Origin: Clavibacter capsici
Lineage (GTDB): Bacteria > Actinomycetota > Actinomycetes > Actinomycetales > Microbacteriaceae
Assembly: GCF_001280205.1 (NCBI RefSeq)
Contig: NZ_CP012573.1
Coordinates: 2,790,001 to 2,854,000, forward strand
Direction: 5' to 3'
Length of the DNA: 64,000 bases
Shown: positions 1-64,000 of the stretch, one piece after another
Layout: each line of letters starts with the position of its first letter
Numbering within the stretch: position 1 is the stretch's first letter
Position numbers and translations under genes: made by a program
Notes under the pieces: model-generated
Told to the model about the DNA's origin: nothing
Seen by the model: only the letters and a program-made list of their open reading frames with translations
Databases searched by the model: none

Positions 1-12
1 GAGGACACCCCC

Positions 13-204
13 ATGGCCATCAACCCCATCGAGCTCCAGAAGCACCTCAGCGGCCTCGACTACCCGGCGTCCAAGGACGCGATCGTGACGAAGGCGGAGG
101 AGTCGGGCGCCGACTCCGACACCCTCGACGCTCTCCGCGGCATCGCCGACAAGGAGTACGACGCTCCCACGGCGATCAACTCGGCGGTCTCCGACGCGAG
201 CTGA
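13..204 (+). CDS. Small DUF2795-like protein (63 aa)
   Basis: A small soluble acidic protein starting MAINPIELQKHLSGLDYPAS and ending in an Ala/Ser-rich tail. The pattern (a hydrophobic helix with LQKHLSGLDYPA, then KDAIVTKAEESGA, then LDALRGIADKEYDAP) matches the DUF2795 family of actinobacterial proteins of unknown function, which are usually about this length. A purine-rich GAGGACAC lies just upstream of the ATG at 13, so the gene appears complete although the window starts only 12 bases before it. A strong hairpin terminator follows at 222. Function is unknown; the family name is from pattern recognition. Confidence 0.75.
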   Translation: MAINPIELQKHLSGLDYPASKDAIVTKAEESGADSDTLDALRGIADKEYDAPTAINSAVSDAS

Positions 205-221
205 TCCACCGCATCACGCCG

Positions 222-256
222 ACGGCCCCGGTCCTCCTCGCGAGGACCGGGGCCGT
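222..256 (+). terminator. Intrinsic terminator hairpin
   Basis: A 15-bp perfect inverted repeat (acggccccggtcctc and its complement) around a 5-base loop, 18 bases after the stop of the DUF2795-like gene. It is not followed by a clear T run, which is common for terminators in very GC-rich actinobacteria. It may also serve the convergent gene ending at 295. Confidence 0.7.
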
Positions 257-294
257 CCGGCTGCGCGGCGCGCGGCGCACGGCGCACGGCAGGG

Positions 295-552
295 CTACAC
301 GGCGAGCGCGTGGCGCTCCGCCTGCTGCTCGGCCATCTCCTCCGACACGGTCGCGAGCGCGTCGTCGACGGAGCCGAACCAGTCGCAGAGGCCCGGCACC
401 GGCCGCATCCGCATGAGCTCGACCCGGTCTCCGTGCTGCTGCACGTAGGCGAGGAGGCGGCTCGCGTCGGACTGGGGGATGCGCGCGTCGCACACCCGCC
501 ACTCCGTGCCGCTGAGCGCGACGACCTCGAGGCGTCCGTCGGTGTGATGCAT
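295..552 (-). CDS. Hypothetical protein (85 aa)
   Basis: A small protein beginning MHHTDGRLEVVALSGTEWRV and continuing with CDARIPQSDASRLLAYVQQHGDRVELM, ending in a charged alpha-helical tail (EEMAEQQAERHALAV). The chosen ATG at 552 is preceded by a GAGGGG purine run about 10 bases upstream; a longer reading from 636 adds a low-complexity Arg/Val segment and is less likely. The strand-helix pattern resembles a small single-domain fold but I do not recognise the family. It stands alone between the terminator at 222-256 and a weak small ORF. Confidence 0.55.
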   Translation of the reverse strand: MHHTDGRLEVVALSGTEWRVCDARIPQSDASRLLAYVQQHGDRVELMRMRPVPGLCDWFGSVDDALATVSEEMAEQQAERHALAV

Positions 553-692
553 GAGGCCCCCCTCTTCTCCGCACGGGGAAACCCCCGTGCGGACGACCGT
601 AGGCCGGACGACCGACGGCGACCACGCCCGCGACATGAACCGTCAGTTGCCGGGATGCGGCGAGTCCGTGGAGGAGGGGCGGGATCCGGCGC

Positions 693-833
693 TCAGGGCC
701 GGTGGTCCCGAGGCCTCGCGAACCCCATCGGGTCGCCGTTCGCGGGGTTCTGCCCGTCACTCGTCATGCGGACCTTGCCGAGCACGTGCAGGATGCGGGC
801 CAGGGCGCGGCCGAGGAGGCGGAGGGCGGTCAT
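693..833 (-). CDS. Possible small hypothetical protein (46 aa)
   Basis: A short reading frame starting MTALRLLGRALARILHVLGKVRM, an amphipathic basic helix, followed by a polar tail. There is only a weak purine stretch (GTCGGGAC) before the ATG. The sequence is less Arg/Pro-skewed than noncoding shadow frames in this DNA, which is the main reason to list it. It could be a small membrane-active or regulatory peptide, or not a gene at all. No homologue comes to mind. Confidence 0.3.
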   Translation of the reverse strand: MTALRLLGRALARILHVLGKVRMTSDGQNPANGDPMGFARPRDHRP

Positions 834-922
834 GTCCCGACCGTATCCACGCGGTGCGCGCCGACGCCAGGCGCGCGGGCGGACGGGGGCGCAGCGCGCA
901 GGCCGGACGCCCCTCGACGAGG

Positions 923-959
923 GACGGCCCCGGCCCTCGCGATGAGGGTCGGGGCCGTC
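923..959 (-). terminator. Intrinsic terminator hairpin
   Basis: An inverted repeat of 16 bases per arm (gacggccccggccctc against gagggtcggggccgtc, one mismatch) with a 5-base loop, placed 17 bases beyond the stop of the minus-strand gene at 976. It is very similar in sequence to the hairpin at 222-256, as is usual for recurrent terminator stems in such genomes. Confidence 0.7.
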
Positions 960-975
960 CGTCCGTGATGCGGGA

Positions 976-1149
976 CTACTGGCCGAGCTTCTGGTCGGCG
1001 ACGTCGCCGGCCTTCTCCGCGGCGCCGTCGGACTTGCCGCCGGTCGCGTCGCTGGCGGCGTCCTGGCCCTTGTCGATGGCCGCGTCCGTCGCCTTCTCGC
1101 CCTTGTCGCTGTCGATGAGTCCCTTGGCCTCGTCGGTGAGATCCGCCAT
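976..1149 (-). CDS. MT0933-like antitoxin family / CsbD-like small protein (57 aa)
   Basis: A 57-residue highly charged, Ala/Asp/Lys-rich protein (MADLTDEAKGLIDSDKGEKA, then AIDKGQDAASDATGGKSDGAAEKAGDVADQKLG). The AIDK...GK..DGAAEKAGD..DQ pattern resembles the MT0933/Rv0909-like antitoxin family, and more loosely CsbD stress proteins. A strong AGGAGG lies six bases before the ATG and a strong terminator follows, so this is a single-gene transcription unit. No toxin gene lies beside it, so an antitoxin role is only a family label; a disordered stress-protective role is equally possible. Confidence 0.65.
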   Translation of the reverse strand: MADLTDEAKGLIDSDKGEKATDAAIDKGQDAASDATGGKSDGAAEKAGDVADQKLGQ

Positions 1150-1258
1150 GTGCGCCTCCTGTCGTCTGCGTCGCGCCCCGCTGCTGCGGCGCGAACCTCC
1201 ACCCTGCTCCCCTCCCGGGCGCGAGACCGGATCCTCGGGGATGCGGGAGGCTGGGGGC

Positions 1259-1771
1259 ATGGACCTGATCGACCCCCGACGCCTCGCCGGCGTCCTCGCC
1301 GACCCGGAGATGCGCGCCGCGTACGCGCGCGTCGTGCTCGGATCCGATCTCGACGACGCCCTCGCCCACCTCTCCCCCGCTCGCCGGAGGAAGGCGCAGG
1401 CCGCGCTCACCGGCTCGGGCCTCGTCGCGGTCGACGCCGACGGCACCGCGTCCGCACCCGACGCCGTCTTCCGCGCGATCCTCGCCCAGCAGCCCGCGAC
1501 CCCGCCCGCCCAGGGCGTCGAGCGCTTCCTCCGCGACGGCCGCATCGCGCAGTGGCCGGCTGGCCCCGCCGACCTCGACGCACTGCTCCGGCACGTCGTC
1601 GCCCAGGTGCTGGATCCGCACGAGGTGCTCGACGAGAAGGCCCTGACCGAGCGCCTGCTGCGCATCACCGACGACCACGCGCTGCTCCGCCGCCACCTCG
1701 TGGACGCGGGCCTCGTGCTGCGGACGCGATCGGGATCCGAGTACGCGCGGCCGGCGGACGAGCCGGCCTAG
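1259..1771 (+). CDS. DUF2087 domain protein (170 aa)
   Basis: Begins MDLIDPRRLAGVLADPEMRA. The N-terminal half reads as a winged-helix-like segment (AYARVVLGSDLDDALAHLSPARRRKAQAAL), and the C-terminal half carries the DUF2087 signature (VERFLRDGRIAQWPAGPADL followed by HEVLDEKALTERLLRITDDHALLRRHLVDAGLV). DUF2087 is common in actinobacteria and is thought to belong to transcription-factor-like proteins; the actual target is unknown. A GGGAGG run precedes the ATG. The stop overlaps by four bases the stop of the convergent zeta-toxin gene, so there is no terminator between them. Confidence 0.75.
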   Translation: MDLIDPRRLAGVLADPEMRAAYARVVLGSDLDDALAHLSPARRRKAQAALTGSGLVAVDADGTASAPDAVFRAILAQQPATPPAQGVERFLRDGRIAQWPAGPADLDALLRHVVAQVLDPHEVLDEKALTERLLRITDDHALLRRHLVDAGLVLRTRSGSEYARPADEPA

Positions 1772-2793
1772 CGCCCGCGATCGACGCGCACCGGTCCGGC
1801 CCGACCCGGTGCTGTCCTGCCCGCTCGCGTGATCCCGGGCAGCGGCCTCGCCTGCGGCACGTCCGCCGCCGGCACCGACCGCGTCGGCACCAGCGGCCCA
1901 CCCCGGATCGCCCGCGTCATGTCCGTCTCCAGGGTCGCCGGCGCACGCGGATCCTCCCGCTCCTGCTCCGCCGTCTTCCAGTACACGCGGTACCGCGACA
2001 CCGCCGGCGACTCCTCCGCCACCATCCGCGCGTTCGCCTCCGGCCGCGACCTGCCACCCGGCTCCCCGTACACCCACGCCCCGAACTCGCTCGGCACCCA
2101 CCGACCCCCGAGCCCCTCGCCCATGTCCGCGCGCTCGTTGCCCTCGCGCCACCGCTTCCGGATCCGCTCCTCCGACACCTCCCGCGGCACCTCCACGTCG
2201 ATGACCTGGACGTCGTACCCGGCCCGCTCCAACTCGCCCATGATCCGGCGCGCCTTCGTGTCCGAGCTCAAGACGGTGTCGATGACGACGTTCTTCCCCG
2301 CTCTCAGGGCTCGTGCCCTCTGCTCGTCCGCGAGGTACGAGGACTCCGCATGGACGAGCGAGGACAACTCCATCGGGTGGAAGCGCTCGCCCGCCGCCTC
2401 GCGCTCTCGCACGGCGGCCGGCTTGATCCACGACTCGTAGCTCCCATCCGCGATCGCCTCCCTCAGCAGCCGCCCCTTGAACTCATCCGCATCGACGACC
2501 AGGAAGCGCGTGGCCTCATGCCCCAGCGCGCGCTCCCGCGTCGAGGTCTTCCCCGCACCGGGCGGCCCCGCCAGGACGACCGCCCGTCTGTCCGTCCCCA
2601 GCTCCGGCATCGAAGCCTCGGCGTCCGACATCAGGCGCTCGTGCATGACCGCGCGCGTAGCCGTCGGCCGGCCCGCCCGGTACCACGCCGGGTTCTCCGT
2701 CGACGCGCTTCTCGCGTCCGGCGCGAGCGGGCCGCCCTCCCGGGAGAGCTGCCGCAGGACGGTCAGGTGATCGATGCCGCCAACGGCGTGCAT
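1768..2793 (-). CDS. Zeta toxin family kinase (341 aa)
   Basis: A P-loop protein with Walker A GPPGAGKT at about residues 76-83, followed by the family's acidic motif VVDADEFKGRLL and a helix with VHAESSYLADEQRARAL, the arrangement of zeta/PezT toxins. Known zeta toxins phosphorylate UDP-N-acetylglucosamine and poison cell-wall synthesis; that this one does so is inference. The N-terminal 65 residues (MHAVGGIDHLTVLRQLSREG...) form an extra helical region, and the C-terminal 80 residues are Pro/Arg-rich. It starts 3 bases after the stop of the gene at 2797-3255, its likely antitoxin partner. The start has only a weak ribosome binding site, consistent with translational coupling. Confidence 0.8.
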   Translation of the reverse strand: MHAVGGIDHLTVLRQLSREGGPLAPDARSASTENPAWYRAGRPTATRAVMHERLMSDAEASMPELGTDRRAVVLAGPPGAGKTSTRERALGHEATRFLVVDADEFKGRLLREAIADGSYESWIKPAAVREREAAGERFHPMELSSLVHAESSYLADEQRARALRAGKNVVIDTVLSSDTKARRIMGELERAGYDVQVIDVEVPREVSEERIRKRWREGNERADMGEGLGGRWVPSEFGAWVYGEPGGRSRPEANARMVAEESPAVSRYRVYWKTAEQEREDPRAPATLETDMTRAIRGGPLVPTRSVPAADVPQARPLPGITRAGRTAPGRAGPVRVDRGR

Positions 2794-2796
2794 CGT

Positions 2797-3255
2797 TCAG
2801 TCGCCTGACGTGTCGACGCGATCGAGGACCTCGCCGTACACGTCCATGCCGATCAACTTCTCGCCGCGGGCTATCGACAGGTCCATCCACGTCCCCGGGG
2901 GATTGACGACGAGGTCATCCCAACCGTCCGGCTTGTCCATCGGCACATACGGGAACCGCGTGAGCTCATCCACCAGCTGCTCCCGATCGAGGAGTCCCAC
3001 CGCGTACCGCTCGCAGATCTCCAACGGCGTCGCCCCGGAGAACCCCTCGACGGGCATCGCCACGTCACGGGCGCCGTCGAGCTGCCGCAGGTCATCCCCG
3101 CCGAAGAGGCGGAGGCCCTTCGCCAACTCGTCACGGTGGGCTCCGGCGTCCAGCAGCCGCCGGACCTCCCGCTGCAGATCGAGCTCCGCCAATCGCCAGC
3201 GCATCACCGACCGGACAGCCGACTCCCGCTCCGCGGGCGCGTCCCATATCCCCAT
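2797..3255 (-). CDS. Unrecognised protein upstream of zeta toxin; candidate antitoxin (152 aa)
   Basis: An acidic, mostly helical protein starting MGIWDAPAERESAVRSVMRW. Visible blocks are LRLFGGDDLRQLDGARDVAMP, LEICERYAVGLLDREQLVDEL and GTWMDLSIARGEKLIGMDVY. The ATG at 3255 is favoured over an upstream GTG at 3306 because GAGGAGGAATTG lies immediately before it. It does not resemble the small three-helix epsilon or the PezA HTH antitoxin. Its position, same strand and three bases before the zeta-toxin start, is that of an antitoxin. That role is inferred from context only; it could instead be an accessory protein. Confidence 0.6.
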   Translation of the reverse strand: MGIWDAPAERESAVRSVMRWRLAELDLQREVRRLLDAGAHRDELAKGLRLFGGDDLRQLDGARDVAMPVEGFSGATPLEICERYAVGLLDREQLVDELTRFPYVPMDKPDGWDDLVVNPPGTWMDLSIARGEKLIGMDVYGEVLDRVDTSGD

Positions 3256-3457
3256 CAATTCCTCCTCATCGAAGTGCCCCGCACGGGCGGGATCACGAAG
3301 ATCCACCTGCCGATGTCGACGCCCGTGTCCTGCGCACGGCGAAACGAGCCGATCGCGCTGCCAGTCCTCGGATGCCGGACCCGGATGCGGGAAGCAGCCA
3401 GGCTAGGGCACCCGCCGACGCCCAGGTCGCCGGGTCCGCCGGCCCGCACCGCGCGCG

Positions 3458-3904
3458 TCAGCTCGCGGCGCGGCCGCCCTTCGGGACGAAGTCGGCCCGC
3501 TGGTTGCTCGTCTCCTCGAGGAGCCGGCGGACGGCCGCCTTCTCGATCAGCCAGCGTCCGCCGGGGCGCATGGCCGGGATCACGCCGTCGCGCAGCCAGC
3601 CGAGGATCGCCGGCCGGCTCTTCTGGAACAGCTCCATGAGGTGGCGGTGGGTGAGGTGGTCCGGGTACGCGTCGAGCGGATGCGGGTACGGCTCGTGCGG
3701 CGGCACCGGCACGGTCGACGTCGACTCGAGCCACTCGCGCACCTCGGAGCGGAACGCGATCCAGGAGTGCGAGATGCGGTGCCCGGGGATGGTGCCCTTC
3801 GCGAACCAGAGGCTCACGGTCGTCTGCCCGATGCCGAGCAGGCGTTGCAGGTCGGCGGAGCGCAGCGTCGCCGGGAGGTCGTCCCAGGGGTCTCGGTCTG
3901 CCAT
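3458..3904 (-). CDS. Tandem helix-turn-helix DNA-binding protein (148 aa)
   Basis: Starts MADRDPWDDLPATLRSADLQ. It contains two excisionase/MerR-like winged-helix modules in tandem: residues about 13-60 (LQRLLGIGQTTVSLWFAKGT...WIAFRSEVREWLE) and about 88-135 (LMELFQKSRPAILGWLRDG...GGRWLIEKAAVRRLLEE). Each has the 'recognition helix, then basic wing, then R..V..WL' layout of HTH_17 proteins. A CCGGAGC run precedes the ATG. It sits next to the secretion locus starting at 4006 and could regulate it or the zeta pair; the duplicated domain suggests binding to a direct repeat. Annotators often call such genes excisionase-like, but no integrase is visible nearby. Confidence 0.65.
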   Translation of the reverse strand: MADRDPWDDLPATLRSADLQRLLGIGQTTVSLWFAKGTIPGHRISHSWIAFRSEVREWLESTSTVPVPPHEPYPHPLDAYPDHLTHRHLMELFQKSRPAILGWLRDGVIPAMRPGGRWLIEKAAVRRLLEETSNQRADFVPKGGRAAS

Positions 3905-4005
3905 GCGCGCGTGCTGCTCCGGTCGGGTGCGGCGCGGGATGCTCGGATTTACCCGCCTGCGCAATTATCGCCTGGCGTCCGGGGTGCGCTGCAACCCGCG
4001 TGTCC

Positions 4006-5190
4006 TCACGCGGTCGCATGCCGGCACTCCCCGCCGCAGAGCGTCACGCCGAACACGCCGAAGAAGGCCTCCGGATCCACGTACCCGCTCACGGGCGCGC
4101 CCTGCGTCTGCGACTGCGGCAGCGCGCTGACCCGGGCGTCGGTGGATCCGCGCGCGTCGATCCGGATGTCGAGGTGGCAGCCCGTGGACGGCCCGTTCGA
4201 CCCCACCTTGCCGATCTCCTGGCCGGCGGTCACCGTGTCGCCGACGTGCACCTCCATGTCCGGCTCGTACATGTGCAGGTAGCTGATCGTGTAGCCCGCC
4301 GCCGACCGGATCGACATCGTGTAGCCGCCCGCCGTGGTGACGCTGCCGGCCTGGGCGGCGAGCACGGGCGACCCGCAGGAGTAGCCGGAGCGGCCTGACG
4401 CGGATCCGCTCTCCCGCGTCTGGTAGTCGTTCGCCGGGTGCCAGGAGGACGCGCCCGCCGTCGGGCTGACGCGCGGGCCGTAGCCGGAGGTCTGGTCGAA
4501 GGGCGCCTTCAGCGGCAGCACGGTACCGCCCGCCGAGCAGCCGCCGGCGGGCGCGGCGGTCGCGGGCGTGGCCGAGGGATCCGGCGTCCCGGTCGCGGCG
4601 GGGCTCGCCGCCGGCGCTGCCGCCGCGGCGCCGGACAGCTGCGCGACCACGTCCTCGGCCGGCTGCTGGAACCTGCGGTAGTGGTACGGGTCCTTGTTGA
4701 TCTGCACCTCGTGGATCGCGAGGGTCGGCTCGAGCGACTCCCACCCCTTCACGGTCTGCAGCCGGGTGAGGAACAGCTTCGCGCTCGTCGGCGGATCGAG
4801 CCGCTCCTGAACCGTGCCCCAGGACGACTGCTGCTGGAACAGGCCGATCGAGTCGGCGATGGATCCGTCGGGGTTCCGCGCGCCGTCGCCGTAGGAGATG
4901 TTCCGCAGCGACGACTCCCCCATCGCGGCCATGACCCCCAGCACCTGCGCCTGCCGGGACAGGCCGAGTCCGGCGGCGGCGTCCATGATCGCGGCGGCGT
5001 TGTCGAGCTGGTCCCCGGCGTAGCCGTCGACGGGCGTGCGCGGCCCGGTCGACGAGGACGCCGCGCCCTGCGTCGTGCAGGCGGACGCGTCGTCGCCGCC
5101 GAAGCCGAAGAGCACGAGGAAGACGATCATCCCCATCAGCGCGGCGGGCGTGCCGATGAGGACGAGGACCCCCTTGCCGCCGCCGTTCAC
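4006..5190 (-). CDS. VirB1-like cell-wall hydrolase: lysozyme-like plus M23 peptidase domains (394 aa)
   Basis: A GTG start overlapping the upstream gene's stop (GTGA), then an N-terminal membrane anchor (GVLVLIGTPAALMGMIVFLV) so the enzyme faces outward. Residues about 55-165 form a lytic/lysozyme-like domain (LGVMAAMGESSLRNI with the catalytic-type Glu, SIGLFQQQSSWGT). An Ala/Pro linker follows, then an M23/LytM metallopeptidase domain (GYGPRVSPTAGASSWHPAND, ISYLHMYEP, GCHLDIRID), the H...D, H..H zinc-ligand pattern being partly recognisable. Such two-domain hydrolases open peptidoglycan for Gram-positive conjugation machines (VirB1/TcpG-like role). It is last of a three-gene minus-strand operon divergent from the T4SS genes. 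Confidence 0.85.
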   Translation of the reverse strand: MNGGGKGVLVLIGTPAALMGMIVFLVLFGFGGDDASACTTQGAASSSTGPRTPVDGYAGDQLDNAAAIMDAAAGLGLSRQAQVLGVMAAMGESSLRNISYGDGARNPDGSIADSIGLFQQQSSWGTVQERLDPPTSAKLFLTRLQTVKGWESLEPTLAIHEVQINKDPYHYRRFQQPAEDVVAQLSGAAAAAPAASPAATGTPDPSATPATAAPAGGCSAGGTVLPLKAPFDQTSGYGPRVSPTAGASSWHPANDYQTRESGSASGRSGYSCGSPVLAAQAGSVTTAGGYTMSIRSAAGYTISYLHMYEPDMEVHVGDTVTAGQEIGKVGSNGPSTGCHLDIRIDARGSTDARVSALPQSQTQGAPVSGYVDPEAFFGVFGVTLCGGECRHATA

Positions 5191-5765
5191 TTGTCGCGGA
5201 CGGCCTGGATCTCGTCCGCCAGCCACGGAGCCGTGGGCGACGAGCGGACGAGCGCGACGTCGTAGTCGCCGTCGTCGGTGGGCACCCGCACGATGAGCGC
5301 GTACGCGGTGGGCGCGGGCATGATCGTGCCGGCGCCGGTGACCGCGTGGGCCGTGAGCCGCGACGGGATCGTGGGCACGAAGGCGACCGCGCCCCGCTGC
5401 GACAGGAGCGGCGTCATCTGCCGCTCCCACTCGGCCTCGGCGATGCCCGGCTGCGCGTAGGTGCGCATGACCCGGTCGGCTGCCGCGAGCGCCGACCCCT
5501 GCGACGCCGCGTCGGCCGTGGGCTCGGGCTCCGCGACCGCGCCGTCGTCCATCGCGCCCGGGGAGGAGGTGCCGGCGTCCGCGCCGCCGCCGTCGGTCGT
5601 GCCCGCGGCCCCCGCGGCGCCCGGCGAGGCGGCGGGATCCGCGGCGCTCCCGCCGTCGTGCACGGTGACGCTCGCGCAACCGGCGGTCCCGAGGGCGAGG
5701 CCCGCGGCGAGCGCCAGGGCACCCGCCCCGCGCACGACGGCCGTGCGTGCGACGGCCGCCCGCAT
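5187..5765 (-). CDS. Exported lipoprotein-like protein of the T4SS locus (192 aa)
   Basis: Starts MRAAVARTAVVRGAGALALA with a signal peptide ending LGTAGC, an imperfect lipobox, so it is probably a lipoprotein. A long Ala/Gly/Asp low-complexity linker (to about residue 85) leads to a C-terminal domain with ADRVMRTYAQPGIAEAEWERQ, FVPTIPSRLTAHAVTGAG and VRVPTDDGDYDVALVRS. This layout (anchor, linker, NTF2-like beta-rich domain) resembles VirB8/TcpC-type proteins but the match is loose. Start and stop overlap both neighbours (TGATG at 5763-5767 and GTGA at 5187-5190), so it is translated with the ParA-like ATPase and the cell-wall hydrolase. Confidence 0.65.
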   Translation of the reverse strand: MRAAVARTAVVRGAGALALAAGLALGTAGCASVTVHDGGSAADPAASPGAAGAAGTTDGGGADAGTSSPGAMDDGAVAEPEPTADAASQGSALAAADRVMRTYAQPGIAEAEWERQMTPLLSQRGAVAFVPTIPSRLTAHAVTGAGTIMPAPTAYALIVRVPTDDGDYDVALVRSSPTAPWLADEIQAVRDK

Positions 5766-7142
5766 CAGAGGCCCCGGGCCACGGCCGCCCCCGCGCGGAG
5801 CCAGGCCCGCTGCGTGGACGCCCGGAGCGCGCCGTAGTTGAGGACGTCCGCGCCGAGCGCCGGGTCGTAGGGCACCGTGACCACGTCCCGGGCGAGCGGC
5901 GCGAAGCCGTCGGAGATCTTGGCGAGCTCGGCGGGGGCCAGGTCGTGCTTGTGCGCGCTGACCACCACGACCGCGCGCTCCGCGAGGTCCGCGAAGTGCC
6001 CGCCGCGCTCCGCGAGCCCCTCGATGAGCAGCGCCGCCGACTCCGCCGCCTTCGCCTCGCCGATGGTGGGCACCACGATCTGGTCGGCGCGCTCGATGGC
6101 GCGCAGCCACATCGGGTCGGTCTCGTCGTTGCCCGAGTCGATGAGCACCAGGCGGTAGAACTTGGCGGCGACCGCGTGGATCAGGTCGACCGTGGTGTCG
6201 TCGAACCGCTGCTGGGTGGCGAGCACCTCGGGCTTGGAGCGGAGCACGTCGTAGCGGTCGCGGGTCTGGTGGTGGACGAAGTGCGCGAGGTCCGCGGACT
6301 GCGCGCCCGTGCCGAGGAGCCGGTCGACCTGCGGCAGGAGGTCGAGGATGCTCGCGTCGTGCGGCCCCTGCTCCGTGCTCCAGCCGAGGGTGCCGCGCGT
6401 CTGGTTGTTGTCCCAGGCGAGGACGCCCGCTCCGCCGTGGCGCGCGAACACCGAGGCGAGGCAGATCGTGGACATGGTCTTGCCCACGCCGCCCTTGCCG
6501 TTGACGACCGCGACCGTGCGGGGGCCGGGCCAGTGCTGGCTGACGAGACGGGTCCACTCGCGCTCGCGGCGCTCGGCCTCGGACGGCGACATGCGGATCC
6601 CGAGCCGCGTGAGGGTGCCGCGCATGCCCTGCGTGGCCGGCTCCTCCACCTCCTCGCGCGTGAGGAAGGACTGGCGGGCGGCGCGGCGGGTGAGCGGCGG
6701 ATACGCGGGCGCGGCCGGGGCCGGCGCGACCGGGGCGGGGCGGGGCGGCCGACGCGGCGGGGACGGCGGCCACCGGCGCGGCGGGGGCGCCGGGCGCCGC
6801 GGCACCGGCGTGCGAGGCCGCGGTCGGCGTCACGACCGCGGGCTCCGCGATCGCGTCCGTCCGGTCGAGCTCGCTGAGCGCCTCGACCGTGCCGTCCGGC
6901 CCGACGGCGAGCGCCTGGGATCCGAAGCGGTCGCGCGTCGTGAGGCGCACCGCCCGCTGCATCTGCTCGGCGATGCCGCGCACGCTCGTCACGATGCCGC
7001 GGCGGATGTCGTCCTCCGCCGCCTCCGCGAACGGCGTCGCGACGCCGTTGACCGTGAGCACCCCGGTGGCCCGGCCGCCGACGGTGGGCGTGATGGTGGC
7101 GTCGATGCGGGGGAAGGCGGGCACGGTCGGGGCGTCGGTCAT
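5765..7142 (-). pseudogene. ParA/MinD-like ATPase of the T4SS locus, apparent +1 frameshift
   Basis: The gene reads from MTDAPTVPAFPRIDATITPT at 7142 through a domain of about 110 residues (LTVNGVATPFAEAAEDDIRRG), an Ala/Pro linker, and then in another frame a MinD/ParA ATPase: deviant Walker A NGKGGVGKT, then VLAWDNNQTRG, LVLIDSGNDETDPMWLRAIE and PTIGEAKAAESAALLIEG. The change of frame falls in the linker, at three tandem CGGGG units around 6731-6748, and equals one extra base. Either the gene is broken, the repeat is a slippage switch, or it is a sequencing error. The ATPase part alone is open from 6805. Such ATPases may position or energise secretion proteins; here the partner is unknown. 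Confidence 0.7.
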
Positions 7143-7424
7143 CTGCGGCTCTCGGTGAAGGGGCGTCGGGCGGGTGGCGCGGGTGCGGCTGCCGGTGCCG
7201 GAGCTCGCCGGGCATCCCGTGTGGAGAGCCGGCCCGCGCGAGCGGTGGTGCCCGCCAGGATCGACGTCGGCGAGACAGTCTCATGGAAAATGCGAGCAGG
7301 GGCAAGCACTTGCGTCTGCGCAAGCACTTTGACAGCATCACCGTGCAGCGTCCTGTCGACATCCCCCACCCGGTGGATCACGCGTGAGGCGAGCACGAGA
7401 CCAGGCGGGTGGGATGGGCGGGGC
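7143..7424. promoter_or_regulatory. Divergent control region of the T4SS locus with a direct repeat
   Basis: This 282-base region separates the minus and plus arms and must hold both promoters. It contains the most AT-rich patch nearby and a direct repeat GCAAGCACTT at 7302-7311 and 7320-7329 (18-base period). A TTGACA, a plausible -35 box for the plus arm, overlaps the second repeat at 7329-7334, but no convincing -10 follows at the right distance. The repeat is a candidate operator; its binding protein is unknown. Confidence 0.4.
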
Positions 7425-8036
7425 ATGAGCGACAGCGGGAATCCATGGGTCGTCGGCGCGCCCGCGGTCGTCGACGCACCCGGATCCGACGCCCCGCCCC
7501 TCACCCGCCGTGAGCGCCTCCGCGGCCCACGCGCACCCCAGCCGGCCACCGTCGCCGCCCCGGCCGCGGCCGACCGCCTCCCCGTCCGGCGCACGGACGA
7601 GACCGCCGGTCTCTGGTGGGTCGGTGCCCACGGCGGCGCCGGCGAGACGACGCTCGCGCGCCTCGCCGCCGGATCCCGCGCCGCCGACCACGCCTGGCCC
7701 GCGCCTGCCGCCGGATCCCCCGCATCGCGCGTGGTCGTCGTCGCCCGCACCGACCACTCCGGCCTGCTGGCTGCGCAGCGGGTCGCCCGCGAGTGGGCGT
7801 CGGGCCAGGTCGCGGGCCTCGTCGAGCTGGTCGGCCTCGTGCTCGTGGCGGATGCGCCGGGCCGCCGCCCCAAGGAGCTGCGGCAGCTCGAGCAGCTGGT
7901 CGCCGGCGGGTACCCGCGCGCATGGACCCTGCCGTGGATCGACGCGTGGCGCCTCGGTCCCGCGGATCCCGCCGACATGGGCCGCGAGCACCAGCGGCTC
8001 CTCGCCGACCTGCAGCTCACCGCTTCCCCCCGCTAG
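7425..8036 (+). CDS. DUF6668-like, degenerate P-loop protein (203 aa)
   Basis: First gene of the plus arm, starting MSDSGNPWVVGAPAVVDAPG. After a Pro-rich leader, residues about 63-80 read GLWWVGAHGGAGETTLARLA, a P-loop-like motif in which the usual Lys is replaced by Glu, followed by VVVVARTDHSGLLAAQRVAREW, LVGLVLVADAPGRRPKELRQL and a C-terminal YPRAWTLPWIDAWRLG. This matches a family (DUF6668) found beside actinobacterial conjugation genes. With the Lys missing it may not hydrolyse ATP and could act as a structural or regulatory relative of the ParA-like protein encoded across the divergent region. Confidence 0.65.
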   Translation: MSDSGNPWVVGAPAVVDAPGSDAPPLTRRERLRGPRAPQPATVAAPAAADRLPVRRTDETAGLWWVGAHGGAGETTLARLAAGSRAADHAWPAPAAGSPASRVVVVARTDHSGLLAAQRVAREWASGQVAGLVELVGLVLVADAPGRRPKELRQLEQLVAGGYPRAWTLPWIDAWRLGPADPADMGREHQRLLADLQLTASPR

Positions 8037-8060
8037 CCCCCCCTTCCACGAGAGGCCCTC

Positions 8061-8384
8061 ATGTCCCCCACGCTCCTCGCGCTCGACGCCGTCCACCAGG
8101 CTTCCGCGCACATCCACCACGCCATGGACGCCGTCGCCATCGACGTGCCCAACGGCGACGCCCAGGCCCCCGCCGACTGGACCGAGAAGTTCGGCCGCAT
8201 CATCGGCATCGCCAAGTGGGTGCTGCTCCCGCTGGCGGTGCTCTCGCTCATCGCGACCGGCGCGATGCTGTTCCGCAACAACCGGCACGAGGGCGGCGAG
8301 ATCCAGGAGCGCCTCATCAAGATCGGCTTCGGCCTCTTCCTCGGCCTGGGCGCCGCGTCGCTCGTGAGCTTCGTCATCGCGTAG
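8061..8384 (+). CDS. VirB2/TrbC pilin-like membrane protein (107 aa)
   Basis: Starts MSPTLLALDAVHQASAHIHH. The second half holds two hydrophobic segments, about residues 50-70 (IAKWVLLPLAVLSLIATGAML) and 87-107 (IKIGFGLFLGLGAASLVSFV), joined by a short charged loop (FRNNRHEGGEIQERL). The size, topology and position before VirB8- and VirB6-like genes fit a VirB2/TrbC-type pilin or core membrane subunit. No classical signal peptide is visible, so the pilin call is mostly contextual. A GAGAGG ribosome binding site precedes the ATG. Confidence 0.6.
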   Translation: MSPTLLALDAVHQASAHIHHAMDAVAIDVPNGDAQAPADWTEKFGRIIGIAKWVLLPLAVLSLIATGAMLFRNNRHEGGEIQERLIKIGFGLFLGLGAASLVSFVIA

Positions 8385-8445
8385 CGCGACCGCCCGCTCC
8401 CCCGCCCCGCCTGCCCGCGCCGCCCGCTCCCTCGAGAGGATCCTC

Positions 8446-9207
8446 ATGAGCACCCCCGCCACGCCCGCCCGCACGCGCCCGCTCCTGATCGCGATCGTCG
8501 TGCTCCTCGCGCTGATCCTGGTGGGCGGCGGCATCGCGACGGCGACGGGCGCGTTCTCGGGCGGCGGGGCGCCGGTCGCGGTGCCGACGGGCGACGCGGT
8601 CGCTGCAACGGAGGCAGGCGCCTCGACGAGCGCACCTGCGCTCCCGGACGGCGCCGTATCCATCTGCGGCCTCCCGGGATACGAGGAGACGAGCTCGCTC
8701 GAAACGGCTCCGCAAGCGCATTGGGAGATCATCGGCACCACGGCGGTCCCCCAGGACACGACCACGACGGGACCGGGGAAGATCGAAGACGACGGCAGGT
8801 TCACGACCTGCTTCGCGCACACGGCTGCGGGTGCCCTCTTCGCGAGCATCAACTTCCTCGCCTCGGGCACCGACTCCCGCAACTACCCGCGCATCTACGA
8901 GCTCCTGGCCGACGGTGATGCCCGTGACCTGGCGAAGTCGGTCGGCCCGACCAGGAAGGCGCAGGACTCGTCGGGCGACTCCCGGGCGCAGGTGTCCGGA
9001 TTCAAGATCGACCGATACTCCGCGGACGAGGCCACGGTCGATCTCGCGCTCTCCTACTCGGGCAACCAACCGCAGCTGGTGAGCATGCCGGTCGTCCTCC
9101 GGTGGGAGCACGGCGACTGGAAGGTCGTCTTCGCGCAGGATGGACCGCCCATCAAGCCATCCGCGCTCACGAGCCTCGGGGGCTACATCCCGTTCGCGGG
9201 GGTCTGA
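8446..9207 (+). CDS. VirB8/TcpC-like bitopic protein, copy 1 (253 aa)
   Basis: Starts MSTPATPARTRPLLIAIVVL: a short cytoplasmic tail, one membrane helix (to VGGGIATATGAF), an Ala/Thr linker and an extracytoplasmic domain of about 190 residues beginning ICGLPGYEETSSLETAPQA. Conserved points shared with copy 2 are WxxxGTTAVP, GPGK, DGxFxTCFAHT, GALFA, QVSGFKI and the end SLGGYIPFAGV. The domain pattern (helix then beta strands ending VVLRWEHGDWKVV) is that of an NTF2-like VirB8/TcpC domain. VirB8 proteins nucleate the T4SS channel. The gene is followed 81 bases later by a tandem duplicate. Confidence 0.65.
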   Translation: MSTPATPARTRPLLIAIVVLLALILVGGGIATATGAFSGGGAPVAVPTGDAVAATEAGASTSAPALPDGAVSICGLPGYEETSSLETAPQAHWEIIGTTAVPQDTTTTGPGKIEDDGRFTTCFAHTAAGALFASINFLASGTDSRNYPRIYELLADGDARDLAKSVGPTRKAQDSSGDSRAQVSGFKIDRYSADEATVDLALSYSGNQPQLVSMPVVLRWEHGDWKVVFAQDGPPIKPSALTSLGGYIPFAGV

Positions 9208-9288
9208 CGCCATGGCCGACCGCACCAGCGAGATGCCCCTCACCGCGACCGTCCAGCAGCCCCTTCCCGCCCTCCCGAGAGGATCCTC

Positions 9289-10029
9289 ATGAGCACCCCC
9301 GCCACGCCCTTCCACAAGCGCCAGCTCTGGATCGTCATCGCGGCCTTCCTGGCCCTCGTGCTCGTGGGCGGCGGCATCGCGGCGGCGACGGGCGCGTTCT
9401 CGGGCGGCCGGACGTCGGTCGCGGCGCCGACGGTCGAAGCAACGCCGGCAGGCACCGGCGACGTGGCTACAGACGCCGGTTCCGCATGCGGCCTCACGGC
9501 TTACCAACCGTCAGGGACACTCGAGAGCGCGCCGTCGGCGACATGGCGACTCGTCGGAACCACGGCGGTGCCGACCTCACCAGAAGCCGGGCCGGGCAAG
9601 ACCAGCGAGGATGGGACGTTCTCAACCTGCTTCGCACACACGCCGACCGGCGCCCTCTTCGCGGCGATCAACTACTACGCCTCGGCGACGGACGGTCGGA
9701 ACACCTCGCGGCTCTACCAGCTCTTCGCGGCCGGACCGGCCAAAGACGAGCTGGCGAAGCAATCCGCCACAGCGACTCCTGATCCGGACGCCACCCGGGC
9801 GCAGGTCGCAGGTTTCAAGATCAATCAGTACTCCGCCGCGTCCGCCACGGTCGACGTCGCCACGAGGGTCCCCGACGGAGCGACGGGAGGATCGGAGCTG
9901 ATAAGCCTTCCCACCGTGCTCAATTGGGAGGACGGGGACTGGAAGATCGTCTACACGATGAGCGGCCCCCCGCTTCCGGCGGCATCGCTCTCCAGCCTCG
10001 GTGGATACGTCCCGTTCAGCGGCGTCTGA
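9289..10029 (+). CDS. VirB8/TcpC-like bitopic protein, copy 2 (246 aa)
   Basis: A paralogue of the gene at 8446, with the same layout: MSTPATPFHKRQLWIVIAAF, a membrane helix (LVLVGGGIAAATGAF), linker, then a domain with TWRLVGTTAVP, DGTFSTCFAHTPTGALFAAINY, AQVAGFKINQY and the end SLGGYVPFSGV. The bases around the two starts are nearly identical (CGAGAGGATCCTCATGAG in both), showing a tandem gene duplication, while the extracellular domains have diverged clearly. Both copies are intact, so each is probably used, perhaps as a hetero-oligomer. It ends three bases before the VirB6-like gene. Confidence 0.65.
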   Translation: MSTPATPFHKRQLWIVIAAFLALVLVGGGIAAATGAFSGGRTSVAAPTVEATPAGTGDVATDAGSACGLTAYQPSGTLESAPSATWRLVGTTAVPTSPEAGPGKTSEDGTFSTCFAHTPTGALFAAINYYASATDGRNTSRLYQLFAAGPAKDELAKQSATATPDPDATRAQVAGFKINQYSAASATVDVATRVPDGATGGSELISLPTVLNWEDGDWKIVYTMSGPPLPAASLSSLGGYVPFSGV

Positions 10030-10032
10030 CGC

Positions 10033-11631
10033 ATGGCGGATCAGCTCGACTGCGATTTCCTCCACCGGTGGCAGCATCCGATCGCATGCCCGAAGCAAGA
10101 TGTCGCAAACGCCGTCTCAGGAACGGTATCCAAAGTGGCTGGAGACACCCTCCAGCAGCTCGTGCACGACGCCGTGACGACCTACGGGAACGTCGTCGCC
10201 TCGCTCGGCACGATGTGGGTGCACGTGCCGAGCCCGCAGTTCACGAAGGGCGACTCCTCGACCGACGGCTACACGCCCAACTCGACCGTCACGAGCGACT
10301 TCGACACGCTGCTCGGGTACATCGCGTGGATCGGGCTCATCGTGGCCGTCCTCTCGATCATCGGATTCGCGATGCTCTACATGCGCGCCCGGTCGGAGGA
10401 CACCGGGATGGACAGCCTGGGCCGGCTCGGCGTCGTGCTCGCCGGGGTGTTCCTCATCACCAGCGCCTCCTCGCTCGTCGCGTGGGTCATCCCGCACTCC
10501 GCTCCCGACGGATCCAGCTCGACCGTGGGCTTCCTGCAGAACTCGACCTGGTACATCGTGCTCGCCATGGCGGTGGGATCCGTGGTGCTCGCGGGCATCC
10601 GCCTCGCGTGGACGCAGCGCACGCAGCCCATCGGCGAGCTGGTCCGCTCGCTGGTCACGCTCGTGATGGTCTCGACCATCGGGCTCACGGTGATCCAGCT
10701 CGCCGTCCAGATCGGCGACGTGTTCTCGGTCGGCGTGCTCAACGCCGCCACCAGCTGCGACGTCAGCGTCGTCGAGGGCAACTGCTTCGGCCGCAACATC
10801 GCCGCGCTCATCTTCCTCACGGACCAGTCGCCGCTCGGCGCCATCGGGATCCTCATCCTCGCGCTCATCGCCGTCCTCATCACGTACGTGCAGATCGCGA
10901 TGATGGTGGTCCGGTCCGCGATGCTGGTGCTGCTCGCGGGGATCCTGCCGCTCACCGCGAGCTTCACGAACACGCCGACCGGGAACCAGTGGTTCCGCAA
11001 GTCCCTCGGATGGCTCACCGCGTTCATCCTCTACAAGCCCGCCGCCGCGCTCGTCTACGCGGCCGCGTTCCGGCTCATCGGCACCGATCTGTTCGCGAAG
11101 GACGACCAGGGACCGTGGTCGATCCTCACCGGGATGGCGCTGATGCTCATCGCGCTCATCGCGCTGCCCGCGCTCATGCGGTTCATCGCGCCGATGGTCG
11201 CGCCGGCCGGCGGGGTGTCGGGCGCGGCGGTCGCGGGAGCCGTGATGGGCGGGGCCGGCGAGGCTGCCTCCGGAGCGATCAAGCAGGCCGGATCCATGGC
11301 GAGCAGGTCCAACGGCGGGGGCGGCGGCGCGGGCGGCGGAGCCGCGTCCGGACCCTCCGGCGCCGCCAACGCGAGCGCCGGCGCACGCAGCGGCACCGCG
11401 GCCAAGGGCGCGGCGGCCGGAGCCAAGGCCGGCGCCGGCGCCGGCGCGAGCGGCGCGGCAGCGGGCGGCGCAGCAGGCGGAGCGGCCGCCGCGGGAGCAG
11501 CCGTCGCGGGCCCCGTCGGGCTCGCCGCGCTCGGCGTCGCGAAGCTCGCCGAGGGCGCCAAGAAGGCCGCGCACGCCACCAAGGGCGCCGTCGAGGACGC
11601 CGCGGGAGAGGGCCCCTCGGGGGCCAGGTAG
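10033..11631 (+). CDS. VirB6/TrbL-like polytopic conjugation protein (532 aa)
   Basis: Starts MADQLDCDFLHRWQHPIACP, a Cys-containing N-terminus typical of actinobacterial TrbL-like proteins. About seven to eight membrane helices follow (for example GYIAWIGLIVAVLSIIGFAML, IGILILALIAVLITYVQIAMM, LMLIALIALPALMRFIAP). After about residue 400 the protein is a long Gly/Ala-rich cytoplasmic or periplasmic tail with a few Lys. An NTPTGNQWFRKSLGWLTAFI segment is shared with this family. VirB6/TrbL forms the inner-membrane channel of type IV secretion systems. It overlaps nothing but lies three bases after the second VirB8-like gene and 12 before the SCO6880 gene, so the block is one operon. Confidence 0.85.
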   Translation: MADQLDCDFLHRWQHPIACPKQDVANAVSGTVSKVAGDTLQQLVHDAVTTYGNVVASLGTMWVHVPSPQFTKGDSSTDGYTPNSTVTSDFDTLLGYIAWIGLIVAVLSIIGFAMLYMRARSEDTGMDSLGRLGVVLAGVFLITSASSLVAWVIPHSAPDGSSSTVGFLQNSTWYIVLAMAVGSVVLAGIRLAWTQRTQPIGELVRSLVTLVMVSTIGLTVIQLAVQIGDVFSVGVLNAATSCDVSVVEGNCFGRNIAALIFLTDQSPLGAIGILILALIAVLITYVQIAMMVVRSAMLVLLAGILPLTASFTNTPTGNQWFRKSLGWLTAFILYKPAAALVYAAAFRLIGTDLFAKDDQGPWSILTGMALMLIALIALPALMRFIAPMVAPAGGVSGAAVAGAVMGGAGEAASGAIKQAGSMASRSNGGGGGAGGGAASGPSGAANASAGARSGTAAKGAAAGAKAGAGAGASGAAAGGAAGGAAAAGAAVAGPVGLAALGVAKLAEGAKKAAHATKGAVEDAAGEGPSGAR

Positions 11632-11643
11632 GGACACGGATCC

Positions 11644-13152
11644 ATGAGCGCCATCGAGGGCCGCGCCACCGCGCGCACGTACGGCAACTGGCGGAAGCCG
11701 CGCACCCGCGGCGTCGGCGGGCTCGGCATGTTCCCGACGATGTTCGGGTTCGCCGGGGCCGTGATGGTCATCATCGTCGCCACCAACAAGGGACTCGTCG
11801 CCGGGGTGATCACGGCGGCGGTGTTCGCCGGCGTGCTCGCGGCGGTCGCGGTCAAGGACAAGCACGGGGAGTCGGGGATGATCCGGATCATGAACCGCGC
11901 GGGCTGGCTGTTCGCCCGCAACCGCGGCGCGCACCTCTACCGCTCGGGGCCGCTGGGCTTCGCGGAGTGGGGCACGGCGCAGCTGCCGGGCCTCGCCGCG
12001 GGATCCCGCCTCACCGAGTGGAAGGACTCCTACGGCCGGCCGTTCGCGCTGATCGAGGTGCCCTCGACGAACGACTTCACGGTCGTGCTGGGCGCGGAGC
12101 CCGACGGATCCGCGCTCGTGGACCAGGAGCAGGTCGACATCTGGGTCGCCGAGTGGGGCTCCTGGCTCGAGGCGCTCGCCGACGAGCCCGGCCTCGTCGC
12201 CGCGTCCGTCACCCTCGAGACCGCGCCGGACACCGGCACGCGGCTGGCGTCGGAGGTGCTCGGGCGCATCGACGACCGCGGATCCGAGTTCTCCAAGAGC
12301 GTGCTGCGGAAGATCGTCGCCACCTACCCGGCCGGCGCCGCGACCATCAAGGCGTACGTCGCCATCACCTTCGCGGGCGCCGCGCGCTCCGGCACCGCCC
12401 GGCGGAGCCCCGAGGAGATGGGCCGCGAGCTCGCCTACCGGCTGCCCGGCCTCACCTCGGGCCTCTCCTCCACCGGCGCGGGCGCCGCCCGGCCGCTCAC
12501 GGCGCAGGACCTGTGCGAGGTGGTGCGGATCGCGTACGACCCCGCCGCCGCGATCCTCATCGACCAGGCGAACTCCGCCGGCCAGGCCACCGAGCTGTAC
12601 TGGCCGGAGGTCGGGCCGACCGCGCACCAGGCCGCGTGGGACTACTACCGCCACGACTCGGCGCTCTCGGTGTCGTGGATGATGTCGCAGGCGCCGCGCG
12701 GGAACGTGGGCGAGTCGATCCTGTCGCGGCTGCTCGCGCCGCACCGGCACATCGCCCGCAAGCGCGTCACGATGCTCTACCGGCCCATCGACCCGGCGCG
12801 CGCCGCCGCCATCGTCGAGGCCGACAAGCGCGACGCCGAGTTCCTCGTGGGCTCCACCCGGAACCCCACCGGCCGGTCGCGCAAGGACGTCATCGCGGCC
12901 TTCGCCAACGAGTCCGAGGAGTCGGGCGGCGCGGGGCTCGTCAACTTCGGCATGGTCGTGACCGCGACCGTGCAGGATCCGGCCACCATCGAGGACGCGC
13001 GCGCCGCCGTCGACAGCCTCTCCGCGCAGGCCCGCATCCGCCTCCGTGTCGTGCACGGCTCGCAGGACTCCGCGTTCGCCGCGGGCCTGCCGCTCGGCCT
13101 GGTGCTGCCGCGGCACCTGGCCATCCCCCACGACATCCGGGACCAGCTGTGA
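11644..13152 (+). CDS. SCO6880 family conjugation protein (502 aa)
   Basis: Starts MSAIEGRATARTYGNWRKPR. Two membrane helices lie at about residues 27-66 (MFGFAGAVMVIIVATNKGLVAG...AVFAGVLAAVAVKD), followed by a large cytoplasmic domain with RAGWLFARNRGAHLYRSGPL, VVLGAEPDGSALVDQEQVD, YWPEVGPTAHQAAWDYYRHD and RKRVTMLYRPIDPARAA. This is the recognised SCO6880 architecture of actinobacterial ICEs and plasmids, thought to correspond to a PrgI/VirB3-like membrane part fused to the N-terminal portion of a VirB4-like protein. The following gene supplies the ATPase, so together they appear to make a split VirB3-VirB4 unit. Confidence 0.85.
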   Translation: MSAIEGRATARTYGNWRKPRTRGVGGLGMFPTMFGFAGAVMVIIVATNKGLVAGVITAAVFAGVLAAVAVKDKHGESGMIRIMNRAGWLFARNRGAHLYRSGPLGFAEWGTAQLPGLAAGSRLTEWKDSYGRPFALIEVPSTNDFTVVLGAEPDGSALVDQEQVDIWVAEWGSWLEALADEPGLVAASVTLETAPDTGTRLASEVLGRIDDRGSEFSKSVLRKIVATYPAGAATIKAYVAITFAGAARSGTARRSPEEMGRELAYRLPGLTSGLSSTGAGAARPLTAQDLCEVVRIAYDPAAAILIDQANSAGQATELYWPEVGPTAHQAAWDYYRHDSALSVSWMMSQAPRGNVGESILSRLLAPHRHIARKRVTMLYRPIDPARAAAIVEADKRDAEFLVGSTRNPTGRSRKDVIAAFANESEESGGAGLVNFGMVVTATVQDPATIEDARAAVDSLSAQARIRLRVVHGSQDSAFAAGLPLGLVLPRHLAIPHDIRDQL

Positions 13153-13224
13153 TCCGCCGGGCCGCCGCCCACGCCGCCGCCCCCGCCGCCGCCCGCCCGG
13201 CACCCCACCCCGAGAGGAGCCGCC

Positions 13225-14910
13225 GTGCCCGCGCTTGACCAGGGCTCCCGCAAGGTCGCCACCCGCCGCACCCGCAAGCTGGCGGCCGACGCGGCCCGCG
13301 CGGCATCGGAGGCGGAGGCGCGCCCCGAGGCGCCGCGCCCGACGAGGGCCGAGCGCCGCGCCCTCCGCACGACCGCCCGCGCCGAGCGGCGCCCGTCCCC
13401 GCGCGGCTGGCTCGGCCGGGCCCGCGGCGAGACCGTGCTCGTGCAGCCGGCGCCCGAGTGGCGCGGCACCACCGTGCAGGTGTGCGGCCTGTGGCCGTAC
13501 GCCGTGGGATCCAGCAGCCCCATCAGCGGCGTGCCCCTCGGGCTGCACCTCGACACCGGCGCCACCGTCTGCGCCGACCCCATCTCCTGGTTCCAGTCGG
13601 GGATCATCTCGAACCCGTCGATCTTCGCCCTGGGCCTCCCCGGCCTCGGCAAGTCGACCCTCATCCGCAGGATGTGCGTCGGCGGCGACGGCATGGGCTA
13701 CCTGCCGCTCGTGCTCGGCGACCTCAAGCCCGACTACGTCGACATGGTGCACGCGCTCGACGGCCAGGTCATCACGCTCGGCCGCGGCCGCGGGCACCTC
13801 AACGTGCTGGATCCGGGCGGCGCGATCGAGGCGGCCGAGCAGCTGCGCGCCGCGGGCTTCGAGCAGGAGCGGCAGCGCCTCATCGCCGACGCGCACGGGC
13901 GCCGCAACACGATGGTCTCGGCGCTGCTCACCATCCTCCGCAAGCAGGCGCCCGACGACGTGGAGGAGTCGATCATCGACGCGGCCCTCCGCGTGCTCGA
14001 CGCGGAGTTCCCGGGCGTGCCCGTGCTCGCCGACCTGCTGCGCGTGATCCAGGACGCCCACCCCGCCGTGCGCGACGTGGCCGTCGACCGCGGCGACCTC
14101 GCGCGGTACCAGGAGATCACCCGCGGGCTCGAGGCGAGCCTCATCAGCCTCACGCGCGGCGGCCGGCTGGGCGAGATCTTCGCGCAGCAGACCGACGTGG
14201 CCATGCGGCACGACCGGCCGGTGGTCTACGACGTGTCGTCCATCGACGAGTCCGACACCGACCTCCAGGCCGCCGTGCTCCTCGCCTGCTGGTCGCAGGG
14301 CTTCGGCACGGTGAACGTCGCGACCGCGCTGGCCGACGCGGGGCTCCAGCCCCGCCGGCACTACCTCATCGTGATGGACGAGCTGTGGCGCGCGCTCCGC
14401 GTCGGCACGGGCATCGTCGACCGCATCGACTCGCTCACCCGCCTCAACCGGCAGCGGGGCGTGGGCCTCGCGATGATCACGCACACCATGTCCGACCTGC
14501 TGGCGCTCGCCGACGAGCAGGACCGGATGAAGGCGCGCGGCTTCGTCGAGCGCGCCGGCATGGTCGTCGCCGGCGGGCTGCCGCGCGCGGAGATGTCGAT
14601 GCTCACCCAGGCGGTCGCGCTGTCGCACTCGGAGCAGGACCTCGTCATGTCGTGGCAGAACCCGCCCGGCTGGTCGCCCGACCAGGAGCCGCCGGGGCGC
14701 GGGCGGTTCCTCATCAAGGTCGGCGGGCACCCGGGGATCCCCGTGCACGTCGAGCTCACCGAGGAGGAGCGGCACATCAACGACACGAACAAGGCCTGGC
14801 ACGCGACCGAGTCGTTCCCCGAGCCGGACGAGACGTCGGCCCGCCCGTCCGAGCAGCCCGCGAAGGCCGTCGACGAGGCGCTCGAGGCCGTGGAGGCGGG
14901 CGCCGCATGA
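13225..14910 (+). CDS. VirB4/TraC-like conjugation ATPase (561 aa)
   Basis: A GTG start with GAGAGGAG just upstream. After a basic N-terminal 70 residues, Walker A GLPGLGKST lies at about 137-145 and a Walker B-like HYLIVMDELW at about 380, followed by the RQRGVGLAMITHTMSDLLAL sensor region; ENPSIFALG-like NPSIFALGLPGLGKS is typical of the actinobacterial VirB4 group. The protein powers assembly or substrate transfer by the type IV secretion channel. Its stop overlaps the coupling-protein start (ATGA at 14907-14910). It lacks the N-terminal VirB4 domain, which the preceding SCO6880 protein likely provides. Confidence 0.88.
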   Translation: MPALDQGSRKVATRRTRKLAADAARAASEAEARPEAPRPTRAERRALRTTARAERRPSPRGWLGRARGETVLVQPAPEWRGTTVQVCGLWPYAVGSSSPISGVPLGLHLDTGATVCADPISWFQSGIISNPSIFALGLPGLGKSTLIRRMCVGGDGMGYLPLVLGDLKPDYVDMVHALDGQVITLGRGRGHLNVLDPGGAIEAAEQLRAAGFEQERQRLIADAHGRRNTMVSALLTILRKQAPDDVEESIIDAALRVLDAEFPGVPVLADLLRVIQDAHPAVRDVAVDRGDLARYQEITRGLEASLISLTRGGRLGEIFAQQTDVAMRHDRPVVYDVSSIDESDTDLQAAVLLACWSQGFGTVNVATALADAGLQPRRHYLIVMDELWRALRVGTGIVDRIDSLTRLNRQRGVGLAMITHTMSDLLALADEQDRMKARGFVERAGMVVAGGLPRAEMSMLTQAVALSHSEQDLVMSWQNPPGWSPDQEPPGRGRFLIKVGGHPGIPVHVELTEEERHINDTNKAWHATESFPEPDETSARPSEQPAKAVDEALEAVEAGAA

Positions 14911-16661
14911 GGGCCGAGCAGACGAACCGCCGCGCCGAGCCGGGGCGCGCGAACCCGGGCACGGTCATCGCGACCTGGGCGATCGGCATCGCGGCCGGGC
15001 TCCTCGCGTCGGCGTGGGCGGGGCTCGCCGCGGCGCACGCCCTCACCGGGGCGGGGGCGCCGCTGCCCGCGGATCCGCTCGCCGTCGCCATCGCGCTGAA
15101 GAAGGGCGAGGTCGCGTGGACCCCGCTCGCCGTGGTGATCGCCGTGGTCGTCGCCGCCCTGCTCACCGCCCTCGTGGTCGTCGTCGCCCGCGCGCTCCGC
15201 GGGCTCGGCCGCGGCCGCACGCGCGTCGACCGCAGCGCCCGCTACCTCGCGTCCGCGTCCGACCTCGGCGGCCTGCGCGAGCGCGCGGCCCTCGCGACGG
15301 CGGCGCGCCTCGGCGTCCCGGGCCGCCCGGGCGTGCCGCTCGGCCGCGACCTCCGCGGCGGCGGCATGCTCTACGCGTCGTGGGAGGACGTGTCCATCGG
15401 CATCGCCGGCCCGCGCGTGGGCAAGACCACCTCGCTCGTGGTGCCGGCGATCCTCGCGGCGCCCGGCGCGCTCGTCACCACGTCGAACAAGCCCGACGTC
15501 GTCCACGCCACCCGCGACCTCCGGGCGGGCGTCGGCACCACGTGGGTGTTCGACCCCCAGCAGGTCGCGGGCGAGGAGCCGACCTGGTGGTGGGATCCGC
15601 TCTCCTCCGTCGTCGACGACCAGTCCGCCGCGAAGCTCGCGGGCCACTTCGCCGCCGGATCCCGCGAGGCCGACGACCGCGGCGACGCCTTCTTCGACGC
15701 GGCCGGCAAGGACCTCCTCACGGGCCTGCTGCTCGCGGCGGCGCTCGACCGCCGTCCCATCACGGACGTGCTCGGCTGGCTCACGGATCCGGACGAGCGC
15801 GAGATGGTGGCCGTGCTCCGCCGGGGCGGCTACCCCCTCGTCGCCGACGACGTGGAGAGCGCGTCGCGCACCTCGCCCCGGCAGCGCGACGGCGTGTACG
15901 CGACCGCCCGCAAGATGGCGGCGTGCGTCCGCAGCTCGCGCGTGAACCGCTGGGTCACGCCGACGGGCGGCGACGCGGCCGCGGATCCCCGTCCCCGCCT
16001 CGACCCCGACGCCTTCGTGCGCGGCACCGACACCCTCTACTCGCTGTCGATGGAGGGCGAGGGCACGGCGGCTCCCCTGGTGACGGCGCTCACGGTCGCG
16101 ATCGTCGAGGCCGGCGAGCGCCTCGCGCGCACGCAGCCGGGCGGGCGCCTCGCGACGCCGCTCCTGTGCGTGCTCGACGAGGCCGCGAACGTGTGCCGGT
16201 GGAAGGACCTGCCCGACCTGTACTCGCACCTGGGCTCCCGTGGGATCCCGGTCATGTCGATCTTCCAGTCGTACGCGCAGGGCGTCGACGTGTTCGGCCG
16301 CGAGGGCATGCGCAAGCTCTTCAGCGCCGCGAACGAGGTCGTGTACCTCGGCGGCGTGAAGGAGGCGGAGTGGCTGCGGGAGCTGTCCGAGCTCATCGGC
16401 GACTACGACCACGAGACGGTCTCCAGCTCCACGACCCGCGGCGTCCGGTCCACCAGCGTGCAGAACGACCGGCGGCGGATCCTCGACACCTCCGAGCTCG
16501 CGGAGCTGCCCCGGGGCCGCGCCGTCCTGCTCGCGTCCGGGGTGCGCGCCTCCATGATCGCGACCGTGCCCTGGATGGACGGCCCCGAGGCGCCCGTGAT
16601 CCGCGCCTCCCTCGCCGCCGCCGACGCACGTGCCGTCTCCGGGTCGCGGGCGGCGTCGTGA
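14907..16661 (+). CDS. VirD4/TraG-type coupling ATPase (584 aa)
   Basis: Two N-terminal membrane helices (VIATWAIGIAAGLLASAWAG and PLAVVIAVVVAALLTALVVV) precede a cytoplasmic ATPase domain: Walker A GPRVGKTT at about 167-174, TTSNKPDVVHATRD, WWWDPLSSVVDD, Walker B LLCVLDEAANVC at about 420, then MSIFQSYAQGVDVFGREGMR, as in TraM-recognition/VirD4 proteins. Coupling proteins bring the DNA-relaxase complex or effector proteins to the T4SS channel. It overlaps both neighbours by four bases, so translation is coupled. No relaxase gene follows, which is unusual for a conjugation operon. Confidence 0.9.
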   Translation: MRAEQTNRRAEPGRANPGTVIATWAIGIAAGLLASAWAGLAAAHALTGAGAPLPADPLAVAIALKKGEVAWTPLAVVIAVVVAALLTALVVVVARALRGLGRGRTRVDRSARYLASASDLGGLRERAALATAARLGVPGRPGVPLGRDLRGGGMLYASWEDVSIGIAGPRVGKTTSLVVPAILAAPGALVTTSNKPDVVHATRDLRAGVGTTWVFDPQQVAGEEPTWWWDPLSSVVDDQSAAKLAGHFAAGSREADDRGDAFFDAAGKDLLTGLLLAAALDRRPITDVLGWLTDPDEREMVAVLRRGGYPLVADDVESASRTSPRQRDGVYATARKMAACVRSSRVNRWVTPTGGDAAADPRPRLDPDAFVRGTDTLYSLSMEGEGTAAPLVTALTVAIVEAGERLARTQPGGRLATPLLCVLDEAANVCRWKDLPDLYSHLGSRGIPVMSIFQSYAQGVDVFGREGMRKLFSAANEVVYLGGVKEAEWLRELSELIGDYDHETVSSSTTRGVRSTSVQNDRRRILDTSELAELPRGRAVLLASGVRASMIATVPWMDGPEAPVIRASLAAADARAVSGSRAAS

Positions 16662-17083
16662 CGGAGGCGTTCGGCTGGGGCGCCGACGTCGACGCCGTCG
16701 CGTCCGCGGATCCCGTCCACGCCGACCTCGACGCGTTCGTGCGCGGGTTCCTCGCGCCCGCCTACCGCCGGGAGGTGAGCCCGCGCGGCGAGAGCCGGTG
16801 GGATCCCGAGTGGTGGCGCCACCCCGAGGCCGTCGCGCGGCTCAAGGCGCTGTGGCTCGCGTGGGAGGCGCTGCGCCTCGAGGGGGCGACCGGCATGAGC
16901 GTGTGGTGGCGGGATCACGCCGACTACCACCTCGCCGTCCTCATGGGCCCGACCGGCCCGTTCGCGCGCACGTCGGCCACAACGGAGGCCGGGGAGCCGC
17001 TGCCGTGCGCGCCGCTGCCCGTCGGGTCCCTGCCCGGCGGGTCCCGGGATCCGCTCGACCCCGCGGCGGGAGCGGCCTCGTGA
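16658..17083 (+). CDS. DUF4913-like protein (141 aa)
   Basis: A GTG start overlapping the coupling-protein stop (GTGA). The protein begins VTEAFGWGADVDAVASADPV and carries DAFVRGFLAPAYRREV, RWDPEWWRHPEAVARLKALW and GMSVWWRDHADYHLAVLM, the Trp-rich pattern of DUF4913, a soluble family almost always located next to TraG/VirD4 genes in actinobacterial mobile elements. A role as an adaptor for the coupling protein is inferred from this linkage. The C-terminal 35 residues are Pro/Gly-rich. Confidence 0.75.
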   Translation: MTEAFGWGADVDAVASADPVHADLDAFVRGFLAPAYRREVSPRGESRWDPEWWRHPEAVARLKALWLAWEALRLEGATGMSVWWRDHADYHLAVLMGPTGPFARTSATTEAGEPLPCAPLPVGSLPGGSRDPLDPAAGAAS

Positions 17084-17931
17084 AGCGCGAGGTGCCGGCC
17101 TGGTTCCGGCTGCTGCTCTGCTGGCCGGCGCTGCTCGTGCTCGGCATAGGGCTGCTCGGGCTCCTCACCGTGATCGCGCGTCCTGAGCTGCTCACCCGAC
17201 CCGAGACCCTCATCCCCGGGCTCGTGCTCCTGCTCCTCTGCGTCTCGGCCGTGCGGACCCTGATCCGCGGCGCCCGTGTGCTCGCGGGCATGGTCCGCGG
17301 CGCCCGGCACGAGCTGGCCCGCCCGGCCCGCGAGGCCGCCGCAGCCGAGGACCTCGCCGCCCGGAGCGCCGCGGGGTGGGCGGAGGCGTGCCGCCTGCGG
17401 ACGTCGCTGCTGCGCGGTCAGGCCCCGCCCGGGATCGCCGTCTGGGACGTCGTCGCCGAGCCCGGCGAGGTGTTCCTCTACGACGTGCAGGCCGACTACG
17501 AGCGCTACTACGGGCAGGACGTCACCTACCAGCGCTCCAGCGGCTTCCTCGTCGGGAGCCCCGCCTTCGTGGTCGCCGGGATTGCGGTCGCGGCCATCGG
17601 CGACGCGTCCCGGCGGAGCGCGGCCGAGGCGCAGGCCGCCGCGCAGTGGCGCGAGCTGCAGCCCGTCCGCCTCGTGATCTCCGACCGCCGTCTCCTCTGC
17701 CAGGCCGGCGGGCACTGGCTCTCCTTCTGGTACGCGGGCATGACCGCGGTCTACCCGGAGGTGGCCGAGTGGGCGCTCGTCTGCCAGTTCCCGGACGTCG
17801 AGCCGCTGCGCCTCCGCGGCGTCGACGCGCCCCTCGCCGCCGTGATCACGGTGCTCGGCACGCAGGGCCTCGACGCGCTGCGCGACCACCCGAGCCTGCA
17901 GGCGCTGGGGCCGGTCCCGCCGGACGCGTGA
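17080..17931 (+). CDS. Membrane protein ending the T4SS operon (283 aa)
   Basis: A GTG start overlapping the DUF4913 stop (GTGA at 17080-17083). Residues 7-30 and 42-60 are membrane helices (WFRLLLCWPALLVLGIGLLG and IPGLVLLLLCVSAVRTLI), followed by a helical region and then a soluble domain: VWDVVAEPGEVFLYDVQADY, SSGFLVGSPAFVVAGIAVAA and RLVISDRRLLCQAGGHWLSF. The latter resembles the beta-rich 'short/PH-like' domains found in other actinobacterial proteins of unknown function. It is the last gene of the plus arm and converges with the phosphatase gene 19 bases later. Function unknown; linkage suggests a role in secretion or in protecting the cell envelope. Confidence 0.65.
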   Translation: MKREVPAWFRLLLCWPALLVLGIGLLGLLTVIARPELLTRPETLIPGLVLLLLCVSAVRTLIRGARVLAGMVRGARHELARPAREAAAAEDLAARSAAGWAEACRLRTSLLRGQAPPGIAVWDVVAEPGEVFLYDVQADYERYYGQDVTYQRSSGFLVGSPAFVVAGIAVAAIGDASRRSAAEAQAAAQWRELQPVRLVISDRRLLCQAGGHWLSFWYAGMTAVYPEVAEWALVCQFPDVEPLRLRGVDAPLAAVITVLGTQGLDALRDHPSLQALGPVPPDA

Positions 17932-17950
17932 GCGCCGGGCCGGCGACTGC

Positions 17951-19204
17951 TCAGGCGCCGCCCGCGTAGCGCACGCACACCGCCGACACGTCGTCGCCGA
18001 GCACGCCGCGCGCGGCGGCGTCGGCAGCCGCGTCCATGATGCGGCCGACCGTCTCCGCGGCGTCCGCGGCGGTGCGCACGAGGTCGACGAGCGGGGCGAC
18101 CGAGTCGAGGGATCCGTCGAAGAGGTCGAGCGCGCCGTCGGTGAAGGCGAGCAGGCGGTCGCCGGGCCGCAGCTCGCCGGACGCGGACGCCCAGGTCGCG
18201 CCGGGCACGACGCCGAGCGGCAGGCCGAGCGCCGGCAGCAGCTCGTGCGTGCCGTCCGCGCGCAGGAGCACGGTGAGCCCGTGGCCGCCGTCCACGTACG
18301 CGAACCGGCCGGTGGATCCGTCGACCCGGCAGTGCAGGAACGTCGCGAACGTCTCCGTCGCGTCGAGGTCGGACTGGAGCTGCGCCTGCACCGCGGTCAC
18401 CGTGCGGGCGGCGTCCGGCCCGCGATGCGCCTGGAAGCCGGAGCGCACGGCCGACGCGAGGATCGCGGCGCCCGCGCCCTTGCCCATGACGTCGGCGATG
18501 GTGACGTGCAGCCCGTCGGCGTCCTCGCCCCAGGAGTAGAAGTCGCCGCCCACGCCGCGGGACGGGCGGCTGATGCCGGCGAGGTCGTAGTCGGGCCAGA
18601 GCGGCCGGTCCACGGGCAGGAGCCGCCGCTGGACGTCGCCCGCGAGCTCCTCGTCCCGGCTGTCGCGGAGCTCGCGCTCGACCCACGCGCCCATCTCGTC
18701 GAGGAGCGTCTCCTGCTCGGGCGCGAGCTCGCGCGGCTCGGTGTCCACGAGGCAGAGGGTGCCGACGGTCTGCCCGCCGGAGAGGAGCGGGCGGCCGGCG
18801 TAGAAGCGGATGTGGCGCGGGCCGGTGACGGTGGTGCGGTGGGCGAACCGCTCGTCCTTGGTCGCATCGGGCACCACGAGGATCTCGGGCGCGCGGATCG
18901 CGACGTCGCAGAACGACTGCGACCGGTCGGACAGCAGCGCGACGCCCGCGGGCTGCGGCGACTTCGTGAACTGCTCGGTGTCGTCGACGAGGTTGATCTC
19001 CGCGATGGGCACGTCGAACAGCTCGCGCGCGATGCGGGTGACGCGGTCGAAGCGCTCCTCCGCGGTGGATCCGACGAGCCGCAGGTCGTGCACGGCGCGC
19101 AGCCGGGCCGCCTCGGCCTCGCCGCGTGGCGGATGGGCGTCGACCGTGGCGCCGCCCGCGGGATCCGAGCCGCCCTGCCGCGCGACGGGTTCCTGCATGG
19201 CCAT
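17951..19204 (-). CDS. GAF-SpoIIE (PP2C-type) phosphatase, RsbU-like (417 aa)
   Basis: Starts MAMQEPVARQGGSDPAGGAT. Residues about 40-185 form a GAF domain (FDVPIAEINLVDDTEQFTKS, SFCDVAIRAPEILVVPDATKD), and about 200-417 a SpoIIE/PP2C domain with the metal-binding motifs GVGGDFYSW, IADVMGKGAGAA, YVDGGHGL, FTDGALDLFDG and GDDVSAVCV. Such enzymes dephosphorylate STAS anti-anti-sigma proteins; the GAF domain would make it respond to a small ligand or redox state. Transcribed in the same direction as, and 180 bases after, the next phosphatase gene, it may have its own promoter. It probably acts on the STAS protein at 21125-21463. Confidence 0.85.
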   Translation of the reverse strand: MAMQEPVARQGGSDPAGGATVDAHPPRGEAEAARLRAVHDLRLVGSTAEERFDRVTRIARELFDVPIAEINLVDDTEQFTKSPQPAGVALLSDRSQSFCDVAIRAPEILVVPDATKDERFAHRTTVTGPRHIRFYAGRPLLSGGQTVGTLCLVDTEPRELAPEQETLLDEMGAWVERELRDSRDEELAGDVQRRLLPVDRPLWPDYDLAGISRPSRGVGGDFYSWGEDADGLHVTIADVMGKGAGAAILASAVRSGFQAHRGPDAARTVTAVQAQLQSDLDATETFATFLHCRVDGSTGRFAYVDGGHGLTVLLRADGTHELLPALGLPLGVVPGATWASASGELRPGDRLLAFTDGALDLFDGSLDSVAPLVDLVRTAADAAETVGRIMDAAADAAARGVLGDDVSAVCVRYAGGA

Positions 19205-19384
19205 GTGCTTCCCCCCTGCGGATCGGGCGCCGTGCGAGTCGGACGGGGACCCGTCCGCCTCGCGATCCCCCCGGATCGCGGCGCCTGCTTCGAGTGTATG
19301 CGCCTGGTTCGGAGCCCTCCCCGGATCAGGCGGGCGCGACCGCCCGGCCCGCGTCGGACGACCGCGCGCCCCGCGCCGCCGCCC

Positions 19385-20710
19385 TCACGCCTCGCGGCGC
19401 AGCACCAGCACGGTCACGTCGTCCGGGTTCGCCTGCTCGGCGGCGAGCCCGGTGATCCGCTCCACCAGCTCGTCCGCCGACGACGACGCCCGCGCCAGTT
19501 CCGCCACGTGGTCCACGGCGCGGAGCGTGCCGTCGAAGAGGTCGAGCACGCCGTCGCTGAAGGTGACGATGAGGTCGCCCGGCCCGAGCGCCAGCTCGTG
19601 CGCGCCCCAGCCGCCGCCCGGGACCCCGACCGGCAGGTCCGTGGACTCGAGCCGCTCGTGCGTGCCGTCCGCGCGCACCAGCGCGGAGAGGCCGTGGCCC
19701 GCGTCCGCGTAGAGCACGGTGTGGTCCTCGGCGCGCACGCGCGCGTGGAACACCGTCGCGAAGGACGCGGCCGCGCTGAGCTCGGCGGTGAAGCAGTCGG
19801 CGGTGCGCTCGATGGCGGCGACCGGATCCGGCACGTTCTTGGCGCTGCGGACGACCGCGCGCGCGGTGGCCGCGATGATCCCGGCGCCCACGCCCTTGCC
19901 CATCACGTCGCCGAGGGTGAAGGCGAGGCCCTCCTTCACCGGGTACCAGTCGAAGAAGTCGCCGCCCACGGCCTTCGACGGCAGGCAGGCGCCCGCGACC
20001 TGGTAGCCCGGCAGCGGCACGCTGGTCGTCGGCAGGAGCGCCTGCTGCACGATGGACGCGCGGGTCATCTCCTCCTCGCTCAGCCGCTCGCGGGCGCGGG
20101 ACGCCTCGAGGCTGAGCCGCGTGCGGCGGGACAGCTCGTTGACCACGAGCGCCGCGACCCCGAAGGCCAGCGCGCTGAAGAAGCCCCGCCACAGCTCGTT
20201 CGCGTTCTGCTTCCCGAGCCCCAGCAGGAGCGGGAGGCCGAGGGTGATGTAGACGCCGACGAACGCGACGAGCACGTTCCACCGGCCCGGGTTCATGCTC
20301 AGCCAGACCACGGGGAGGATCACGAGGGACCCGAACACGGACGTGTTCTCGCCCGTCCCGATCCGCAGCAGGCCGACGGCGAGGAAGTCGAGCGCGGGCA
20401 CGGCGACGACGAAGCGCGCGAGGTCGCGGCGCAGGGAGACGAGGACCGCCAGGGCGGTGGCGACCGCGAGGATCCCGCAGGAGATGACGAGCGCGCGCGG
20501 CGCCGTGACCCCGAGCGACGGCACGGCGAGGCTGGTGAGCACCGCCAGCACGAACAGCACCAGCATGGGCAGCTGCTTGAGGATGGGAGTGGGTCCGGCC
20601 GCGCCGGACGTCCCCGTGCGGGCGACGGACTCCGGGATCCAGACCGCTCGGATGACCCACTCGGGCAGCGCGGGGAGGGCCAGCCGGGGGGCACGCGCGG
20701 GCGGGGTCAT
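19385..20710 (-). CDS. Membrane-bound SpoIIE phosphatase, RsbU-like (441 aa)
   Basis: The ATG at 20710 overlaps the stop of the RsbW-like gene by one base (TGATG). About six membrane helices occupy residues 45-200 (MLVLFVLAVLTSLAVPSLGV, LVISCGILAVATALAVLVS, VLVAFVGVYITLGLPLLLGL, FFSALAFGVAALVVNELS), then a coiled linker (SLEASRARERLSEEEMTRAS) and a SpoIIE/PP2C domain: AVGGDFFDWYPV, LGDVMGKGVGAG, YADAGHGLSAL, TFSDGVLDLFDG, PDDVTVLVL. It should sense a membrane or envelope signal and dephosphorylate the STAS antagonist. It is the third gene of a tightly overlapped operon. Confidence 0.87.
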   Translation of the reverse strand: MTPPARAPRLALPALPEWVIRAVWIPESVARTGTSGAAGPTPILKQLPMLVLFVLAVLTSLAVPSLGVTAPRALVISCGILAVATALAVLVSLRRDLARFVVAVPALDFLAVGLLRIGTGENTSVFGSLVILPVVWLSMNPGRWNVLVAFVGVYITLGLPLLLGLGKQNANELWRGFFSALAFGVAALVVNELSRRTRLSLEASRARERLSEEEMTRASIVQQALLPTTSVPLPGYQVAGACLPSKAVGGDFFDWYPVKEGLAFTLGDVMGKGVGAGIIAATARAVVRSAKNVPDPVAAIERTADCFTAELSAAASFATVFHARVRAEDHTVLYADAGHGLSALVRADGTHERLESTDLPVGVPGGGWGAHELALGPGDLIVTFSDGVLDLFDGTLRAVDHVAELARASSSADELVERITGLAAEQANPDDVTVLVLRREA

Positions 20711-21132
20711 CAGGACGCCTCGGGCTCGATCCGGGTCCGGCGCACGCTCCACACGTTCTCGCCGTCCACCCGCTCGTAGGTCAGCTCGTCGCAGAGCATC
20801 TGCACCATGGCCAGGCCGCGGCCCGACTCGGCGTCGACGCCCGGCATCTCGCGCGGGGAGAGGCGGAAGTCGCCGGGCTCGGATCCGTCGCTCAGCCGGG
20901 CGCTCATGACGCCGTCGTCGACCGTGACGCTCACGACGCACGTGACGCCCTGCCCGTGGTCGGCGTGCTCGATCACGTTGGACGCGAGCTCGACCAGCGC
21001 GGTCTCGAAGGCCATCCGGTCGAGCGCGCCCACGTCGGGGCGGTCGTCCCAGAGTCCGGCGACGAGGTCGTGCACCGCGTCGACGTCGTCGGGCGGGGAC
21101 TGGAGCCGGAGGCTGCGGGTCGTCTCAGTCAC
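20710..21132 (-). CDS. RsbW-like anti-sigma factor serine kinase (140 aa)
   Basis: A GHKL-type ATPase: N-box FETALVELASNVIEHAD, then G1-like GDFRLSPREMPG and G2-like ESGRGLAMVQMLCDEL, ending in a strand. These are the HATPase_c_2/RsbW motifs. RsbW-type kinases bind and inactivate a sigma factor and phosphorylate a STAS antagonist on Ser. Its start overlaps the STAS gene by eight bases and its stop overlaps the phosphatase start, so the three are made together. No sigma factor gene is in the operon or window, so its target is unknown. Confidence 0.85.
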   Translation of the reverse strand: MTETTRSLRLQSPPDDVDAVHDLVAGLWDDRPDVGALDRMAFETALVELASNVIEHADHGQGVTCVVSVTVDDGVMSARLSDGSEPGDFRLSPREMPGVDAESGRGLAMVQMLCDELTYERVDGENVWSVRRTRIEPEAS

Positions 21133-21463
21133 GGTAGGCCGCCTCGGCCGTGGGGGTGGAGACCAGGACGCGGTCGAGGTTGGAGAGCTGCAGCACCATC
21201 ACGACCTGCGGGCCGGGCGCCGCGATGCGGAGGTCGCCGCCGGCGTCGCGCGCGGCGCGGAGGCCCGCGATGAGGGCGCCGAGCCCGGAGGAGTCGATGA
21301 ACTCGACGCCGGCGAGGTCGACGAGGATCCGCGGCGGGCCCGCGTCCAGCGCGTCGTGGATGGCCTGTCTCAGCTCGGGAGCTGCGGCCATGTTGAGCAG
21401 GCCGGATGCGGTGACGACGGTGACGTCGTCCTCGCGTCGTGCGGTGGCGGTCGTGAGCGCCAT
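21125..21463 (-). CDS. STAS-domain anti-anti-sigma factor, RsbV-like (112 aa)
   Basis: Starts MALTTATARREDDVTVVTAS with a GGGGGACCC purine run before the ATG at 21463. The STAS signature VEFIDSSGLGALIAGLRAA lies at about residues 50-68; the SS pair contains the serine normally phosphorylated by an RsbW kinase, and the SGLG turn is intact. The unphosphorylated form should bind the kinase encoded next and release the sigma factor. It is the first gene of the operon, whose promoter must lie in the 264-base divergent region up to 21727. Confidence 0.88.
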   Translation of the reverse strand: MALTTATARREDDVTVVTASGLLNMAAAPELRQAIHDALDAGPPRILVDLAGVEFIDSSGLGALIAGLRAARDAGGDLRIAAPGPQVVMVLQLSNLDRVLVSTPTAEAAYRD

Positions 21464-21727
21464 GGGTCCCCCTCGGTGATGCGGTGCGGCGACGTCGACA
21501 TCCCCCGATGCGGCCGTCGGACGGCGCCGGTCCCGGCGGTGCCCCGCCCGGATCCCCTGCATCCGCCGCCGACATCCTCTCATCCAACGGGCGAGGAAAT
21601 ACGATGGTGTCCGGGTACCGCGGCATGTCCGCGCGGCGCACCCGCCTGGCGACCGGATCGGCGTCCCGGCAGGATGCGTCTGACCCGAACCACGAGCGCG
21701 GCCGGAGCGGCCGAACGAGGAGAGAAC

Positions 21728-22087
21728 GTGTCCACCGCACCCGAGCACCTCCCGACCGAGCGCCGGATCACGCGCCAGGCGATCGAGACCTCCGTCGCGC
21801 TCGCCTGGAACGCGGAGGGCGAGATCCGCGGGCTGCCGCCGCTCGCCTGGCAGCTCGGCGGACCGTGGGAGGGCGTGCACTTCTCCGGCGACGCGGACGC
21901 CTACGCGCCGGAGCTGCGACGCGAGGTGATCGAGGCGTGGATCGCGGGGCTCGGCCTCGCCGACGCCATCGACCCCACCGACGGCCCCCTCACGCGCCGC
22001 GGCGACGACATGGTCTGGACGGGCGCGCTCGACGAGGTCGTGTTCGAGCTGCGGTACCCGGCGGGCCCCGCCGGCGACGACGCCTAG
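21728..22087 (+). CDS. Hypothetical acidic protein (119 aa)
   Basis: A GTG start preceded by GAGGAGAG. The protein reads VSTAPEHLPTERRITRQAIE, then VALAWNAEGEIRGLPPLAWQL, APELRREVIEAWIAGLGLAD and VWTGALDEVVFELRYPAG. It is soluble, acidic and mixed alpha/beta with no recognisable family motif. It is divergent from the STAS operon and ends by overlapping the stop of the convergent phosphatase-like gene by four bases. No function can be proposed. Confidence 0.6.
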   Translation: MSTAPEHLPTERRITRQAIETSVALAWNAEGEIRGLPPLAWQLGGPWEGVHFSGDADAYAPELRREVIEAWIAGLGLADAIDPTDGPLTRRGDDMVWTGALDEVVFELRYPAGPAGDDA

Positions 22088-22716
22088 GCGCCGGCAGCCG
22101 GCTGCTCCCGCTCGCGCCACCCGGATCCGTCGCGCTCCAGCTCGATGAGCTGCCCGTTCGCCCACACGAGCGAGCGCGTGAGCGCGGGCGACCGCCCGAG
22201 GGCCGTGAGGTAGAGCACGCGCAGCAGGTAGCCGTGGGCGACCACGAGGGTGGTGCGCGGATCCGCCGCCACGTCGTCGAGGACCGCGCGCGCCCGCACG
22301 GCCGCCGCCGCCCACGTCTCGCCGCCGCCGGGCGCCGCGGGCTCGCCGTCGTCGCCCGTGAGCCACGCCGCGAACGCCGCGCCGTGCACGGGCCCGCGCA
22401 GCTCGTCGCGCGTGATCCCCTCGAAGCCGCCGAAGTCGAGCTCCACCAGCTCGGCGCGCGGCTCGGGCACGACGCCCGGCGCGACGCCCTGCTCCTGCAG
22501 GATCCGCGCGGTGCTGCGGGCGCGCACGAGCGTGCTCACGAGGATCCGCTCCACGCCCTCCCCGCGCAGCCGCGCCGCGAGAGGCGCCAGCTGCTCGGCC
22601 GCGTCGTCGCCCACGTCGACGTCGGTGCGGGAGTTGTACCGGTACTCCCGGTTCCAGGGCGTCTGCGCGTGCCGGGTGAGGAGCAGGCGCGCGGGCGCGG
22701 CCGGGGGTGTCTGCAT
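22084..22716 (-). CDS. Histidine phosphatase family protein, phosphoglycerate mutase-like (210 aa)
   Basis: Starts MQTPPAAPARLLLTRHAQTP. The RHG-type motif is LLTRHAQTPWN with the catalytic His, followed by ILVSTLVRARSTARIL, the Glu-bearing ELVELDFGGFEGITRDEL and the second catalytic His in TLVVAHGYLLRVL. These are all the features of the cofactor-dependent PGM/histidine phosphatase superfamily. RHA instead of RHG is a usual variant. Substrate unknown; small actinobacterial members act on sugar phosphates, nucleotides or phosphorylated proteins. A longer start at 22740 is possible. Confidence 0.85.
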   Translation of the reverse strand: MQTPPAAPARLLLTRHAQTPWNREYRYNSRTDVDVGDDAAEQLAPLAARLRGEGVERILVSTLVRARSTARILQEQGVAPGVVPEPRAELVELDFGGFEGITRDELRGPVHGAAFAAWLTGDDGEPAAPGGGETWAAAAVRARAVLDDVAADPRTTLVVAHGYLLRVLYLTALGRSPALTRSLVWANGQLIELERDGSGWREREQPAAGA

Positions 22717-22805
22717 GCGTCCATCCAACCCGGATCTCACCCGCGGCTGTGCGGCGTCGCCGCGGGCCGTCCGTCGCGCCGCACCCCGGACTAGCGTCGC
22801 AGGGG

Positions 22806-23132
22806 ATGACCAGGAGCCGGACCCGCGCCGCCCCGCCCGCCGTCCGCGTCGCCCTCGCCGCGGCGAGCGCGGCGTACCTCGTGAACTGCGCCATCGGGAT
22901 CGCGGCGGCCACGCGGATCCTCCCGCCCCGGCCCGAGCTGCGCCTCCACCACCGCGCCTACGTGCTGACGAGCGCCCTCACCGCCGTCGCGCTCGCGTCG
23001 CCGCTCTGGGCCGGAGCCGCCGCGCGCCCCGCCGCCGTCCGTGCCGCCCTCCGGCTCGCCCCCGCCCTGATCCCGCTCGCCGCGCTCCCCGCGTCGGCAC
23101 CCGCACCCGCCGGCATCCCGCCGTCGCCCTGA
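22806..23132 (+). CDS. Small membrane protein, hypothetical (108 aa)
   Basis: Starts [20 protein letters not shown]. Three hydrophobic segments are visible ([40 protein letters not shown] and a C-terminal [16 protein letters not shown]). A TAGCGT box at 22792-22797 lies eight bases before the ATG and there is little room for a ribosome binding site, so the transcript may be leaderless. No family recognised. Confidence 0.5.
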
Positions 23133-23181
23133 CCGCCGCCCCCTGGTACGCCTGGGGCACCCTCACCGCCTGGAGAGACCC

Positions 23182-23985
23182 ATGGAGTTCCTCGACGTCC
23201 TGCGCGCCCGCAAGACCACCAACGGGGCGTTCCTGCCCGACCCGGTGAGCGAGGAGCACCAGCGGCTCCTCATGGAGGTCGCCGGCCGCGCGCCCTCGCA
23301 GCTCAACAGCCAGCCGTGGCGCTTCGTCCTCGTGGAGGAGCGCGACACCATCGAGCGGATCGCCGACATCAGCGGCGAGAGCATGACCGAGACGATGTCG
23401 AACGGCACCTTCTTCGAGCGCTACAAGCACCACTTCCGCTTCTCGCAGGAGGAGATGGACCGGCGCCGCGACGGGATGCTCTTCGACAAGCTGCCCGCGC
23501 CGCTGCGGCCGTTCACCAAGCAGGCGTTCACGCCGCGCGGGCAGGGCCTCATGAACGCGCTGCGGGTCCCGCAGACCCTCGGCCGCGAGAACCGCCGGCT
23601 CGTCGCGGGCAGCCCGCTGCTCGTCGGCGTGATGCTCGACCGCGCGGAGGAGCGGCCCGAGTCCCTCGCGTCGTTCTACTCGACGTTCTCGATGGGCGCC
23701 GCGATGGAGAACCTGTGGCTCACGACGGGCGCGATCGGCATGGGGATCCAGTTCATCTCGTTCCCCATGGAGATCCGCGCGCAGTGGGCCCGCGTCGAGG
23801 AGCTGCTGCGCGTGCCGCCGGAGCTCCAGCTCATGGCCGTGTACCGGCTCGGCTACCTGCCGCCCGAGGCCCGCCGCCCCGCGATCGACTGGTCGAGTCG
23901 CGAGCGCAAGCGCCCGTCGCAGTACGTCTTCCGCGGCACGTGCGACACCCCGCAGGAGGGGTGGGACGAGCCGGCGCCGAGCTGA
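23182..23985 (+). CDS. Nitroreductase family FMN oxidoreductase (267 aa)
   Basis: Starts [20 protein letters not shown]. The FMN-binding motif of nitroreductases is [16 protein letters not shown] at about residues 35-50, and a later [19 protein letters not shown] and GIGMGIQF match the dimer/cofactor region ([12 protein letters not shown]). A long helical insert at about 75-130 ([20 protein letters not shown]) is larger than in minimal nitroreductases. It would reduce nitro or quinone compounds or halogenated aromatics with NAD(P)H; the real substrate is not visible. A GGAGAGACCC precedes the ATG. Single-gene unit. Confidence 0.85.
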
Positions 23986-24070
23986 TCCGTCCGCCCGCGC
24001 GCCTCGTTCTGGGGGCGGGCGCCGGCGCCGAGCGGGGCAGCGGCGGGATCCGCGCCCGTAGGGTCGGAGC

Positions 24071-25042
24071 ATGGCCAGCGGCGCGTGGGTGCGCATCCCG
24101 TCCCCGAGCACGCGGCAGCGCTGGCTCCTCACGTTCGGATCGCTCGCGATCGTCTCCCTCTTCCTCTGGACACCCGTGGGCGGCCTGACGCGCGTCGTCG
24201 ACGAAGCCGTGGGCCCGTCGCCGGTCATCCGGGTGGGCCTGCCGATCCTGCTGGCACTCGCGGTCCTCGGCATCGCGTACCTCATCGTCGCCGAGCGCAC
24301 GCAGCCGCCCGCGATCGACGTGGCGCGCGGCGTCCTCCGCATTGGTCGCAAGGAGTGGGGTTTCCCGGAGATCACGGGCGCCCGGATCGAGCTGACCGGC
24401 GGGGAGGGGGACGACACCCTCGTGCTGCGCTTCACCACGACCGGTGGAGAGAGCTGCAGCGTCGTGGTCTCCACGCGAGAGGGCGTGCGGCTCGCCGACG
24501 ACCAGCGGGACGCTCTCCTCGCCGCCATCCACGGATCCCGCATCGCACCGCCCCGCTCGAAGGACGACCCGCACGGCCGCTTCGCGCACGTCGAGTTCCC
24601 CGGCCACCTGACTCTCGAGGACGCCGCCGCGCTCGTCGACGGCAGCGGGACCGCGGACCCGACAGCCGCCCTCGCCGGGCGGGGGCTCGGGTCGGGCTCG
24701 CGCAACGTCCACCGTGCCGGGACGACGCCCCGCATCCCGCGGCAGAGCGCCCGATCCCAGTACGTCATCGCCGCCTTCGCGATCCTCCTCGGGCTCGGTG
24801 CGACCGTCGTCTCGGTGTTCCATCCGGACGTGCTCTTCGGCCGCCAGGACATCCCGGTGCTCGGCATCGCCCTGGTCATGCTGCCGGGCGGGATCGCGTA
24901 CGCGTTCATCATCCGCCGCGACGCCCGCCGTGCGGCCGCGCAGCGCGCCGCCGTCGACGCGGCCCGCGCGGAGGCCGAGCGCGAGGGGTCCGCCGAGTCC
25001 GCCGAAGCGCGCGACCCCGCCCGCCCCGCCGACGGGAGCTGA
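24071..25042 (+). CDS. Membrane protein of unknown function, first of a paralogous pair (323 aa)
   Basis: Starts MASGAWVRIPSPSTRQRWLL. Two membrane helices near the N-terminus (LLTFGSLAIVSLFLWTPVGG and VGLPILLALAVLGIAYLIVA) precede a beta-rich cytoplasmic domain with DVARGVLRIGRKEWGFPEIT, LRFTTTGGESCSVVVSTREG and the phrase HGRFAHVEFPGHLTLEDAAALV. Two further helices lie at about 235-285. The first 200 residues parallel the next gene (WVRIP.P..RQR, then GSRI.PP, then D..GRF.H..FPG.L), showing duplication. A TAGGGT at 24059-24064 sits six bases before the ATG, suggesting a leaderless transcript. The C-terminal 40 residues are a charged coil. Confidence 0.7.
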   Translation: MASGAWVRIPSPSTRQRWLLTFGSLAIVSLFLWTPVGGLTRVVDEAVGPSPVIRVGLPILLALAVLGIAYLIVAERTQPPAIDVARGVLRIGRKEWGFPEITGARIELTGGEGDDTLVLRFTTTGGESCSVVVSTREGVRLADDQRDALLAAIHGSRIAPPRSKDDPHGRFAHVEFPGHLTLEDAAALVDGSGTADPTAALAGRGLGSGSRNVHRAGTTPRIPRQSARSQYVIAAFAILLGLGATVVSVFHPDVLFGRQDIPVLGIALVMLPGGIAYAFIIRRDARRAAAQRAAVDAARAEAEREGSAESAEARDPARPADGS

Positions 25043-25045
25043 CGC

Positions 25046-25684
25046 GTGGCCGACGACGGGTGGGTGCGGATCCCGCCGCCGACCTACCGGCAGCGCCTGG
25101 TCATCGGCGGCTTCTGGACGCTCGCCGTCGCGTACGTCGGCGGCAACCTCTTCGTCACGCTCGGCCGACACCTCGAGGATGCGCTCGGCGGCGGCATCCT
25201 CACGGTCATCGCCACGGTGGCTGTCGGCCTCGTGATCGCCCAGTCGCTGGTGATCCTGCTCGTCACGCGCGCGTCACCCGCGCTGGACATCCACGCGACT
25301 CGCGGCGTCATCCGCCCGCGCGGTCGGGTGCGGCCGTTCGCGGACCTCGTCGGAGCGCTCGTGGAGCAGCCCGCGATCCCCCCGGAATCCCGCTACGACA
25401 AGCCGCGCACGCGCCCGGCCCGCGACCCGCTCTCCCTCCGCCTCGACCTCGCCGGGGGCGGCCGATTCCGCGTCGTGCTCGCGATCGGCCCCACCACGAC
25501 CATCACGCCCGAGCGCGCCGAGGCGCTGATCGCGGCCGTCCGCGGCTCCCGCATCCAGCCGCCCACGGCGTCCTACGACCCCGACGGCCGCTTCACCCAC
25601 CTCAACTTCCCCGGGCGCCTCGACATCCCCGACACGATCCGCCTGATCGAGGACCCGCAGCGCGCCCGCGCCCAGCTCCGCTGA
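25046..25684 (+). CDS. Membrane protein of unknown function, second of a paralogous pair (212 aa)
   Basis: Begins at 25046 as MADDGWVRIPPPTYRQRLVI, three bases after the previous stop. It has two membrane helices (VIGGFWTLAVAYVGGNLFVT and ILTVIATVAVGLVIAQSLVI), then the same soluble domain as its neighbour (IHATRGVIRPRGRVRPFADL, AEALIAAVRGSRIQPP, DPDGRFTHLNFPGRLDIPDT). It lacks the extra C-terminal helices of the first copy. The PH-like strand pattern after a membrane hairpin suggests a peripheral membrane role, but no function is known. Confidence 0.7.
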   Translation: MADDGWVRIPPPTYRQRLVIGGFWTLAVAYVGGNLFVTLGRHLEDALGGGILTVIATVAVGLVIAQSLVILLVTRASPALDIHATRGVIRPRGRVRPFADLVGALVEQPAIPPESRYDKPRTRPARDPLSLRLDLAGGGRFRVVLAIGPTTTITPERAEALIAAVRGSRIQPPTASYDPDGRFTHLNFPGRLDIPDTIRLIEDPQRARAQLR

Positions 25685-25700
25685 CCGGAGCGCCGATCCG

Positions 25701-26123
25701 TCACACTCGCCGCGAGAACGCCGCCAGCCCCTGCTCCGCGTGCGGCGCGAAGCCGAGGGATCGGTAGAAGGGGTGCGAGCGGTCGCCGTCCTCGGTGCCG
25801 CCCGCGTCGGTGGTGAGCACGAGGAGCACGCCCGCGGGCTGGCTCGCGCGCACGTGCTCGAGGAGGGCGCGGCCGATCCCGGCGCGCTGCCGGTCGGGCC
25901 GCACGAGGAGGTCCTGCACGTAGCAGATCGAGACGCCGTCGCCCACGGCGCGCACCAGGCCGACGAGCCGGCCGTCGTCGTCGCGTGCGGTGGCGACGAG
26001 GGCGGATCCGGCGAGCGCGCGCTCGAGCCGCTCCGGGTCCCCCGTGTAGACGGTCCAGCCCACGGACTCGTAGAGGTCGAGCAGCTCGTCGCGGGCGGGG
26101 ATCTCGGAGGCGACGGGGATCAC
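25701..26123 (-). CDS. GNAT family N-acetyltransferase (140 aa)
   Basis: Read from a GTG at 26123 (VIPVASEIPARDELLDLYES). The acetyl-CoA motif is VQDLLVRPDRQRAGIGRALL, with the R/Q-x-x-G-x-G/A loop, followed by LLVLTTDAGGTEDGDRSHPF and the C-terminal FYRSLGFAPHAEQGLAAF. VGWTVYTGDPERLERALAGS is typical of the short YjdJ/Aac-like group that begins with a substrate helix. Substrate unknown. It converges with the paralogous membrane-protein pair 17 bases away. The start is uncertain because no strong ribosome binding site is present. Confidence 0.8.
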   Translation of the reverse strand: MIPVASEIPARDELLDLYESVGWTVYTGDPERLERALAGSALVATARDDDGRLVGLVRAVGDGVSICYVQDLLVRPDRQRAGIGRALLEHVRASQPAGVLLVLTTDAGGTEDGDRSHPFYRSLGFAPHAEQGLAAFSRRV

Positions 26124-26222
26124 CCCGACACCGTATCGGCCTGTGCACTCGGCGCACGGGCGATGACCGCGCGTCGATACGGTCGCGGTTCCACCCGCCA
26201 TCCCCTCCGACGAGAGCAGTCC

Positions 26223-27343
26223 ATGCACCAGTCGCGCCATGCCCGCACGTCCTCGTCCTCGTCCTCGTCCCGCCGGAGCCGATCCGGATCCCTCGCGGTC
26301 GCCTCGCTCGCCGTCGCCGCCATCGCCACCGGCGGCCTCGGCGCCGCCCTCCTCGCTCCGGCCAGCGCCTTCGCCGCCACGGCCACGGTCGGCCTCGGCA
26401 CCGCCGCCTCGTACTCGGTGCTCGCCGGCCAGGGCGTCACCAACACCGGCCCCACCACCCTCGCGGCCGACCTCGGCACCAGCCCGTCCGCCGCCATCTC
26501 GGGCTTCCCGCCGGGCGTCGTGAGCGGGGCCACGCACGCGGCCGACGCCGCAGCCGGCCAGGCACAGGCCGACCTCACCACCGCGTACGACGACGCCGCC
26601 GGCCGGCCCACGACCGCGGCCGTGCCCGCCGACCTCGTCGGATCCACCCTCACGCCGGGCGTCTACACGGCAGCCGGCCCGCTCGGCCTCACCGGCACCG
26701 TCACGCTCGACGCGCAGGGCGACCCGGCGGCCGTCTTCGTCATCCAGGCCCCGTCGTCGCTCACCACCGGCTCCGGCAGCCGGGTGTCGCTCGTCAACGG
26801 CGCCCAGGCCTGCAACGTGTTCTGGCAGGTCTCCAGCTCGGCCACGATCGGCACGGGCTCCGGCTTCGCGGGCACGATCCTCGCGCTCACCTCGGTGTCC
26901 GTCGGCACGGGCGCCACGGTCGACGGCCGCGCGCTCGCCCGCAACGGGGCCGTCACCCTCGACGACGACGCGTTCATCGCCTCCACCTGCGGCACCACCA
27001 CGTCGCCCGTCGGCTCCGGCACCACGCCCGTCGTCACCCCGACGCCGGCGCCCTCGGCATCGCCCGCCCCTCGCCCACCCCGCCCGCGGGATCCACGCCC
27101 GCCCCGTCGCCGACGCCGCCCGCGGGATCCACGCCGTCGCCGACGCCCACCGCGGACGTCCCCGGCGGCACCACGCCGCCCGGCAGCACGCCTCCCGGTG
27201 ACGTGCCGCCCGCGCACCCCCGCCTCCCGCGCACGGGCGGCGACGGCGCGCGCCTCGTCATCGAGCTCGCCCTCGGCGCGGCGGCCCTCGCGGCCGGCGT
27301 CGTCGCGGTCATCGCGGTGCGCACCCGACGACGACGCCGCTGA
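26223..27343 (+). pseudogene. Ice-binding-like (DUF3494) LPxTG surface protein, frameshifted in the stalk
   Basis: Starts MHQSRHARTSSSSSSSRRSR with a Sec signal (VASLAVAAIATGGLGAALLA...ASAFA). Residues about 53-250 are a DUF3494 ice-binding-like beta-helix (LGTAASYSVLAGQGVTNTGP, LTPGVYTAAGPLGLTGTVTL, AVFVIQAPSSLTTGSGSRVS, FWQVSSSATIGTGSGFAGTI). It continues into a Pro/Thr stalk, where the frame is lost at about 27067-27070 (a run of four C; one base appears missing). In the other frame the gene resumes with PTPPAGSTPAPSP repeats, the sortase signal LPRTGG, a membrane helix and an Arg tail, ending at 27343. The protein would be a cell-wall-anchored adhesin or ice-binding protein. The break may be real, a phase-variable tract, or a sequencing error. 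Confidence 0.75.
27080..27150 (+). repeat. 36-bp tandem repeat encoding the Pro-rich stalk
   Basis: The 20-base block ccgcccgcgggatccacgcc occurs at 27080-27099 and again at 27116-27135, a 36-base (12-codon) period. In the LPxTG frame it encodes PPAGSTPAPSPT-type units. Copy number of such units often varies between strains. Confidence 0.65.
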
Positions 27344-27359
27344 TCCCCCTGCACCCCCG

Positions 27360-27388
27360 GACGCCCGCGCTCCTCGAGCGCGGGCGTC
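27360..27388 (+). terminator. Intrinsic terminator hairpin
   Basis: A 13-bp perfect stem (gacgcccgcgctc with its complement) and a 3-base loop, 17 bases after the stop of the LPxTG protein. It separates this gene from the sugar permease operon. Confidence 0.75.
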
Positions 27389-27518
27389 CGTGCGTCCGGG
27401 CCCGCCGCCGACGCCCGCCGGACAGGCGCCGGATCCGGCCCCGGACGCGGAGGAGAAGCGGTTGTAGGGTCGGCACGAGGAGCGAGGACGCTCCCCTCCC
27501 GAGTCGACGAGGACCCGA

Positions 27519-28490
27519 ATGACCACGACGAGCCGCCCGCCGCGCAGCGCCTCCGCCCCCGCCCCCGCCGGTCGGCCGCCGCGTCCCCGCCGCTCCCGCA
27601 TGGCCCGCCGCGAGGCCGTGGCCGGCTACCTCTTCATCAGCCCGTGGATCATCGGCTTCCTCGTCTTCACGCTCGGCGCGATGGTCTACAGCCTCGTGGT
27701 GTCGTTCAGCGACTACAACCTCGCCACCGACGTGGCCACCCCGGTGGGCACGGAGAACTACGAGCGCCTGTTCTCGGATCCGCGCGTCGCCCTGAGCCTC
27801 GGCAACACGCTCTTCTACGCGATCCTCGCCGTGCCGTTCGAGGTCTGCCTCGCGCTCCTGCTCGCGATCCTCCTCGCCCGTCTCGGCCGAGCCGCCGGCA
27901 TCTTCCGCACGCTCTACTACCTGCCGAAGATGACCCCCACGGTCGCCACCGCGAGCGTCTTCCTGCTGCTCCTCAACGGCAACACGGGCGCGGTCAACAA
28001 GGGGCTCGAGGCGATCGGCATCGACGGCCCGCAGTGGCTCATCGACCCCGACTGGGTGAAGCCCTCCATCGTCCTCATGACGCTGTGGGGCGTGAGCGGC
28101 ACCATGGTGATCTTCCTCGCGGCCCTCAAGGACGTCCCGCGCGAGCTCTACGAGGTCTCCTCCCTCGACGGCGCCGGCCCCGTGCGGCAGTTCTTCGCGA
28201 TCACCGTGCCGATGATCTCCGGCGCGATCTTCTTCAACGTCGTCGTGCTCACCATCGCCGCGCTGCAGGTCTTCGACCAGGCCTACCTGCTGTTCTGGCG
28301 CGACCAGACGAACGCGTCCCCGGACTCGTCGCTGTTCTACGGCGTGTACCTGTTCCAGCAGGCGTTCCGCTCGTTCGACTTCGGGTTCGCGGCCGCGATG
28401 GCCTGGCTGCTGTTCGTGATCGTGCTGCTCATCACCCTCGTGCAGGTGAAGCTGAGCAACCGGTTCGTCTACTACGAGGGGGACCGCTGA
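27519..28490 (+). CDS. Sugar ABC transporter permease, MalF/LacF type (323 aa)
   Basis: After a basic Pro-rich N-terminus, six membrane helices are visible, starting with GYLFISPWIIGFLVFTLGAM. The binding-protein-dependent permease (EAA) loop is ELYEVSSLDGAGPVRQFFAITVP, near residues 208-230, which docks the ATPase. The family imports sugars or glycosides; the substrate cannot be told. Its stop overlaps the second permease start (TGATG at 28488-28492). No ATP-binding gene is present locally, so a shared MsiK-like ATPase is likely, as in many actinobacteria. Confidence 0.9.
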   Translation: MTTTSRPPRSASAPAPAGRPPRPRRSRMARREAVAGYLFISPWIIGFLVFTLGAMVYSLVVSFSDYNLATDVATPVGTENYERLFSDPRVALSLGNTLFYAILAVPFEVCLALLLAILLARLGRAAGIFRTLYYLPKMTPTVATASVFLLLLNGNTGAVNKGLEAIGIDGPQWLIDPDWVKPSIVLMTLWGVSGTMVIFLAALKDVPRELYEVSSLDGAGPVRQFFAITVPMISGAIFFNVVVLTIAALQVFDQAYLLFWRDQTNASPDSSLFYGVYLFQQAFRSFDFGFAAAMAWLLFVIVLLITLVQVKLSNRFVYYEGDR

Positions 28491-29473
28491 TGGCCGTCAC
28501 CGACCGCACGCCGGACGCCGCCGCGACGCCCGCCGCCGCCACCGGGGATCCGCGCCTCGCGGCCGCCCTCACGCCGCTGCCGTCGCGGGATCCGTCGCCC
28601 GGGCGCCGCGACCCCGACCGCACCCGCCGGGTCCGCTCCCGCATCGGCCGCGCCCTCATCACGGCGCTGCTCGTCGGCTTCGCGCTCCTGTTCCTCTACC
28701 CGTTCGCCTGGCTGTTCGCCGCGAGCCTCAAGCCGCGCGGCGAGGTCTTCGACAACTCGCTCTGGCCGCGCACCTTCACGCCGCAGAACTACGTGGAGGT
28801 GTGGGAGCAGCTGCCGCTCCTCGGCTGGATGGGCAACAGCCTCGCCATCGCGCTGCTCTCCGCGGCGCTCGTCTCGATCTCGAGCGCGCTGGTGGCGTTC
28901 GGGTTCGCGTACTTCCGGTTCCCGGGGCGCCGGATCCTGTTCGGCCTGGTGCTCGCGACGATGATGCTGCCGGGCGCCGTCACGATGGTGCCGCAGTTCC
29001 TCATCTGGAAGAACCTCGGGCTCATCGGCACGTGGATCCCGCTGTTCGGCATGAACCTGTTCGGCTCGGCCTTCTACATCTTCCTGCAGCGCCAGTTCTT
29101 CCTCGGGCTGCCCAGGGAGCTGTTCGAGGCGGCCCGGCTCGACGGCGCCAGCTACTTCGGGATGTTCCGGCGGATCGCGCTGCCGCTGTCGATCCCGTCG
29201 TTCGTCATCATCTTCATCTTCGAGTTCCAGGCCAGCTGGAACAACCTGCAGGCGTCGCTCATCTACCTGAACGCCGGCAGCGTCGAGGGCTTCACCGTCC
29301 CGCTCGGCCTCTCCTACGCGATGACCGCGTTCAGCCCGACCAACGGCGGCCAGGGCGACTACCAGCTCGTGATGGTCGCGGCGCTCCTCGTGACCCTGCC
29401 GATGCTCGTGCTCTTCGCGTTCGGCCAGCGCTACTTCGTGGAGGGCATCGCGACGCAGGGGCGGAAGGGCTGA
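28490..29473 (+). CDS. Sugar ABC transporter permease, MalG/LacG type (327 aa)
   Basis: Starts MAVTDRTPDAAATPAAATGD; the first 55 residues are a cytoplasmic tail. Six helices follow (ITALLVGFALLFLYPFAWLF first), with the EAA loop ELFEAARLDGASYFGMFRRIALPL at about residues 212-235. It pairs with the preceding MalF-type permease. The FQASWNNLQASLIYLNAGSV segment is typical of CUT1 family permeases. It ends 25 bases before the convergent sugE gene. Confidence 0.9.
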   Translation: MAVTDRTPDAAATPAAATGDPRLAAALTPLPSRDPSPGRRDPDRTRRVRSRIGRALITALLVGFALLFLYPFAWLFAASLKPRGEVFDNSLWPRTFTPQNYVEVWEQLPLLGWMGNSLAIALLSAALVSISSALVAFGFAYFRFPGRRILFGLVLATMMLPGAVTMVPQFLIWKNLGLIGTWIPLFGMNLFGSAFYIFLQRQFFLGLPRELFEAARLDGASYFGMFRRIALPLSIPSFVIIFIFEFQASWNNLQASLIYLNAGSVEGFTVPLGLSYAMTAFSPTNGGQGDYQLVMVAALLVTLPMLVLFAFGQRYFVEGIATQGRKG

Positions 29474-29498
29474 TCCGGCCGGGCCGAGCCGCTCGGGC

Positions 29499-29822
29499 TC
29501 AGTGCCCGGTGTCGACGAGCTTCAGGCCGATGACGCAGCCGACGAGGCCGAGCAGCAGCAGGATCTTCACGACGCTCGCGGGCTCGGATCCGGTGACGAT
29601 GGCGTAGGTCACGGTGAGCGACGCGCCGATGCCGACCCACACGGCGTAGGCGGTGCCGGTGCTGATCTCGCGCATGGCGTAGGCGAGCCCGACCATGCTC
29701 GCGACGACGGCGACGCCGAAGACGATCGACGGCCCGAGCTTGGTGAACCCGGCGGACTTCCCGAGCGCGGTGGCCCAGACGGCCTCGAGCACCCCGGACA
29801 CGATGAGGACGATCCACGACAT
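29499..29822 (-). CDS. sugE (gdx): Guanidinium exporter of the SMR family (107 aa)
   Basis: Four membrane helices in 107 residues, starting MSWIVLIVSGVLEAVWATAL with the conserved membrane Glu of SMR pumps (GVLEAVWA), then GKSAGFTKLGPS, REISTGTAYAVWVGIGASLT and a C-terminal LLLGLVGCVIGLKLVDTGH. The W(I/V)xL..G.LE..WA...K...GF...PS pattern is that of SugE/Gdx rather than the multidrug EmrE branch. Gdx proteins export guanidinium in exchange for protons. The guanidine-III riboswitch directly upstream gives independent support for this function. Confidence 0.93.
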   Translation of the reverse strand: MSWIVLIVSGVLEAVWATALGKSAGFTKLGPSIVFGVAVVASMVGLAYAMREISTGTAYAVWVGIGASLTVTYAIVTGSEPASVVKILLLLGLVGCVIGLKLVDTGH

Positions 29823-29834
29823 GGCGACTTCTCC

Positions 29835-29877
29835 TGGCCAGTCTTGTCGCGTTCCGGGTACTGATCCGTCGTCCGGG
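29835..29877 (-). promoter_or_regulatory. Guanidine-III (ykkC-III) riboswitch
   Basis: On the minus strand the leader reads CCGGACGA, 8 bases, GTACCCGG, 4 bases, then GACAAGAC and TGG. These three blocks, in this order and spacing, are the conserved core of the guanidine-III riboswitch (the two self-complementary CCGG blocks and the ACAAGAC strand). A pseudoknot helix TCAG/CTGG is possible. The 3' end abuts the ribosome binding site CAGGAG, 7 bases before the sugE start, so ligand binding would control translation initiation. Confidence 0.88.
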
Positions 29878-29885
29878 AGCGCGGG

Positions 29886-29919
29886 AGGGCGCTCGGGTAC
29901 CACGGTACCCGAGCGCCCT
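29886..29919 (-). terminator. Intrinsic terminator of the binding-protein gene
   Basis: A perfect 16-base palindromic stem (agggcgctcgggtacc with its complement, two bases apart) placed 30 bases beyond the stop at 29949. It lies just upstream of the guanidine riboswitch and would insulate sugE from read-through of the binding-protein transcript. Confidence 0.75.
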
Positions 29920-29948
29920 GCGCACCGCCTGCGCGGTTCAGCCGCGGA

Positions 29949-31307
29949 TCAGCGCGCGGCCTGCTCGTACGCCCGCGTGGCCGCGGTCTGCGCGTCGCCG
30001 AGCGCCTGCTCGGGCGTCTTGTCGCCGAGGAGCGTCGAGGCGACCGCGTTCTGGAGCTCGCTCTGGATCTGCTGCCCCGCGGGCGATCCGCCGATCGAGC
30101 GGCCCGCGTCCACCACGTCGTAGTACGTCGCGATGGCCTGGTCGATGCCGTCGTCGCCGCTCGGGACGACGTGGGCGTCGCGGACGGCCTGGTCGGCGGC
30201 CGGGGATCCCGTGAAGAGGCCCGTGTAGATGCCGCCGTTCTCGGCGACGGTCTCGGCGCGGACGTCGCCCGCCGCCTCCCACGACTCCCGGCTGGTGAGG
30301 TCGAGCATCCACGCGCACGCGGCGTCCTTGTTCGCGGCGCCCGCGGGGATCACGAACGCGGATCCGCCGGCCACCGAGAAGGGCTCGCCGTCGCGGTCGC
30401 GGAAGGGCACCGCCGAGATGTCGATGTCGTCGCGGTAGGGCGCGACCACGTTGAGGTACCACTGGGCGTCGATCTGCGCGCCCACCTGGTCCTTCACGAA
30501 CTGGTTGCCGTCGCCGAACGTGTCGAACGCGTCGCTGAAGCTCTTGCCCTTGGCGTAGCCGCCCTGCGCGTCGGACAGCCGCTTCAGGAACTCGAGGCCG
30601 GGGAGGTTGGACGCGTCGTCGAGCGTGGGCTTCCCCTCGTCGTCGACGAGCTGGCCGCCGAAGCCGAGCATCCAGAGCGCGGCCTGGCTGGTGGGCACGG
30701 CGTCGAGGCCGAGCACGGCGGGATCGCCGCCGGACTCGCGGTAGACCTTGCCGACCGCATCGAGCAGCTGGTCGGGCTTCGAGGTGTCGAACTGGTCGGC
30801 CGTGACGCCGGCCGCGGAGAGCACGCGCTCGTTGAGCAGGATCGCCGGCGGCTGGAAGAACTGCGGCACGGCCCAGATCGCGTCGTCGTAGCGGATGTCG
30901 TTCGTGACGGACTCGTAGAAGCGCTCATCCGGGTCCACGCCGTTGACGGAGTAGCACTCGTCGAGCGGCAGGATCAGGTCCTGCGCCGCGTAGGTGGCCA
31001 CGAACTGGCGGTCCATCTGCACGACGTCGGGCGTCTGGCCGCTCGCGACGCGGGTGGTGAACTTCTGCGCGTCGAACGCGGTGGAGTCGAGGTCGATCGT
31101 GACGCCGGAGAGCGCGTCCGCCGCGTGCTGCAGGCGGGCCTTGCCCACGTCGTCCGCGCCGTCGAACGCCCAGGCCCGGAGCGTCCCCGTGGCCTCCTTC
31201 GTGAAGGAGGCGTCGGCGGCGCCCGAGCCGCCGGATCCGCATCCCGCGAGGAGCGTGGCCGTGGCCGCCGCCGCGATCACCGCGAGCGTCCTGTGTGTCC
31301 TGGTCAT
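29949..31307 (-). CDS. Sugar ABC transporter solute-binding lipoprotein (452 aa)
   Basis: Starts MTRTHRTLAVIAAAATATLL with the lipobox LLAGC at the end of a signal peptide. The mature protein has the group 1 extracellular sugar-binding pattern: GTLRAWAFDGADDVGKARLQ, FTTRVASGQTPDVVQMDRQF, AVPQFFQPPAILLNERVLSA, and a hinge region KPTLDDASNLPGLEFLKRLS. It presumably delivers substrate to the two permeases at 27519-29473, although it is on the opposite strand with sugE between. GGGAGGGACCC precedes the ATG. Confidence 0.88.
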   Translation of the reverse strand: MTRTHRTLAVIAAAATATLLAGCGSGGSGAADASFTKEATGTLRAWAFDGADDVGKARLQHAADALSGVTIDLDSTAFDAQKFTTRVASGQTPDVVQMDRQFVATYAAQDLILPLDECYSVNGVDPDERFYESVTNDIRYDDAIWAVPQFFQPPAILLNERVLSAAGVTADQFDTSKPDQLLDAVGKVYRESGGDPAVLGLDAVPTSQAALWMLGFGGQLVDDEGKPTLDDASNLPGLEFLKRLSDAQGGYAKGKSFSDAFDTFGDGNQFVKDQVGAQIDAQWYLNVVAPYRDDIDISAVPFRDRDGEPFSVAGGSAFVIPAGAANKDAACAWMLDLTSRESWEAAGDVRAETVAENGGIYTGLFTGSPAADQAVRDAHVVPSGDDGIDQAIATYYDVVDAGRSIGGSPAGQQIQSELQNAVASTLLGDKTPEQALGDAQTAATRAYEQAAR

Positions 31308-31399
31308 GGGGGTCCCTCCGCGAGCACCGGGCCTCGTCGCCCGTCCCTCGAACGTACGCCGGTTCTCCTCCCGCGATCCGGGCGGCGGCGCGGGACGCG

Positions 31400-32305
31400 T
31401 CAGGCGACGAGCAGCTCCACCATCGCGTCGCGCGCGCGGGCGCCCTCGGGGATGGGCATGAGCGCGTACACGTGCAGGAGGTTCGGCTCGACGTGGATCC
31501 GCACCGGGTGCCCGACCGCGGCCGCCTTCCGCTCGAGGGCGCGCGCGTCCGCGAAGAGGATGTCGTGCGTGCCGGTGAACACCGTGATGCGGCCGAGGCC
31601 CGCGAGCGAGCCGTGGATCGGGCTGACCCGCGGATCCTCCACGGGCAGGTCGCCGCGCCACGACCCCACGGCGGCGCGCATGCCGTCGACCGCGAGCCAC
31701 GGGTCGGTCGGCTGGATGCGCGCGATGAGCGGATCCGTGAACGACAGGTCGAGCGCGGGCGAGAGGAGCACCACGTCGCGGGGCGCGGGCACGCCGCGGT
31801 CGCGCAGCTCCATGGCCGTCGACAGCGCGATCTGGCCGCCGGCCGAGTCGCCCATCAGCGTGACGTTCCCCGCGCCCGCCTCGGCGACGAGCGCCTCCGC
31901 GAGGTCCGCCGTGCGCGCGACGACGTCGGCCGCCGTGCCGCTCGGGACCAGCGGGTAGATGGGCACCGTGAACCGCGTGCCGGTGCGGCGGGCGAGCCCC
32001 GCGACGAGCCACCAGTGGAACGGCGAGATCTCGTGGGTCCAGCCGCCGCCGTGCGCGTACAGGGCGCGGCGGCGAGTGGCGGGGCCCGCGGGCGCGACCT
32101 CGTAGACGTGCCAGCCGCCCTCGATCCGGGCGGTCACGCGCACGCCGCGGAGCAGCGGCGGCGGCGCGAACCCGCCCGGGCGCAGCAGGCGCCGCCCGGC
32201 GCGCCGCATCGTGCGGTCGGGCGACGAGAACTCGCCCTGCCCGCCGACGAGCCCGATCACCGGCGGGGCGAGGCGGGAGAGGAGGCTGCGGCGGGTGCGC
32301 GTCAT
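31400..32305 (-). CDS. Alpha/beta hydrolase, hormone-sensitive-lipase-type esterase (301 aa)
   Basis: Starts MTRTRRSLLSRLAPPVIGLV. The oxyanion-hole motif is LYAHGGGWTHEISPFHW at about residues 82-98 and the nucleophile elbow is GDSAGGQIA at about 150-158; the acid and His appear in GTHDILFADARAL and VEPNLLHVYALMP. This is the HSL/BDS-type carboxylesterase layout. Substrate is unknown; acyl esters are typical. It is transcribed away from glpX-side genes as an isolated unit ending 92 bases before the binding-protein start. Confidence 0.85.
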   Translation of the reverse strand: MTRTRRSLLSRLAPPVIGLVGGQGEFSSPDRTMRRAGRRLLRPGGFAPPPLLRGVRVTARIEGGWHVYEVAPAGPATRRRALYAHGGGWTHEISPFHWWLVAGLARRTGTRFTVPIYPLVPSGTAADVVARTADLAEALVAEAGAGNVTLMGDSAGGQIALSTAMELRDRGVPAPRDVVLLSPALDLSFTDPLIARIQPTDPWLAVDGMRAAVGSWRGDLPVEDPRVSPIHGSLAGLGRITVFTGTHDILFADARALERKAAAVGHPVRIHVEPNLLHVYALMPIPEGARARDAMVELLVA

Positions 32306-32327
32306 GGCGGAGGAGGAGCGGATCGGG

Positions 32328-33314
32328 TCAGGCCGCGGGGCTGTACCACTTGGAGACGAGGTGGTCGGCCTCGACGCGGCGGATGGTGCCGGAGTGGGAG
32401 CGGAGCACGATGCTCGAGGTGCGGATCATGCCGCGGTGGCGGGTGACGCCCGCGACGAGCGCGCCGTCGGTGACGCCGGTCGCGACGAAGTACGCGTTGT
32501 CGCCGGTGACGAGGTCGTCCTGGTCGAGGATCCGGTCGAGGTCGTGGCCCGCGTCGATCGCCCGCTGCCTCTCGGCGTCGTCCTTGGGGGCGAGGCGCGA
32601 GAGGAGCACGCCGCCGAGCGCCTTGATCGCGCACGCCGTGATGATGCCCTCGGGGGTGCCGCCGATGCCGACGCACATGTCGATGCGCGAGTCGGGACGG
32701 GCCGCGTTGATGCCGCCGGCGACGTCGCCGTCGAGGAGCAGCCGGGTGGAGGCGCCGGCCGCGCGGATCTGCGCGATGAGTTCGGCGTGACGCGGCCGGT
32801 CGAGCACGGCGACCTGCATGTCCTCGACCGCGAGGCCCTTGGCCTCGGCGAGCGCGCGGATGTTGTCGCCGATGGGGCGGTCGAGGTCGACCACGCCGCG
32901 GCCCTCGGGGCCGGTGACGAGCTTGTCCATGTAGAAGACGGCGGACGGGTCGAACATGCTGCCGCGGTCGCTCACCGCGATGACCGAGAGGGCGTTCATG
33001 CGGCCGGCGGCGGTGAGGCTCGTGCCGTCGATGGGATCCACCGCGATGTCGCACGCGGGGCCGAAGCCGTTGCCGACGTGCTCGCCGTTGAAGAGCATGG
33101 GCGCCTCGTCCTTCTCGCCCTCGCCGATGACGACGAGGCCGTCGAAGGCGACGGTGCCGAGGAACTTGCGCATCGCGTCGACCGCGGCGCCGTCGGCGGC
33201 GTTCTTGTCGCCCTTGCCGATGAAGGGGGCGGAGCGGATGGCCGCGGCCTCGGTGGCTCGGACGAGCTCCATCCCGAGGTTGCGATCCGGATTCGAGTAG
33301 TTCTCCTCGGTCAT
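32328..33314 (-). CDS. glpX: Class II fructose-1,6-bisphosphatase (328 aa)
   Basis: Starts MTEENYSNPDRNLGMELVRA with GGGAGGA before the ATG at 33314. Motifs of the GlpX family are IGKGDKNAADGAAVDAMR, VVIGEGEKDEAPMLFNGEHVGNG, IAVDPIDGTSLTAAG (metal-binding DPIDGT) and DMCVGIGGTPEGIITACAIK. The enzyme hydrolyses fructose-1,6-bisphosphate to fructose-6-phosphate in gluconeogenesis; GlpX is the usual, often essential, FBPase of actinobacteria. Length is typical. It stands alone between the esterase and the AI-2E-family gene. Confidence 0.96.
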   Translation of the reverse strand: MTEENYSNPDRNLGMELVRATEAAAIRSAPFIGKGDKNAADGAAVDAMRKFLGTVAFDGLVVIGEGEKDEAPMLFNGEHVGNGFGPACDIAVDPIDGTSLTAAGRMNALSVIAVSDRGSMFDPSAVFYMDKLVTGPEGRGVVDLDRPIGDNIRALAEAKGLAVEDMQVAVLDRPRHAELIAQIRAAGASTRLLLDGDVAGGINAARPDSRIDMCVGIGGTPEGIITACAIKALGGVLLSRLAPKDDAERQRAIDAGHDLDRILDQDDLVTGDNAYFVATGVTDGALVAGVTRHRGMIRTSSIVLRSHSGTIRRVEADHLVSKWYSPAA

Positions 33315-33380
33315 GTGGGGTCCTCCCGTAGAGACGTGCGCGGGCGGCTCCATCGACTCCGCAGGTGCGTCCCTCCGATC

Positions 33381-34517
33381 CTACGGCGGGGTGCTGGCCT
33401 TCCAGCTGCCGCCCGCGATGTACCGCACCATCACGTTGAGGGTGGCGACGAAGGGCACCGCGAACAGGGCGCCCGCGACGCCGCCGACGTACGAGCCGGC
33501 CGCCACGGCGAGCACGACCGCGAGCGGGTGCACGTGCACGGCCCCGCCCATCACGAGCGGCTGCAGCACGTGCGACTCGAGCAGGTGCACGCCGATGACG
33601 GCGACCAGCATGATGACGGCCTGCAGCGGCCCCACGAACACCAGCGCGATGACGACCGCGAACGCACCCGACACGATGGCGCCCACGACCGGGATGAAGG
33701 ACGCGAGGAACACGACGACCGCGATGGGGATGGCGAGCGGCAGGCCGAGGAGCCACGCGGCGATGCCGATGCCGACGGCGTTGCCCGCCGCGACGAAGAT
33801 CTGCACACGCGTGAACGCGGAGAGCGTGCCCCAGCCGGCGCGGCCCGCGCCGTCGATCGCCGGGCGCGCGCGCCGCGGGAAGACCCGGACGACGAACCGC
33901 CAGATGCCGCGCCCGTCGATGAGCACGATGACGATGGTGAAGAACGCGAGCAGCGCGCCCGTGACGAGGTGGCCGACGCCGAGCCCCGCGTCGAGCGCGC
34001 CGGTGAGCAGGGCCTCCCGGCTGTTCTCGAGCGCCTTGCCCGCCGAGGCGAGCAGCGCGTCGTAGTCGGCCGGCACCACGTTGAAGGGCGGCTGCGCGAG
34101 GAGGTCGCGCACGTCCTCGAAGCGCGCCATGGCCTCGCGCTGCAGGGTGGGGATGCCCGTGCGGATCTGCGTGACGACCAGCAGCAGGAGCCCCGCGATG
34201 ACGACGGCGGTGCCGAGCAGGGTCGAGGTGATGGCGATCCACGCGGGCCACCTGCGCCTCCGCAGCGCTCCCACGAGCGGCTCCAGCAGCGCGCAGATGA
34301 GGAGGCCGATGAGGAACGGGATGACCACCTCCTTGACCGCGACGAGGATCCACACGAATGCGGCCACCGCGATGCCGATGACCACCAGGCGCCACGCCCA
34401 CTCGGACGCGAGCAGGACCCCGGGGGTGACGCCGCGCGCGGCTGCGCGGTCGGCGTGCGGGGTGGCGTCGGCGGGCGGCGCGGGGGTTCCCGGCGAGGGC
34501 TCGACGTCGTGGGACAT
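33381..34517 (-). CDS. AI-2E family transporter (378 aa)
   Basis: Starts MSHDVEPSPGTPAPPADATP. About eight helices with the family pattern WRLVVIGIAVAAFVWILVAV, IPFLIGLLICALLEPLVGAL, LVTGALLAFFTIVIVLIDGR, ASFIPVVGAIVSGAFAVVIA and GVHLLESHVLQPLVMGGAVHVHPLAV. The E...LQP.V.G..V..HPL motif is diagnostic of the AI-2E/PerM family, some members of which are Na+/H+ antiporters or envelope-related permeases. No AI-2 role should be assumed. The start at 34517 is chosen over a longer Arg-rich reading to 34673. Confidence 0.85.
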   Translation of the reverse strand: MSHDVEPSPGTPAPPADATPHADRAAARGVTPGVLLASEWAWRLVVIGIAVAAFVWILVAVKEVVIPFLIGLLICALLEPLVGALRRRRWPAWIAITSTLLGTAVVIAGLLLLVVTQIRTGIPTLQREAMARFEDVRDLLAQPPFNVVPADYDALLASAGKALENSREALLTGALDAGLGVGHLVTGALLAFFTIVIVLIDGRGIWRFVVRVFPRRARPAIDGAGRAGWGTLSAFTRVQIFVAAGNAVGIGIAAWLLGLPLAIPIAVVVFLASFIPVVGAIVSGAFAVVIALVFVGPLQAVIMLVAVIGVHLLESHVLQPLVMGGAVHVHPLAVVLAVAAGSYVGGVAGALFAVPFVATLNVMVRYIAGGSWKASTPP

Positions 34518-34654
34518 GGCGGTGCTCCGATCTCGATGCGCGAGGAGGACGGTCCCTCGATGCGAGGTGGGCCCGGCGCCCATCATGGCCGGGCCCGACG
34601 GACGCGCGGGCGACGGCGCCTGATGCGTGTGCATGAGGATCCTCCGCGTCGCTG

Positions 34655-34679
34655 TGGGGGATCCGTGCGGCATCCCCCA
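34655..34679. promoter_or_regulatory. Palindromic hairpin before the ABC importer
   Basis: An 8-bp perfect inverted repeat (tgggggat and atccccca) around ccgtgcggc. It lies 27 bases before the Fur/Zur-like box. No gene upstream on the plus strand needs a terminator, so this is more likely an operator or part of a leader structure. Nothing else is seen in 34518-34738 apart from the operator that follows. Confidence 0.35.
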
Positions 34680-34705
34680 GGCGTCGGCGGATCGGCAGGG
34701 CTATG

Positions 34706-34720
34706 TGAGAATGATTCTCG
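34706..34720. promoter_or_regulatory. Fur/Zur-like operator
   Basis: TGAGAATGATTCTCG is a 7-1-7 palindrome with arms GAGAAT/ATTCTC, close to the TGAAAATNATTTTCA class of actinobacterial Zur and Fur boxes and also like a classical iron box. It ends six bases before the GGAGG ribosome binding site of the FecCD permease, so binding would block transcription or initiation. It is the only clearly AT-rich palindrome in the neighbourhood. Metal specificity cannot be told. Confidence 0.6.
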
Positions 34721-34738
34721 ACAACAGGAGGACGCCCG

Positions 34739-35869
34739 ATGGATCCGCTCGTCGAGCACCCCGACACCCCCGCGCCGGTCGCGCCCGTCGCGCCCGCCCC
34801 GGCCCTCGGCTCCCCGGCCGCCGCCGTCACCGCGGTCCTCCGTCGCGCCCGTCGCCGCGGCCGCACCACCGTCGGCGTGCTGGCGCTCCTCCTCGCGCTG
34901 GTCGTCGTCGCCGCGCTCGCGATCGGCCCCGTGCCGCTGCCGCCGGCGACCGTCGCGGGGATCCTCGGCGAGCGCCTGCTCGGCATGCCGCGCGGCGACT
35001 GGACCGACTCCGCCGCGCAGATCGTCATCGGCACCCGGGCTCCGCGCGTCGCGATGGCCGTCGTCGCGGGCGCCGTGCTCGCGGCGGCCGGCGCGCTCCT
35101 CCAGGCGCTCGTGCGCAACGCCCTCGCGGATCCGTACCTCCTCGGCCTCAACTCCGGCGCGTCCACGGGCGTGGCCTTCGTCGTGCTCGTCGCGGGCGGC
35201 GGCAGCGCGCTCCTCTTCTCCGGCGCCGCGCTCGCGGGCGCGATCGGCGCGGTGCTGCTCGTGACCCTGCTCGCGGGCGCCGCCGACCGCCGCGGCCCGC
35301 TGCGCCTGGTGCTCGCCGGGCTCGCCGTCGGCTACGCGCTGAACGCGGCGACGAGCTTCCTCGTGTTCTCGAGCGACTCGCCCGAGGCCGCGCGGTCCGT
35401 GCTGTTCTGGCTGCTCGGATCCCTCGCCAGCGTGCAGCCGCTGGCGCTCGCGGGCGCGGCGGTCGCGGCGGCGGTCGGGCTCACGGCGCTGATCATCGTC
35501 GCGCCGCTCGTGGACGCGCTCGCCTCGGGCGACGACTCCGCGCGCTCCGCGGGCCTCGACCCCGAGCGCGCGCGGATCGGCCTCATGGTGGGCGTCTCGG
35601 CCATGGTCGGCGTGATCGTCGCGGGCGTCGGCGGCGTCGGGTTCGTCGGCCTCGTGGTGCCGCACCTCGCGCGACGGCTCGTCGGCGGGCGTCACCGGCT
35701 CGTGCTCCCGGCCGCCGCCCCGCTCGGCGCGATGCTGCTCGTCGGCGCCGACACGGTCGCGCGCACGGCGCTCGCGCCGCAGGAGATCCCGGTGGGCGTC
35801 GTCACCGGGATCCTCGGCGCGCCCTTCCTCCTCGTCCTCCTCCGCCGCGGCGGGATCCGCGCGGCCTGA
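34739..35869 (+). CDS. FecCD-family ABC importer permease (376 aa)
   Basis: Starts MDPLVEHPDTPAPVAPVAPA; a 50-residue cytoplasmic tail precedes nine or ten helices. The family signatures are TRAPRVAMAVVAGAVLAAAGALLQALVRNALADPYLLGLNSGAS and GGVGFVGLVVPHLARRLVGGRHR near the C-terminus. FecCD/BtuC permeases import siderophores, haem or cobalamin; a Microbacteriaceae branch is often labelled an F420-0 transporter on weak grounds. The Fur/Zur-like box upstream favours a metal-chelate substrate. It is first of a four-gene operon. Confidence 0.88.
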   Translation: MDPLVEHPDTPAPVAPVAPAPALGSPAAAVTAVLRRARRRGRTTVGVLALLLALVVVAALAIGPVPLPPATVAGILGERLLGMPRGDWTDSAAQIVIGTRAPRVAMAVVAGAVLAAAGALLQALVRNALADPYLLGLNSGASTGVAFVVLVAGGGSALLFSGAALAGAIGAVLLVTLLAGAADRRGPLRLVLAGLAVGYALNAATSFLVFSSDSPEAARSVLFWLLGSLASVQPLALAGAAVAAAVGLTALIIVAPLVDALASGDDSARSAGLDPERARIGLMVGVSAMVGVIVAGVGGVGFVGLVVPHLARRLVGGRHRLVLPAAAPLGAMLLVGADTVARTALAPQEIPVGVVTGILGAPFLLVLLRRGGIRAA

Positions 35870-35914
35870 GCCGCCGATCCGCCGCACCCCTCCCACCCCG
35901 AACCAGGAAGCCCC

Positions 35915-36933
35915 ATGACCCGATCCCCCGCGCTCCCGCGCCCGCTCCGCCGCCCGCTCGCCGCGCTCGCCTCCGCCGCCCTCCTCGTCGGGCTCGCCGC
36001 CTGCGCGCCCGCGACCGCCACCGCTCCCGGTGCCGCGGATCCGACCGCCGGCTCCTCCTTCCCGCTCACGATCACCAACTGCGGCTCGTCCGTGACGCTC
36101 CCGGCGCCGCCGGAGCGGATCGTGCTGGTGAACGCCGACGAGATCCCGAACCTGGAGGCGCTCGGCGCGGTCGACCGCGTCGTCGCGCTCACCGGCGCGC
36201 TCCAGCCCGACCTCTACGACCCGGCCACGTACGACGCGCTCGCGAAGGCCGACGTGCTGTCGACCGAGACGAACGCGACCGGCGGATCCGTGGTGTCGCA
36301 GGAGAGCCTCATCGGCATGCGGCCCGACCTCGTGATCGCGCCCGAGAAGGCCGTCGACCGCGCCGCCCTCGCGGCCAGCGGCATCCCGCTCTACACGCCG
36401 AGCGCGTACTGCGCCGATCCCGCCCCCGAGCTGCGCGCGACCGCCACCTTCGACCGCGTCTGGGACGAGCTGCGCTCCCTCGGCGCGGTGCTCGGTGCGG
36501 GCGACCGGGCGGAGCAGGCGATCGCCGACGCCCAGGCGGGGCTCGGCTCGCCCGTCTCCGACGCGGGGACGGCCGCCGCGCTCTACGTCTCCTCCGGAGG
36601 CAGCGTGCTCTCCCCCTACGGCGGCCCGAGCATGGTGACGCCGGTCTTCGAGGCGGCCGGCCTCCGCAACGTCTACGCCGACTCCGACCAGCGCGTGTTC
36701 GACGCCAACGTGGAGGACATCGTCGCCCGGGATCCGCGCACCGTCGTGCTGCTCTACTCCAGCGGCTCGGCGGAGGACGCGGTGGCCGCGTTCCGCGGCG
36801 CGCCGGGCGTCTCCGGGCTCTCGGCCGTGCGCGACGGCCGCGTGGTGGCGCTGCGGTTCCCGTTCACGGATCCGCCGAGCATGCTCTCCGTGAAGGGCCC
36901 GGCCGAGCTCGCCGGGCTGCTCGCCGCGCTGCC

Positions 36934-36937
<4 letters not shown>
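35915..36937 (+). CDS. Periplasmic-type binding lipoprotein of the FecCD importer (340 aa)
   Basis: Signal peptide with lipobox LVGLAAC, then a TroA/BtuF-like fold: FPLTITNCGSSVTLPAPPER, IVLVNADEIPNLEALGAVDR, GMRPDLVIAPEKAVDRAALA and a C-terminal ...DGRVVALRFPFTDPPSMLSV. The 'NCG..V....PPERIV..N' start is typical of iron-siderophore and related binding proteins. A mature Cys pair (NCG, YCADP) may form a disulfide. Substrate unknown; metal chelate or corrinoid are the likely classes. Its stop overlaps the ATPase start (GTGA). Confidence 0.85.
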
Positions 36938-37739
<802 letters not shown>

Positions 37740-37743
<4 letters not shown>

Positions 37744-38573
37744 CCGACACCCTCCCCGCCGCCCCCGCGCTCGGATCCGCCGACGCCGCCGCCCTCGCGG
37801 ACGCCCGCTCCCTCGCCGCCCGCTGGGACGCGCAGCAGACCGGCTACATCCGCCACCGCGCCGAGCGGTTCGCGACCATCGCGCGCGTCGTGCGGCACGT
37901 GGCCGCGGGATCCGCCGAGCCGCGGATCCTCGACCTGGCCGGCGGCACCGGATCCCTCGCGCTCGAGGTGCTCGCCGCCGTCCCGGGCGCCACCGCCGTC
38001 GTCGCCGACAAGGACCCGGCGCTGCTCGCCATCGCGGCCGACCTCGCGCTCGGCGAGCCGCGGCTCGAGATCGCGGAGGTGGACCTCGCGCACGCCGGCT
38101 GGGCGGATCACCCGCTCATCGCCCGGGGCGGCTTCGACGCCGTCGTCTCCTCCACGGCCCTGCACTGGCTGCAGCCGGCCGCGCTCGTCGACGTGTACCG
38201 CGCGCTGCCGGCGCTCGTGCGCCCCGGCGGGATCGTGCTGGACGGGGACCACCTCTCCTACGACGCGCACCAGGAGGGCACGCTCGCGCGCATCGCCCTC
38301 GCGGACGACCGGGAGGTGCAGGACGCGGCGTTCGCGTCCGGCGGCGTCGACACCTGGGACGCGTGGTGGCAGGCCGTCGCCGACACCCCGCGCTACGCCG
38401 ACGCGCTCGCCCGGCGCGACGAGGTCTGGGGCGAGGAGCTCCACGTCGCGCCCCCGAAGGTCACGCTCGGCTTCCACCTGGAGGCGCTCCGCAGCGCGGG
38501 CTTCCGGGAGACGGGCACGCTGTGGCGCTACCTCGACGACGTGGTGCTGTACGCGGTGCGCGGGAACGGCTGA
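37740..38573 (+). CDS. Class I SAM-dependent methyltransferase (277 aa)
   Basis: Starts MTDTLPAAPALGSADAAALA. Motif I is ILDLAGGTGSLALEVLAAVP with VVADKDPALL as the acidic strand-2 end, followed by FDAVVSSTALHWLQPAALVDVYRALPALVRPGG, the motif 'post-I' and III region of UbiE-like enzymes. It overlaps the importer ATPase gene by four bases, so it may modify the imported compound or a related product. Its last 46 bases overlap the 3' end of the convergent exporter ATPase gene (38528-38573), an unusually long convergent overlap. Confidence 0.88.
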
Positions 38574-39265
38574 GCCGGCTCCTCCTCGTCGACGCGCGTG
38601 ATCCGCCCGTCCACCACCGTGACGAGCCGGTCGAGCGCATCGCGGTGCACGAGGTCATGGGTCACGAGCAGGGTCGCCGTGCTCTGCTCGTGGCTGAGCT
38701 GGGCGATGAGGTCCATGATCTCCGCGCCGCGCTCCTGGTCGAGCGCGCTCGTGGGCTCGTCGACGAGGAGCACGGACGGGGCGTGCACGAGCGCGCGGGC
38801 GATGGCGACGCGCTGGCGCTGCCCGCCGGAGAGCTGCGCGGGGCGCTTGCCCGCGTGGGCGGCGAGGCCGACCGCGTCGAGGAGCTCGTCGGCGCGGACG
38901 CGGACGGCGCGACGCCGCGCGGATCCACCGCCGCCGAGCTCCGCCATCACGAGCAGCTGCTCGCGGGCGGTGAGCGACGGCACGAGGTTCGACTGCTGGA
39001 ACACGATGCCGATGCTCTCCCGCCGCAGCGCCGCCGCCTCCTTCCGCCCGAGGGTCGCGGCGTCGACGTCGCCGACGAGCACGCGCCCGGAGTCGGGGCG
39101 GATCAGCGTGGCCGCGACCGCGAGGATCGAGGACTTGCCGGAGCCCGACGGCCCTGTGATGCCGGTGACGACCCCCGCGGGCGCCGTGAGGGTGACGTGG
39201 TCGACCGCGGTGAGGCGGGAGTCCCCGTCGGGGAAGGTGAGGGTGACGTCGTCGAGGTGGATCAT
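38528..39265 (-). CDS. ABC exporter ATP-binding protein, MacB/LolD type (245 aa)
   Basis: Starts MIHLDDVTLTFPDGDSRLTA. Walker A GPSGSGKSS, Q-loop IGIVFQQSNLVPSLTAREQL, signature LSGGQRQRVAIARALVHAP, Walker B VLLVDEPTSALD and switch LLVTHDLVHRDAL are present. The NLVPSLTA segment is typical of the MacB/LolD/FtsE subgroup that works with FtsX-like permeases. It overlaps the permease gene start by four bases on its upstream side (39262-39265) and is likely controlled by the two-component system encoded divergently at 40496. Confidence 0.93.
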   Translation of the reverse strand: MIHLDDVTLTFPDGDSRLTAVDHVTLTAPAGVVTGITGPSGSGKSSILAVAATLIRPDSGRVLVGDVDAATLGRKEAAALRRESIGIVFQQSNLVPSLTAREQLLVMAELGGGGSARRRAVRVRADELLDAVGLAAHAGKRPAQLSGGQRQRVAIARALVHAPSVLLVDEPTSALDQERGAEIMDLIAQLSHEQSTATLLVTHDLVHRDALDRLVTVVDGRITRVDEEEPAQPFPRTAYSTTSSR

Positions 39266-40347
39266 CGGTTGCTCCCGAGTGCGGTGAGGGGGTCGGCGTG
39301 GGTGACGGTGCGGAGCGCGACGGCGGCGCCGGCGAGCCCCAGGACGGCCATGACGGCCGCCGGGAGGACGGTGGTGAGCGGGCTGAGCAGGAACGGGATG
39401 GTGCCGCTCGCGAGGGCGCCGAGGCCGGCGACCACGGCGATCCCGACGCCGATCCCGAGCACCAGCACCACGAGCGCCTGCCCGAGCGCGTCGCGGATGA
39501 GGGACGCGTCGGAGGCGCCGAGGGCCTTGAGCACGGCGATGTCGCCCGCGCGCTGCATGGTCCAGACCGTGAAGAAGGCGCCGACCACGAGCGCGGAGAC
39601 GCCGAAGAGCATCGCGATCATGAGCCCGAGCGACCCGACCTCGGACTTGAACGTCTCGAGCGCGCCGAGGCTGGTGAGCGCCGGGGAGGCGGAGGTGCCG
39701 GTGGCGGTCGCGGCGGCGTCCCAGTCGGGGGATCCGGAGACGGCGAGCACGGTCGCGTCGCCGTGGCCGCCGAGCCGCTGGTCGGCCGCGGCCCAGGCGG
39801 CTGGGGTCAGCGCGACGACGGGCGTGTGGCTGTAGGAGGCGTCGCCGCCGATCGACGCGACGCGGTAGTCGGTGCCGGCGATCGCGATCCGGTCGCCGAC
39901 GGCCGCGTGCAGCGAGCGGGCGGCAGCCGAGGACAGGCCCACCGCGTCGTCCGCGTCGGGGGCGAGGTCGGTCACGGTCGACGCCGGGGCGCCGTGCGGG
40001 ACCCCGAACAGCGCGACCGCGACCGCGGATGCCGCGTCGCCGTCGGCCGTCGCCCGGCCCTGGACTATGCCGACCGGCGTGACCGCCGTGACGCCGGCGG
40101 TGCCCCGCCAGGCGGCGACCGTCGCGTCGTCGAGCGACGACCGCGCGAACGACGGCTGGCCCGCATCCGGCTGCGCGAGCACGAGCCGGTCGCCGGGGAG
40201 CCCGAGGACGGCGGAGACGTCCTGCTCCGCGAGCCCGCCGGTGAGCCCGGCGAGGAACCCCACGAGCAGGGTGATGAGGGCGACGACCGCGCCGATGAGC
40301 GCGAACCGGCCCCGGGCGAATCGGAGGTCTCGACGGGCGACGAACAC
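39262..40347 (-). CDS. FtsX-like ABC permease (361 aa)
   Basis: Read from a GTG at 40347 with GGAAGGA upstream (VFVARRDLRFARGRFALIGA). One N-terminal helix (LIGAVVALITLLVGFLAGL), a large extracytoplasmic domain (about residues 40-230), then three C-terminal helices (LGLMIAMLFGVSALVVGAFF, ALVVLVLGIGVGIAVVAGL and FLLSPLTTVLPAAVMAVLGL). This is the MacB/FtsX type-VII ABC topology, which couples ATP use to extracellular events such as toxin or lipid export. RSSLDDATVAAWRGTAGVTA matches the MacB periplasmic core start. Confidence 0.88.
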   Translation of the reverse strand: MFVARRDLRFARGRFALIGAVVALITLLVGFLAGLTGGLAEQDVSAVLGLPGDRLVLAQPDAGQPSFARSSLDDATVAAWRGTAGVTAVTPVGIVQGRATADGDAASAVAVALFGVPHGAPASTVTDLAPDADDAVGLSSAAARSLHAAVGDRIAIAGTDYRVASIGGDASYSHTPVVALTPAAWAAADQRLGGHGDATVLAVSGSPDWDAAATATGTSASPALTSLGALETFKSEVGSLGLMIAMLFGVSALVVGAFFTVWTMQRAGDIAVLKALGASDASLIRDALGQALVVLVLGIGVGIAVVAGLGALASGTIPFLLSPLTTVLPAAVMAVLGLAGAAVALRTVTHADPLTALGSNR

Positions 40348-40495
40348 GTTGGGTCCTTCCGGCGCCGGGACCCTCCCTGACGCCGGGACGAGCCTCGCCG
40401 CCCGGGCGCGCGGGTCCATCGGGGAGGAGTACGGTCCCTCGATCGAACTTCCGGTTGATCCGCTCACCGCCCTGCGCCCGTAGCCTTCAGGGGCC

Positions 40496-41677
40496 ATGGC
40501 CGCCCACAGCACCCTCACCCCCGTCTTCGTGGGGCTCCGCACGGGGTTGCACGTGCTCTCCGCGTCGCTGCTCACGCTCGTCGTGGTGCGCGTGCTCGTC
40601 GTCGAGGGCCCGCGGATGCCGACCGCGCTCGCGCTCTCCGCTGCCTTCGCGGCCGTCTACCTCCTCGGCGCGCGCGTGCCGGCCGCCCGTCCGTCGCGGA
40701 GGGCCGCCGCCGGCGCCGCGTGGATCACCGCGCTCACCGCCGCGTGGCTGGCGCTCCTCGTGCTGGTGCCGGACGCGGCGTACCTCGTCTTCCCCCTCTT
40801 CTTCCTCTACCTGCACGTGCTGCCGCGGGTCGTCGGGCCGGTCGCGGTGGTCGTCGCGACGCTCGTGGCCGTCGTGGCGCTGGGGCTGCACGGCGGGTTC
40901 ACGGTCGGCGGCGTGATCGGGCCGCTCGTCGGCGCGGGCGTCGCGCTCCTCATCGGGCTCGGCTACCGGGCGCTCGCGCGGGAGTCGGCCGAGCGGGAGG
41001 CGCTCGTCGCCGAGCTGATCGCGACGCGCGACCTGCTCGCCGCGACCGAGCGCGAGCAGGGGGTGCTGACGGAGCGCGCGCGGCTCGCGCGGGAGATCCA
41101 CGACACGGTCGCGCAGGGGCTCACGAGCATCCAGATGCTGCTGCACGCGGCCGAGGCGGCGGACGGCGACCGGCCGGGCCTCGAGCACATCCGCCTGGCC
41201 CGCAGCACGGCGGCCGACGGCCTGGCCGACGCGCGCCGCTTCATCCGGGAGCTGGCGCCGCCGTCGCTCGACGCCGGCCTCGGCGCCGCGCTCGGGCGCC
41301 TGGCCGCGCAGTGGCGCCGGGAGGGGCTCCGGATCGACGTGACGGTGCCGCCGCTCGACCGGCCGCTGCCGATGGCCGTGCAGACCGCGCTGCTCCGGAT
41401 CGCCCAGGGCGCCGTGGCGAACGTCGCGCAGCACGCGGACGCGAGCGTCGTCGAGATCGGCGTCGCGGTCACGGCCGCGCACGCGACGCTCACCGTGCGC
41501 GACGACGGCGCGGGCTTCGACCCGGCGCGCGTGGGCGACGACGCCGGCACGACCGACTCGTTCGGGCTCCGCGCCATGGCGCAGCGGGTGGACCAGCTCG
41601 GCGGCCGCCTCGTCGTGGACAGCGCGCCCGGCCGGGGCACCACCATCACCGCGATCCTGGAGGTCGACCCGTCGTGA
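40496..41677 (+). CDS. Sensor histidine kinase, NarL/DesK (HisKA_3) type (393 aa)
   Basis: Starts MAAHSTLTPVFVGLRTGLHV. Four or five membrane helices span residues 20-150 (for instance AAGAAWITALTAAWLALLVL, LFFLYLHVLPRVVGPVAVVV), then a coiled segment and the HisKA_3 box RARLAREIHDTVAQGLTSIQ with the phospho-accepting His at about residue 201. The ATPase lobe shows RIAQGAVANVAQHADAS and FGLRAMAQRVDQLGGRL plus APGRGTTI. TAGCCT at 40481-40486 may be a -10 box of a leaderless transcript. It pairs with the response regulator that overlaps its stop. Confidence 0.9.
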   Translation: MAAHSTLTPVFVGLRTGLHVLSASLLTLVVVRVLVVEGPRMPTALALSAAFAAVYLLGARVPAARPSRRAAAGAAWITALTAAWLALLVLVPDAAYLVFPLFFLYLHVLPRVVGPVAVVVATLVAVVALGLHGGFTVGGVIGPLVGAGVALLIGLGYRALARESAEREALVAELIATRDLLAATEREQGVLTERARLAREIHDTVAQGLTSIQMLLHAAEAADGDRPGLEHIRLARSTAADGLADARRFIRELAPPSLDAGLGAALGRLAAQWRREGLRIDVTVPPLDRPLPMAVQTALLRIAQGAVANVAQHADASVVEIGVAVTAAHATLTVRDDGAGFDPARVGDDAGTTDSFGLRAMAQRVDQLGGRLVVDSAPGRGTTITAILEVDPS

Positions 41678-42294
41678 TCCGCATCGTCATCGCCGACGAC
41701 CACCCCGTCGTCCGCGCGGGCCTCCGCGCCGTGCTCGACGTGGCCGGCGACATCGACGTGGTCGGGGAGGCTTCGACCCCCGACGAGGCCGTCGCGCTCG
41801 CCGCCTCCCTCGACCCGGACCTCGTGCTCATGGACCTGCAGTTCGGGCAGGAGCGCACGGGCGCGGACGCGACCCGGCAGATCCGGCAGGCGGAGGCGGC
41901 GCCCTACGTGCTGGTGCTCACCAACTACGACAGCGACGGCGACATCCTCGGCGCGGTCGAGGCCGGCGCGAGCGGCTACCTGCTCAAGGACGCGCCGCCG
42001 GCGGAGCTGCTCGCGGCCGTGCGCGCGGCGGCGGCCGGCGAGAGCGCCCTCGCGCCCGCGGTCGCGAGCCGACTCCTGGCCCGGATGCGCGCGCCACGCG
42101 TCAGCCTGTCCGCCCGCGAGATCGAGGTGCTCCGGCTCGTCGCCGACGGCGCCTCCAACACGGAGGTGGGCGCGCGCCTGCACATCACCGACGCGACCGT
42201 GAAGTCGCACCTCGTGCACGTCTTCTCGAAGCTCGGCGTGAGCTCGCGGACGGCCGCGGTGGCGGAGGCGCGGGGGTTGGGGATCCTGCGCTGA
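41674..42294 (+). CDS. Response regulator, NarL/FixJ family (206 aa)
   Basis: A GTG start overlapping the kinase stop (GTGA). Receiver domain begins VIRIVIADDHPVVRAGLRAV (acidic pair), with the phospho-acceptor in DLVLMDLQFGQ at about residue 52 and the switch residues in LVLTNYDSDGD and GYLLKDAPPAEL. The C-terminal LuxR-type HTH is LSAREIEVLRLVADGASNTE...ITDATVKSHLVHVFSKLGV. Probably activates the divergent MacB-type exporter at 38528-40347, as in similar envelope-stress modules. It is followed by a strong terminator. Confidence 0.93.
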   Translation: MIRIVIADDHPVVRAGLRAVLDVAGDIDVVGEASTPDEAVALAASLDPDLVLMDLQFGQERTGADATRQIRQAEAAPYVLVLTNYDSDGDILGAVEAGASGYLLKDAPPAELLAAVRAAAAGESALAPAVASRLLARMRAPRVSLSAREIEVLRLVADGASNTEVGARLHITDATVKSHLVHVFSKLGVSSRTAAVAEARGLGILR

Positions 42295-42319
42295 GGGCGC
42301 CCCGACGCCGGGCGGACGA

Positions 42320-42349
42320 CGAAGGGCCCCGGTCTCCCGGGGCCCTTCG
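42320..42349. terminator. Bidirectional intrinsic terminator
   Basis: A 13-bp perfect stem (cgaagggccccgg and complement) with a 4-base loop, between the response regulator ending at 42294 and the tRNA gene on the other strand ending at 42392. It would stop both transcripts. Confidence 0.75.
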
Positions 42350-42391
42350 CGCGGATCGGGCTGCTCGCGAGGCGAGCCGCCGGGATCCATC

Positions 42392-42481
42392 TGGCGGTGG
42401 CGGTGGGATTTGAACCCACGGTGGAGTCTCCCCCACACACGCTTTCGAGGCGTGCTCCTTAGGCCGCTCGGACACGCCACC
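42392..42481 (-). tRNA. tRNA-Ser (anticodon CGA)
   Basis: On the minus strand the 90-base tRNA starts GGTGGCG and pairs with CGCCACC at its 3' end, followed by the discriminator G and an encoded CCA. The anticodon loop is CTCGAAA within stem CACGC/GCGTG, giving anticodon CGA (codon UCG). A long variable arm (GTGTGGGGGAGACTCCACC) and GGTTCAAATCC T arm are those of serine tRNAs. Nothing in the flanks looks like an integrated element. Confidence 0.96.
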
Positions 42482-42537
42482 GGGATCGAGTGTAGTACAG
42501 GCCCGGCACCCGATCGCACGGCCCGGGCGGCGGCGGA

Positions 42538-43119
42538 TCAGCGCGCGGAGGCCAGCGCGCGCACCGTCACGGGCGCCTCGACGCGCACCGGGACCGTCGC
42601 GAGGCGGGCCGCGCGCGGGGCTACGACGGGTGCCGACGCGTCGACCAGGCGGATCCCCCGCACCTCGACGACGGCCGGGACGGGCACCGCGAGGAGGTCG
42701 CCGGCCGCGACGTCGGCGGGCAGCCGCACGGACGCGCCGCCGACCGTCGCGGGGCGCGCGGCGGCGGTGGACGCGCGGCCGATCAGCCGCAGCTCCGACC
42801 ACGTGCAGGCGAGGCCCGCGATGTCGGCGTCGAGGAGGAGGGCGCGCGGGGCGTCGTCGGTCGCGGGCGCGACGGCGAGGATGCGCAGGACGACCGCCGA
42901 GGCCGACGCCGTCCGCGACGCGCGGCCGCTGCTGCCGCGCTCCACCGCCGGGCCGGTGACGACGCCGGGCGTGCCGCGCTCGGCGGCGAGCGCGACGAGG
43001 GAGACGTCGCCGACCCGCAGGTCGGTCGTGGTGGCGACGGTGCCCGCGGGCCAGAGGGCGGCGGCGAGCGGATCCGGGATGCTGCGGCGGAGCGACGGGA
43101 GGATCGCGGTGAGGGTCAT
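42538..43119 (-). CDS. Hypothetical protein (193 aa)
   Basis: Starts MTLTAILPSLRRSIPDPLAA. Ala/Val-rich, beta-strand-heavy and basic (APATDDAPRALLLDADIAGL, AGLACTWSELRLIGRASTAA, LAVPVPAVVEVRGIRLVDAS). The pattern of short strands (TTTDLRVGDVSLVAL, CGxLGxxP-like turns) is reminiscent of SAF/flagellar-ring-type beta folds but not enough to name a family. It stands alone, divergent from the HAD gene, in the same orientation as the tRNA. Confidence 0.5.
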   Translation of the reverse strand: MTLTAILPSLRRSIPDPLAAALWPAGTVATTTDLRVGDVSLVALAAERGTPGVVTGPAVERGSSGRASRTASASAVVLRILAVAPATDDAPRALLLDADIAGLACTWSELRLIGRASTAAARPATVGGASVRLPADVAAGDLLAVPVPAVVEVRGIRLVDASAPVVAPRAARLATVPVRVEAPVTVRALASAR

Positions 43120-43285
43120 GGCTGCAGGTCTACCGCCGCGCAGGGCGGCGGGGAGCGGCCCTCACGGAAGCCGTGCGCCGGGCGCGGCGACCCTCACGGG
43201 ATCCGCACGGCGCGGGACGACGCGCGCCCCGGCCCGCGAGCGGCCATGCTCGAGGGGACCCGTCCGCCCGTCCCGAAGGAGACCC

Positions 43286-43927
43286 GTGCCCGAGAACCGC
43301 GACCCCGCCCTCCCCTGGCTCCTCTTCGACATCGGCGGGGTGCTCATCACCCGGCCGGACGACATCGGCGCGATCAGCCGCGCCCTCGATCCCGACGCCC
43401 CCGGCGGCGAGGACGCCGAGGAGCGCGTCCGCGAGGCGTTCGACGCGCACCGTGAGCCGTACGACCGCGGCGGCAGCGCGCGGGAGTTCTGGGACGCCGT
43501 CGCCCGCGATCTCGGCCTGCCCGCGCCCGGCGAGGACGACCTGGCGGAGCTCGTCGCGATCGAGCGCCGCCGCTGGGCATCGCCCGACGACGAGACGCTC
43601 GCTGCCCTGGACCGCGCCGTCGCCGCCGGGTACCCGCTCGCGATCCTCTCCAACGCGCCGCACGAGCTCGCCGACGTGCTCGAGGATCCCGCGGGCTGGG
43701 GCGCGCGCTTCGAGGTGGTGCTCGTCAGCGCGCGGATCGGCATGGCGAAGCCCGACGCGGACGTGTGGCCGCTCGCCGTGGAGCGCCTCGGCAGCCCGGC
43801 CGAGCGGATCGTGTTCGTCGACGACAAGCCCGCGAACGTCGACGCCGCCCGCGAGGCCGGCATCCACGCGCACGTCTGGGAGGGCCTCGGCACGCTCGAC
43901 CGGATCCTCGCCGGCACGCTCTCCTGA
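43286..43927 (+). CDS. HAD superfamily hydrolase (213 aa)
   Basis: A GTG start with GAAGGAGACCC upstream (VPENRDPALPWLLFDIGGVL). Motif I is FDIGGVLI with the nucleophile Asp, motif II is LAILSNAPHE, motif III is the Lys of GMAKPDADVW and motif IV is IVFVDDKPANVDAA. These define a class-I capped HAD phosphatase of the haloacid-dehalogenase/YihX type. Substrate unknown (small phosphorylated metabolites are usual). The 43120-43285 spacer contains nothing else notable. Confidence 0.88.
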   Translation: MPENRDPALPWLLFDIGGVLITRPDDIGAISRALDPDAPGGEDAEERVREAFDAHREPYDRGGSAREFWDAVARDLGLPAPGEDDLAELVAIERRRWASPDDETLAALDRAVAAGYPLAILSNAPHELADVLEDPAGWGARFEVVLVSARIGMAKPDADVWPLAVERLGSPAERIVFVDDKPANVDAAREAGIHAHVWEGLGTLDRILAGTLS

Positions 43928-43935
43928 CGCCGCCG

Positions 43936-44664
43936 CTAGGCCCGCGGGGCCGCCGTCAGCTTCACGCGGCCCGCGACGATCGCCGCCGCGACCTCCGGCA
44001 TCGTCGTGCTCGTGCTGCGGGCGTGGTCGCGGATCAGGCGGAACGCCTCGTCCATGTCGACGCCGTGCGTGTGGGCGACGAAGCCCTTGGCCTGCTCGAT
44101 GACGATGCGGCTGTCGAGCGCGTGCCGGAGCTGGTCGCGCACCATGGTGCTGTCGCGGATGGCGCGCTCCTGCAGGACGCTGATGGTCGCCACGTCGGCG
44201 AGCGCCTGCGCCGCGATGGCGTCGGCCTCGTTGAGGGCGCCCTCCTGCTCGCGGAACAGGTTGAGGGATCCGATGACCTGCCCGCGCAGCCGCAGCGGGA
44301 TCGCGTGCACCGACACGTACCCGGCGCCCGCGGCCTGCGCGGCGAAGGCCGGCCAGCGGTGGCCGATCTCGCGCACGTCCGCGACGGACACCACCTGCCC
44401 CGTGGTCACGGCCTCGACGCACGGGCCCTCGCCGACCTCGAGCTGCATGAGCCCGACGAGGCGGCTCTTCTCGCTCGTGGAGGCGACGACCTCGAGGTGC
44501 GCGTCGTCCGGCCCGATGATGATGCCGGACGCGCTCGCGTCGAACAGCATCGTGGCGTGGTCGACCAGCGTCTGGAGCAGCTCGAGCACGTCGAAGTCGC
44601 TCACGAGCGAGTCGGCGAGGCTCACGAAGGTGTGGACGAGCAGCTCTTCCCGGGTCTCCGGCAT
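43936..44664 (-). CDS. GAF-ANTAR domain regulator (242 aa)
   Basis: Starts MPETREELLVHTFVSLADSL. Residues about 20-165 form a GAF domain (FDASASGIIIGPDDAHLEVV, VGEGPCVEAVTTGQVVSVAD, YVSVHAIPLRLRGQVIGSLN), and about 175-235 an ANTAR helix bundle (LRHALDSRIVIEQAKGFVAH, VDMDEAFRLIRDHARST). ANTAR domains bind paired hairpins in nascent RNA and act as antiterminators; the GAF would gate that by ligand. Its start is 29 bases before the stop of a related gene, so the two may be co-transcribed. Confidence 0.9.
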   Translation of the reverse strand: MPETREELLVHTFVSLADSLVSDFDVLELLQTLVDHATMLFDASASGIIIGPDDAHLEVVASTSEKSRLVGLMQLEVGEGPCVEAVTTGQVVSVADVREIGHRWPAFAAQAAGAGYVSVHAIPLRLRGQVIGSLNLFREQEGALNEADAIAAQALADVATISVLQERAIRDSTMVRDQLRHALDSRIVIEQAKGFVAHTHGVDMDEAFRLIRDHARSTSTTMPEVAAAIVAGRVKLTAAPRA

Positions 44665-44693
44665 CGTCGTGGTCCTCTGGGTAGATCGGGCGG

Positions 44694-45410
44694 TCAGCGG
44701 TCAGGGGTGAAGTCGAGGACGCGGCCCAGGACGTCCTCGGCCACGTCGCGCAGCGGGCGCCCCGTGGCGAAGGCGTGGCCGCGGAGCACGAGGAGCGCGT
44801 CCGCCGCGGGGAGCCCCGTCTGCGCGACGACCATGCCGGTGGCCTGGTGCACCTCGCGACGGGAGTAGCGGCCCGCCCACGCCCCATCCTCCTCCTGCGG
44901 GCCCTCCGAGGCCAGGAGGGCGCGGCGGAGGACCTGGCGCGCGACGATGCGGGTCAGGGCGGTCGCGTCGGTCACCTCGCGGTCGGAGATGTCGCGCGGG
45001 ACGCGGGAGTAGAGGTCCACCGCCCCGAGGCTGAGGCCCCCGACGACGAGCGGGAACGCGAAGACCGCGCCGAGGCCGGTCGCGTGCATCGCGTGGCGGG
45101 CCAGCGGCCAGGTCGTGGCGCCGGATCCCTGCACGTCGGGCTCGAGCACGGGCCGGCGCGTGGTCATCGCCTCCCAGCACGGGCCCTCGCCGAGGTCGAG
45201 CTGGATCTCGTCGAGCCGGGCCGCGCGCTCGTCCGACGCGCAGACGGTCTCGCTGCCGAGCGGATCCCCGAGCGTGGAGACGGCGGCGCCGGTCATGCCG
45301 ATGGCGGCGACGAGGGGGCCGCACAGGTCGGATCCCGCCGCCGTCGCGTGCTCGAGCGCCTCGGCGGCGTCGGCCACCAGGCCGCGGCTAGGCACGCGCC
45401 GCCGCCGCAC
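44694..45410 (-). CDS. GAF-ANTAR domain regulator, second copy (238 aa)
   Basis: Starts with a GTG at 45410 ([20 protein letters not shown]). A GAF domain ([60 protein letters not shown]) precedes an ANTAR region ([40 protein letters not shown]). The shared LGEGPCW/VGEGPC and ANTAR patterns show the two neighbours are paralogues. It is an RNA-binding antiterminator candidate; target hairpins are not evident nearby. The N-terminus is uncertain. Confidence 0.85.
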
Positions 45411-45562
45411 GAGGGGGGATGACCGTGATCACGAATGCCTCCATTGCCCGTCGGTTCCGCGGCGGGGCGCGGAGCGCGAGGACGGGGTACCGACCGCAGC
45501 GCCACACTACCGCCGCCGGCGGCCCGACGAGGGGCGGAGCGGGACCGCGGAGAATGGATCCC

Positions 45563-46285
45563 ATGACGCATCCCGACGACACCTCCGCCCGACCCGACGA
45601 CGAGCGGACGGAGGCGGCGCGGTCCGTCACCGTCGGGATCCTCGGCGCCGGCAAGGTCGGCACCGTCCTCGCCCGCCGCGCGATCGCCGCCGGGCACCCG
45701 GTCCTCATCTCGGGCTCGGGGGATCCGTCGCGCATCTCCCTCATCGTCGACGTGCTCGCGCCCGGCGCCGTCGCCACCACCTCGGCCGACGCGGCGGCCC
45801 GCGCCGACGTCGTGATCCTCGCCCTCCCCCTCGGCAAGCTGGCGTCCGTGCCCGTCGCGGAGCTGGGCGGCAAGCTCGTGGTCGACGCCATGAACTACTG
45901 GTGGGAGGTCGACGGCCACCGCGACGACCTCGCGCACCCCGCCTCCTCCACGAGCGAGCTCGTGCAGGAGCACCTCCCCGCGTCCACCGTCGTGAAGGCC
46001 TTCAACCACATGGGGTACCACGACCTCGACGAGGGTCCCCGGCCCGCGGGCGCCGCCGGCCGCAAGGGCATCGCGGTCGCGGGCGACGACGACGCGGCGC
46101 GCGCGACCGTCGCGGCCCTCGTGGACGCGTTCGGCTTCGACCCGGTCGACATCGGCCCGCTCGCCGCCGGCCGCGTGCTCGAGCCCGGCCGCTCGCTCTT
46201 CGGCGTGAACATGGACGCGGACGAGGTCCGCCGCCTGGTCGCGCTCGAGACGGCGGATGCGGAGGCCGGCCCCGCCGCGTCCTGA
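45563..46285 (+). CDS. NADPH-dependent F420 reductase-like oxidoreductase (240 aa)
   Basis: The Rossmann motif [20 protein letters not shown] lies near residue 25, followed by [32 protein letters not shown] and [11 protein letters not shown], with [12 protein letters not shown] later, the pattern of NADP-dependent/F420-dependent dinucleotide-binding reductases (Fno-like). It would transfer hydride between NADP and F420 or act as a related dehydrogenase. The ATG at 45563 is chosen over one at 45554; a GAGAAT box at 45550-45555 sits just upstream, so the message may be leaderless. Confidence 0.8.
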
Positions 46286-46288
46286 CCC

Positions 46289-46834
46289 TCAGGCGGCGCG
46301 GCTCGCGGCCGGCGCCCGGCGCGGCCAGACCGTGTACGAGATCGCCCAGAGCAGGTCGATCGCCGAGATGAGCGCGAGCAGCGCGAAGGTGTCGGTGAGG
46401 GGCGCGGTGCGCTCCGCGTCGCCGACCACGAGGATCAGCAGGCCGATGACGGCCGCCGCGATGGCCGACGCGAGCAGGGTGCGCGCGACGCCGCCCCAAC
46501 AGAGGCGCGTGTACGCGGCCCCGTAGGGCTTCACCGGCGCGGGCCCGTGGGCGAAACGGTGGGCGAAGCGCACGTCGGCCCACCGGATCAGCCGGTGCCC
46601 GTACGCGACGGAGAACCCGACGTAGAGCGCCGCGAGCGAGTGCTCCCACGAGGCCTCGGCGCCCGACCGCAGGTGCACGGCCGTCGCGCCGAGGAGCACG
46701 AGGTCGAGCAGCGGCGCGCACACGAGCAGGGCGGCGCCGAGGCGCGGCCGTCGGAGCACGTAGCGCACGGCGAGGCCGGAGACGATGGCGACCCAGAAGC
46801 CGATCTCGCAGGCGATGATGACGGTCAGGATCAC
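46289..46834 (-). CDS. Polytopic membrane protein of unknown function (181 aa)
   Basis: Read from a GTG at 46834 (VILTVIIACEIGFWVAIVSG) with AAGAGG upstream. Four or five helices: N-terminal, LGAALLVCAPLLDLVLLGAT, SLAALYVGFSVAYGHRLI, LLASAIAAAVIGLLILVVGD and TFALLALISAIDLLWAISYT. No family recognised. It is divergent from the TetR gene, with one operator between them, so it is very likely the gene that regulator controls. Confidence 0.7.
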   Translation of the reverse strand: MILTVIIACEIGFWVAIVSGLAVRYVLRRPRLGAALLVCAPLLDLVLLGATAVHLRSGAEASWEHSLAALYVGFSVAYGHRLIRWADVRFAHRFAHGPAPVKPYGAAYTRLCWGGVARTLLASAIAAAVIGLLILVVGDAERTAPLTDTFALLALISAIDLLWAISYTVWPRRAPAASRAA

Positions 46835-46872
46835 GGCGGGCCTCTTTCTCGTACGGGTGTGCGGAAACACTC

Positions 46873-46888
46873 TCGCACAGTCGTGCGA
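46873..46888. promoter_or_regulatory. TetR-type operator in divergent region
   Basis: Inverted repeat TCGCAC-AGTC-GTGCGA in the 64-base gap between the membrane protein gene and the TetR gene. A related TGCGGAAACAC lies next to it. A two-fold site of this size in a divergent gap is the usual arrangement for TetR self-regulation. Confidence 0.6.
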
Positions 46889-46898
46889 AAATGGCGAG

Positions 46899-47489
46899 GT
46901 GCCGAGGAGCCTGGATCACGACGCCCGCGAGACCGCCGTCGGCGAGGCCGCGTGGCGGGTGCTCGTGCGCGACGGGATCACCGCGCTCTCGGTGCGGAAC
47001 GTCGCCGCCGAGGCCGGGCTCGCCGCGAGCTCGCTCCGCTACACCTTCCCCACGCAGGCGTCGCTGCGGGTCTTCGCGCTCGAGCTCGTCGCGCGGCGGG
47101 CCGAGGCGCGGATCCGGGCGCTGCCGCCGGGCGCCACCGTGCGCGCGTCGGTCGAGGAGCGACTCCGGCACCTCCTCCCGCTCGACGCCGAGCGCCGCCT
47201 CGAGATGGAGGTCTTCCTGGTGATCGGCACCGTCGCCCTCACCGACCCGGCGCTCCGGCCCGTCTACGACCGCGCGTCGGAGGACCTGCGCGCGGGCTGC
47301 GCCGACCTGCTCACGGCGCTCGCCACGGATCCGGCGTACGCGGGCCTCGACGTCGCGGCCGAGACGCCTCGGCTGCACGCGCTCGTCGACGGGCTGGCGC
47401 TGCACCTCGTCTACCAGGGGCCGCGGGACCCCACGGGCTGGGCCACCGACGCCCTCGCCCGGCACCTGGACTCGCTCGCCGCCGTCTGA
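46899..47489 (+). CDS. TetR family transcriptional regulator (196 aa)
   Basis: A GTG start (VPRSLDHDARETAVGEAAWR). The N-terminal HTH is AAWRVLVRDGITALSVRNVAAEAGLAASSLRYTFPTQASL, residues about 14-52, the TetR pattern with TFPTQ at the end of the recognition helix. The rest is a helical ligand-binding domain (LPLDAERRLEMEVFLVIGTV, RPVYDRASEDLRAGCADLLT). Likely represses the divergent membrane-protein gene and itself through the operator at 46873-46888. There is little room for a ribosome binding site. Confidence 0.88.
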   Translation: MPRSLDHDARETAVGEAAWRVLVRDGITALSVRNVAAEAGLAASSLRYTFPTQASLRVFALELVARRAEARIRALPPGATVRASVEERLRHLLPLDAERRLEMEVFLVIGTVALTDPALRPVYDRASEDLRAGCADLLTALATDPAYAGLDVAAETPRLHALVDGLALHLVYQGPRDPTGWATDALARHLDSLAAV

Positions 47490-47563
47490 CGCGACCGCGG
47501 TCCCGCCGCGTGGAAGGCTGGTCGAGCGCGCGCCGCCCGGCCGCCGGTGACGTGAGGACTCGG

Positions 47564-48364
47564 ATGGACATCGGCGGATCCCTCGGCGAGATCACGCTCG
47601 AGGTCGCGCTGCTCATGATCCTGGCGGCGCTCGCGGCCGGCTGGATCGACGCCGTGGTGGGCGGCGGCGGACTCCTGCAGCTGCCGGCGCTGCTGCTCGT
47701 GCCGGGGATCACGCCGGTGGAGGCGCTCGCGACGAACAAGCTCGCGTCCCTGTTCGGCACCACGACGAGCGCGGTCACCTGGTACCGGCGCACGCACCCG
47801 GACCTCCGCACGGCGCTGCCCATGGCCGCGGTGGCGCTGGTCGGCGCGTACGGCGGCGCGAGCCTCGCGGCGCTCCTGCCGGCGTCGGTGTTCAAGCCGC
47901 TCGTGGTGGTCGCGCTGATCGTCGTGGCCGTCGTGACGATCGCCCGCCCGCAGCTCGGCGACGTCGCCGCGCTCCGCCACACCGGTCGGAAGCACCACGG
48001 GATCGCGGCGCTGCTCGGCGTGGTGATCGGCTTCTACGACGGCCTCATCGGACCCGGCACCGGCACGTTCCTGATCATCGCGCTCATCACCGCGCTCGGC
48101 TACGACTTCGTGCTCGCGAGCGCCAAGGCGAAGATCGTGAACGTCGCGACGAACCTCGGCGCGCTCGCCTTCTTCATCCCGCAGGGCCACGTGCTCTGGG
48201 CGCTCGCGCTGGGCATGGGCGTCGCGAACATGGTGGGCGGCTACGCGGGATCCCGCATGGCCGTCGCCCGCGGCAGCCGCTTCATCCGCGTCGCGTTCAT
48301 CGTGGTGGTGGCGGTGCTGATCGTGAAGGTCGGGTCGGACGTGGTGGCGGAGTGGACGGCGTGA
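47564..48364 (+). CDS. TSUP (TauE/SafE) family membrane transporter (266 aa)
   Basis: Starts MDIGGSLGEITLEVALLMIL. Eight helices with the two internal signatures AGWIDAVVGGGGLLQLPALL (first repeat) and GFYDGLIGPGTGTFLIIALI (second repeat), both diagnostic of TSUP permeases. Substrates of this family are sulfite, sulfonates or related C2 anions; which one here is unknown. Its stop codon lies inside the first of the three hipBA operators. Confidence 0.92.
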   Translation: MDIGGSLGEITLEVALLMILAALAAGWIDAVVGGGGLLQLPALLLVPGITPVEALATNKLASLFGTTTSAVTWYRRTHPDLRTALPMAAVALVGAYGGASLAALLPASVFKPLVVVALIVVAVVTIARPQLGDVAALRHTGRKHHGIAALLGVVIGFYDGLIGPGTGTFLIIALITALGYDFVLASAKAKIVNVATNLGALAFFIPQGHVLWALALGMGVANMVGGYAGSRMAVARGSRFIRVAFIVVVAVLIVKVGSDVVAEWTA

Positions 48365-48428
48365 TCGATCGGTCACCCTTGACGTCGTGATCGATCGATC
48401 ACATACTCGTACGTGATCGATCGATCAC
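48361..48428. promoter_or_regulatory. Three-operator hipBA promoter
   Basis: Three copies of the 16-bp palindrome GTGATCGATCGATCAC: 48361-48376 (one mismatch, gtgatcgatcggtcac), 48387-48402 and 48413-48428, exactly 26 bases apart. A promoter fits between them: -35 TTGACG at 48379-48384 and -10 CATACT at 48402-48407, with 17 bases of spacing occupied by the middle operator. The ribosome binding site GAGGAG follows. This is a strong autorepression array for the HipB-like protein. Confidence 0.85.
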
Positions 48429-48441
48429 CCGAGGAGACGAG

Positions 48442-48711
48442 ATGGCCAGGACCACGCGCACGCTCGCCGCTGAGCTGCGTCACCGGCGGGAGGAGCGGGG
48501 GCTCACCCAGGCCGGCGTCGCCGGGCTCGCGGGGGTGTCGCGGGAGTACGTCGTGCGGCTCGAGAGCGGGAAGCCCGGGTCGGAGATCGGATCGATGATG
48601 CGCGTCGTCCGCGCGCTCGGCTGCGAGCTGAGCCTCACCGTCGACCCGCGGGCCGCGGATGCGAGCTCCCCCTCGCCGTTCGACCGGCCGTGGGAGGTCG
48701 ACGATGAGTGA
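48442..48711 (+). CDS. hipB: HipB-like HTH antitoxin/repressor (89 aa)
   Basis: Starts MARTTRTLAAELRHRREERG. A Cro/CI-type HTH occupies residues about 9-65 (LRHRREERGLTQAGVAGLAG, then VSREYVVRLESGKPG and MRVVRALGCELSLTV), ending in an acidic tail WEVDDE that could contact the toxin. HipB proteins neutralise HipA and repress the operon. GAGGAGACGAG precedes the ATG, and it overlaps the hipA start by eight bases. The symbol is by family only. Confidence 0.88.
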   Translation: MARTTRTLAAELRHRREERGLTQAGVAGLAGVSREYVVRLESGKPGSEIGSMMRVVRALGCELSLTVDPRAADASSPSPFDRPWEVDDE

Positions 48712-50026
48712 GGCCCTGAGCGTCTACCTCGACGGTCGCTACGCCGGTCGCTACGAACGGACGACCGCGGGCCGCGTCGGCTTCACCTACGACGCCGCCT
48801 ATGCCGAGAGGCGCGGAGCGACGCCGCTGTCCATGTCGCTCCCGTTCGGCGCGCGCCTGCCGCCTCGGGCGGTGGACGCCTACTTCTCGGGGCTCATCCC
48901 GGAGGGGGCCGACGCGCTGGAGCAGATCCGACGGACGCACGGTCTCCGGACGAGCGCCGACGCGTTCTCCGTCCTCCGCCACATCGGCCGCGACGCCCCG
49001 GGGGCCGTGCAGGTCCTGCCCGAGTCGGAGGAGGCGGACGACGACGCCCGCGCGCAGGGCGACGTCACGGAGCTCTCGGCCGAGGAGCTCCGCGGCCTCA
49101 TGTCCGACCTGGGATCCGGCACCGGCACCACGCCCGCGGCCCTGCAGGGGAGGTGGTCGCTGCCCGGCGCGCAGCGGAAGGCGGCGCTGCACCGGCTGGC
49201 CTCGGGCGCCTGGGGGATCCCGCGCGACTCCACCCCCACGACGCACATCCTGAAGCCGGCCATCCCGGGCTTCGCGCATCACGACGTGAACGAGTTCCTG
49301 ACGATGCGGGCGGCCGCCGCGCTGGGACTCGACGCAGCGCGCACCGATGTGCTCGACCTGGGAGACGACCTGTCCGTGCTGGTGTCGCACCGCTACGACC
49401 GGCTCGAGGTCGACGGCCGCTGGCGCCGGCTCCACCAGGAGGACCTCTGCCAGGCGCTCTCCGTCATGCCCGCCCGCAAGTACCAGGACCAGGGCGGTCC
49501 GGGGATCGCGCAGGCCGCCGACCTCCTCAGCGAGTTCGAGTACCCCGCGGAGGCCGCAGCCGCTCGATCGCGCTTCTTCGACGCGGTCGTCTTCAACGTG
49601 GCGGCGTGGGCGACGGATGCGCATGCCAAGAACTTCTCCGTCATGCTGCGCGGGAACGGCCAGCAGCTCGCACCGCTCTACGACCTCGCCACCTACGCGC
49701 CCTACGGCGGAGGGCCGCAGGCCGAGCGTTCCGCGATGAAGGTCGGGGACGAGTACCGGCTGTCGGCCATCGGGCGGCGTCACCTGCAGAAGGCGGCGCG
49801 GCGCCTGCAGGTCGACGCGGATCTCGCGGATGCGCGGATCGATCGCATCCGCGATGGGATCACGGCCGCGTACGACGCGGCGGCGGCGGAGCTCGCGGAC
49901 CATCCGACGCTCGTCGCAGCGGCGCACGGCATCGTGGACGCGGTGCACGTGAAGGCCGTCGAACGCGGGTGGGCGACCGCGAGGACGCGGATCGACCTCA
50001 GCGGGCCGGACGACACGTCGACCTGA
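48704..50026 (+). CDS. hipA: HipA-like serine/threonine kinase toxin (440 aa)
   Basis: Starts MSEALSVYLDGRYAGRYERT. N-terminal HipA domain (SLPFGARLPPRAVDAYFSGLIPEG) is followed by the kinase: glycine-rich loop RWSLPGAQRKAAL at about 150-162, ATP-site Lys in HILKP at 184, catalytic Asp in WATDAHAKNFSVM at about 305 and the metal Asp in PLYDLATYAP at about 327. In the E. coli family HipA phosphorylates glutamyl-tRNA synthetase and halts translation. All key residues are present, so the toxin should be active. Target here is unproven. Confidence 0.92.
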   Translation: MSEALSVYLDGRYAGRYERTTAGRVGFTYDAAYAERRGATPLSMSLPFGARLPPRAVDAYFSGLIPEGADALEQIRRTHGLRTSADAFSVLRHIGRDAPGAVQVLPESEEADDDARAQGDVTELSAEELRGLMSDLGSGTGTTPAALQGRWSLPGAQRKAALHRLASGAWGIPRDSTPTTHILKPAIPGFAHHDVNEFLTMRAAAALGLDAARTDVLDLGDDLSVLVSHRYDRLEVDGRWRRLHQEDLCQALSVMPARKYQDQGGPGIAQAADLLSEFEYPAEAAAARSRFFDAVVFNVAAWATDAHAKNFSVMLRGNGQQLAPLYDLATYAPYGGGPQAERSAMKVGDEYRLSAIGRRHLQKAARRLQVDADLADARIDRIRDGITAAYDAAAAELADHPTLVAAAHGIVDAVHVKAVERGWATARTRIDLSGPDDTST

Positions 50027-50084
50027 CGCCGGCGCCTCAGCGCACGGGCACGGGGAGGGCGGTGGGCGGTGGGGAGCGGCGGGC

Positions 50085-50315
50085 TCAGCCCGGCAGGCCG
50101 TCGCGGGCGTGCACGCGGTAGCTGGCGTAGTACACGACGGCGAGGGCGCCTAAGGCGACCGCGGCGAGCGCCTGGCAGATCCGTCCCCACACCGGGGCCT
50201 CCACGAACGCGACCGCGAGGACGGCGGCGAGCAGGGCGAGCACGCCCCAGAGCACGTCGAGCCGGGCGCAGCGCCTCGCGGGGCCGGGTTGGAGCCAGGG
50301 GGATCGGTTCGCCAT
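50085..50315 (-). CDS. Small two-helix membrane protein (76 aa)
   Basis: Starts MANRSPWLQPGPARRCARLD; two helices follow (VLWGVLALLAAVLAVAFVEA and ALAAVALGALAVVYYASYRV), ending in a short polar tail. A GGGAGG run abuts the ATG, so a slightly earlier GTG start is possible. Unknown function. The surrounding gaps 50027-50084 and 50316-50449 show no other feature. Confidence 0.6.
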   Translation of the reverse strand: MANRSPWLQPGPARRCARLDVLWGVLALLAAVLAVAFVEAPVWGRICQALAAVALGALAVVYYASYRVHARDGLPG

Positions 50316-50449
50316 GCCTCCCACGCTAGGGGTGGTCGGCGGCGCTGCCCGGCCATGATCGCGCCCCAGAAGGAGGCACGGCGACGCTCGCGCTGCGCAG
50401 CCCGCCCATGGGAGGGTCGGGGACGACCGGCCGAGCGAGAGGATCCCGC

Positions 50450-50974
50450 ATGCCCATCCTCCCGAAGGACCGCGACCCCGCCCTCATCACCGTCCGCCGC
50501 GGCGGCGCCCTGACCGACGACGACCACCGGGCGCTCGCCCTGTGGGCGGTCGCCTGCGCGGAGCACGTGCTGCCGCTGTTCGAGGCGGAGCGGCCCGACG
50601 ACCCGATCCTGCGCGAGACGTTCGAGGTGGCGCGCGGCTGGGTGCGCGGCGACGTGCCGATGAAGGAGGCGCACCAGCAGTCGTTCCGGGCGAACGCGGC
50701 CGGTCGCGGGTCGCCGGATCCGGCCCGCTTCTCCGCGCTCGCCGCCGGGCAGGCCGTGGCGGTCGCGCACGTCGCGGCGCATGACCTCGGCGCCGCGGCC
50801 TACGCGATCCGCGCGGCGAGCGCCGCCGCCCCTCCTGCCGAGCGCGACGCCGCACGCGACGCCGAGCGCGCCTGGCAGCGCGAGCGGATCCCGGCGCGCC
50901 TCCGCGCCGCCGTCCTCGCCGACCAGCGCGCCCGGTCGAGCATCTGCTGGGGCGTCTTCGACGACCTCGCCTGA
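50450..50974 (+). CDS. Putative immunity protein (Imm-type helical family) (174 aa)
   Basis: Starts MPILPKDRDPALITVRRGGA with GAGAGGATCCC upstream. The sequence LTDDDHRALALWAVACAEHVLPLFE, then WVRGDVPMKEAHQQSF and AVAHVAAHDLGAAAYAIRAA, matches a helical family annotated as 'putative immunity protein' in many actinobacteria (conserved DH..LA.WA..CAEHVLPLFE). Such proteins are named from association with polymorphic toxins. No toxin gene lies nearby, so the role here is open; it may also be a stress protein. Ala-rich C-terminal region. Confidence 0.8.
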   Translation: MPILPKDRDPALITVRRGGALTDDDHRALALWAVACAEHVLPLFEAERPDDPILRETFEVARGWVRGDVPMKEAHQQSFRANAAGRGSPDPARFSALAAGQAVAVAHVAAHDLGAAAYAIRAASAAAPPAERDAARDAERAWQRERIPARLRAAVLADQRARSSICWGVFDDLA

Positions 50975-51026
50975 CTCCCGTCGAGCTGCCCATCCCCGGC
51001 TGACGCGCGCCCTGCCGACCCCCGCG

Positions 51027-51175
51027 TAGGAGTGTCGTGAGGTTCCCCGCGCCGCCGTGAGGGAACCGTATGGATGCGTGAGGACGCCCGATCGCGAGGT
51101 GTCTACTCGTCCTCCGTGCCCCCGACGGGCACCCGCGTCCGACCGGCCGCGGCACCCCTCACCGGAGGATCCCCC
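51027..51175 (+). promoter_or_regulatory. Structured leader of the kdp operon
   Basis: Three consecutive hairpins: ggttccc/gggaacc (51041-51047 with 51061-51067), gaggacg/cgtcctc (51080-51086 with 51108-51114) and gtgccc/gggcac (51116-51121 with 51127-51132), then a ribosome binding site CGGAGG before the GTG at 51176. A TAGGAG at 51027-51032 could be the -10. A run GAGGTGTCTACTC at 51096-51108 recalls part of the c-di-AMP (ydaO) riboswitch, but the rest of that motif is not found, so the element is left unnamed. Confidence 0.45.
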
Positions 51176-51259
51176 GTGCTCGACCTCGTGTACATCGCAG
51201 GCGCCATCGTCCTGTTCGCCCTCGTCGGCCTCGTCGGCCGGGGGGTGGAGAAGCTGTGA
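51176..51259 (+). CDS. Short membrane peptide before kdpF (27 aa)
   Basis: A GTG start with GGAGG nine bases upstream encodes [20 protein letters not shown] followed by GRGVEKL. One hydrophobic helix. It overlaps the kdpF start (GTGA at 51256-51259), so it is translated with the kdp genes. It is not KdpF itself; it may be a second small subunit or a regulatory leader peptide. A longer reading from 51074 is possible but lacks a good ribosome binding site and would run through the hairpins. Confidence 0.6.
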
Positions 51260-51360
51260 TCACCTCGTTCGCCGACGCCGCCGGCCTCGCCGCCGCCGTG
51301 CTCGGCATCGCCTCCGTCGTGTACCTCGTGTACGCCCTGATCCGCCCCGAGAGGTTCTGA
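51256..51360 (+). CDS. kdpF: K+-transporting ATPase subunit F (34 aa)
   Basis: A GTG start overlapping the previous stop. The peptide [20 protein letters not shown], then [14 protein letters not shown], has one membrane helix and the KdpF C-terminal signature [12 protein letters not shown] (usual form YLLYALLRPE.F). KdpF stabilises the KdpABC complex. Its stop overlaps the kdpA start (TGATG at 51358-51362). Too short for most ORF callers. Confidence 0.9.
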
Positions 51361-53036
51361 TGGACACGCTCGCCGGGATCCTCCAGGTCGCGTCCGTCGT
51401 CCTGGTCCTCGTCCTCGTCCACCGCCCGCTGGGCGACCTCATGGCGCGCATGTACGAGTCGCGCCACGACCTGCGCGTCGAGCGCGGCATCTACCGCCTC
51501 ATCGGCGTGGATCCCCGCTCCGAGCAGACCTGGCCCGCCTACCTCCGCGCGGTGCTCGCCTTCTCGCTCGTCGGCGTCCTGATCGTCTACGGGATGCAGC
51601 GCCTCCAGGCCTTCCTCCCCTACGCGCTCGGCCTCCCCGCCGTGCCCGAGGGCATCTCCTTCAACACGGCCGTCTCGTTCGTCACCAACACGAACTGGCA
51701 GTCGTACTCGCCCGAGGCGACCATGGGCTACACGGTCCAGCTCGCCGGCCTCGCGGTGCAGAACTTCGTCTCGGCGGCGGTCGGCATCGCGGTGGCGATC
51801 GCGCTCGTCCGCGGCTTCGCCCGCACGCGCAGCGGCACCATCGGCAACCTCTGGGTCGACCTGATCCGCGGGTCGCTCCGCCTGCTCCTCCCCCTCTCGC
51901 TCGTCACGGCCGTGGTCCTCATCGCCGGCGGCGTCATCCAGAACTTCGCCGGGTTCCAGGACGTGGCGACCATCACGGGCGGCACGCAGACGATCCCGGG
52001 CGGGCCGGTGGCCTCGCAGGAGGCGATCAAGATGCTCGGCACGAACGGCGGCGGGTTCTTCAACGCGAACTCCGCGCACCCGTTCGAGGACCCGACCGCC
52101 TGGACCAGCGCGTTCCAGGTGCTCCTGATGCTCGTGATCCCGTTCTCGCTCCCCCGCACGTTCGGGAGGATGGTCGGCGACACCCGCCAGGGCACCGCGA
52201 TCGCGGCCGTCATGGCGACGATCTTCCTAGCCTCCTTCACCGCCCTCACGCTGTTCGAGCTGAACGGCGCAGGCACGGCCCCGATGGCCGCGGGCGGCGC
52301 GATGGAGGGCAAGGAGCAGCGCTTCGGCGTCATCGCCTCGACGCTGTTCGGATCCACCTCCACGCTCACCTCGACCGGTGCGGTCAACTCGATGCACGAC
52401 TCGTACACGGCGCTCGGCGGCATGATGCCGATGCTCAACATGATGCTCGGCGAGGTCGCCCCCGGCGGCGTCGGATCCGGCCTCTACGGCATGCTCGTGC
52501 TGGCCGTCATCTCGGTGTTCGTCGCGGGCCTGCTCGTCGGCCGGACGCCCGAGTACCTCGGCAAGAAGATCGGGCCGCGCGAGATCAAGCTCGCGAGCCT
52601 CTACATCCTCGTCACGCCGATCCTCGTGCTCGTCGGCACCGCGCTGAGCTTCGCGATCCCCGCCGTCCGCGAGGACGTCGAGGGCACCTCGATCCTCAAC
52701 GGCGGGCTGCACGGCCTGTCCGAGGTCGTCTACGCGTTCACCTCGGCGTCCAACAACAACGGATCCGCGTTCGCCGGCCTCACCGCCTCGACGCCGTGGT
52801 TCAACACGGCGCTCGGCGTCGCGATGCTGCTCGGCCGGTTCGTGCCGATCGTGCTCGTGCTGGCGCTCGCCGGATCCCTCGCGGCGCAGGACCGCATCCC
52901 CACCACCTCGGGGACCCTGCCCACCCACCGGCCGCAGTTCGTCGGCCTCCTCATCGGGGTGACGGTCATCGTGACCGCTCTCACCTACTTCCCCGTTCTC
53001 GCGCTGGGTCCCCTGGCGGAAGGGCTGCAGTCATGA
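51360..53036 (+). CDS. kdpA: K+-transporting ATPase subunit A (558 aa)
   Basis: Starts [20 protein letters not shown]. Ten or more helices with four K-channel-like filter loops, e.g. [60 protein letters not shown] and [20 protein letters not shown]. KdpA is the K+-selective pore of the high-affinity KdpFABC uptake pump in the membrane. Length is as expected. Overlaps kdpB by four bases (ATGA). Confidence 0.97.
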
Positions 53037-55201
53037 CCACCATCACCCCCGAGGCCGAGCCGCGCGAGGCGGCATCGCCCGCGTCCGAGGCGAAGCCGTC
53101 GCGCGCCCGCGCCATCGACGCGAAGCAGCTCGCCGAGGCGCTCCCCGGCGCCTTCCGGAAGCTCGACCCGCGCCTGATGTGGCGGAACCCCGTGATGCTG
53201 ATCGTCGAGGTCGGCGCCGCGTTCACCACCGTGCTCGCGATCGCCGAGCCCTTCACGGGCGGATCCGGGTCCTCCGGCGGCAGCGTCGTGCCCGCGACCT
53301 TCACGGCCGGGATCGCCCTGTGGCTCTGGCTCACGGTCGTCTTCGCGAACCTCGCGGAGTCGGTGGCCGAGGGCCGCGGCAAGGCGCAGGCCGACAGCCT
53401 GCGGAAGACCCGCACGAGCACGATGGCGCACGTCGTCGCGGCATACGACGCGTCCGGCGACCCGGGCGCCCAGCGCGCGGAGCTCCGCGAGGTGTCGAGC
53501 GCCGACCTCACGCTCGGCGACATGGTCGTCGTGGTCGCCGGGGAGTCGATCCCGGGCGACGGCGACGTGGTGTGGGGCATCGCCTCCATCGACGAGTCCG
53601 CCATCACGGGCGAGTCCGCCCCCGTCGTCCGCGAGTCCGGCGGCGACCGCAGCGCGGTGACCGGCGGCACGCGGGTGCTGAGCGACCGCATCGTCGTGCG
53701 CATCACCTCGAAGCCCGGCGAGACCTTCGTCGACCGCATGATCGGCCTCGTCGAGGGCGCGTCGCGCCAGCGCACGCCGAACGAGATCGCGCTGAACATC
53801 CTGCTGGCGAGCCTCACGATCGTGTTCGTGATCGTGGCGCTCACGCTCAACCCCATCGCGTCCTACTCGGCGGCGACCGTGAGCGTGCCGGTGCTCATCG
53901 CGCTGCTCGTCTGCCTGATCCCCACCACCATCGGCGCGCTGCTCTCGGCCATCGGCATCGCCGGCATGGACCGGCTCGTGCAGCGCAACGTGCTCGCCAT
54001 GTCGGGCCGCGCGGTCGAGGCCGCCGGCGACGTCACCACGCTGCTGCTCGACAAGACCGGCACCATCACCTACGGCAACCGCCGCGCCAGCGCGCTCGTG
54101 GCCGTCGACGGCGTCGGCGCCGAGGAGCTCGCCCGGGCCGCGGCCATGTCCTCGCTCGCGGACCCGACGCCCGAGGGATCCAGCGTCGTCGACCTCGCGG
54201 TCGCGCAGGGCCTCGACACCGCGACGCTGCCCCGCGGCGTGGACGTGCCCTTCACCGCGCAGACCCGCATGTCGGGCGTCGACCTGCCCGACGGCACGGT
54301 CGTCCGCAAGGGCGCCTCGTCGGCCGTCATCGCGTGGCTCGAGGAGGGCGGCCGGCCGCTGCCGTCGTCCCTGCACGCCGAGCTGACCGAGGTCGTCGAG
54401 TCCGTCTCGAACGGCGGCGGCACCCCGCTCGTCGTCGCGACGAAGGACGCGAGCGGCGCCGGCCGCGTGCTCGGCGTCGTGCACCTCAAGGACGTCGTGA
54501 AGGACGGCCTGAAGGAGCGCTTCGCGGAGCTGCGGGCGATGGGGATCCGGACGGTGATGATCACGGGCGACAACCCGCTCACCGCCCGCGCCATCGCCGC
54601 CGAGGCCGGGGTCGACGACCACCTCGCCGAGGCGACGCCCGAGGACAAGCTCGCGCTCATCCGCAAGGAGCAGGAGGGCGGCCGCCTGGTCGCCATGACC
54701 GGCGACGGCACCAACGACGCGCCCGCGCTCGCGCAGGCCGACGTCGGCGTCGCGATGAACACGGGCACGTCGGCCGCGAAGGAGGCCGGCAACATGGTCG
54801 ACCTCGACTCGGACCCGACGAAGCTCATCGACATCGTGCGGATCGGCAAGCAGCTGCTCATCACCCGCGGCGCGCTCACCACGTTCTCCATCGCGAACGA
54901 CGTGGCCAAGTACTTCGCGATCATCCCCGCGATGTTCACGGGCGTCTTCCCGCAGCTCGCGGTGCTCAACGTGATGCAGCTGCACTCGCCGGCGTCCGCG
55001 ATCCTCTCCGCGATCGTCTTCAACGCGCTGATCATCGTGGCGCTCATCCCGCTGGCCCTCCGCGGGGTGAAGTACCGGCCGCTCAGCGCCTCGAAGGTGC
55101 TCAGCCGGAACCTGCTGGTCTACGGGGTCGGCGGCGTCATCGCGCCGTTCCTCGGCATCAAGGTCGTCGACCTCGTCGTCAGCCTGATCCCCGGCTTCTG
55201 A
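53033..55201 (+). CDS. kdpB: K+-transporting P-type ATPase subunit B (722 aa)
   Basis: Starts [20 protein letters not shown]; a 35-residue extra N-terminus precedes the usual start of the fold. Helices, then the actuator motif [16 protein letters not shown], the phosphorylation site [13 protein letters not shown] at about residue 340, and the hinge [20 protein letters not shown]. KdpB hydrolyses ATP to drive K+ uptake through KdpA. Length agrees with the family plus the N-terminal extension. Confidence 0.97.
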
Positions 55202-55253
55202 CCCCCACCTCCCCGAACAGCCCCGAGCACGAGAAGCACAGAGAAGGAAGCGC

Positions 55254-55862
55254 ATGTCCTCCCCCCGCCAGTCCCTCCGCACCGCCGGCGTCGCCGTCCG
55301 CGCGATGGCCGTCCTCACCGTCGTCCTCGGCGTCGGCTACACGGCCGTCGTCACGGGCATCGGCCAGCTCGCGCTCCCCGCGCAGGCGGACGGCTCGCTC
55401 GTCTCCGTCGACGGGAAGGTCGTCGGATCCTCGCTGATCGGCCAGTCCTTCCAGGACTCCGACGGCGCCGCCCTCCCGGAGTGGTTCCAGTCCCGGCCGT
55501 CGGCCGCGGGCGACGGCTACGACGCCTCCGCGTCCAGCGGCTCGAACCTCGGCCCCGAGAACGAGGACCTGGTGTCCTCCATCGAGGACCGCAAGGCCGC
55601 CATCGCGGAGTCCGACGGCGTGGATCCCGCCGCCATCCCGGCCGACGCGCTCACGGCGTCCGCGTCGGGGCTCGATCCGCACATCAGCCCGGAATACGCT
55701 CGACTCCAGGTGGCCCGCGTCGCCGAGGCCCGGGGCATCCCCGAGCAGCGCGTCGCGGACCTCGTCGAGCAGCACGTGCAGGCGCGTGACCTCGGCTACC
55801 TCGGGGAGCCGACCGTCAACGTGCTCGAGCTGAACATCGCGCTCGCCGGCCTCGGCGGCTGA
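55254..55862 (+). CDS. kdpC: K+-transporting ATPase subunit C (202 aa)
   Basis: Starts MSSPRQSLRTAGVAVRAMAV with one N-terminal membrane helix (VLTVVLGVGYTAVVTGIGQLA). The outward domain carries SLIGQSFQDSDGAALPEWFQSRPSA, DPAAIPADALTASASGLDPHISPEYARLQVARVA and the end VNVLELNIAL, all KdpC hallmarks. It stabilises KdpAB. GAGAAGGAAG lies before the ATG; a 52-base gap follows kdpB. Confidence 0.95.
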   Translation: MSSPRQSLRTAGVAVRAMAVLTVVLGVGYTAVVTGIGQLALPAQADGSLVSVDGKVVGSSLIGQSFQDSDGAALPEWFQSRPSAAGDGYDASASSGSNLGPENEDLVSSIEDRKAAIAESDGVDPAAIPADALTASASGLDPHISPEYARLQVARVAEARGIPEQRVADLVEQHVQARDLGYLGEPTVNVLELNIALAGLGG

Positions 55863-55894
55863 CGCCCGCACCACGCGGGCAAGGAAGAGGAGAC

Positions 55895-58441
55895 ATGAAG
55901 CGCGGTCGGCTGCGGGTGCTGCTGGGAGCGGCGCCCGGCGTGGGCAAGACCTACGCGATGCTCGAGGAGGGCAAGCGGCTGCGCGAGGAGGGCGCCGACG
56001 TGGTGGTCGCAGTCGTGGAGACCCACGGCCGCGCCGCCACGGCGGCGATGCTCGAGGGGCTGGAGATCCTGCCGCGGCGCGAGGTCTCGCACCGCGGCGT
56101 GGAGATCACCGACCTCGACGTGGACGCGGTCATCGCCCGCCGCCCCACCATCGCGCTCGTCGACGAGCTCGCCCACACGAACGCGCCGGGCGGCCGCAGC
56201 GAGAAGCGCTGGCAGGACGTGGACCTCATCCGCGACGCCGGCATCGACGTGATCTCCACCGTCAACATCCAGCACATCGCCTCGCTCAACGACGTGGTCG
56301 AGAAGATCACGGGCGTGCCGCAGCGCGAGACGATCCCCGACCGCGTGCTCCGCGAGGCGCACCAGATCGAGGTCATCGACCTGGCGCCCGAGGCCCTGCG
56401 CGACCGGCTCGCCGGCGGGCGCGTGTACCCGGCCGAGCGGATCGACGCGGCCCTCTCCCACTACTTCCGGCTCGGCAACCTGACCGCGCTCCGCGAGCTC
56501 GCGCTCCTCTGGCTCGCCGACGAGGTCGACACCGCGCTCGCCGCCTACCGCGACGAGAAGGGGATCGACGCGAGGTGGGAGGCCCGCGAGCGCGTGGTCG
56601 TGGCGCTCACCGGCGGCCCCGAGGGCGAGACGCTGCTGCGCCGCGGCGCCCGGATCGCCGCCCGCTCGGCCGGCGGCGAGCTGATGGCCGTGCACGTCTC
56701 CAGCCAGGACGGCCTCCGCTCCGGCAGCCCCGAGGCGCTCGCGGCGCAGCGCGCCCTCGTCGACTCGCTCGGCGGCAGCTACCACCAGGTCGTCGGCGAC
56801 GACATCCCGCGCGCGCTCGTGGAGTTCGCGCGCGCCTCCAACGCGACGCAGCTCGTGCTCGGCGTCAGCCGCCGCAGCCGCCTGGCCGCCGCCGCGACCG
56901 GGCCCGGCATCGGCGCCACGGTGATCCGCGAGTCCGGCGACATCGACGTGCACATCGTCACGCACGCGGCGGCTGGCGGGCGCTTCCGCCTCCCGCGGAT
57001 CCGGGGCGGCGCGCTCAGCATGCGCCGCCGGATCCTGGGCGCGCTGCTCGCCCTCGGCGGCGGACCGCTGCTCACCTGGTTCCTCTCGGCCACGCGCTCC
57101 GACGACTCCATCACCAGCGACGTGCTCTCCTACCAGCTGCTCGTGGTTCTGGTGGCGCTCGTCGGCGGCATCTGGCCAGCGCTGTTCGCGGCCGTGCTCT
57201 CCGGCTTCACGCTCGACTACTTCTTCATCGACCCGCTCTACACGATCACCGTCGACGAGCCGCTGCACCTGCTCGCGCTCGTGCTCTACGTGGTCATCGC
57301 GCTGCTCGTCAGCTGGATCGTGGACCAGGCCGCCCGCCGCACCCGCCTCGCCCGTCGCGCGGCCGCCGAGGCCGAGCTGCTGGCGACCGTGTCGGGATCC
57401 GTGCTCCGCGGCGAGGGCGCGGTGCACGCGCTCGTCAGCCGCGCCCGCGAGGCGTTCGGCCTGCAGGGCGTGAAGCTCGTGGACCGCGGCGAGACGATCG
57501 CGTGGGACGGCGTCGTCACCGGCGCCGCCGCGACCGACGTGGCCGTGGGATCCCGCGGCGTCCTCACGCTCTACGGCGACGACCTCGAGGCGTCCGGCCG
57601 CCGCCTCCTCCGCGTCATCGCCGCGCAGCTCGACGCCGCGCTCGAGCACCGCGACCTCTCCGACACCGCCCGCGAGGTCGGCCCGCTCGCCCAGACCGAC
57701 CGCGTGCGCACCGCCCTCCTCTCCGCCGTCAGCCACGACCTGCGCCGCCCGCTCAGCGCCGCGACCGCCGCCGTCACCGCGCTCCGCTCCCCCGGCCTGA
57801 CCTGGGCCGACGGCGACCGCGAGGAGCTGCTCGCCACCGCCGAGGAGAGCCTCGGCACGCTCGCCGACCTCGTCACCGACCTCCTCGACGTCAGCCGCGT
57901 GCAGGCCGGCGTCCTCGGCGTGCGGCTCATGGACGTCGACCTCGACGACGTCGTGCTCGCCGCCCTCGACGAGCTCGACCTCGGGCCCGCCGACGCCGTC
58001 CTCGACCTCGCGCCCGCGCTGCCCGGCGCCGTCGCGGATCCGGGCCTCCTCCAGCGCGTGGTCGTCAACCTGCTGAGCAACGCCGTGCGGCATGCTCCCG
58101 AGGGCGTGCCCGTGCGGCTCAGCACGAGCGCGTTCGCCGAGTCCGTGGAGATCCGCGTGGTGGATCACGGCCCCGGCGTCGCGCCCGAGCGCCGCGACGA
58201 CATGTTCGTGCCGTTCCAGCGCCTCGGCGACACCGACAACGCGTCCGGTCTCGGTCTCGGCCTCGCGCTCTCGAAGGGCTTCACCGAGGGGATGGGCGGC
58301 ACGCTCACCGCGGAGGACACCCCGGGCGGCGGGCTGACGATGGTGGTCGCGCTGCCGGTGTGCCGTGCGGGTGCCGAGCCGGTCGCCGAGGCGCCCGCGG
58401 ACGAGCCCTCCGCCGCCGCGTCCTCGGAGGTGTCCGCGTGA
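55895..58441 (+). CDS. kdpD: KdpD sensor histidine kinase (848 aa)
   Basis: Starts MKRGRLRVLLGAAPGVGKTY. N-terminal KdpD domain with Walker-type GAAPGVGKT and LVDELAHTNAPGGRSEKRWQDVDL, then a USP domain (about 230-360), four helices (about 385-490: LLTWFLSATRSDDSITSDVL region to YVVIALLVSWIVDQAARRTR), a GAF-like part, and the kinase core with H-box SAVSHDLRRPLSAATAAV at about residue 612 and ATP lobe NLLSNAVRHAPEG, SGLGLGLALSKGF. It senses K+ limitation or turgor and controls kdpFABC through KdpE. The Arg in HDLRRP replaces the commoner Thr. Confidence 0.96.
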   Translation: MKRGRLRVLLGAAPGVGKTYAMLEEGKRLREEGADVVVAVVETHGRAATAAMLEGLEILPRREVSHRGVEITDLDVDAVIARRPTIALVDELAHTNAPGGRSEKRWQDVDLIRDAGIDVISTVNIQHIASLNDVVEKITGVPQRETIPDRVLREAHQIEVIDLAPEALRDRLAGGRVYPAERIDAALSHYFRLGNLTALRELALLWLADEVDTALAAYRDEKGIDARWEARERVVVALTGGPEGETLLRRGARIAARSAGGELMAVHVSSQDGLRSGSPEALAAQRALVDSLGGSYHQVVGDDIPRALVEFARASNATQLVLGVSRRSRLAAAATGPGIGATVIRESGDIDVHIVTHAAAGGRFRLPRIRGGALSMRRRILGALLALGGGPLLTWFLSATRSDDSITSDVLSYQLLVVLVALVGGIWPALFAAVLSGFTLDYFFIDPLYTITVDEPLHLLALVLYVVIALLVSWIVDQAARRTRLARRAAAEAELLATVSGSVLRGEGAVHALVSRAREAFGLQGVKLVDRGETIAWDGVVTGAAATDVAVGSRGVLTLYGDDLEASGRRLLRVIAAQLDAALEHRDLSDTAREVGPLAQTDRVRTALLSAVSHDLRRPLSAATAAVTALRSPGLTWADGDREELLATAEESLGTLADLVTDLLDVSRVQAGVLGVRLMDVDLDDVVLAALDELDLGPADAVLDLAPALPGAVADPGLLQRVVVNLLSNAVRHAPEGVPVRLSTSAFAESVEIRVVDHGPGVAPERRDDMFVPFQRLGDTDNASGLGLGLALSKGFTEGMGGTLTAEDTPGGGLTMVVALPVCRAGAEPVAEAPADEPSAAASSEVSA

Positions 58442-59142
58442 AGATCCTCATCGCCGACGACGACCAGCAGATCCTGCGGGCCCTCCGCATCACCCTCACG
58501 AGCCTCGGCTACGACATCGTCACCGCGGACGACGGCGCCGCCGCCATCCGCGCGGCCGTGGCCGAGAAGCCCGACCTCTACATGATCGACCTCGGCATGC
58601 CGCGGCTCGACGGCGTCGAGGTGATCCAGGCGCTCCGCCTCTGGTCGACCGCGCCGATCCTGGTGGTCTCCGGTCGCTCCGGTGCCGCCGACAAGGTGGA
58701 GGCGCTCGACGCGGGCGCCGACGACTACGTCACCAAGCCGTTCTCCATCGACGAGCTGCTCGCCCGGATCCGCGCCCTCGGCCGCCGTGCCGCCGCCGAC
58801 GAGGACCGCTCGGCCGTCGTCGCCTTCGCCGACGTGACGGTCGACCTCGCCGCCCGCGTCGTCACCCGAGCCGACCAGCGCGTGCGCCTCACCCCCACCG
58901 AGTGGCAGGTGCTCGAGCTGCTCGTGCGGAACCCCGACCGGCTCGTCTCGCGCCAGACGCTCCTCACCGAGATCTGGGGCCCGACCCACGTCAACGACAG
59001 CGGCTACCTCCGCCTCTACGTGGCGCAGCTCCGCAAGAAGCTCGAGCCGGATCCGTCGCACCCGCGGCACCTGCTCACCGATCCCGGGATGGGGTACCGG
59101 TTCGTGCCGGCGGGGGCGGGGCGGGCGCCGGGCGAGGAGTAG
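58438..59142 (+). CDS. kdpE: KdpE response regulator, OmpR family (234 aa)
   Basis: A GTG start overlapping the kdpD stop (GTGA). Receiver VKILIADDDQQILRALRITL, acceptor Asp in DLYMIDLGMPRLDG at about 52, Lys in DYVTKPFSIDELLAR. C-terminal winged helix: RVRLTPTEWQVLELLVRNPD, QTLLTEIWGPTHVNDSGYLR, VAQLRKKLEPDPSHPRHLLT. KdpE binds upstream of kdpFABC when phosphorylated. Last gene of the kdp block. Confidence 0.96.
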   Translation: MKILIADDDQQILRALRITLTSLGYDIVTADDGAAAIRAAVAEKPDLYMIDLGMPRLDGVEVIQALRLWSTAPILVVSGRSGAADKVEALDAGADDYVTKPFSIDELLARIRALGRRAAADEDRSAVVAFADVTVDLAARVVTRADQRVRLTPTEWQVLELLVRNPDRLVSRQTLLTEIWGPTHVNDSGYLRLYVAQLRKKLEPDPSHPRHLLTDPGMGYRFVPAGAGRAPGEE

Positions 59143-59198
59143 CGGCGGGCCGGCGGCCGACCAGCCGGCACCCGGATCCGCGAGCGTAGGCTCCCGTG

Positions 59199-59975
59199 GT
59201 GCCCACGAGATCCACCCGCGCAGCCCGCCCCGCCGCCGTCATCGCCTCCGTCGCCGCCGCGCTCGGCGGCCTCACCGCCGCCGCCCTCGTCGTGCCGCGC
59301 CGGTTCGAGGCCGGCCGCCGCGAGCGGGCCGTGGTCCTCAACGAGACGCTCCCCGTGAACTCCGCCTGGTGGCGCGAGCACGCGAAGACCGAGGGCGACC
59401 TCCTCTACGTGGCGCTCGGCGACTCGACCGCGCAGGGCATCGGCGCGAGCCGCCCCGGCAACGGGTACGTCGGGATCCTCGCCGACCGGATCCGCGCCTT
59501 GAGCGGCCGCACGGTCCGCACCGTCAACCTCAGCGTCTCGGGCGCCCGCGTCGCCGACCTCGTCGAGTACCAGCTCCCCCGCCTCGCGAAGCTGCAGCCC
59601 GACGTCGTGACCCTCGCGATCGGCGCCAACGACATCGCCGCCTTCGAGCCGGTCGCCTTCGAGCGCGACCTCGGCCGGATCCTCGACGCCGTCCCGCCGA
59701 CCACCGTCGTCGCCGACCTGCCGTGCTTCCACTTCCCCGCGAGCGAGCGCAAGGTGCGGGTCGCCAACGAGATCGTCCGCCGCCTCGCCACCGACCGCGG
59801 CCTCCGCCTCGCCCCGCTGCACCGCATCACCCGCCGCCAGACCGCGATCCTCGCGCTCACCCAGGCGGCCGGCGACCTCTTCCACCCGAACGACCGCGGC
59901 TACCGCGTCTGGGCGAGCGCGTTCCTGCCCTTCCTCCCGGCGACTGTCCGCGCGCTGGAGGTGTCGGGGCGCTGA
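59199..59975 (+). CDS. SGNH/GDSL hydrolase (258 aa)
   Basis: A GTG start (59199; 59196 is an alternative). An N-terminal helix (PAAVIASVAAALGGLTAAAL) may be a signal anchor. Block I is YVALGDSTAQGIGASRPGN with the catalytic Ser, block III is TLAIGANDIAAFEP, and block V FHPNDRGYRVWASAFLPF holds the Asp and His. The enzyme is a lipase or acyl esterase of the SGNH type. TAGGCT at 59187-59192 lies just upstream, suggesting a leaderless message and supporting the 59199 start. Confidence 0.87.
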   Translation: MPTRSTRAARPAAVIASVAAALGGLTAAALVVPRRFEAGRRERAVVLNETLPVNSAWWREHAKTEGDLLYVALGDSTAQGIGASRPGNGYVGILADRIRALSGRTVRTVNLSVSGARVADLVEYQLPRLAKLQPDVVTLAIGANDIAAFEPVAFERDLGRILDAVPPTTVVADLPCFHFPASERKVRVANEIVRRLATDRGLRLAPLHRITRRQTAILALTQAAGDLFHPNDRGYRVWASAFLPFLPATVRALEVSGR

Positions 59976-60016
59976 GGCGCGCGCGCCTGATCCGCCCCCG
60001 TCCGTAGGGTGGATCC

Positions 60017-60229
60017 ATGGCCGACGACAGCCCCGACGCCCGCCCCACCGGCACGCTCTGGCTGAATGTCGGCCTCGTCGCGGGCGCGCTGCTCGTGACG
60101 GGTGCCGTCCACCCGCAGCGGATCCCGGCCGCCGTCTTCGCCCTCGCCGTCGTCATGTACATCCGCGCGCACAGCCGGGTTCGCGCATCCCGCGCCTACG
60201 ACGACGAGGGTGTCGGCGGCCGCCGGTAG
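60017..60229 (+). CDS. Small membrane protein (70 aa)
   Basis: Starts MADDSPDARPTGTLWLNVGL. Two helices (LWLNVGLVAGALLVTGAVHP and IPAAVFALAVVMYIRAHSRV) and a charged tail. A TAGGGT at 60005-60010, six bases before the ATG, suggests leaderless transcription. The stop TAG is part of a second such box (TAGAGT) used for radA. No family named. Confidence 0.6.
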   Translation: MADDSPDARPTGTLWLNVGLVAGALLVTGAVHPQRIPAAVFALAVVMYIRAHSRVRASRAYDDEGVGGRR

Positions 60230-60239
60230 AGTCCCCCGC

Positions 60240-61601
60240 ATGGCCCGCACCCACTCGACGTACCGCTGCTCGGAGTGCGGGTGGACGACCCCGAAGTGGG
60301 TCGGCCGGTGCGCCGAGTGCCAGAGTTGGAACACCGTCGCCGAGGTGTCGCAGACGCCCGCGGCGGCCGGCCGCGTCACCACGCTCACGCCCGCGGGATC
60401 CAGCCAGGCGCGATCGATCATGCACGTCGGCACCGCGTCCGCCAGCCACATGCCGAGCGGCGTCGGCGAGCTCGACCGGGTGCTCGGCGGCGGCATCGTC
60501 CCCGGCGCGGCTATCCTCATGAGCGGCGAGCCCGGCGTCGGCAAGTCCACGCTGCTGCTCGAGGTCGCCGCGCGCGCCGCCGCGAAGGGCGCGAAGGTCC
60601 TCTACGTCACGGCGGAGGAGTCGGTCGCGCAGGTGCGCATGCGCGCCGAGCGCACGGGCGGGCTGCAGGAGTCGCTCATGATCGCGGCCGAGACCGACCT
60701 CGGCACGATCCTCGGCCACATCGAGCAGGTCGCGCCCGACCTCCTCATCGTCGACTCGGTGCAGACGGTGTCGAGCAGCACGTCCGACGGCCTGCCCGGC
60801 CACCCCGGCCAGGTGCGCGAGGTCGCCGTCACCCTCATCCGCGTCTGCAAGGAGCGCGACCTGCCGCTCCTGCTCGTCGGCCACGTCACGAAGGACGGCT
60901 CCATCGCCGGCCCGCGGCTCCTCGAGCACCTGGTCGACGTCGTCTGCCAGTTCGAGGGCGACCGGCAGACGTCGCTGCGCTTCATCCGCGCGCTCAAGAA
61001 CCGCTTCGGCCCCACCGACGAGGTCGGCTGCTTCGAGATGGCGGGCGACGGCATCGTCGAGGTGCCGGATCCGAGCGGCATGTTCCTCTCGCGCGGCATC
61101 CACTCGGTGAGCGGCACGTGCGTCACCGTCGCGATGGAGGGCCGCCGAGCCCTGCCCGTGGAGGTGCAGGCGCTCGTCGTCGACACGAAGGCGCCGCAGC
61201 CGCGCCGGGTCGTCAACGGGGTGGACGCCTCCCGCGTCGCGATGCTCCTCGCGGTGCTGGAGAAGCGCGCCAACGTGCGGCTCTCGGACCGCGACGTCTA
61301 CGTCTCCACGGTCGGCGGCGTGCGCCTCACCGAGCCCGCGGCCGATCTCGCCATCGCCGTCGCGCTCGTCTCCGCCGTCAACGGCAAGGCCATGCCGCAC
61401 GACCTCGCGGCGTTCGGCGAGATCAGCCTCGCGGGCGAGATCCGCGGCGTCACGTCGGCGCCGCAGCGCGCGGCGGAGGCCCGGCGACTCGGCTTCACCC
61501 AGATCGTCGACGCCGAGTGGGGGCCGCTGTTCTCCGCGCTCGGCCGCGCGTTCTCCCTCGCGAAGAGCGAGCGGGAGAAGGAGCTCGACGAGGCGTTCTG
61601 A
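60240..61601 (+). CDS. radA: DNA repair protein RadA/Sms (453 aa)
   Basis: Starts MARTHSTYRCSECGWTTPKW with the C4 zinc finger CSEC...CAEC. Walker A GEPGVGKST lies at about residues 95-103, the KNRFG motif (RALKNRFGPTDEVGCFEM) at about 255, and a Lon-like C-terminal domain with LTEPAADLAIAVALVSAVNG. RadA is a RecA-like helicase that processes branched recombination intermediates. Length typical. The TAGAGT box at 60227-60232 is a candidate -10 for a leaderless transcript. Confidence 0.97.
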   Translation: MARTHSTYRCSECGWTTPKWVGRCAECQSWNTVAEVSQTPAAAGRVTTLTPAGSSQARSIMHVGTASASHMPSGVGELDRVLGGGIVPGAAILMSGEPGVGKSTLLLEVAARAAAKGAKVLYVTAEESVAQVRMRAERTGGLQESLMIAAETDLGTILGHIEQVAPDLLIVDSVQTVSSSTSDGLPGHPGQVREVAVTLIRVCKERDLPLLLVGHVTKDGSIAGPRLLEHLVDVVCQFEGDRQTSLRFIRALKNRFGPTDEVGCFEMAGDGIVEVPDPSGMFLSRGIHSVSGTCVTVAMEGRRALPVEVQALVVDTKAPQPRRVVNGVDASRVAMLLAVLEKRANVRLSDRDVYVSTVGGVRLTEPAADLAIAVALVSAVNGKAMPHDLAAFGEISLAGEIRGVTSAPQRAAEARRLGFTQIVDAEWGPLFSALGRAFSLAKSEREKELDEAF

Positions 61602-61647
61602 GCGGAGCGCCCGGGAACGGAGCGGAGCGGCAACGGCGGCGCTGGGG

Positions 61648-61962
61648 TCAGCTCGCGTCGGCGTGCCCGGCCGCATGCTCCCGCACATGCGCGACGGCGT
61701 CGTCCACCACGTGCGTCACGTGCGTGTCCGCCACCTCGTAGCGGGCGATGCGCCCGGTGCGCTCCACGGTCACGAGCCCGGACGACCGCAGCACGCGCAG
61801 GTGCTGCGAGACGAGCGGCTGCGTCATCCCCGACTCCTCGACGAGCTCGGTGACGGTCATCTGCCGGGTGGAGAGCAGACCCAGGAGGCCGAGCCGCGAC
61901 GACGACGACAGCACCTTGAAGAGGTCGGCTGCCTGCTCGAAGCCGGCGGGTGGGTAGGTCAC
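61648..61962 (-). CDS. ArsR/SmtB-family metal-type regulator (104 aa)
   Basis: Starts MTYPPAGFEQAADLFKVLSS. The winged HTH is SSSRLGLLGLLSTRQMTVTE, LVEESGMTQPLVSQHLRVLR, SSGLVTVERTGRIARYEVAD, the classical ArsR layout. The C-terminal helix has several His (DTHVTHVVDDAVAHVREHAA), which could form an alpha-5 type metal site like that of zinc-sensing SmtB/CzrA proteins. It lies downstream of the His-rich peptide gene, on the same strand, after a terminator. It is a candidate zinc or cobalt/nickel repressor. Confidence 0.85.
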   Translation of the reverse strand: MTYPPAGFEQAADLFKVLSSSSRLGLLGLLSTRQMTVTELVEESGMTQPLVSQHLRVLRSSGLVTVERTGRIARYEVADTHVTHVVDDAVAHVREHAAGHADAS

Positions 61963-62000
61963 CTGATCGATCCTATGGCGGCGGGTGCCCGGAGACGACG

Positions 62001-62031
62001 ACGGGGACCGGCCTCCATGGCCGGTCCCCGT
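62001..62031 (-). terminator. Intrinsic terminator of the His-rich gene
   Basis: A 13-bp perfect stem (acggggaccggcc with complement) and a 5-base loop, between the His-rich peptide gene ending at 62063 and the ArsR gene starting at 61962. Confidence 0.75.
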
Positions 62032-62062
62032 GTCGATCCTCGCGCTCCGCCGCGCGACGGGA

Positions 62063-62221
62063 TCAGTGCTCGTCGTAGTGGTCGCCGTGCTCGGCGTGCT
62101 TGTGGCCGTCGTGGACGAAGTCCACGTGGTCCTCGTGCGTGACGGTCTCGTGACCGCAGTCGGCGCCGTGCTGGTGCTCGGCGACGGTGTGCTCGGCGTG
62201 CTTCTCGGTGGTGTCGGTCAT
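62063..62221 (-). CDS. Histidine-rich metal-binding peptide (52 aa)
   Basis: Starts MTDTTEKHAEHTVAEHQHGA and continues DCGHETVTHEDHVDFVHDGH, then KHAEHGDHYDEH. It has 13 His in 52 residues plus one Cys, so it must bind Zn, Ni or Co; annotators sometimes name such peptides 'zinc transporter permease', which the sequence does not support since it has no membrane helix. The ATG at 62221 has GGAAGGAC upstream. The neighbouring ArsR gene and the palindrome at 62264-62285 suggest metal-responsive control; a buffer or chaperone role is likely. Confidence 0.85.
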   Translation of the reverse strand: MTDTTEKHAEHTVAEHQHGADCGHETVTHEDHVDFVHDGHKHAEHGDHYDEH

Positions 62222-62263
62222 GGTGCGTCCTTCCGTGGGTGGAGCACCAGGATGACAGACGCA

Positions 62264-62285
62264 TGCATGGATTGCAATGGATGCA
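62264..62285. promoter_or_regulatory. 22-bp dyad operator before the His-rich gene
   Basis: TGCAT-gg-ATTGCAAT-gg-ATGCA: a dyad around ATTGCAAT with outer arms TGCAT/ATGCA (only the gg pairs do not match). It is 43 bases upstream of the ATG, in an AT-rich patch of otherwise GC-rich DNA, the right place for a repressor site. The ArsR protein at 61648-61962 or a Zur protein could bind it. Confidence 0.6.
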
Positions 62286-62326
62286 TCCAATCGAGAACCG
62301 TGGTCATGTGCGCACGGCCTCGCGGG

Positions 62327-62989
62327 TCAGTACAGCAGGAACGACTTCGACTGCGTGCTCTTCACCCCGGCGACCTCGACCGACAGCGTGTAGGTCGCGC
62401 CGCCCGCGGGGACGGCCGGGCGCTCCTTCTCCTGGCACGTGGTGGTGGACGAGCGCTGGCGCGACCACGCGAAGGGCGACGACGTCTGCGGCGTGCGGGC
62501 GGCGAGCTCGACCTGCGCGTCCTCGGCGCCCGTCTGGCAGTCGGTCGACTTCCAGTAGACGTCGGATCCGCTCGAGATGGTGAACACCTGCGTGGTCGTC
62601 CCGAGGTTCGCGGTGCAGGGCTCCATCCCCGTGTTCGTCACGGTGAACGAGAGCTTCGGCAGCACGCCGGCCTTGTAGGACGCGGCGTCCGTGACGGGCG
62701 TGACGGTGAGCTGGCCCGCGGCGCAGGATCCGTCGGCGTTCGTCTCGGTGCCGGCGCTCGCGCTCGGCGTGGGCGTCGGGGTCGCCTCGGGGGCGGCGGC
62801 GCCCGCGTCGTCGACGGCGTCCGCGGTCGGGGTCGCGCCCGGGTCGGCGGTCGGGGTCGAGCCGCGGCCGAGGTTGGAGACGATGATCACGACGACCGCG
62901 ATCACCGCCACCACGACGAGCAGGGCGAGCAGACGGCGACGGCGGTACACGGCCGCGGACGGGCGGCCTCCGGGCGAGGTCGAGGACAT
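62327..62989 (-). CDS. Membrane-anchored exported protein, hypothetical (220 aa)
   Basis: Starts MSSTSPGGRPSAAVYRRRRL. One helix (LLALLVVVAVIAVVVIIVSN), a Pro/Thr/Ala linker to about residue 80, then a beta-sandwich-like domain (CAAGQLTVTPVTDAASYKAG, LPKLSFTVTNTGMEPCTANL, SSGSDVYWKSTDCQTGAEDA, YTLSVEVAGVKSTQSKSFLL). Four Cys may form two disulfides. DUF4232-like and other Ig-like folds share this look; I do not name a family. Faces the cell exterior. Single-gene unit. Confidence 0.65.
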   Translation of the reverse strand: MSSTSPGGRPSAAVYRRRRLLALLVVVAVIAVVVIIVSNLGRGSTPTADPGATPTADAVDDAGAAAPEATPTPTPSASAGTETNADGSCAAGQLTVTPVTDAASYKAGVLPKLSFTVTNTGMEPCTANLGTTTQVFTISSGSDVYWKSTDCQTGAEDAQVELAARTPQTSSPFAWSRQRSSTTTCQEKERPAVPAGGATYTLSVEVAGVKSTQSKSFLLY

Positions 62990-63041
62990 GACGACAGGGT
63001 ACGGTCGCCCGCGCGCGCGGCCCGGTCGCCGCGCCCGCCGG

Positions 63042-63584
63042 TCAGAGGGCCTTGAGCATGCGCGTGTTGCCGAGGGTGTTCGGCTTCACGCGGGAGAGGT
63101 CGAGGAACTCGGCGATGCCCTCGTCGTGCGAGCGGAGCATCTCGTAGTAGATCTCCTGCGCGATGATCGACTCGGCGACCTCGTGGTAGCCGTGGCGGGA
63201 GAAGAAGCCGACCTCGAAGGTCAGGCAGAAGAGGCGGCTGAGGCCGAGCTCGCGGGCGTCGTCCTCGAGGCGCTCGAGCAGCGCGTGGCCGACGCCCGTG
63301 CCGCGCGTGTGCGGGGCGGTGGCGAGGGTGCGGATCTCGCCGAGGTCCTCCCACATCACGTGCAGCGCGCCGCAGCCGACGACCTCGCCGGACGCGTCGA
63401 CCGCGACCCGGAACTCCTGCACGTTCTCGTAGAGCACCACGAGGTCCTTGCCGAGGAGGATCCCCTCCATCACGAGCGGCTCGACGAGCTGCTGGATCCG
63501 GGGCACGTCGCCGGTGCGCGCACGTCGCACGGTGACGCCGCCTGCGGGCTCCGCGGACTCGACGACGACCTGCTCTGCGCTCAC
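63042..63584 (-). CDS. argA: N-acetylglutamate synthase-like GNAT protein (180 aa)
   Basis: A GTG start with GAGAGG upstream (VSAEQVVVESAEPAGGVTVR). The GNAT fold shows RRARTGDVPRIQQLVEPLVM, EGILLGKDLVVLYENVQEFR, GALHVMWEDLGEIRTLATAP and the acetyl-CoA loop HTRGTGVGHALLERLEDDAR, ending FFSRHGYHEVAE. This is the stand-alone ArgA-type acetyltransferase of actinobacteria (Rv2747-like), which makes N-acetylglutamate, the first step of arginine synthesis. The symbol is by family. Confidence 0.85.
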   Translation of the reverse strand: MSAEQVVVESAEPAGGVTVRRARTGDVPRIQQLVEPLVMEGILLGKDLVVLYENVQEFRVAVDASGEVVGCGALHVMWEDLGEIRTLATAPHTRGTGVGHALLERLEDDARELGLSRLFCLTFEVGFFSRHGYHEVAESIIAQEIYYEMLRSHDEGIAEFLDLSRVKPNTLGNTRMLKAL

Positions 63585-63621
63585 GATGACGACCTCTCGA
63601 CCCGCGGCTCGGGCGCCCGGA

Positions 63622-63969
63622 TCAGGGGTCCAGCCTAGCGACGGGCGGCTCGGGCGTCCGGGGCGGGTCTGGCTCCCCGTCCGCACCCAGCCGCGCGATC
63701 ATCCGCGGCGCGATCCACACGATCGCCACCACGCCGACCACCGCGCGCAGCCCGGCGAACACGAGCACCCACCAGCCGACCCCGTCGCCGCCCACGAGCA
63801 GCGCGATCCCGATGACGACGAGCGCCGCGTCCGCGACGAACGGCACGCGCAGCCAGAATATGAGACGGCGGACGGGATCCATCTCAGGCGCCCGCACGCG
63901 GACCCGGACGCCCCACGACGGGCGCGCCGGACGGCGGAGCCCAGCGGTCGGATCCGGCGCCGGCGGCAT
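63622..63969 (-). CDS. Small membrane protein, hypothetical (115 aa)
   Basis: Starts MPPAPDPTAGLRRPARPSWG; GGAGG lies six bases before this ATG, favouring it over the internal Met at 63882. Two or three helices follow (FVADAALVVIGIALLVGGDG and WWVLVFAGLRAVVGVVAIVW), and the C-terminus is Pro-rich. No family named. 63970-64000 shows nothing. Confidence 0.6.
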   Translation of the reverse strand: MPPAPDPTAGLRRPARPSWGVRVRVRAPEMDPVRRLIFWLRVPFVADAALVVIGIALLVGGDGVGWWVLVFAGLRAVVGVVAIVWIAPRMIARLGADGEPDPPRTPEPPVARLDP

Positions 63970-64000
63970 CCCGCGCCTCCCCCGCCCGCCGCGCCACCGG

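What the first reader, a model, noticed from the sequence alone, without database searches (positions are those of the whole stretch)
4006..17931. Complete T4SS-like locus with no relaxase or integrase in sight
The sequence shows VirB1-, VirB2-, VirB8- (two copies), VirB6-, SCO6880-, VirB4- and VirD4-like genes in tight operons with four-base overlaps, plus DUF4913 and DUF6668 neighbours normally found in conjugative elements. Yet no relaxase, integrase, origin or attachment repeat is visible from 1 to 26,000, and ordinary chromosomal genes flank it. It may be a degraded element, a domesticated DNA-uptake or protein-export machine, or a mobilising helper for other plasmids.
Basis: partly seen in the sequence, partly recalled or inferred. 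Interest (0 to 1): 0.75.

Follow-up and report, generated by a model that had tools for sequence, protein, structure and literature searches.

The report
Plasmid-derived toxin injector in Clavibacter chromosome
A plant-associated bacterium carries in its chromosome, inherited for a long time, the DNA-transfer machine of an old plasmid without the plasmid's DNA-handling enzyme, together with kinase toxins whose tail end resembles that of the enzyme such machines normally export, so it may now deliver toxins instead of DNA.

Summary
The T4SS is real, but the unit is larger than stated: a 16.2-kb island, about 1768-17935, that also holds a zeta-toxin kinase and a partner gene (1768-3255). Nine of 18 Clavibacter genomes carry it at one chromosomal site, with synonymous divergence like that of the flanks: vertical inheritance. 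Seven genomes have an empty site (one with a deletion scar), one keeps a remnant, one is unresolved. SCO6880, ParA and VirB4 are under stronger purifying selection (dN/dS 0.04-0.11) than flanking genes (0.13-0.31). No carrier has a MOBP relaxase above cut-off, whereas all 22 other-genus relatives tested do, 19 on the T4SS contig. No end repeats; no integrase seen nearby. Several relatives are plasmids, some with the same toxin/partner pair.

All 15 Clavibacter zeta copies end in an Arg-rich tail (predicted disordered in the window's copy) that resembles C-termini of the cognate relaxases; seven distant zeta homologues do not. N-halves covary with the partner; tails do not. Best reading: a domesticated conjugation machine that exports toxins derived from a toxin-antitoxin pair, a Gram-positive parallel to Bartonella VbhT. 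Domestication is well supported; toxin export is inferred. Main rivals: in-trans helper for plasmids; addiction-held relic.

The parts
1768..2793 (-). zeta-toxin-family kinase (341 aa) with disordered Arg-rich C-terminal tail (residues 306-341); candidate exported toxin
   Evidence: PF06414 67.2 bits against 22.3; fold matches epsilon/zeta 1gvn, AvrRxo1, PezT; tail pLDDT below 50; tail resembles cognate relaxase C-termini
2797..3255 (-). partner gene (152 aa), directly upstream of zeta; candidate antitoxin/immunity protein
   Evidence: a partner beside 15 of 15 zeta copies, plus one orphan copy in G013; homologues in two other-genus genomes carry an HTH (PF01381 E 9.4e-5 and 2.6e-4, just under cut-off); the window copy itself has no family match
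3458..3904 (-). double HTH_17/excisionase-type DNA-binding protein, probable regulator
   Evidence: PF12728 65.6 bits; TIGR01764; 75% identical in the Curtobacterium relative
4006..5190 (-). VirB1-like cell-wall hydrolase with M23 peptidase domain
   Evidence: PF01551 52.4 bits; dN/dS 0.20
5187..5765 (-). lipoprotein-like protein (by sight of its N-terminus), unknown role
   Evidence: conserved in T4SS relatives; no Pfam family; dN/dS 0.38
5765..7142 (-). ParA/MinD-like ATPase; frameshifted in this genome inside a Pro-rich linker (6805-7142 in another frame)
   Evidence: AAA_31 39.8 bits; full-length 448-479 aa in the 8 other carriers; break located
7425..8036 (+). DUF6668 protein
   Evidence: PF20373 76.1 bits
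8061..8384 (+). VirB2/TrbC-like pilin
   Evidence: PF04956 E 0.0057, PF18895 E 0.021, both under cut-off; dN/dS 0.125
8446..9207 (+). membrane-anchored T4SS-linked protein, copy 1 ('VirB8-like' by position, unproven)
   Evidence: no Pfam match, no PDB match; conserved in T4SS relatives
9289..10029 (+). paralogue of the preceding, copy 2
   Evidence: 53% identical to copy 1
10135..11631 (+). VirB6/TrbL-like membrane protein
   Evidence: PF04610 27.1 bits against 25.9
11644..13152 (+). SCO6880-family T4SS protein
   Evidence: NF042935 557.9 bits against 60; dN/dS 0.041
13225..14910 (+). VirB4-like ATPase
   Evidence: NF045975/NF045971 weak matches; syntenic with T4SS relatives; dN/dS 0.107
14907..16661 (+). 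VirD4/TraG-like coupling protein
   Evidence: PF12696 109.3 bits, PF02534 64.5 bits; dN/dS 0.175
16658..17083 (+). DUF4913 protein
   Evidence: PF16259 119.4 bits
17080..17931 (+). orfR, membrane protein (by sight) at the right edge, unknown role
   Evidence: present in 9 of 9 carriers and G008, no match in the Curtobacterium locus; no family; its 3' end is fused to the zeta 3' end in the G017 scar
1768..17935 (.). whole island, bounded by DUF2087 (1259-1771) and SpoIIE phosphatase (17951-19204)
   Evidence: 7 empty sites join window ~1750-1767 to ~17934-17962

Best explanation
An ancestor of these Clavibacter acquired in its chromosome part of a plasmid: the SCO6880-type T4SS and the plasmid's toxin-antitoxin pair, without relaxase, replication and partition genes. 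The machine has since been inherited vertically under selection and lost several times. I infer that it now exports the zeta kinases: VirD4 recognises their disordered Arg/Gly/Asp tail, which resembles the C-terminus of the relaxases that this class of machine exports; the kinase acts in a neighbouring cell; the upstream partner protects the producer and its kin. Shown: island borders, single site, vertical inheritance, purifying selection, absence of a MOBP relaxase above cut-off, tail similarity, toxin-partner pairing. Inferred: recognition of the tail by VirD4, translocation, toxicity, protection, and bacteria as the target.
For: Same site and vertical inheritance: 9 of 18 genus genomes; island blocks 83-90% nucleotide identity, right flank 81-91%, left flank 91-95%; synonymous distances 0.15-0.36 in the T4SS genes against 0.16-0.30 in flank genes; T4SS tree sharing two well-supported pairs with the flank tree. 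Selection: dN/dS SCO6880 0.041, ParA 0.050, VirB4 0.107, VirD4 0.175, against flank genes 0.13-0.31; no stop codon in the aligned stretches of the island genes in 8 genomes. Orphaned: MOBP relaxase over cut-off in 0 of 9 carriers but in 22 of 22 other-genus relatives given to the search (22 of the 33 found), 19 on the T4SS contig. Zeta linkage: in the genus, zeta matches with E below 1e-12 lie only in the island (15 places); in 398 family genomes, 8 of 11 with this zeta subfamily have the T4SS, against 37 of 398 overall, p 3.6e-7; outside the genus 4 of 6, p 6e-4. Tail: a profile of the last 12 residues of 20 cognate relaxases puts 15 of 15 Clavibacter zetas above all 108 chromosomal background proteins, 4 of 6 other close-subfamily zetas above all and the other 2 below only 3; 7 of 7 distant zeta homologues look like background; reordered tails never reach the observed score, 0 of 2000. 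On five relaxase-bearing plasmids zeta ranks 2 of 60, 3 of 49, 1 of 45, 1 of 32 and 4 of 34 listed CDS, combined p 5e-4. Tail predicted disordered. Zeta residues 1-190 covary with the partner (r 0.595, 0 of 2000 permutations), residues 240-342 do not (r about 0).
Against: No translocation, toxicity or protection was or could be measured. Clavibacter zetas are related copies, not 15 independent events. Against plasmid CDS rather than chromosomal genes the window's own zeta tail is less exceptional: 6 of 244 score as high. The tail is not specific to this machine: seven MOBF relaxases of Clavibacter secondary contigs score 1.5-8.8 and some relaxases of other systems also beat the chromosomal background. 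Relaxase tails are not strongly charged (net -1 to +5 over 40 residues), unlike the zeta tails. I saw the tails before grouping the other-genus zetas. Covariation of the N-half with the partner could reflect mere adjacency of the two genes. No other protein in this genome ends convincingly in DRGR, so only one candidate substrate is known here. G275 has a tailed zeta (with a stop in frame) and no SCO6880, and G364 has an SCO6880 but an untailed zeta; Paenarthrobacter R1 has a related zeta on a plasmid with no listed T4SS. G008 lost most of the machine but kept a zeta pair. Several island genes are under no stronger constraint than flank genes (lipoprotein 0.38, orfR 0.32, DUF4913 0.25, VirB1 and VirB6 0.20). 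ParA is frameshifted in this genome. One well-supported pairing differs between T4SS and flank trees. Seven genomes do without the island.
Confidence: 0.52

Rival explanations
1. In-trans helper: the chromosomal T4SS is kept, or merely tolerated, because it moves plasmids that bring their own relaxase; the zeta pair is a leftover addiction module.
For: VirD4 is kept under constraint. MOBF relaxases on Clavibacter secondary contigs end in a similar RGDDGxER-like tail. G013 carries TrwC relaxases on contigs C8 and C9 but its only SCO6880 match at E 1e-10 is the chromosomal one.
Against: Four of nine carriers (G007, G011, G012, G015) have neither a TrwC nor a MOBP relaxase hit. In G000, G002, G004 and G010 the contigs with TrwC have an SCO6880 of their own, 26-27% identical. 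Selection on a host-borne helper should be weak, yet core dN/dS is very low. Other relaxase families were not tested, except Replic_Relax, whose control was silent.
Confidence: 0.2
2. Addiction-held relic: the zeta/partner toxin-antitoxin module makes loss of the island costly and the T4SS is a passenger, or serves some unrelated export or DNA release.
For: Zeta/partner looks like a toxin-antitoxin module: upstream partner with HTH homologues, zeta fold. Pair copies multiply and decay. G008 lost most of the machine but kept a zeta pair.
Against: Addiction would hold the DNA but not the coding sequence of the T4SS, whose core is under strong purifying selection. Losses of the whole island, pair included, are frequent.
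Confidence: 0.2
3. Ordinary integrative conjugative element with its relaxase or integrase overlooked.
For: Mating-pair apparatus and coupling protein.
Against: Borders from seven empty sites leave no room for more genes; no integrase seen; no end repeats; no MOBP or MOBF relaxase match on this chromosome; one site in 9 of 9 carriers.
Confidence: 0.03

Closest known systems
VbhT/VbhA and the Vbh T4SS of Bartonella schoenbuchensis plasmid pVbh (Harms et al. 2017, PMC5675462; abstract, section 10 and passages read)
   Same: A toxin-antitoxin toxin has a C-terminal region like that of the relaxase exported by the same T4SS. The same paper points to a PezTA module whose toxin has a BID domain on a Chelativorans plasmid (PezT is a zeta-type toxin; one search lists it among the fold matches).
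   Different: There the signal is a BID domain on a Gram-negative conjugative plasmid that still moves DNA; here it is a short disordered tail, in an actinobacterium, on a chromosomal machine without relaxase.
Bacteria-killing X-T4SS of Xanthomonas (review PMC6536674, 2019; section 15 whole and passages read)
   Same: Chromosomal T4SS with VirD4; toxin/immunity pairs with the immunity gene usually upstream; a zeta-toxin domain is in its list of effector domains. The review predicts that such machines should arise from plasmids carrying toxin-antitoxin pairs.
   Different: Another T4SS class, another signal, several effectors; killing is demonstrated there and not here.
SCO6880-type plasmids of Micrococcales (e.g. 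Rathayibacter festucae NZ_CP047181, Arthrobacter NC_019326, Brachybacterium NZ_CP086255)
   Same: Same T4SS gene set, MobC and relaxase, zeta/partner pair on the same plasmid.
   Different: The island has no relaxase, MobC or replication genes and sits at one chromosomal site.
Relaxase-less T4SS of Patescibacteria (PMC12102498; passages read)
   Same: Monoderm-type T4SS reported without relaxase in most clusters and thought co-opted for other functions.
   Different: Phylum-wide distribution; no toxin pair linked to it in the passages read.
Epsilon/zeta, PezAT and AvrRxo1:ORF2
   Same: Zeta kinase fold; these are known with a protein inhibitor.
   Different: The partner has no PDB fold match; the C-terminal tail resembles relaxase C-termini.

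Membership tests
Conjugative or integrative conjugative element | relaxase | tested here: not met
   no TrwC or PF03432 match on this chromosome; other MOB families not tested except Replic_Relax, whose control was silent
Conjugative or integrative conjugative element | integrase and attachment repeats | tested here: not met
   the genes between the empty-site borders match no integrase; end repeat only 9 bp; the whole genome was not searched for integrase families
Conjugative or integrative conjugative element | VirB4 plus coupling protein | tested here: met
   (VirB4 by weak family matches and synteny)
SCO6880-type actinobacterial T4SS | SCO6880 protein | tested here: met
   NF042935 557.9 bits against 60
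SCO6880-type actinobacterial T4SS | VirB8-like subunit | tested here: inconclusive
   no Pfam or PDB sequence match; placed by position only
Zeta-type toxin-antitoxin module | zeta kinase domain and fold | tested here: met
   P-loop and Asp101/Asp103 invariant in the alignment of 15 sequences, 13 of the 15 Clavibacter copies and two others; that these are the catalytic residues is recalled
Zeta-type toxin-antitoxin module | neutralising antitoxin | not testable with these tools
   a partner beside every zeta copy; neutralisation not measured
VbhT-like T4SS-exported toxin | C-terminus shared with the cognate relaxase | tested here: met
   profile scores and within-plasmid ranks; short motif only, and relaxases of other systems share part of it
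VbhT-like T4SS-exported toxin | BID domain | tested here: not met
   no such Pfam match at E up to 1
Bacteria-killing T4SS | toxin/immunity pairs at the locus | tested here: met
   1-3 zeta copies each with a partner, plus one orphan partner; that partner is an immunity protein is inferred
Bacteria-killing T4SS | contact-dependent killing | not testable with these tools
   needs an experiment

The most novel reading that the evidence does not exclude
A dedicated toxin-delivery T4SS in a Gram-positive bacterium, evolved from a conjugative plasmid by loss of the relaxase and retention of a toxin-antitoxin pair, with a short C-terminal R-G/D-rich code shared by MOBP relaxases, MOBF relaxases and zeta toxins (and by an unknown protein just downstream of the relaxase on some plasmids) as the general export signal of SCO6880-type machines.
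Probability: 0.38. Interest if true: 0.86.

Novelty: new variant of a known kind. Interest (0 to 1): 0.72.

Why it matters
The 2019 review of bacteria-killing T4SSs (PMC6536674, section 15 read) argued that a plasmid whose toxin is exported with its DNA could lose DNA transfer and become a toxin injector. This island has the anatomy expected of that step, in a phylum for which the listings of my library searches showed no such report (one search listed 15 of 33 papers, the papers themselves were mostly not opened), and with close plasmid relatives that still have the relaxase for comparison. It also offers a testable export signal for actinobacterial T4SSs, from which cargo could be predicted by sequence.

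Tried and rejected
Zeta tail elsewhere in the genus as a mark of further effectors: 14 places at E up to 0.01, each in an island zeta gene. DRGR-stop pattern in this genome: 7 matches against 5 for the reversed control; apart from zeta none is a convincing gene. Partner fold against PDB: nothing at E 0.001. Sequence search of PDB for zeta, VirD4, VirB4 (two matches that look like chance), the VirB8-like pair: nothing useful; the zeta profile hit mostly AAA P-loops, 1gvn among them. Replic_Relax search uninformative because its control was silent. PADLOC gave only weak matches. The genome-contig scan gave only three loci. The gene caller trained on Clavibacter worked poorly on lower-GC relatives, so open reading frames were used instead. 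Rows dropped: relaxase L114 (cut by contig end) from the profile; control L143 (wrong ORF picked) from interpretation; G003 from site counts (contig end); Curtobacterium and G008 from the dN/dS means. The dN/dS figures are for the best local alignment per genome; for the VirB8-like pair they mix paralogues, so its apparent speed (0.47-0.51) is not relied on. Of 54 plasmid records with a zeta match (30 listed) six were fetched, picked for size and rank. CDS lists are PLSDB's and incomplete, and two records were cut at 50,000 bases. The 62 proteins of the charge comparison include the zeta itself. On checking, the G008 remnant was moved to the side of the addiction rival, so I lowered the best explanation from 0.55 to 0.52, raised that rival from 0.17 to 0.20 and lowered the novel case from 0.40 to 0.38.


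Full report
What is there. The window is bases 2,790,001-2,854,000 of a 3.06-Mb contig in a 3.24-Mb genome of three contigs. Gene calling and family searches confirm a T4SS with SCO6880, VirB4-like, VirD4-like, VirB6/TrbL, pilin-like and cell-wall hydrolase genes, DUF6668, DUF4913 and a ParA-like ATPase. 'VirB8' is not confirmed: the two paralogues match no Pfam family and no solved structure by sequence.

The borders. A search of 18 genus genomes with the SCO6880 protein found the chromosomal copy in 9, at 98-100% identity, and diverged copies at 26-27% on secondary contigs of five genomes. All nine chromosomal copies lie between the same neighbours. Of the nine non-carriers, seven have an empty site in which the DUF2087 gene is followed, after 2-234 bases, by the SpoIIE-type gene; one (G008) keeps both ends but has lost the middle; one (G003) ends at a contig edge. 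The G017 empty site holds the 3' end of zeta fused to the 3' end of orfR, so there the island was present and deleted. If the root had the island and G008 and G017 count as presence, six further losses are needed; unordered parsimony gives 5 changes, or 6 with the scar, and does not settle gain against loss at the root.

Age and selection. Island blocks are 83-90% identical to the window, the right flank 81-91%, the left flank 91-95% (some blocks span island and right flank). The T4SS gene tree and the flank tree share the pairs G012+G013 and G002+G008 with good support; they differ on G004, which pairs with G010 in the first (0.978) and with G007 in the second (0.973), so some exchange at the site cannot be excluded; several other nodes are weak. 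Mean synonymous distance to the window is 0.15-0.36 for the T4SS genes other than the VirB8-like pair and 0.16-0.30 for flanking genes. dN/dS is 0.041 for SCO6880, 0.050 for ParA, 0.107 for VirB4, 0.123 for DUF6668, 0.125 for VirB2, 0.175 for VirD4, 0.17 for the HTH protein, 0.20 for VirB1 and VirB6, 0.25 for DUF4913, 0.32 for orfR and 0.38 for the lipoprotein; flank genes give 0.13-0.31. So the core stands out, the accessory genes do not. The VirB8-like pair gives 0.47-0.51, but those comparisons mix paralogues. In this genome ParA is frameshifted in a proline-rich linker; in the eight others it is 448-479 aa.

What was lost. I searched 40 genomes (18 of the genus and 22 of the 33 other-genus genomes with this T4SS) for relaxases. 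PF03432 (MOBP) is over cut-off in 22 of 22 other-genus genomes, on the T4SS contig in 19 (not G102, G149, G261), and in 0 of 9 Clavibacter carriers; one non-carrier (G009) has it, and this genome has one sub-threshold fragment on contig C3. TrwC (MOBF) occurs in 7 of 18 genus genomes, on secondary contigs in each. Four carriers have neither. The relatives' T4SS lies on contigs from about 20 kb to over 1 Mb, so some are clearly plasmid-sized and some may be chromosomal. The Curtobacterium relative (85% SCO6880) has a PF03432 relaxase and MobC about 2 kb after DUF4913. Plasmid records show the same layout: mobC, relaxase, further genes, then DUF4913 to SCO6880 in reverse. In PLSDB 386 of 72,556 plasmids match the SCO6880 protein and 54 match the zeta protein.

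The toxin pair. The nine carriers and G008 hold 15 zeta copies, each with a partner, and one orphan partner. Some copies are decayed: one in G011 has an in-frame stop, one in G013 an internal deletion that keeps the tail. Zeta matches with E below 1e-12 occur in the genus only in this island; weaker P-loop matches occur in every genome. In 398 family genomes, 18 match the window zeta; 11 of these belong to its close subfamily (at least 44% identity), of which 8 have the T4SS by the strict search (p 3.6e-7), on the same contig; four of these share the Clavibacter island, and outside the genus it is 4 of 6 (p 6e-4). Of the other three, G379 has a more distant SCO6880 on another contig, G275 has none, and G008 has the remnant. 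The model of zeta matches epsilon/zeta (1gvn, E 9.6e-10), AvrRxo1 and PezT, with TM-scores by query of only 0.44-0.52, and residues 306-341 are predicted disordered. The partner is modelled as a helical protein without a PDB match; its homologues in two other-genus genomes have an HTH slightly below the Pfam cut-off, as expected for an antitoxin.

The tail. Zeta C-termini (last 40 residues) carry +6 to +8 net charge in 14 copies and +4 in the truncated one, against a mean of -0.2 for 62 window proteins, zeta included. The relaxases of the relatives end in similar Arg/Gly/Asp stretches, though their last 40 residues are only weakly charged (net -1 to +5). A profile of the last 12 residues, built from 20 of 21 relaxases, scored 18 of 20 relaxases above all 108 chromosomal proteins when each was left out; 15 of 15 Clavibacter zetas above all; 4 of 6 other close-subfamily zetas above all, 2 below three; and 7 of 7 distant zeta homologues within the background. 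I had seen these tails before making the groups. Shuffling residue order within the tails removes the signal (0 of 2000 for both zeta groups), so it is not composition alone. Controls were mixed: seven MOBF relaxases of Clavibacter secondary contigs, five of which also carry a distant SCO6880, score 1.5-8.8; eight other MOBF relaxases score -0.5 to -11.9, two of them above the best chromosomal protein; of three other MOBP relaxases one scores 8.2 and two -0.95, also above it. The tail thus looks like a feature of relaxases more widely, strongest in these systems. On five plasmids with a MOBP-type relaxase (one of them, FW306-05-C, with no SCO6880 gene listed), zeta ranks 2 of 60, 3 of 49, 1 of 45, 1 of 32 and 4 of 34 listed CDS, the relaxase 1, 1, 10, 2 and 1; on two plasmids the gene directly after the relaxase ranks third. 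On a plasmid without T4SS or relaxase among its listed genes zeta ranks 14 of 35. Combined p for the five is 5e-4. Against the pooled 244 plasmid CDS the window zeta is equalled or exceeded by 6.

Mosaic structure. Zeta residues 1-190 covary with the partner (r 0.595, 0 of 2000 permutations, 15 pairs); residues 190-342 weakly (r 0.22, 42 of 2000), and 240-342 not at all. A shared tail with variable, partner-matched heads is the pattern of polymorphic toxins; simple adjacency of head and partner gene could also produce it.

Reading. Domestication of a plasmid T4SS is well supported. That it exports the zeta toxins is the most economical account of why machine and toxins stay together, why VirD4 is kept and why the tails look as they do, but it rests on sequence alone. 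Precedent exists: VbhT, and a PezTA toxin with a BID domain, on conjugative plasmids (PMC5675462, abstract and section 10 read), and the prediction in PMC6536674 (section 15 read) that such plasmids can turn into bacteria-killing machines. [quoted passage not shown] Searches for Clavibacter or Microbacteriaceae with T4SS or zeta toxin showed no report of this island in their listings; one listed paper, on Rathayibacter toxicus, was checked by passages and does not describe it. Most subscription papers are not in that library.

Noticed in passing
window 5765-7142: ParA-like gene is split by a frameshift in a GC-rich proline linker in this genome only among the nine carriers; real mutation or sequencing error not decided.
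   Followed up: partly
L156:34919-36274 and L160:8139-9440: The gene directly after the relaxase on two plasmids (451 and 433 aa, unknown) ends in the same Arg/Gly/Asp tail and ranks third among listed CDS: a possible third exported protein.
   Followed up: no
G013 contigs C8 and C9 (L134 for C9): MOBF relaxase genes in a carrier whose only SCO6880 match is the chromosomal one: candidates for mobilisation in trans by the island.
   Followed up: no
G002 locus, 7443-8051 and 11599-12210 (in L033): Two transposase-like fragments with the same start flank the zeta/partner array in G002, as if the array could move as a unit; judged by eye, not searched.
   Followed up: no
window 8446-10029: The VirB8-like gene occurs as one or two divergent copies (two in 3 of 9 carriers) and is the most variable part of the machine.
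   Followed up: partly
L074 (G102 contig C28): A copy of this T4SS class in another genus beside chromosomal-looking genes, apparently lacking the left half of the locus.
   Followed up: no
G000 contig C3 near 84670 (L148): Sub-threshold MOBP relaxase fragment on a contig that also carries a TrwC relaxase and its own SCO6880.
   Followed up: no
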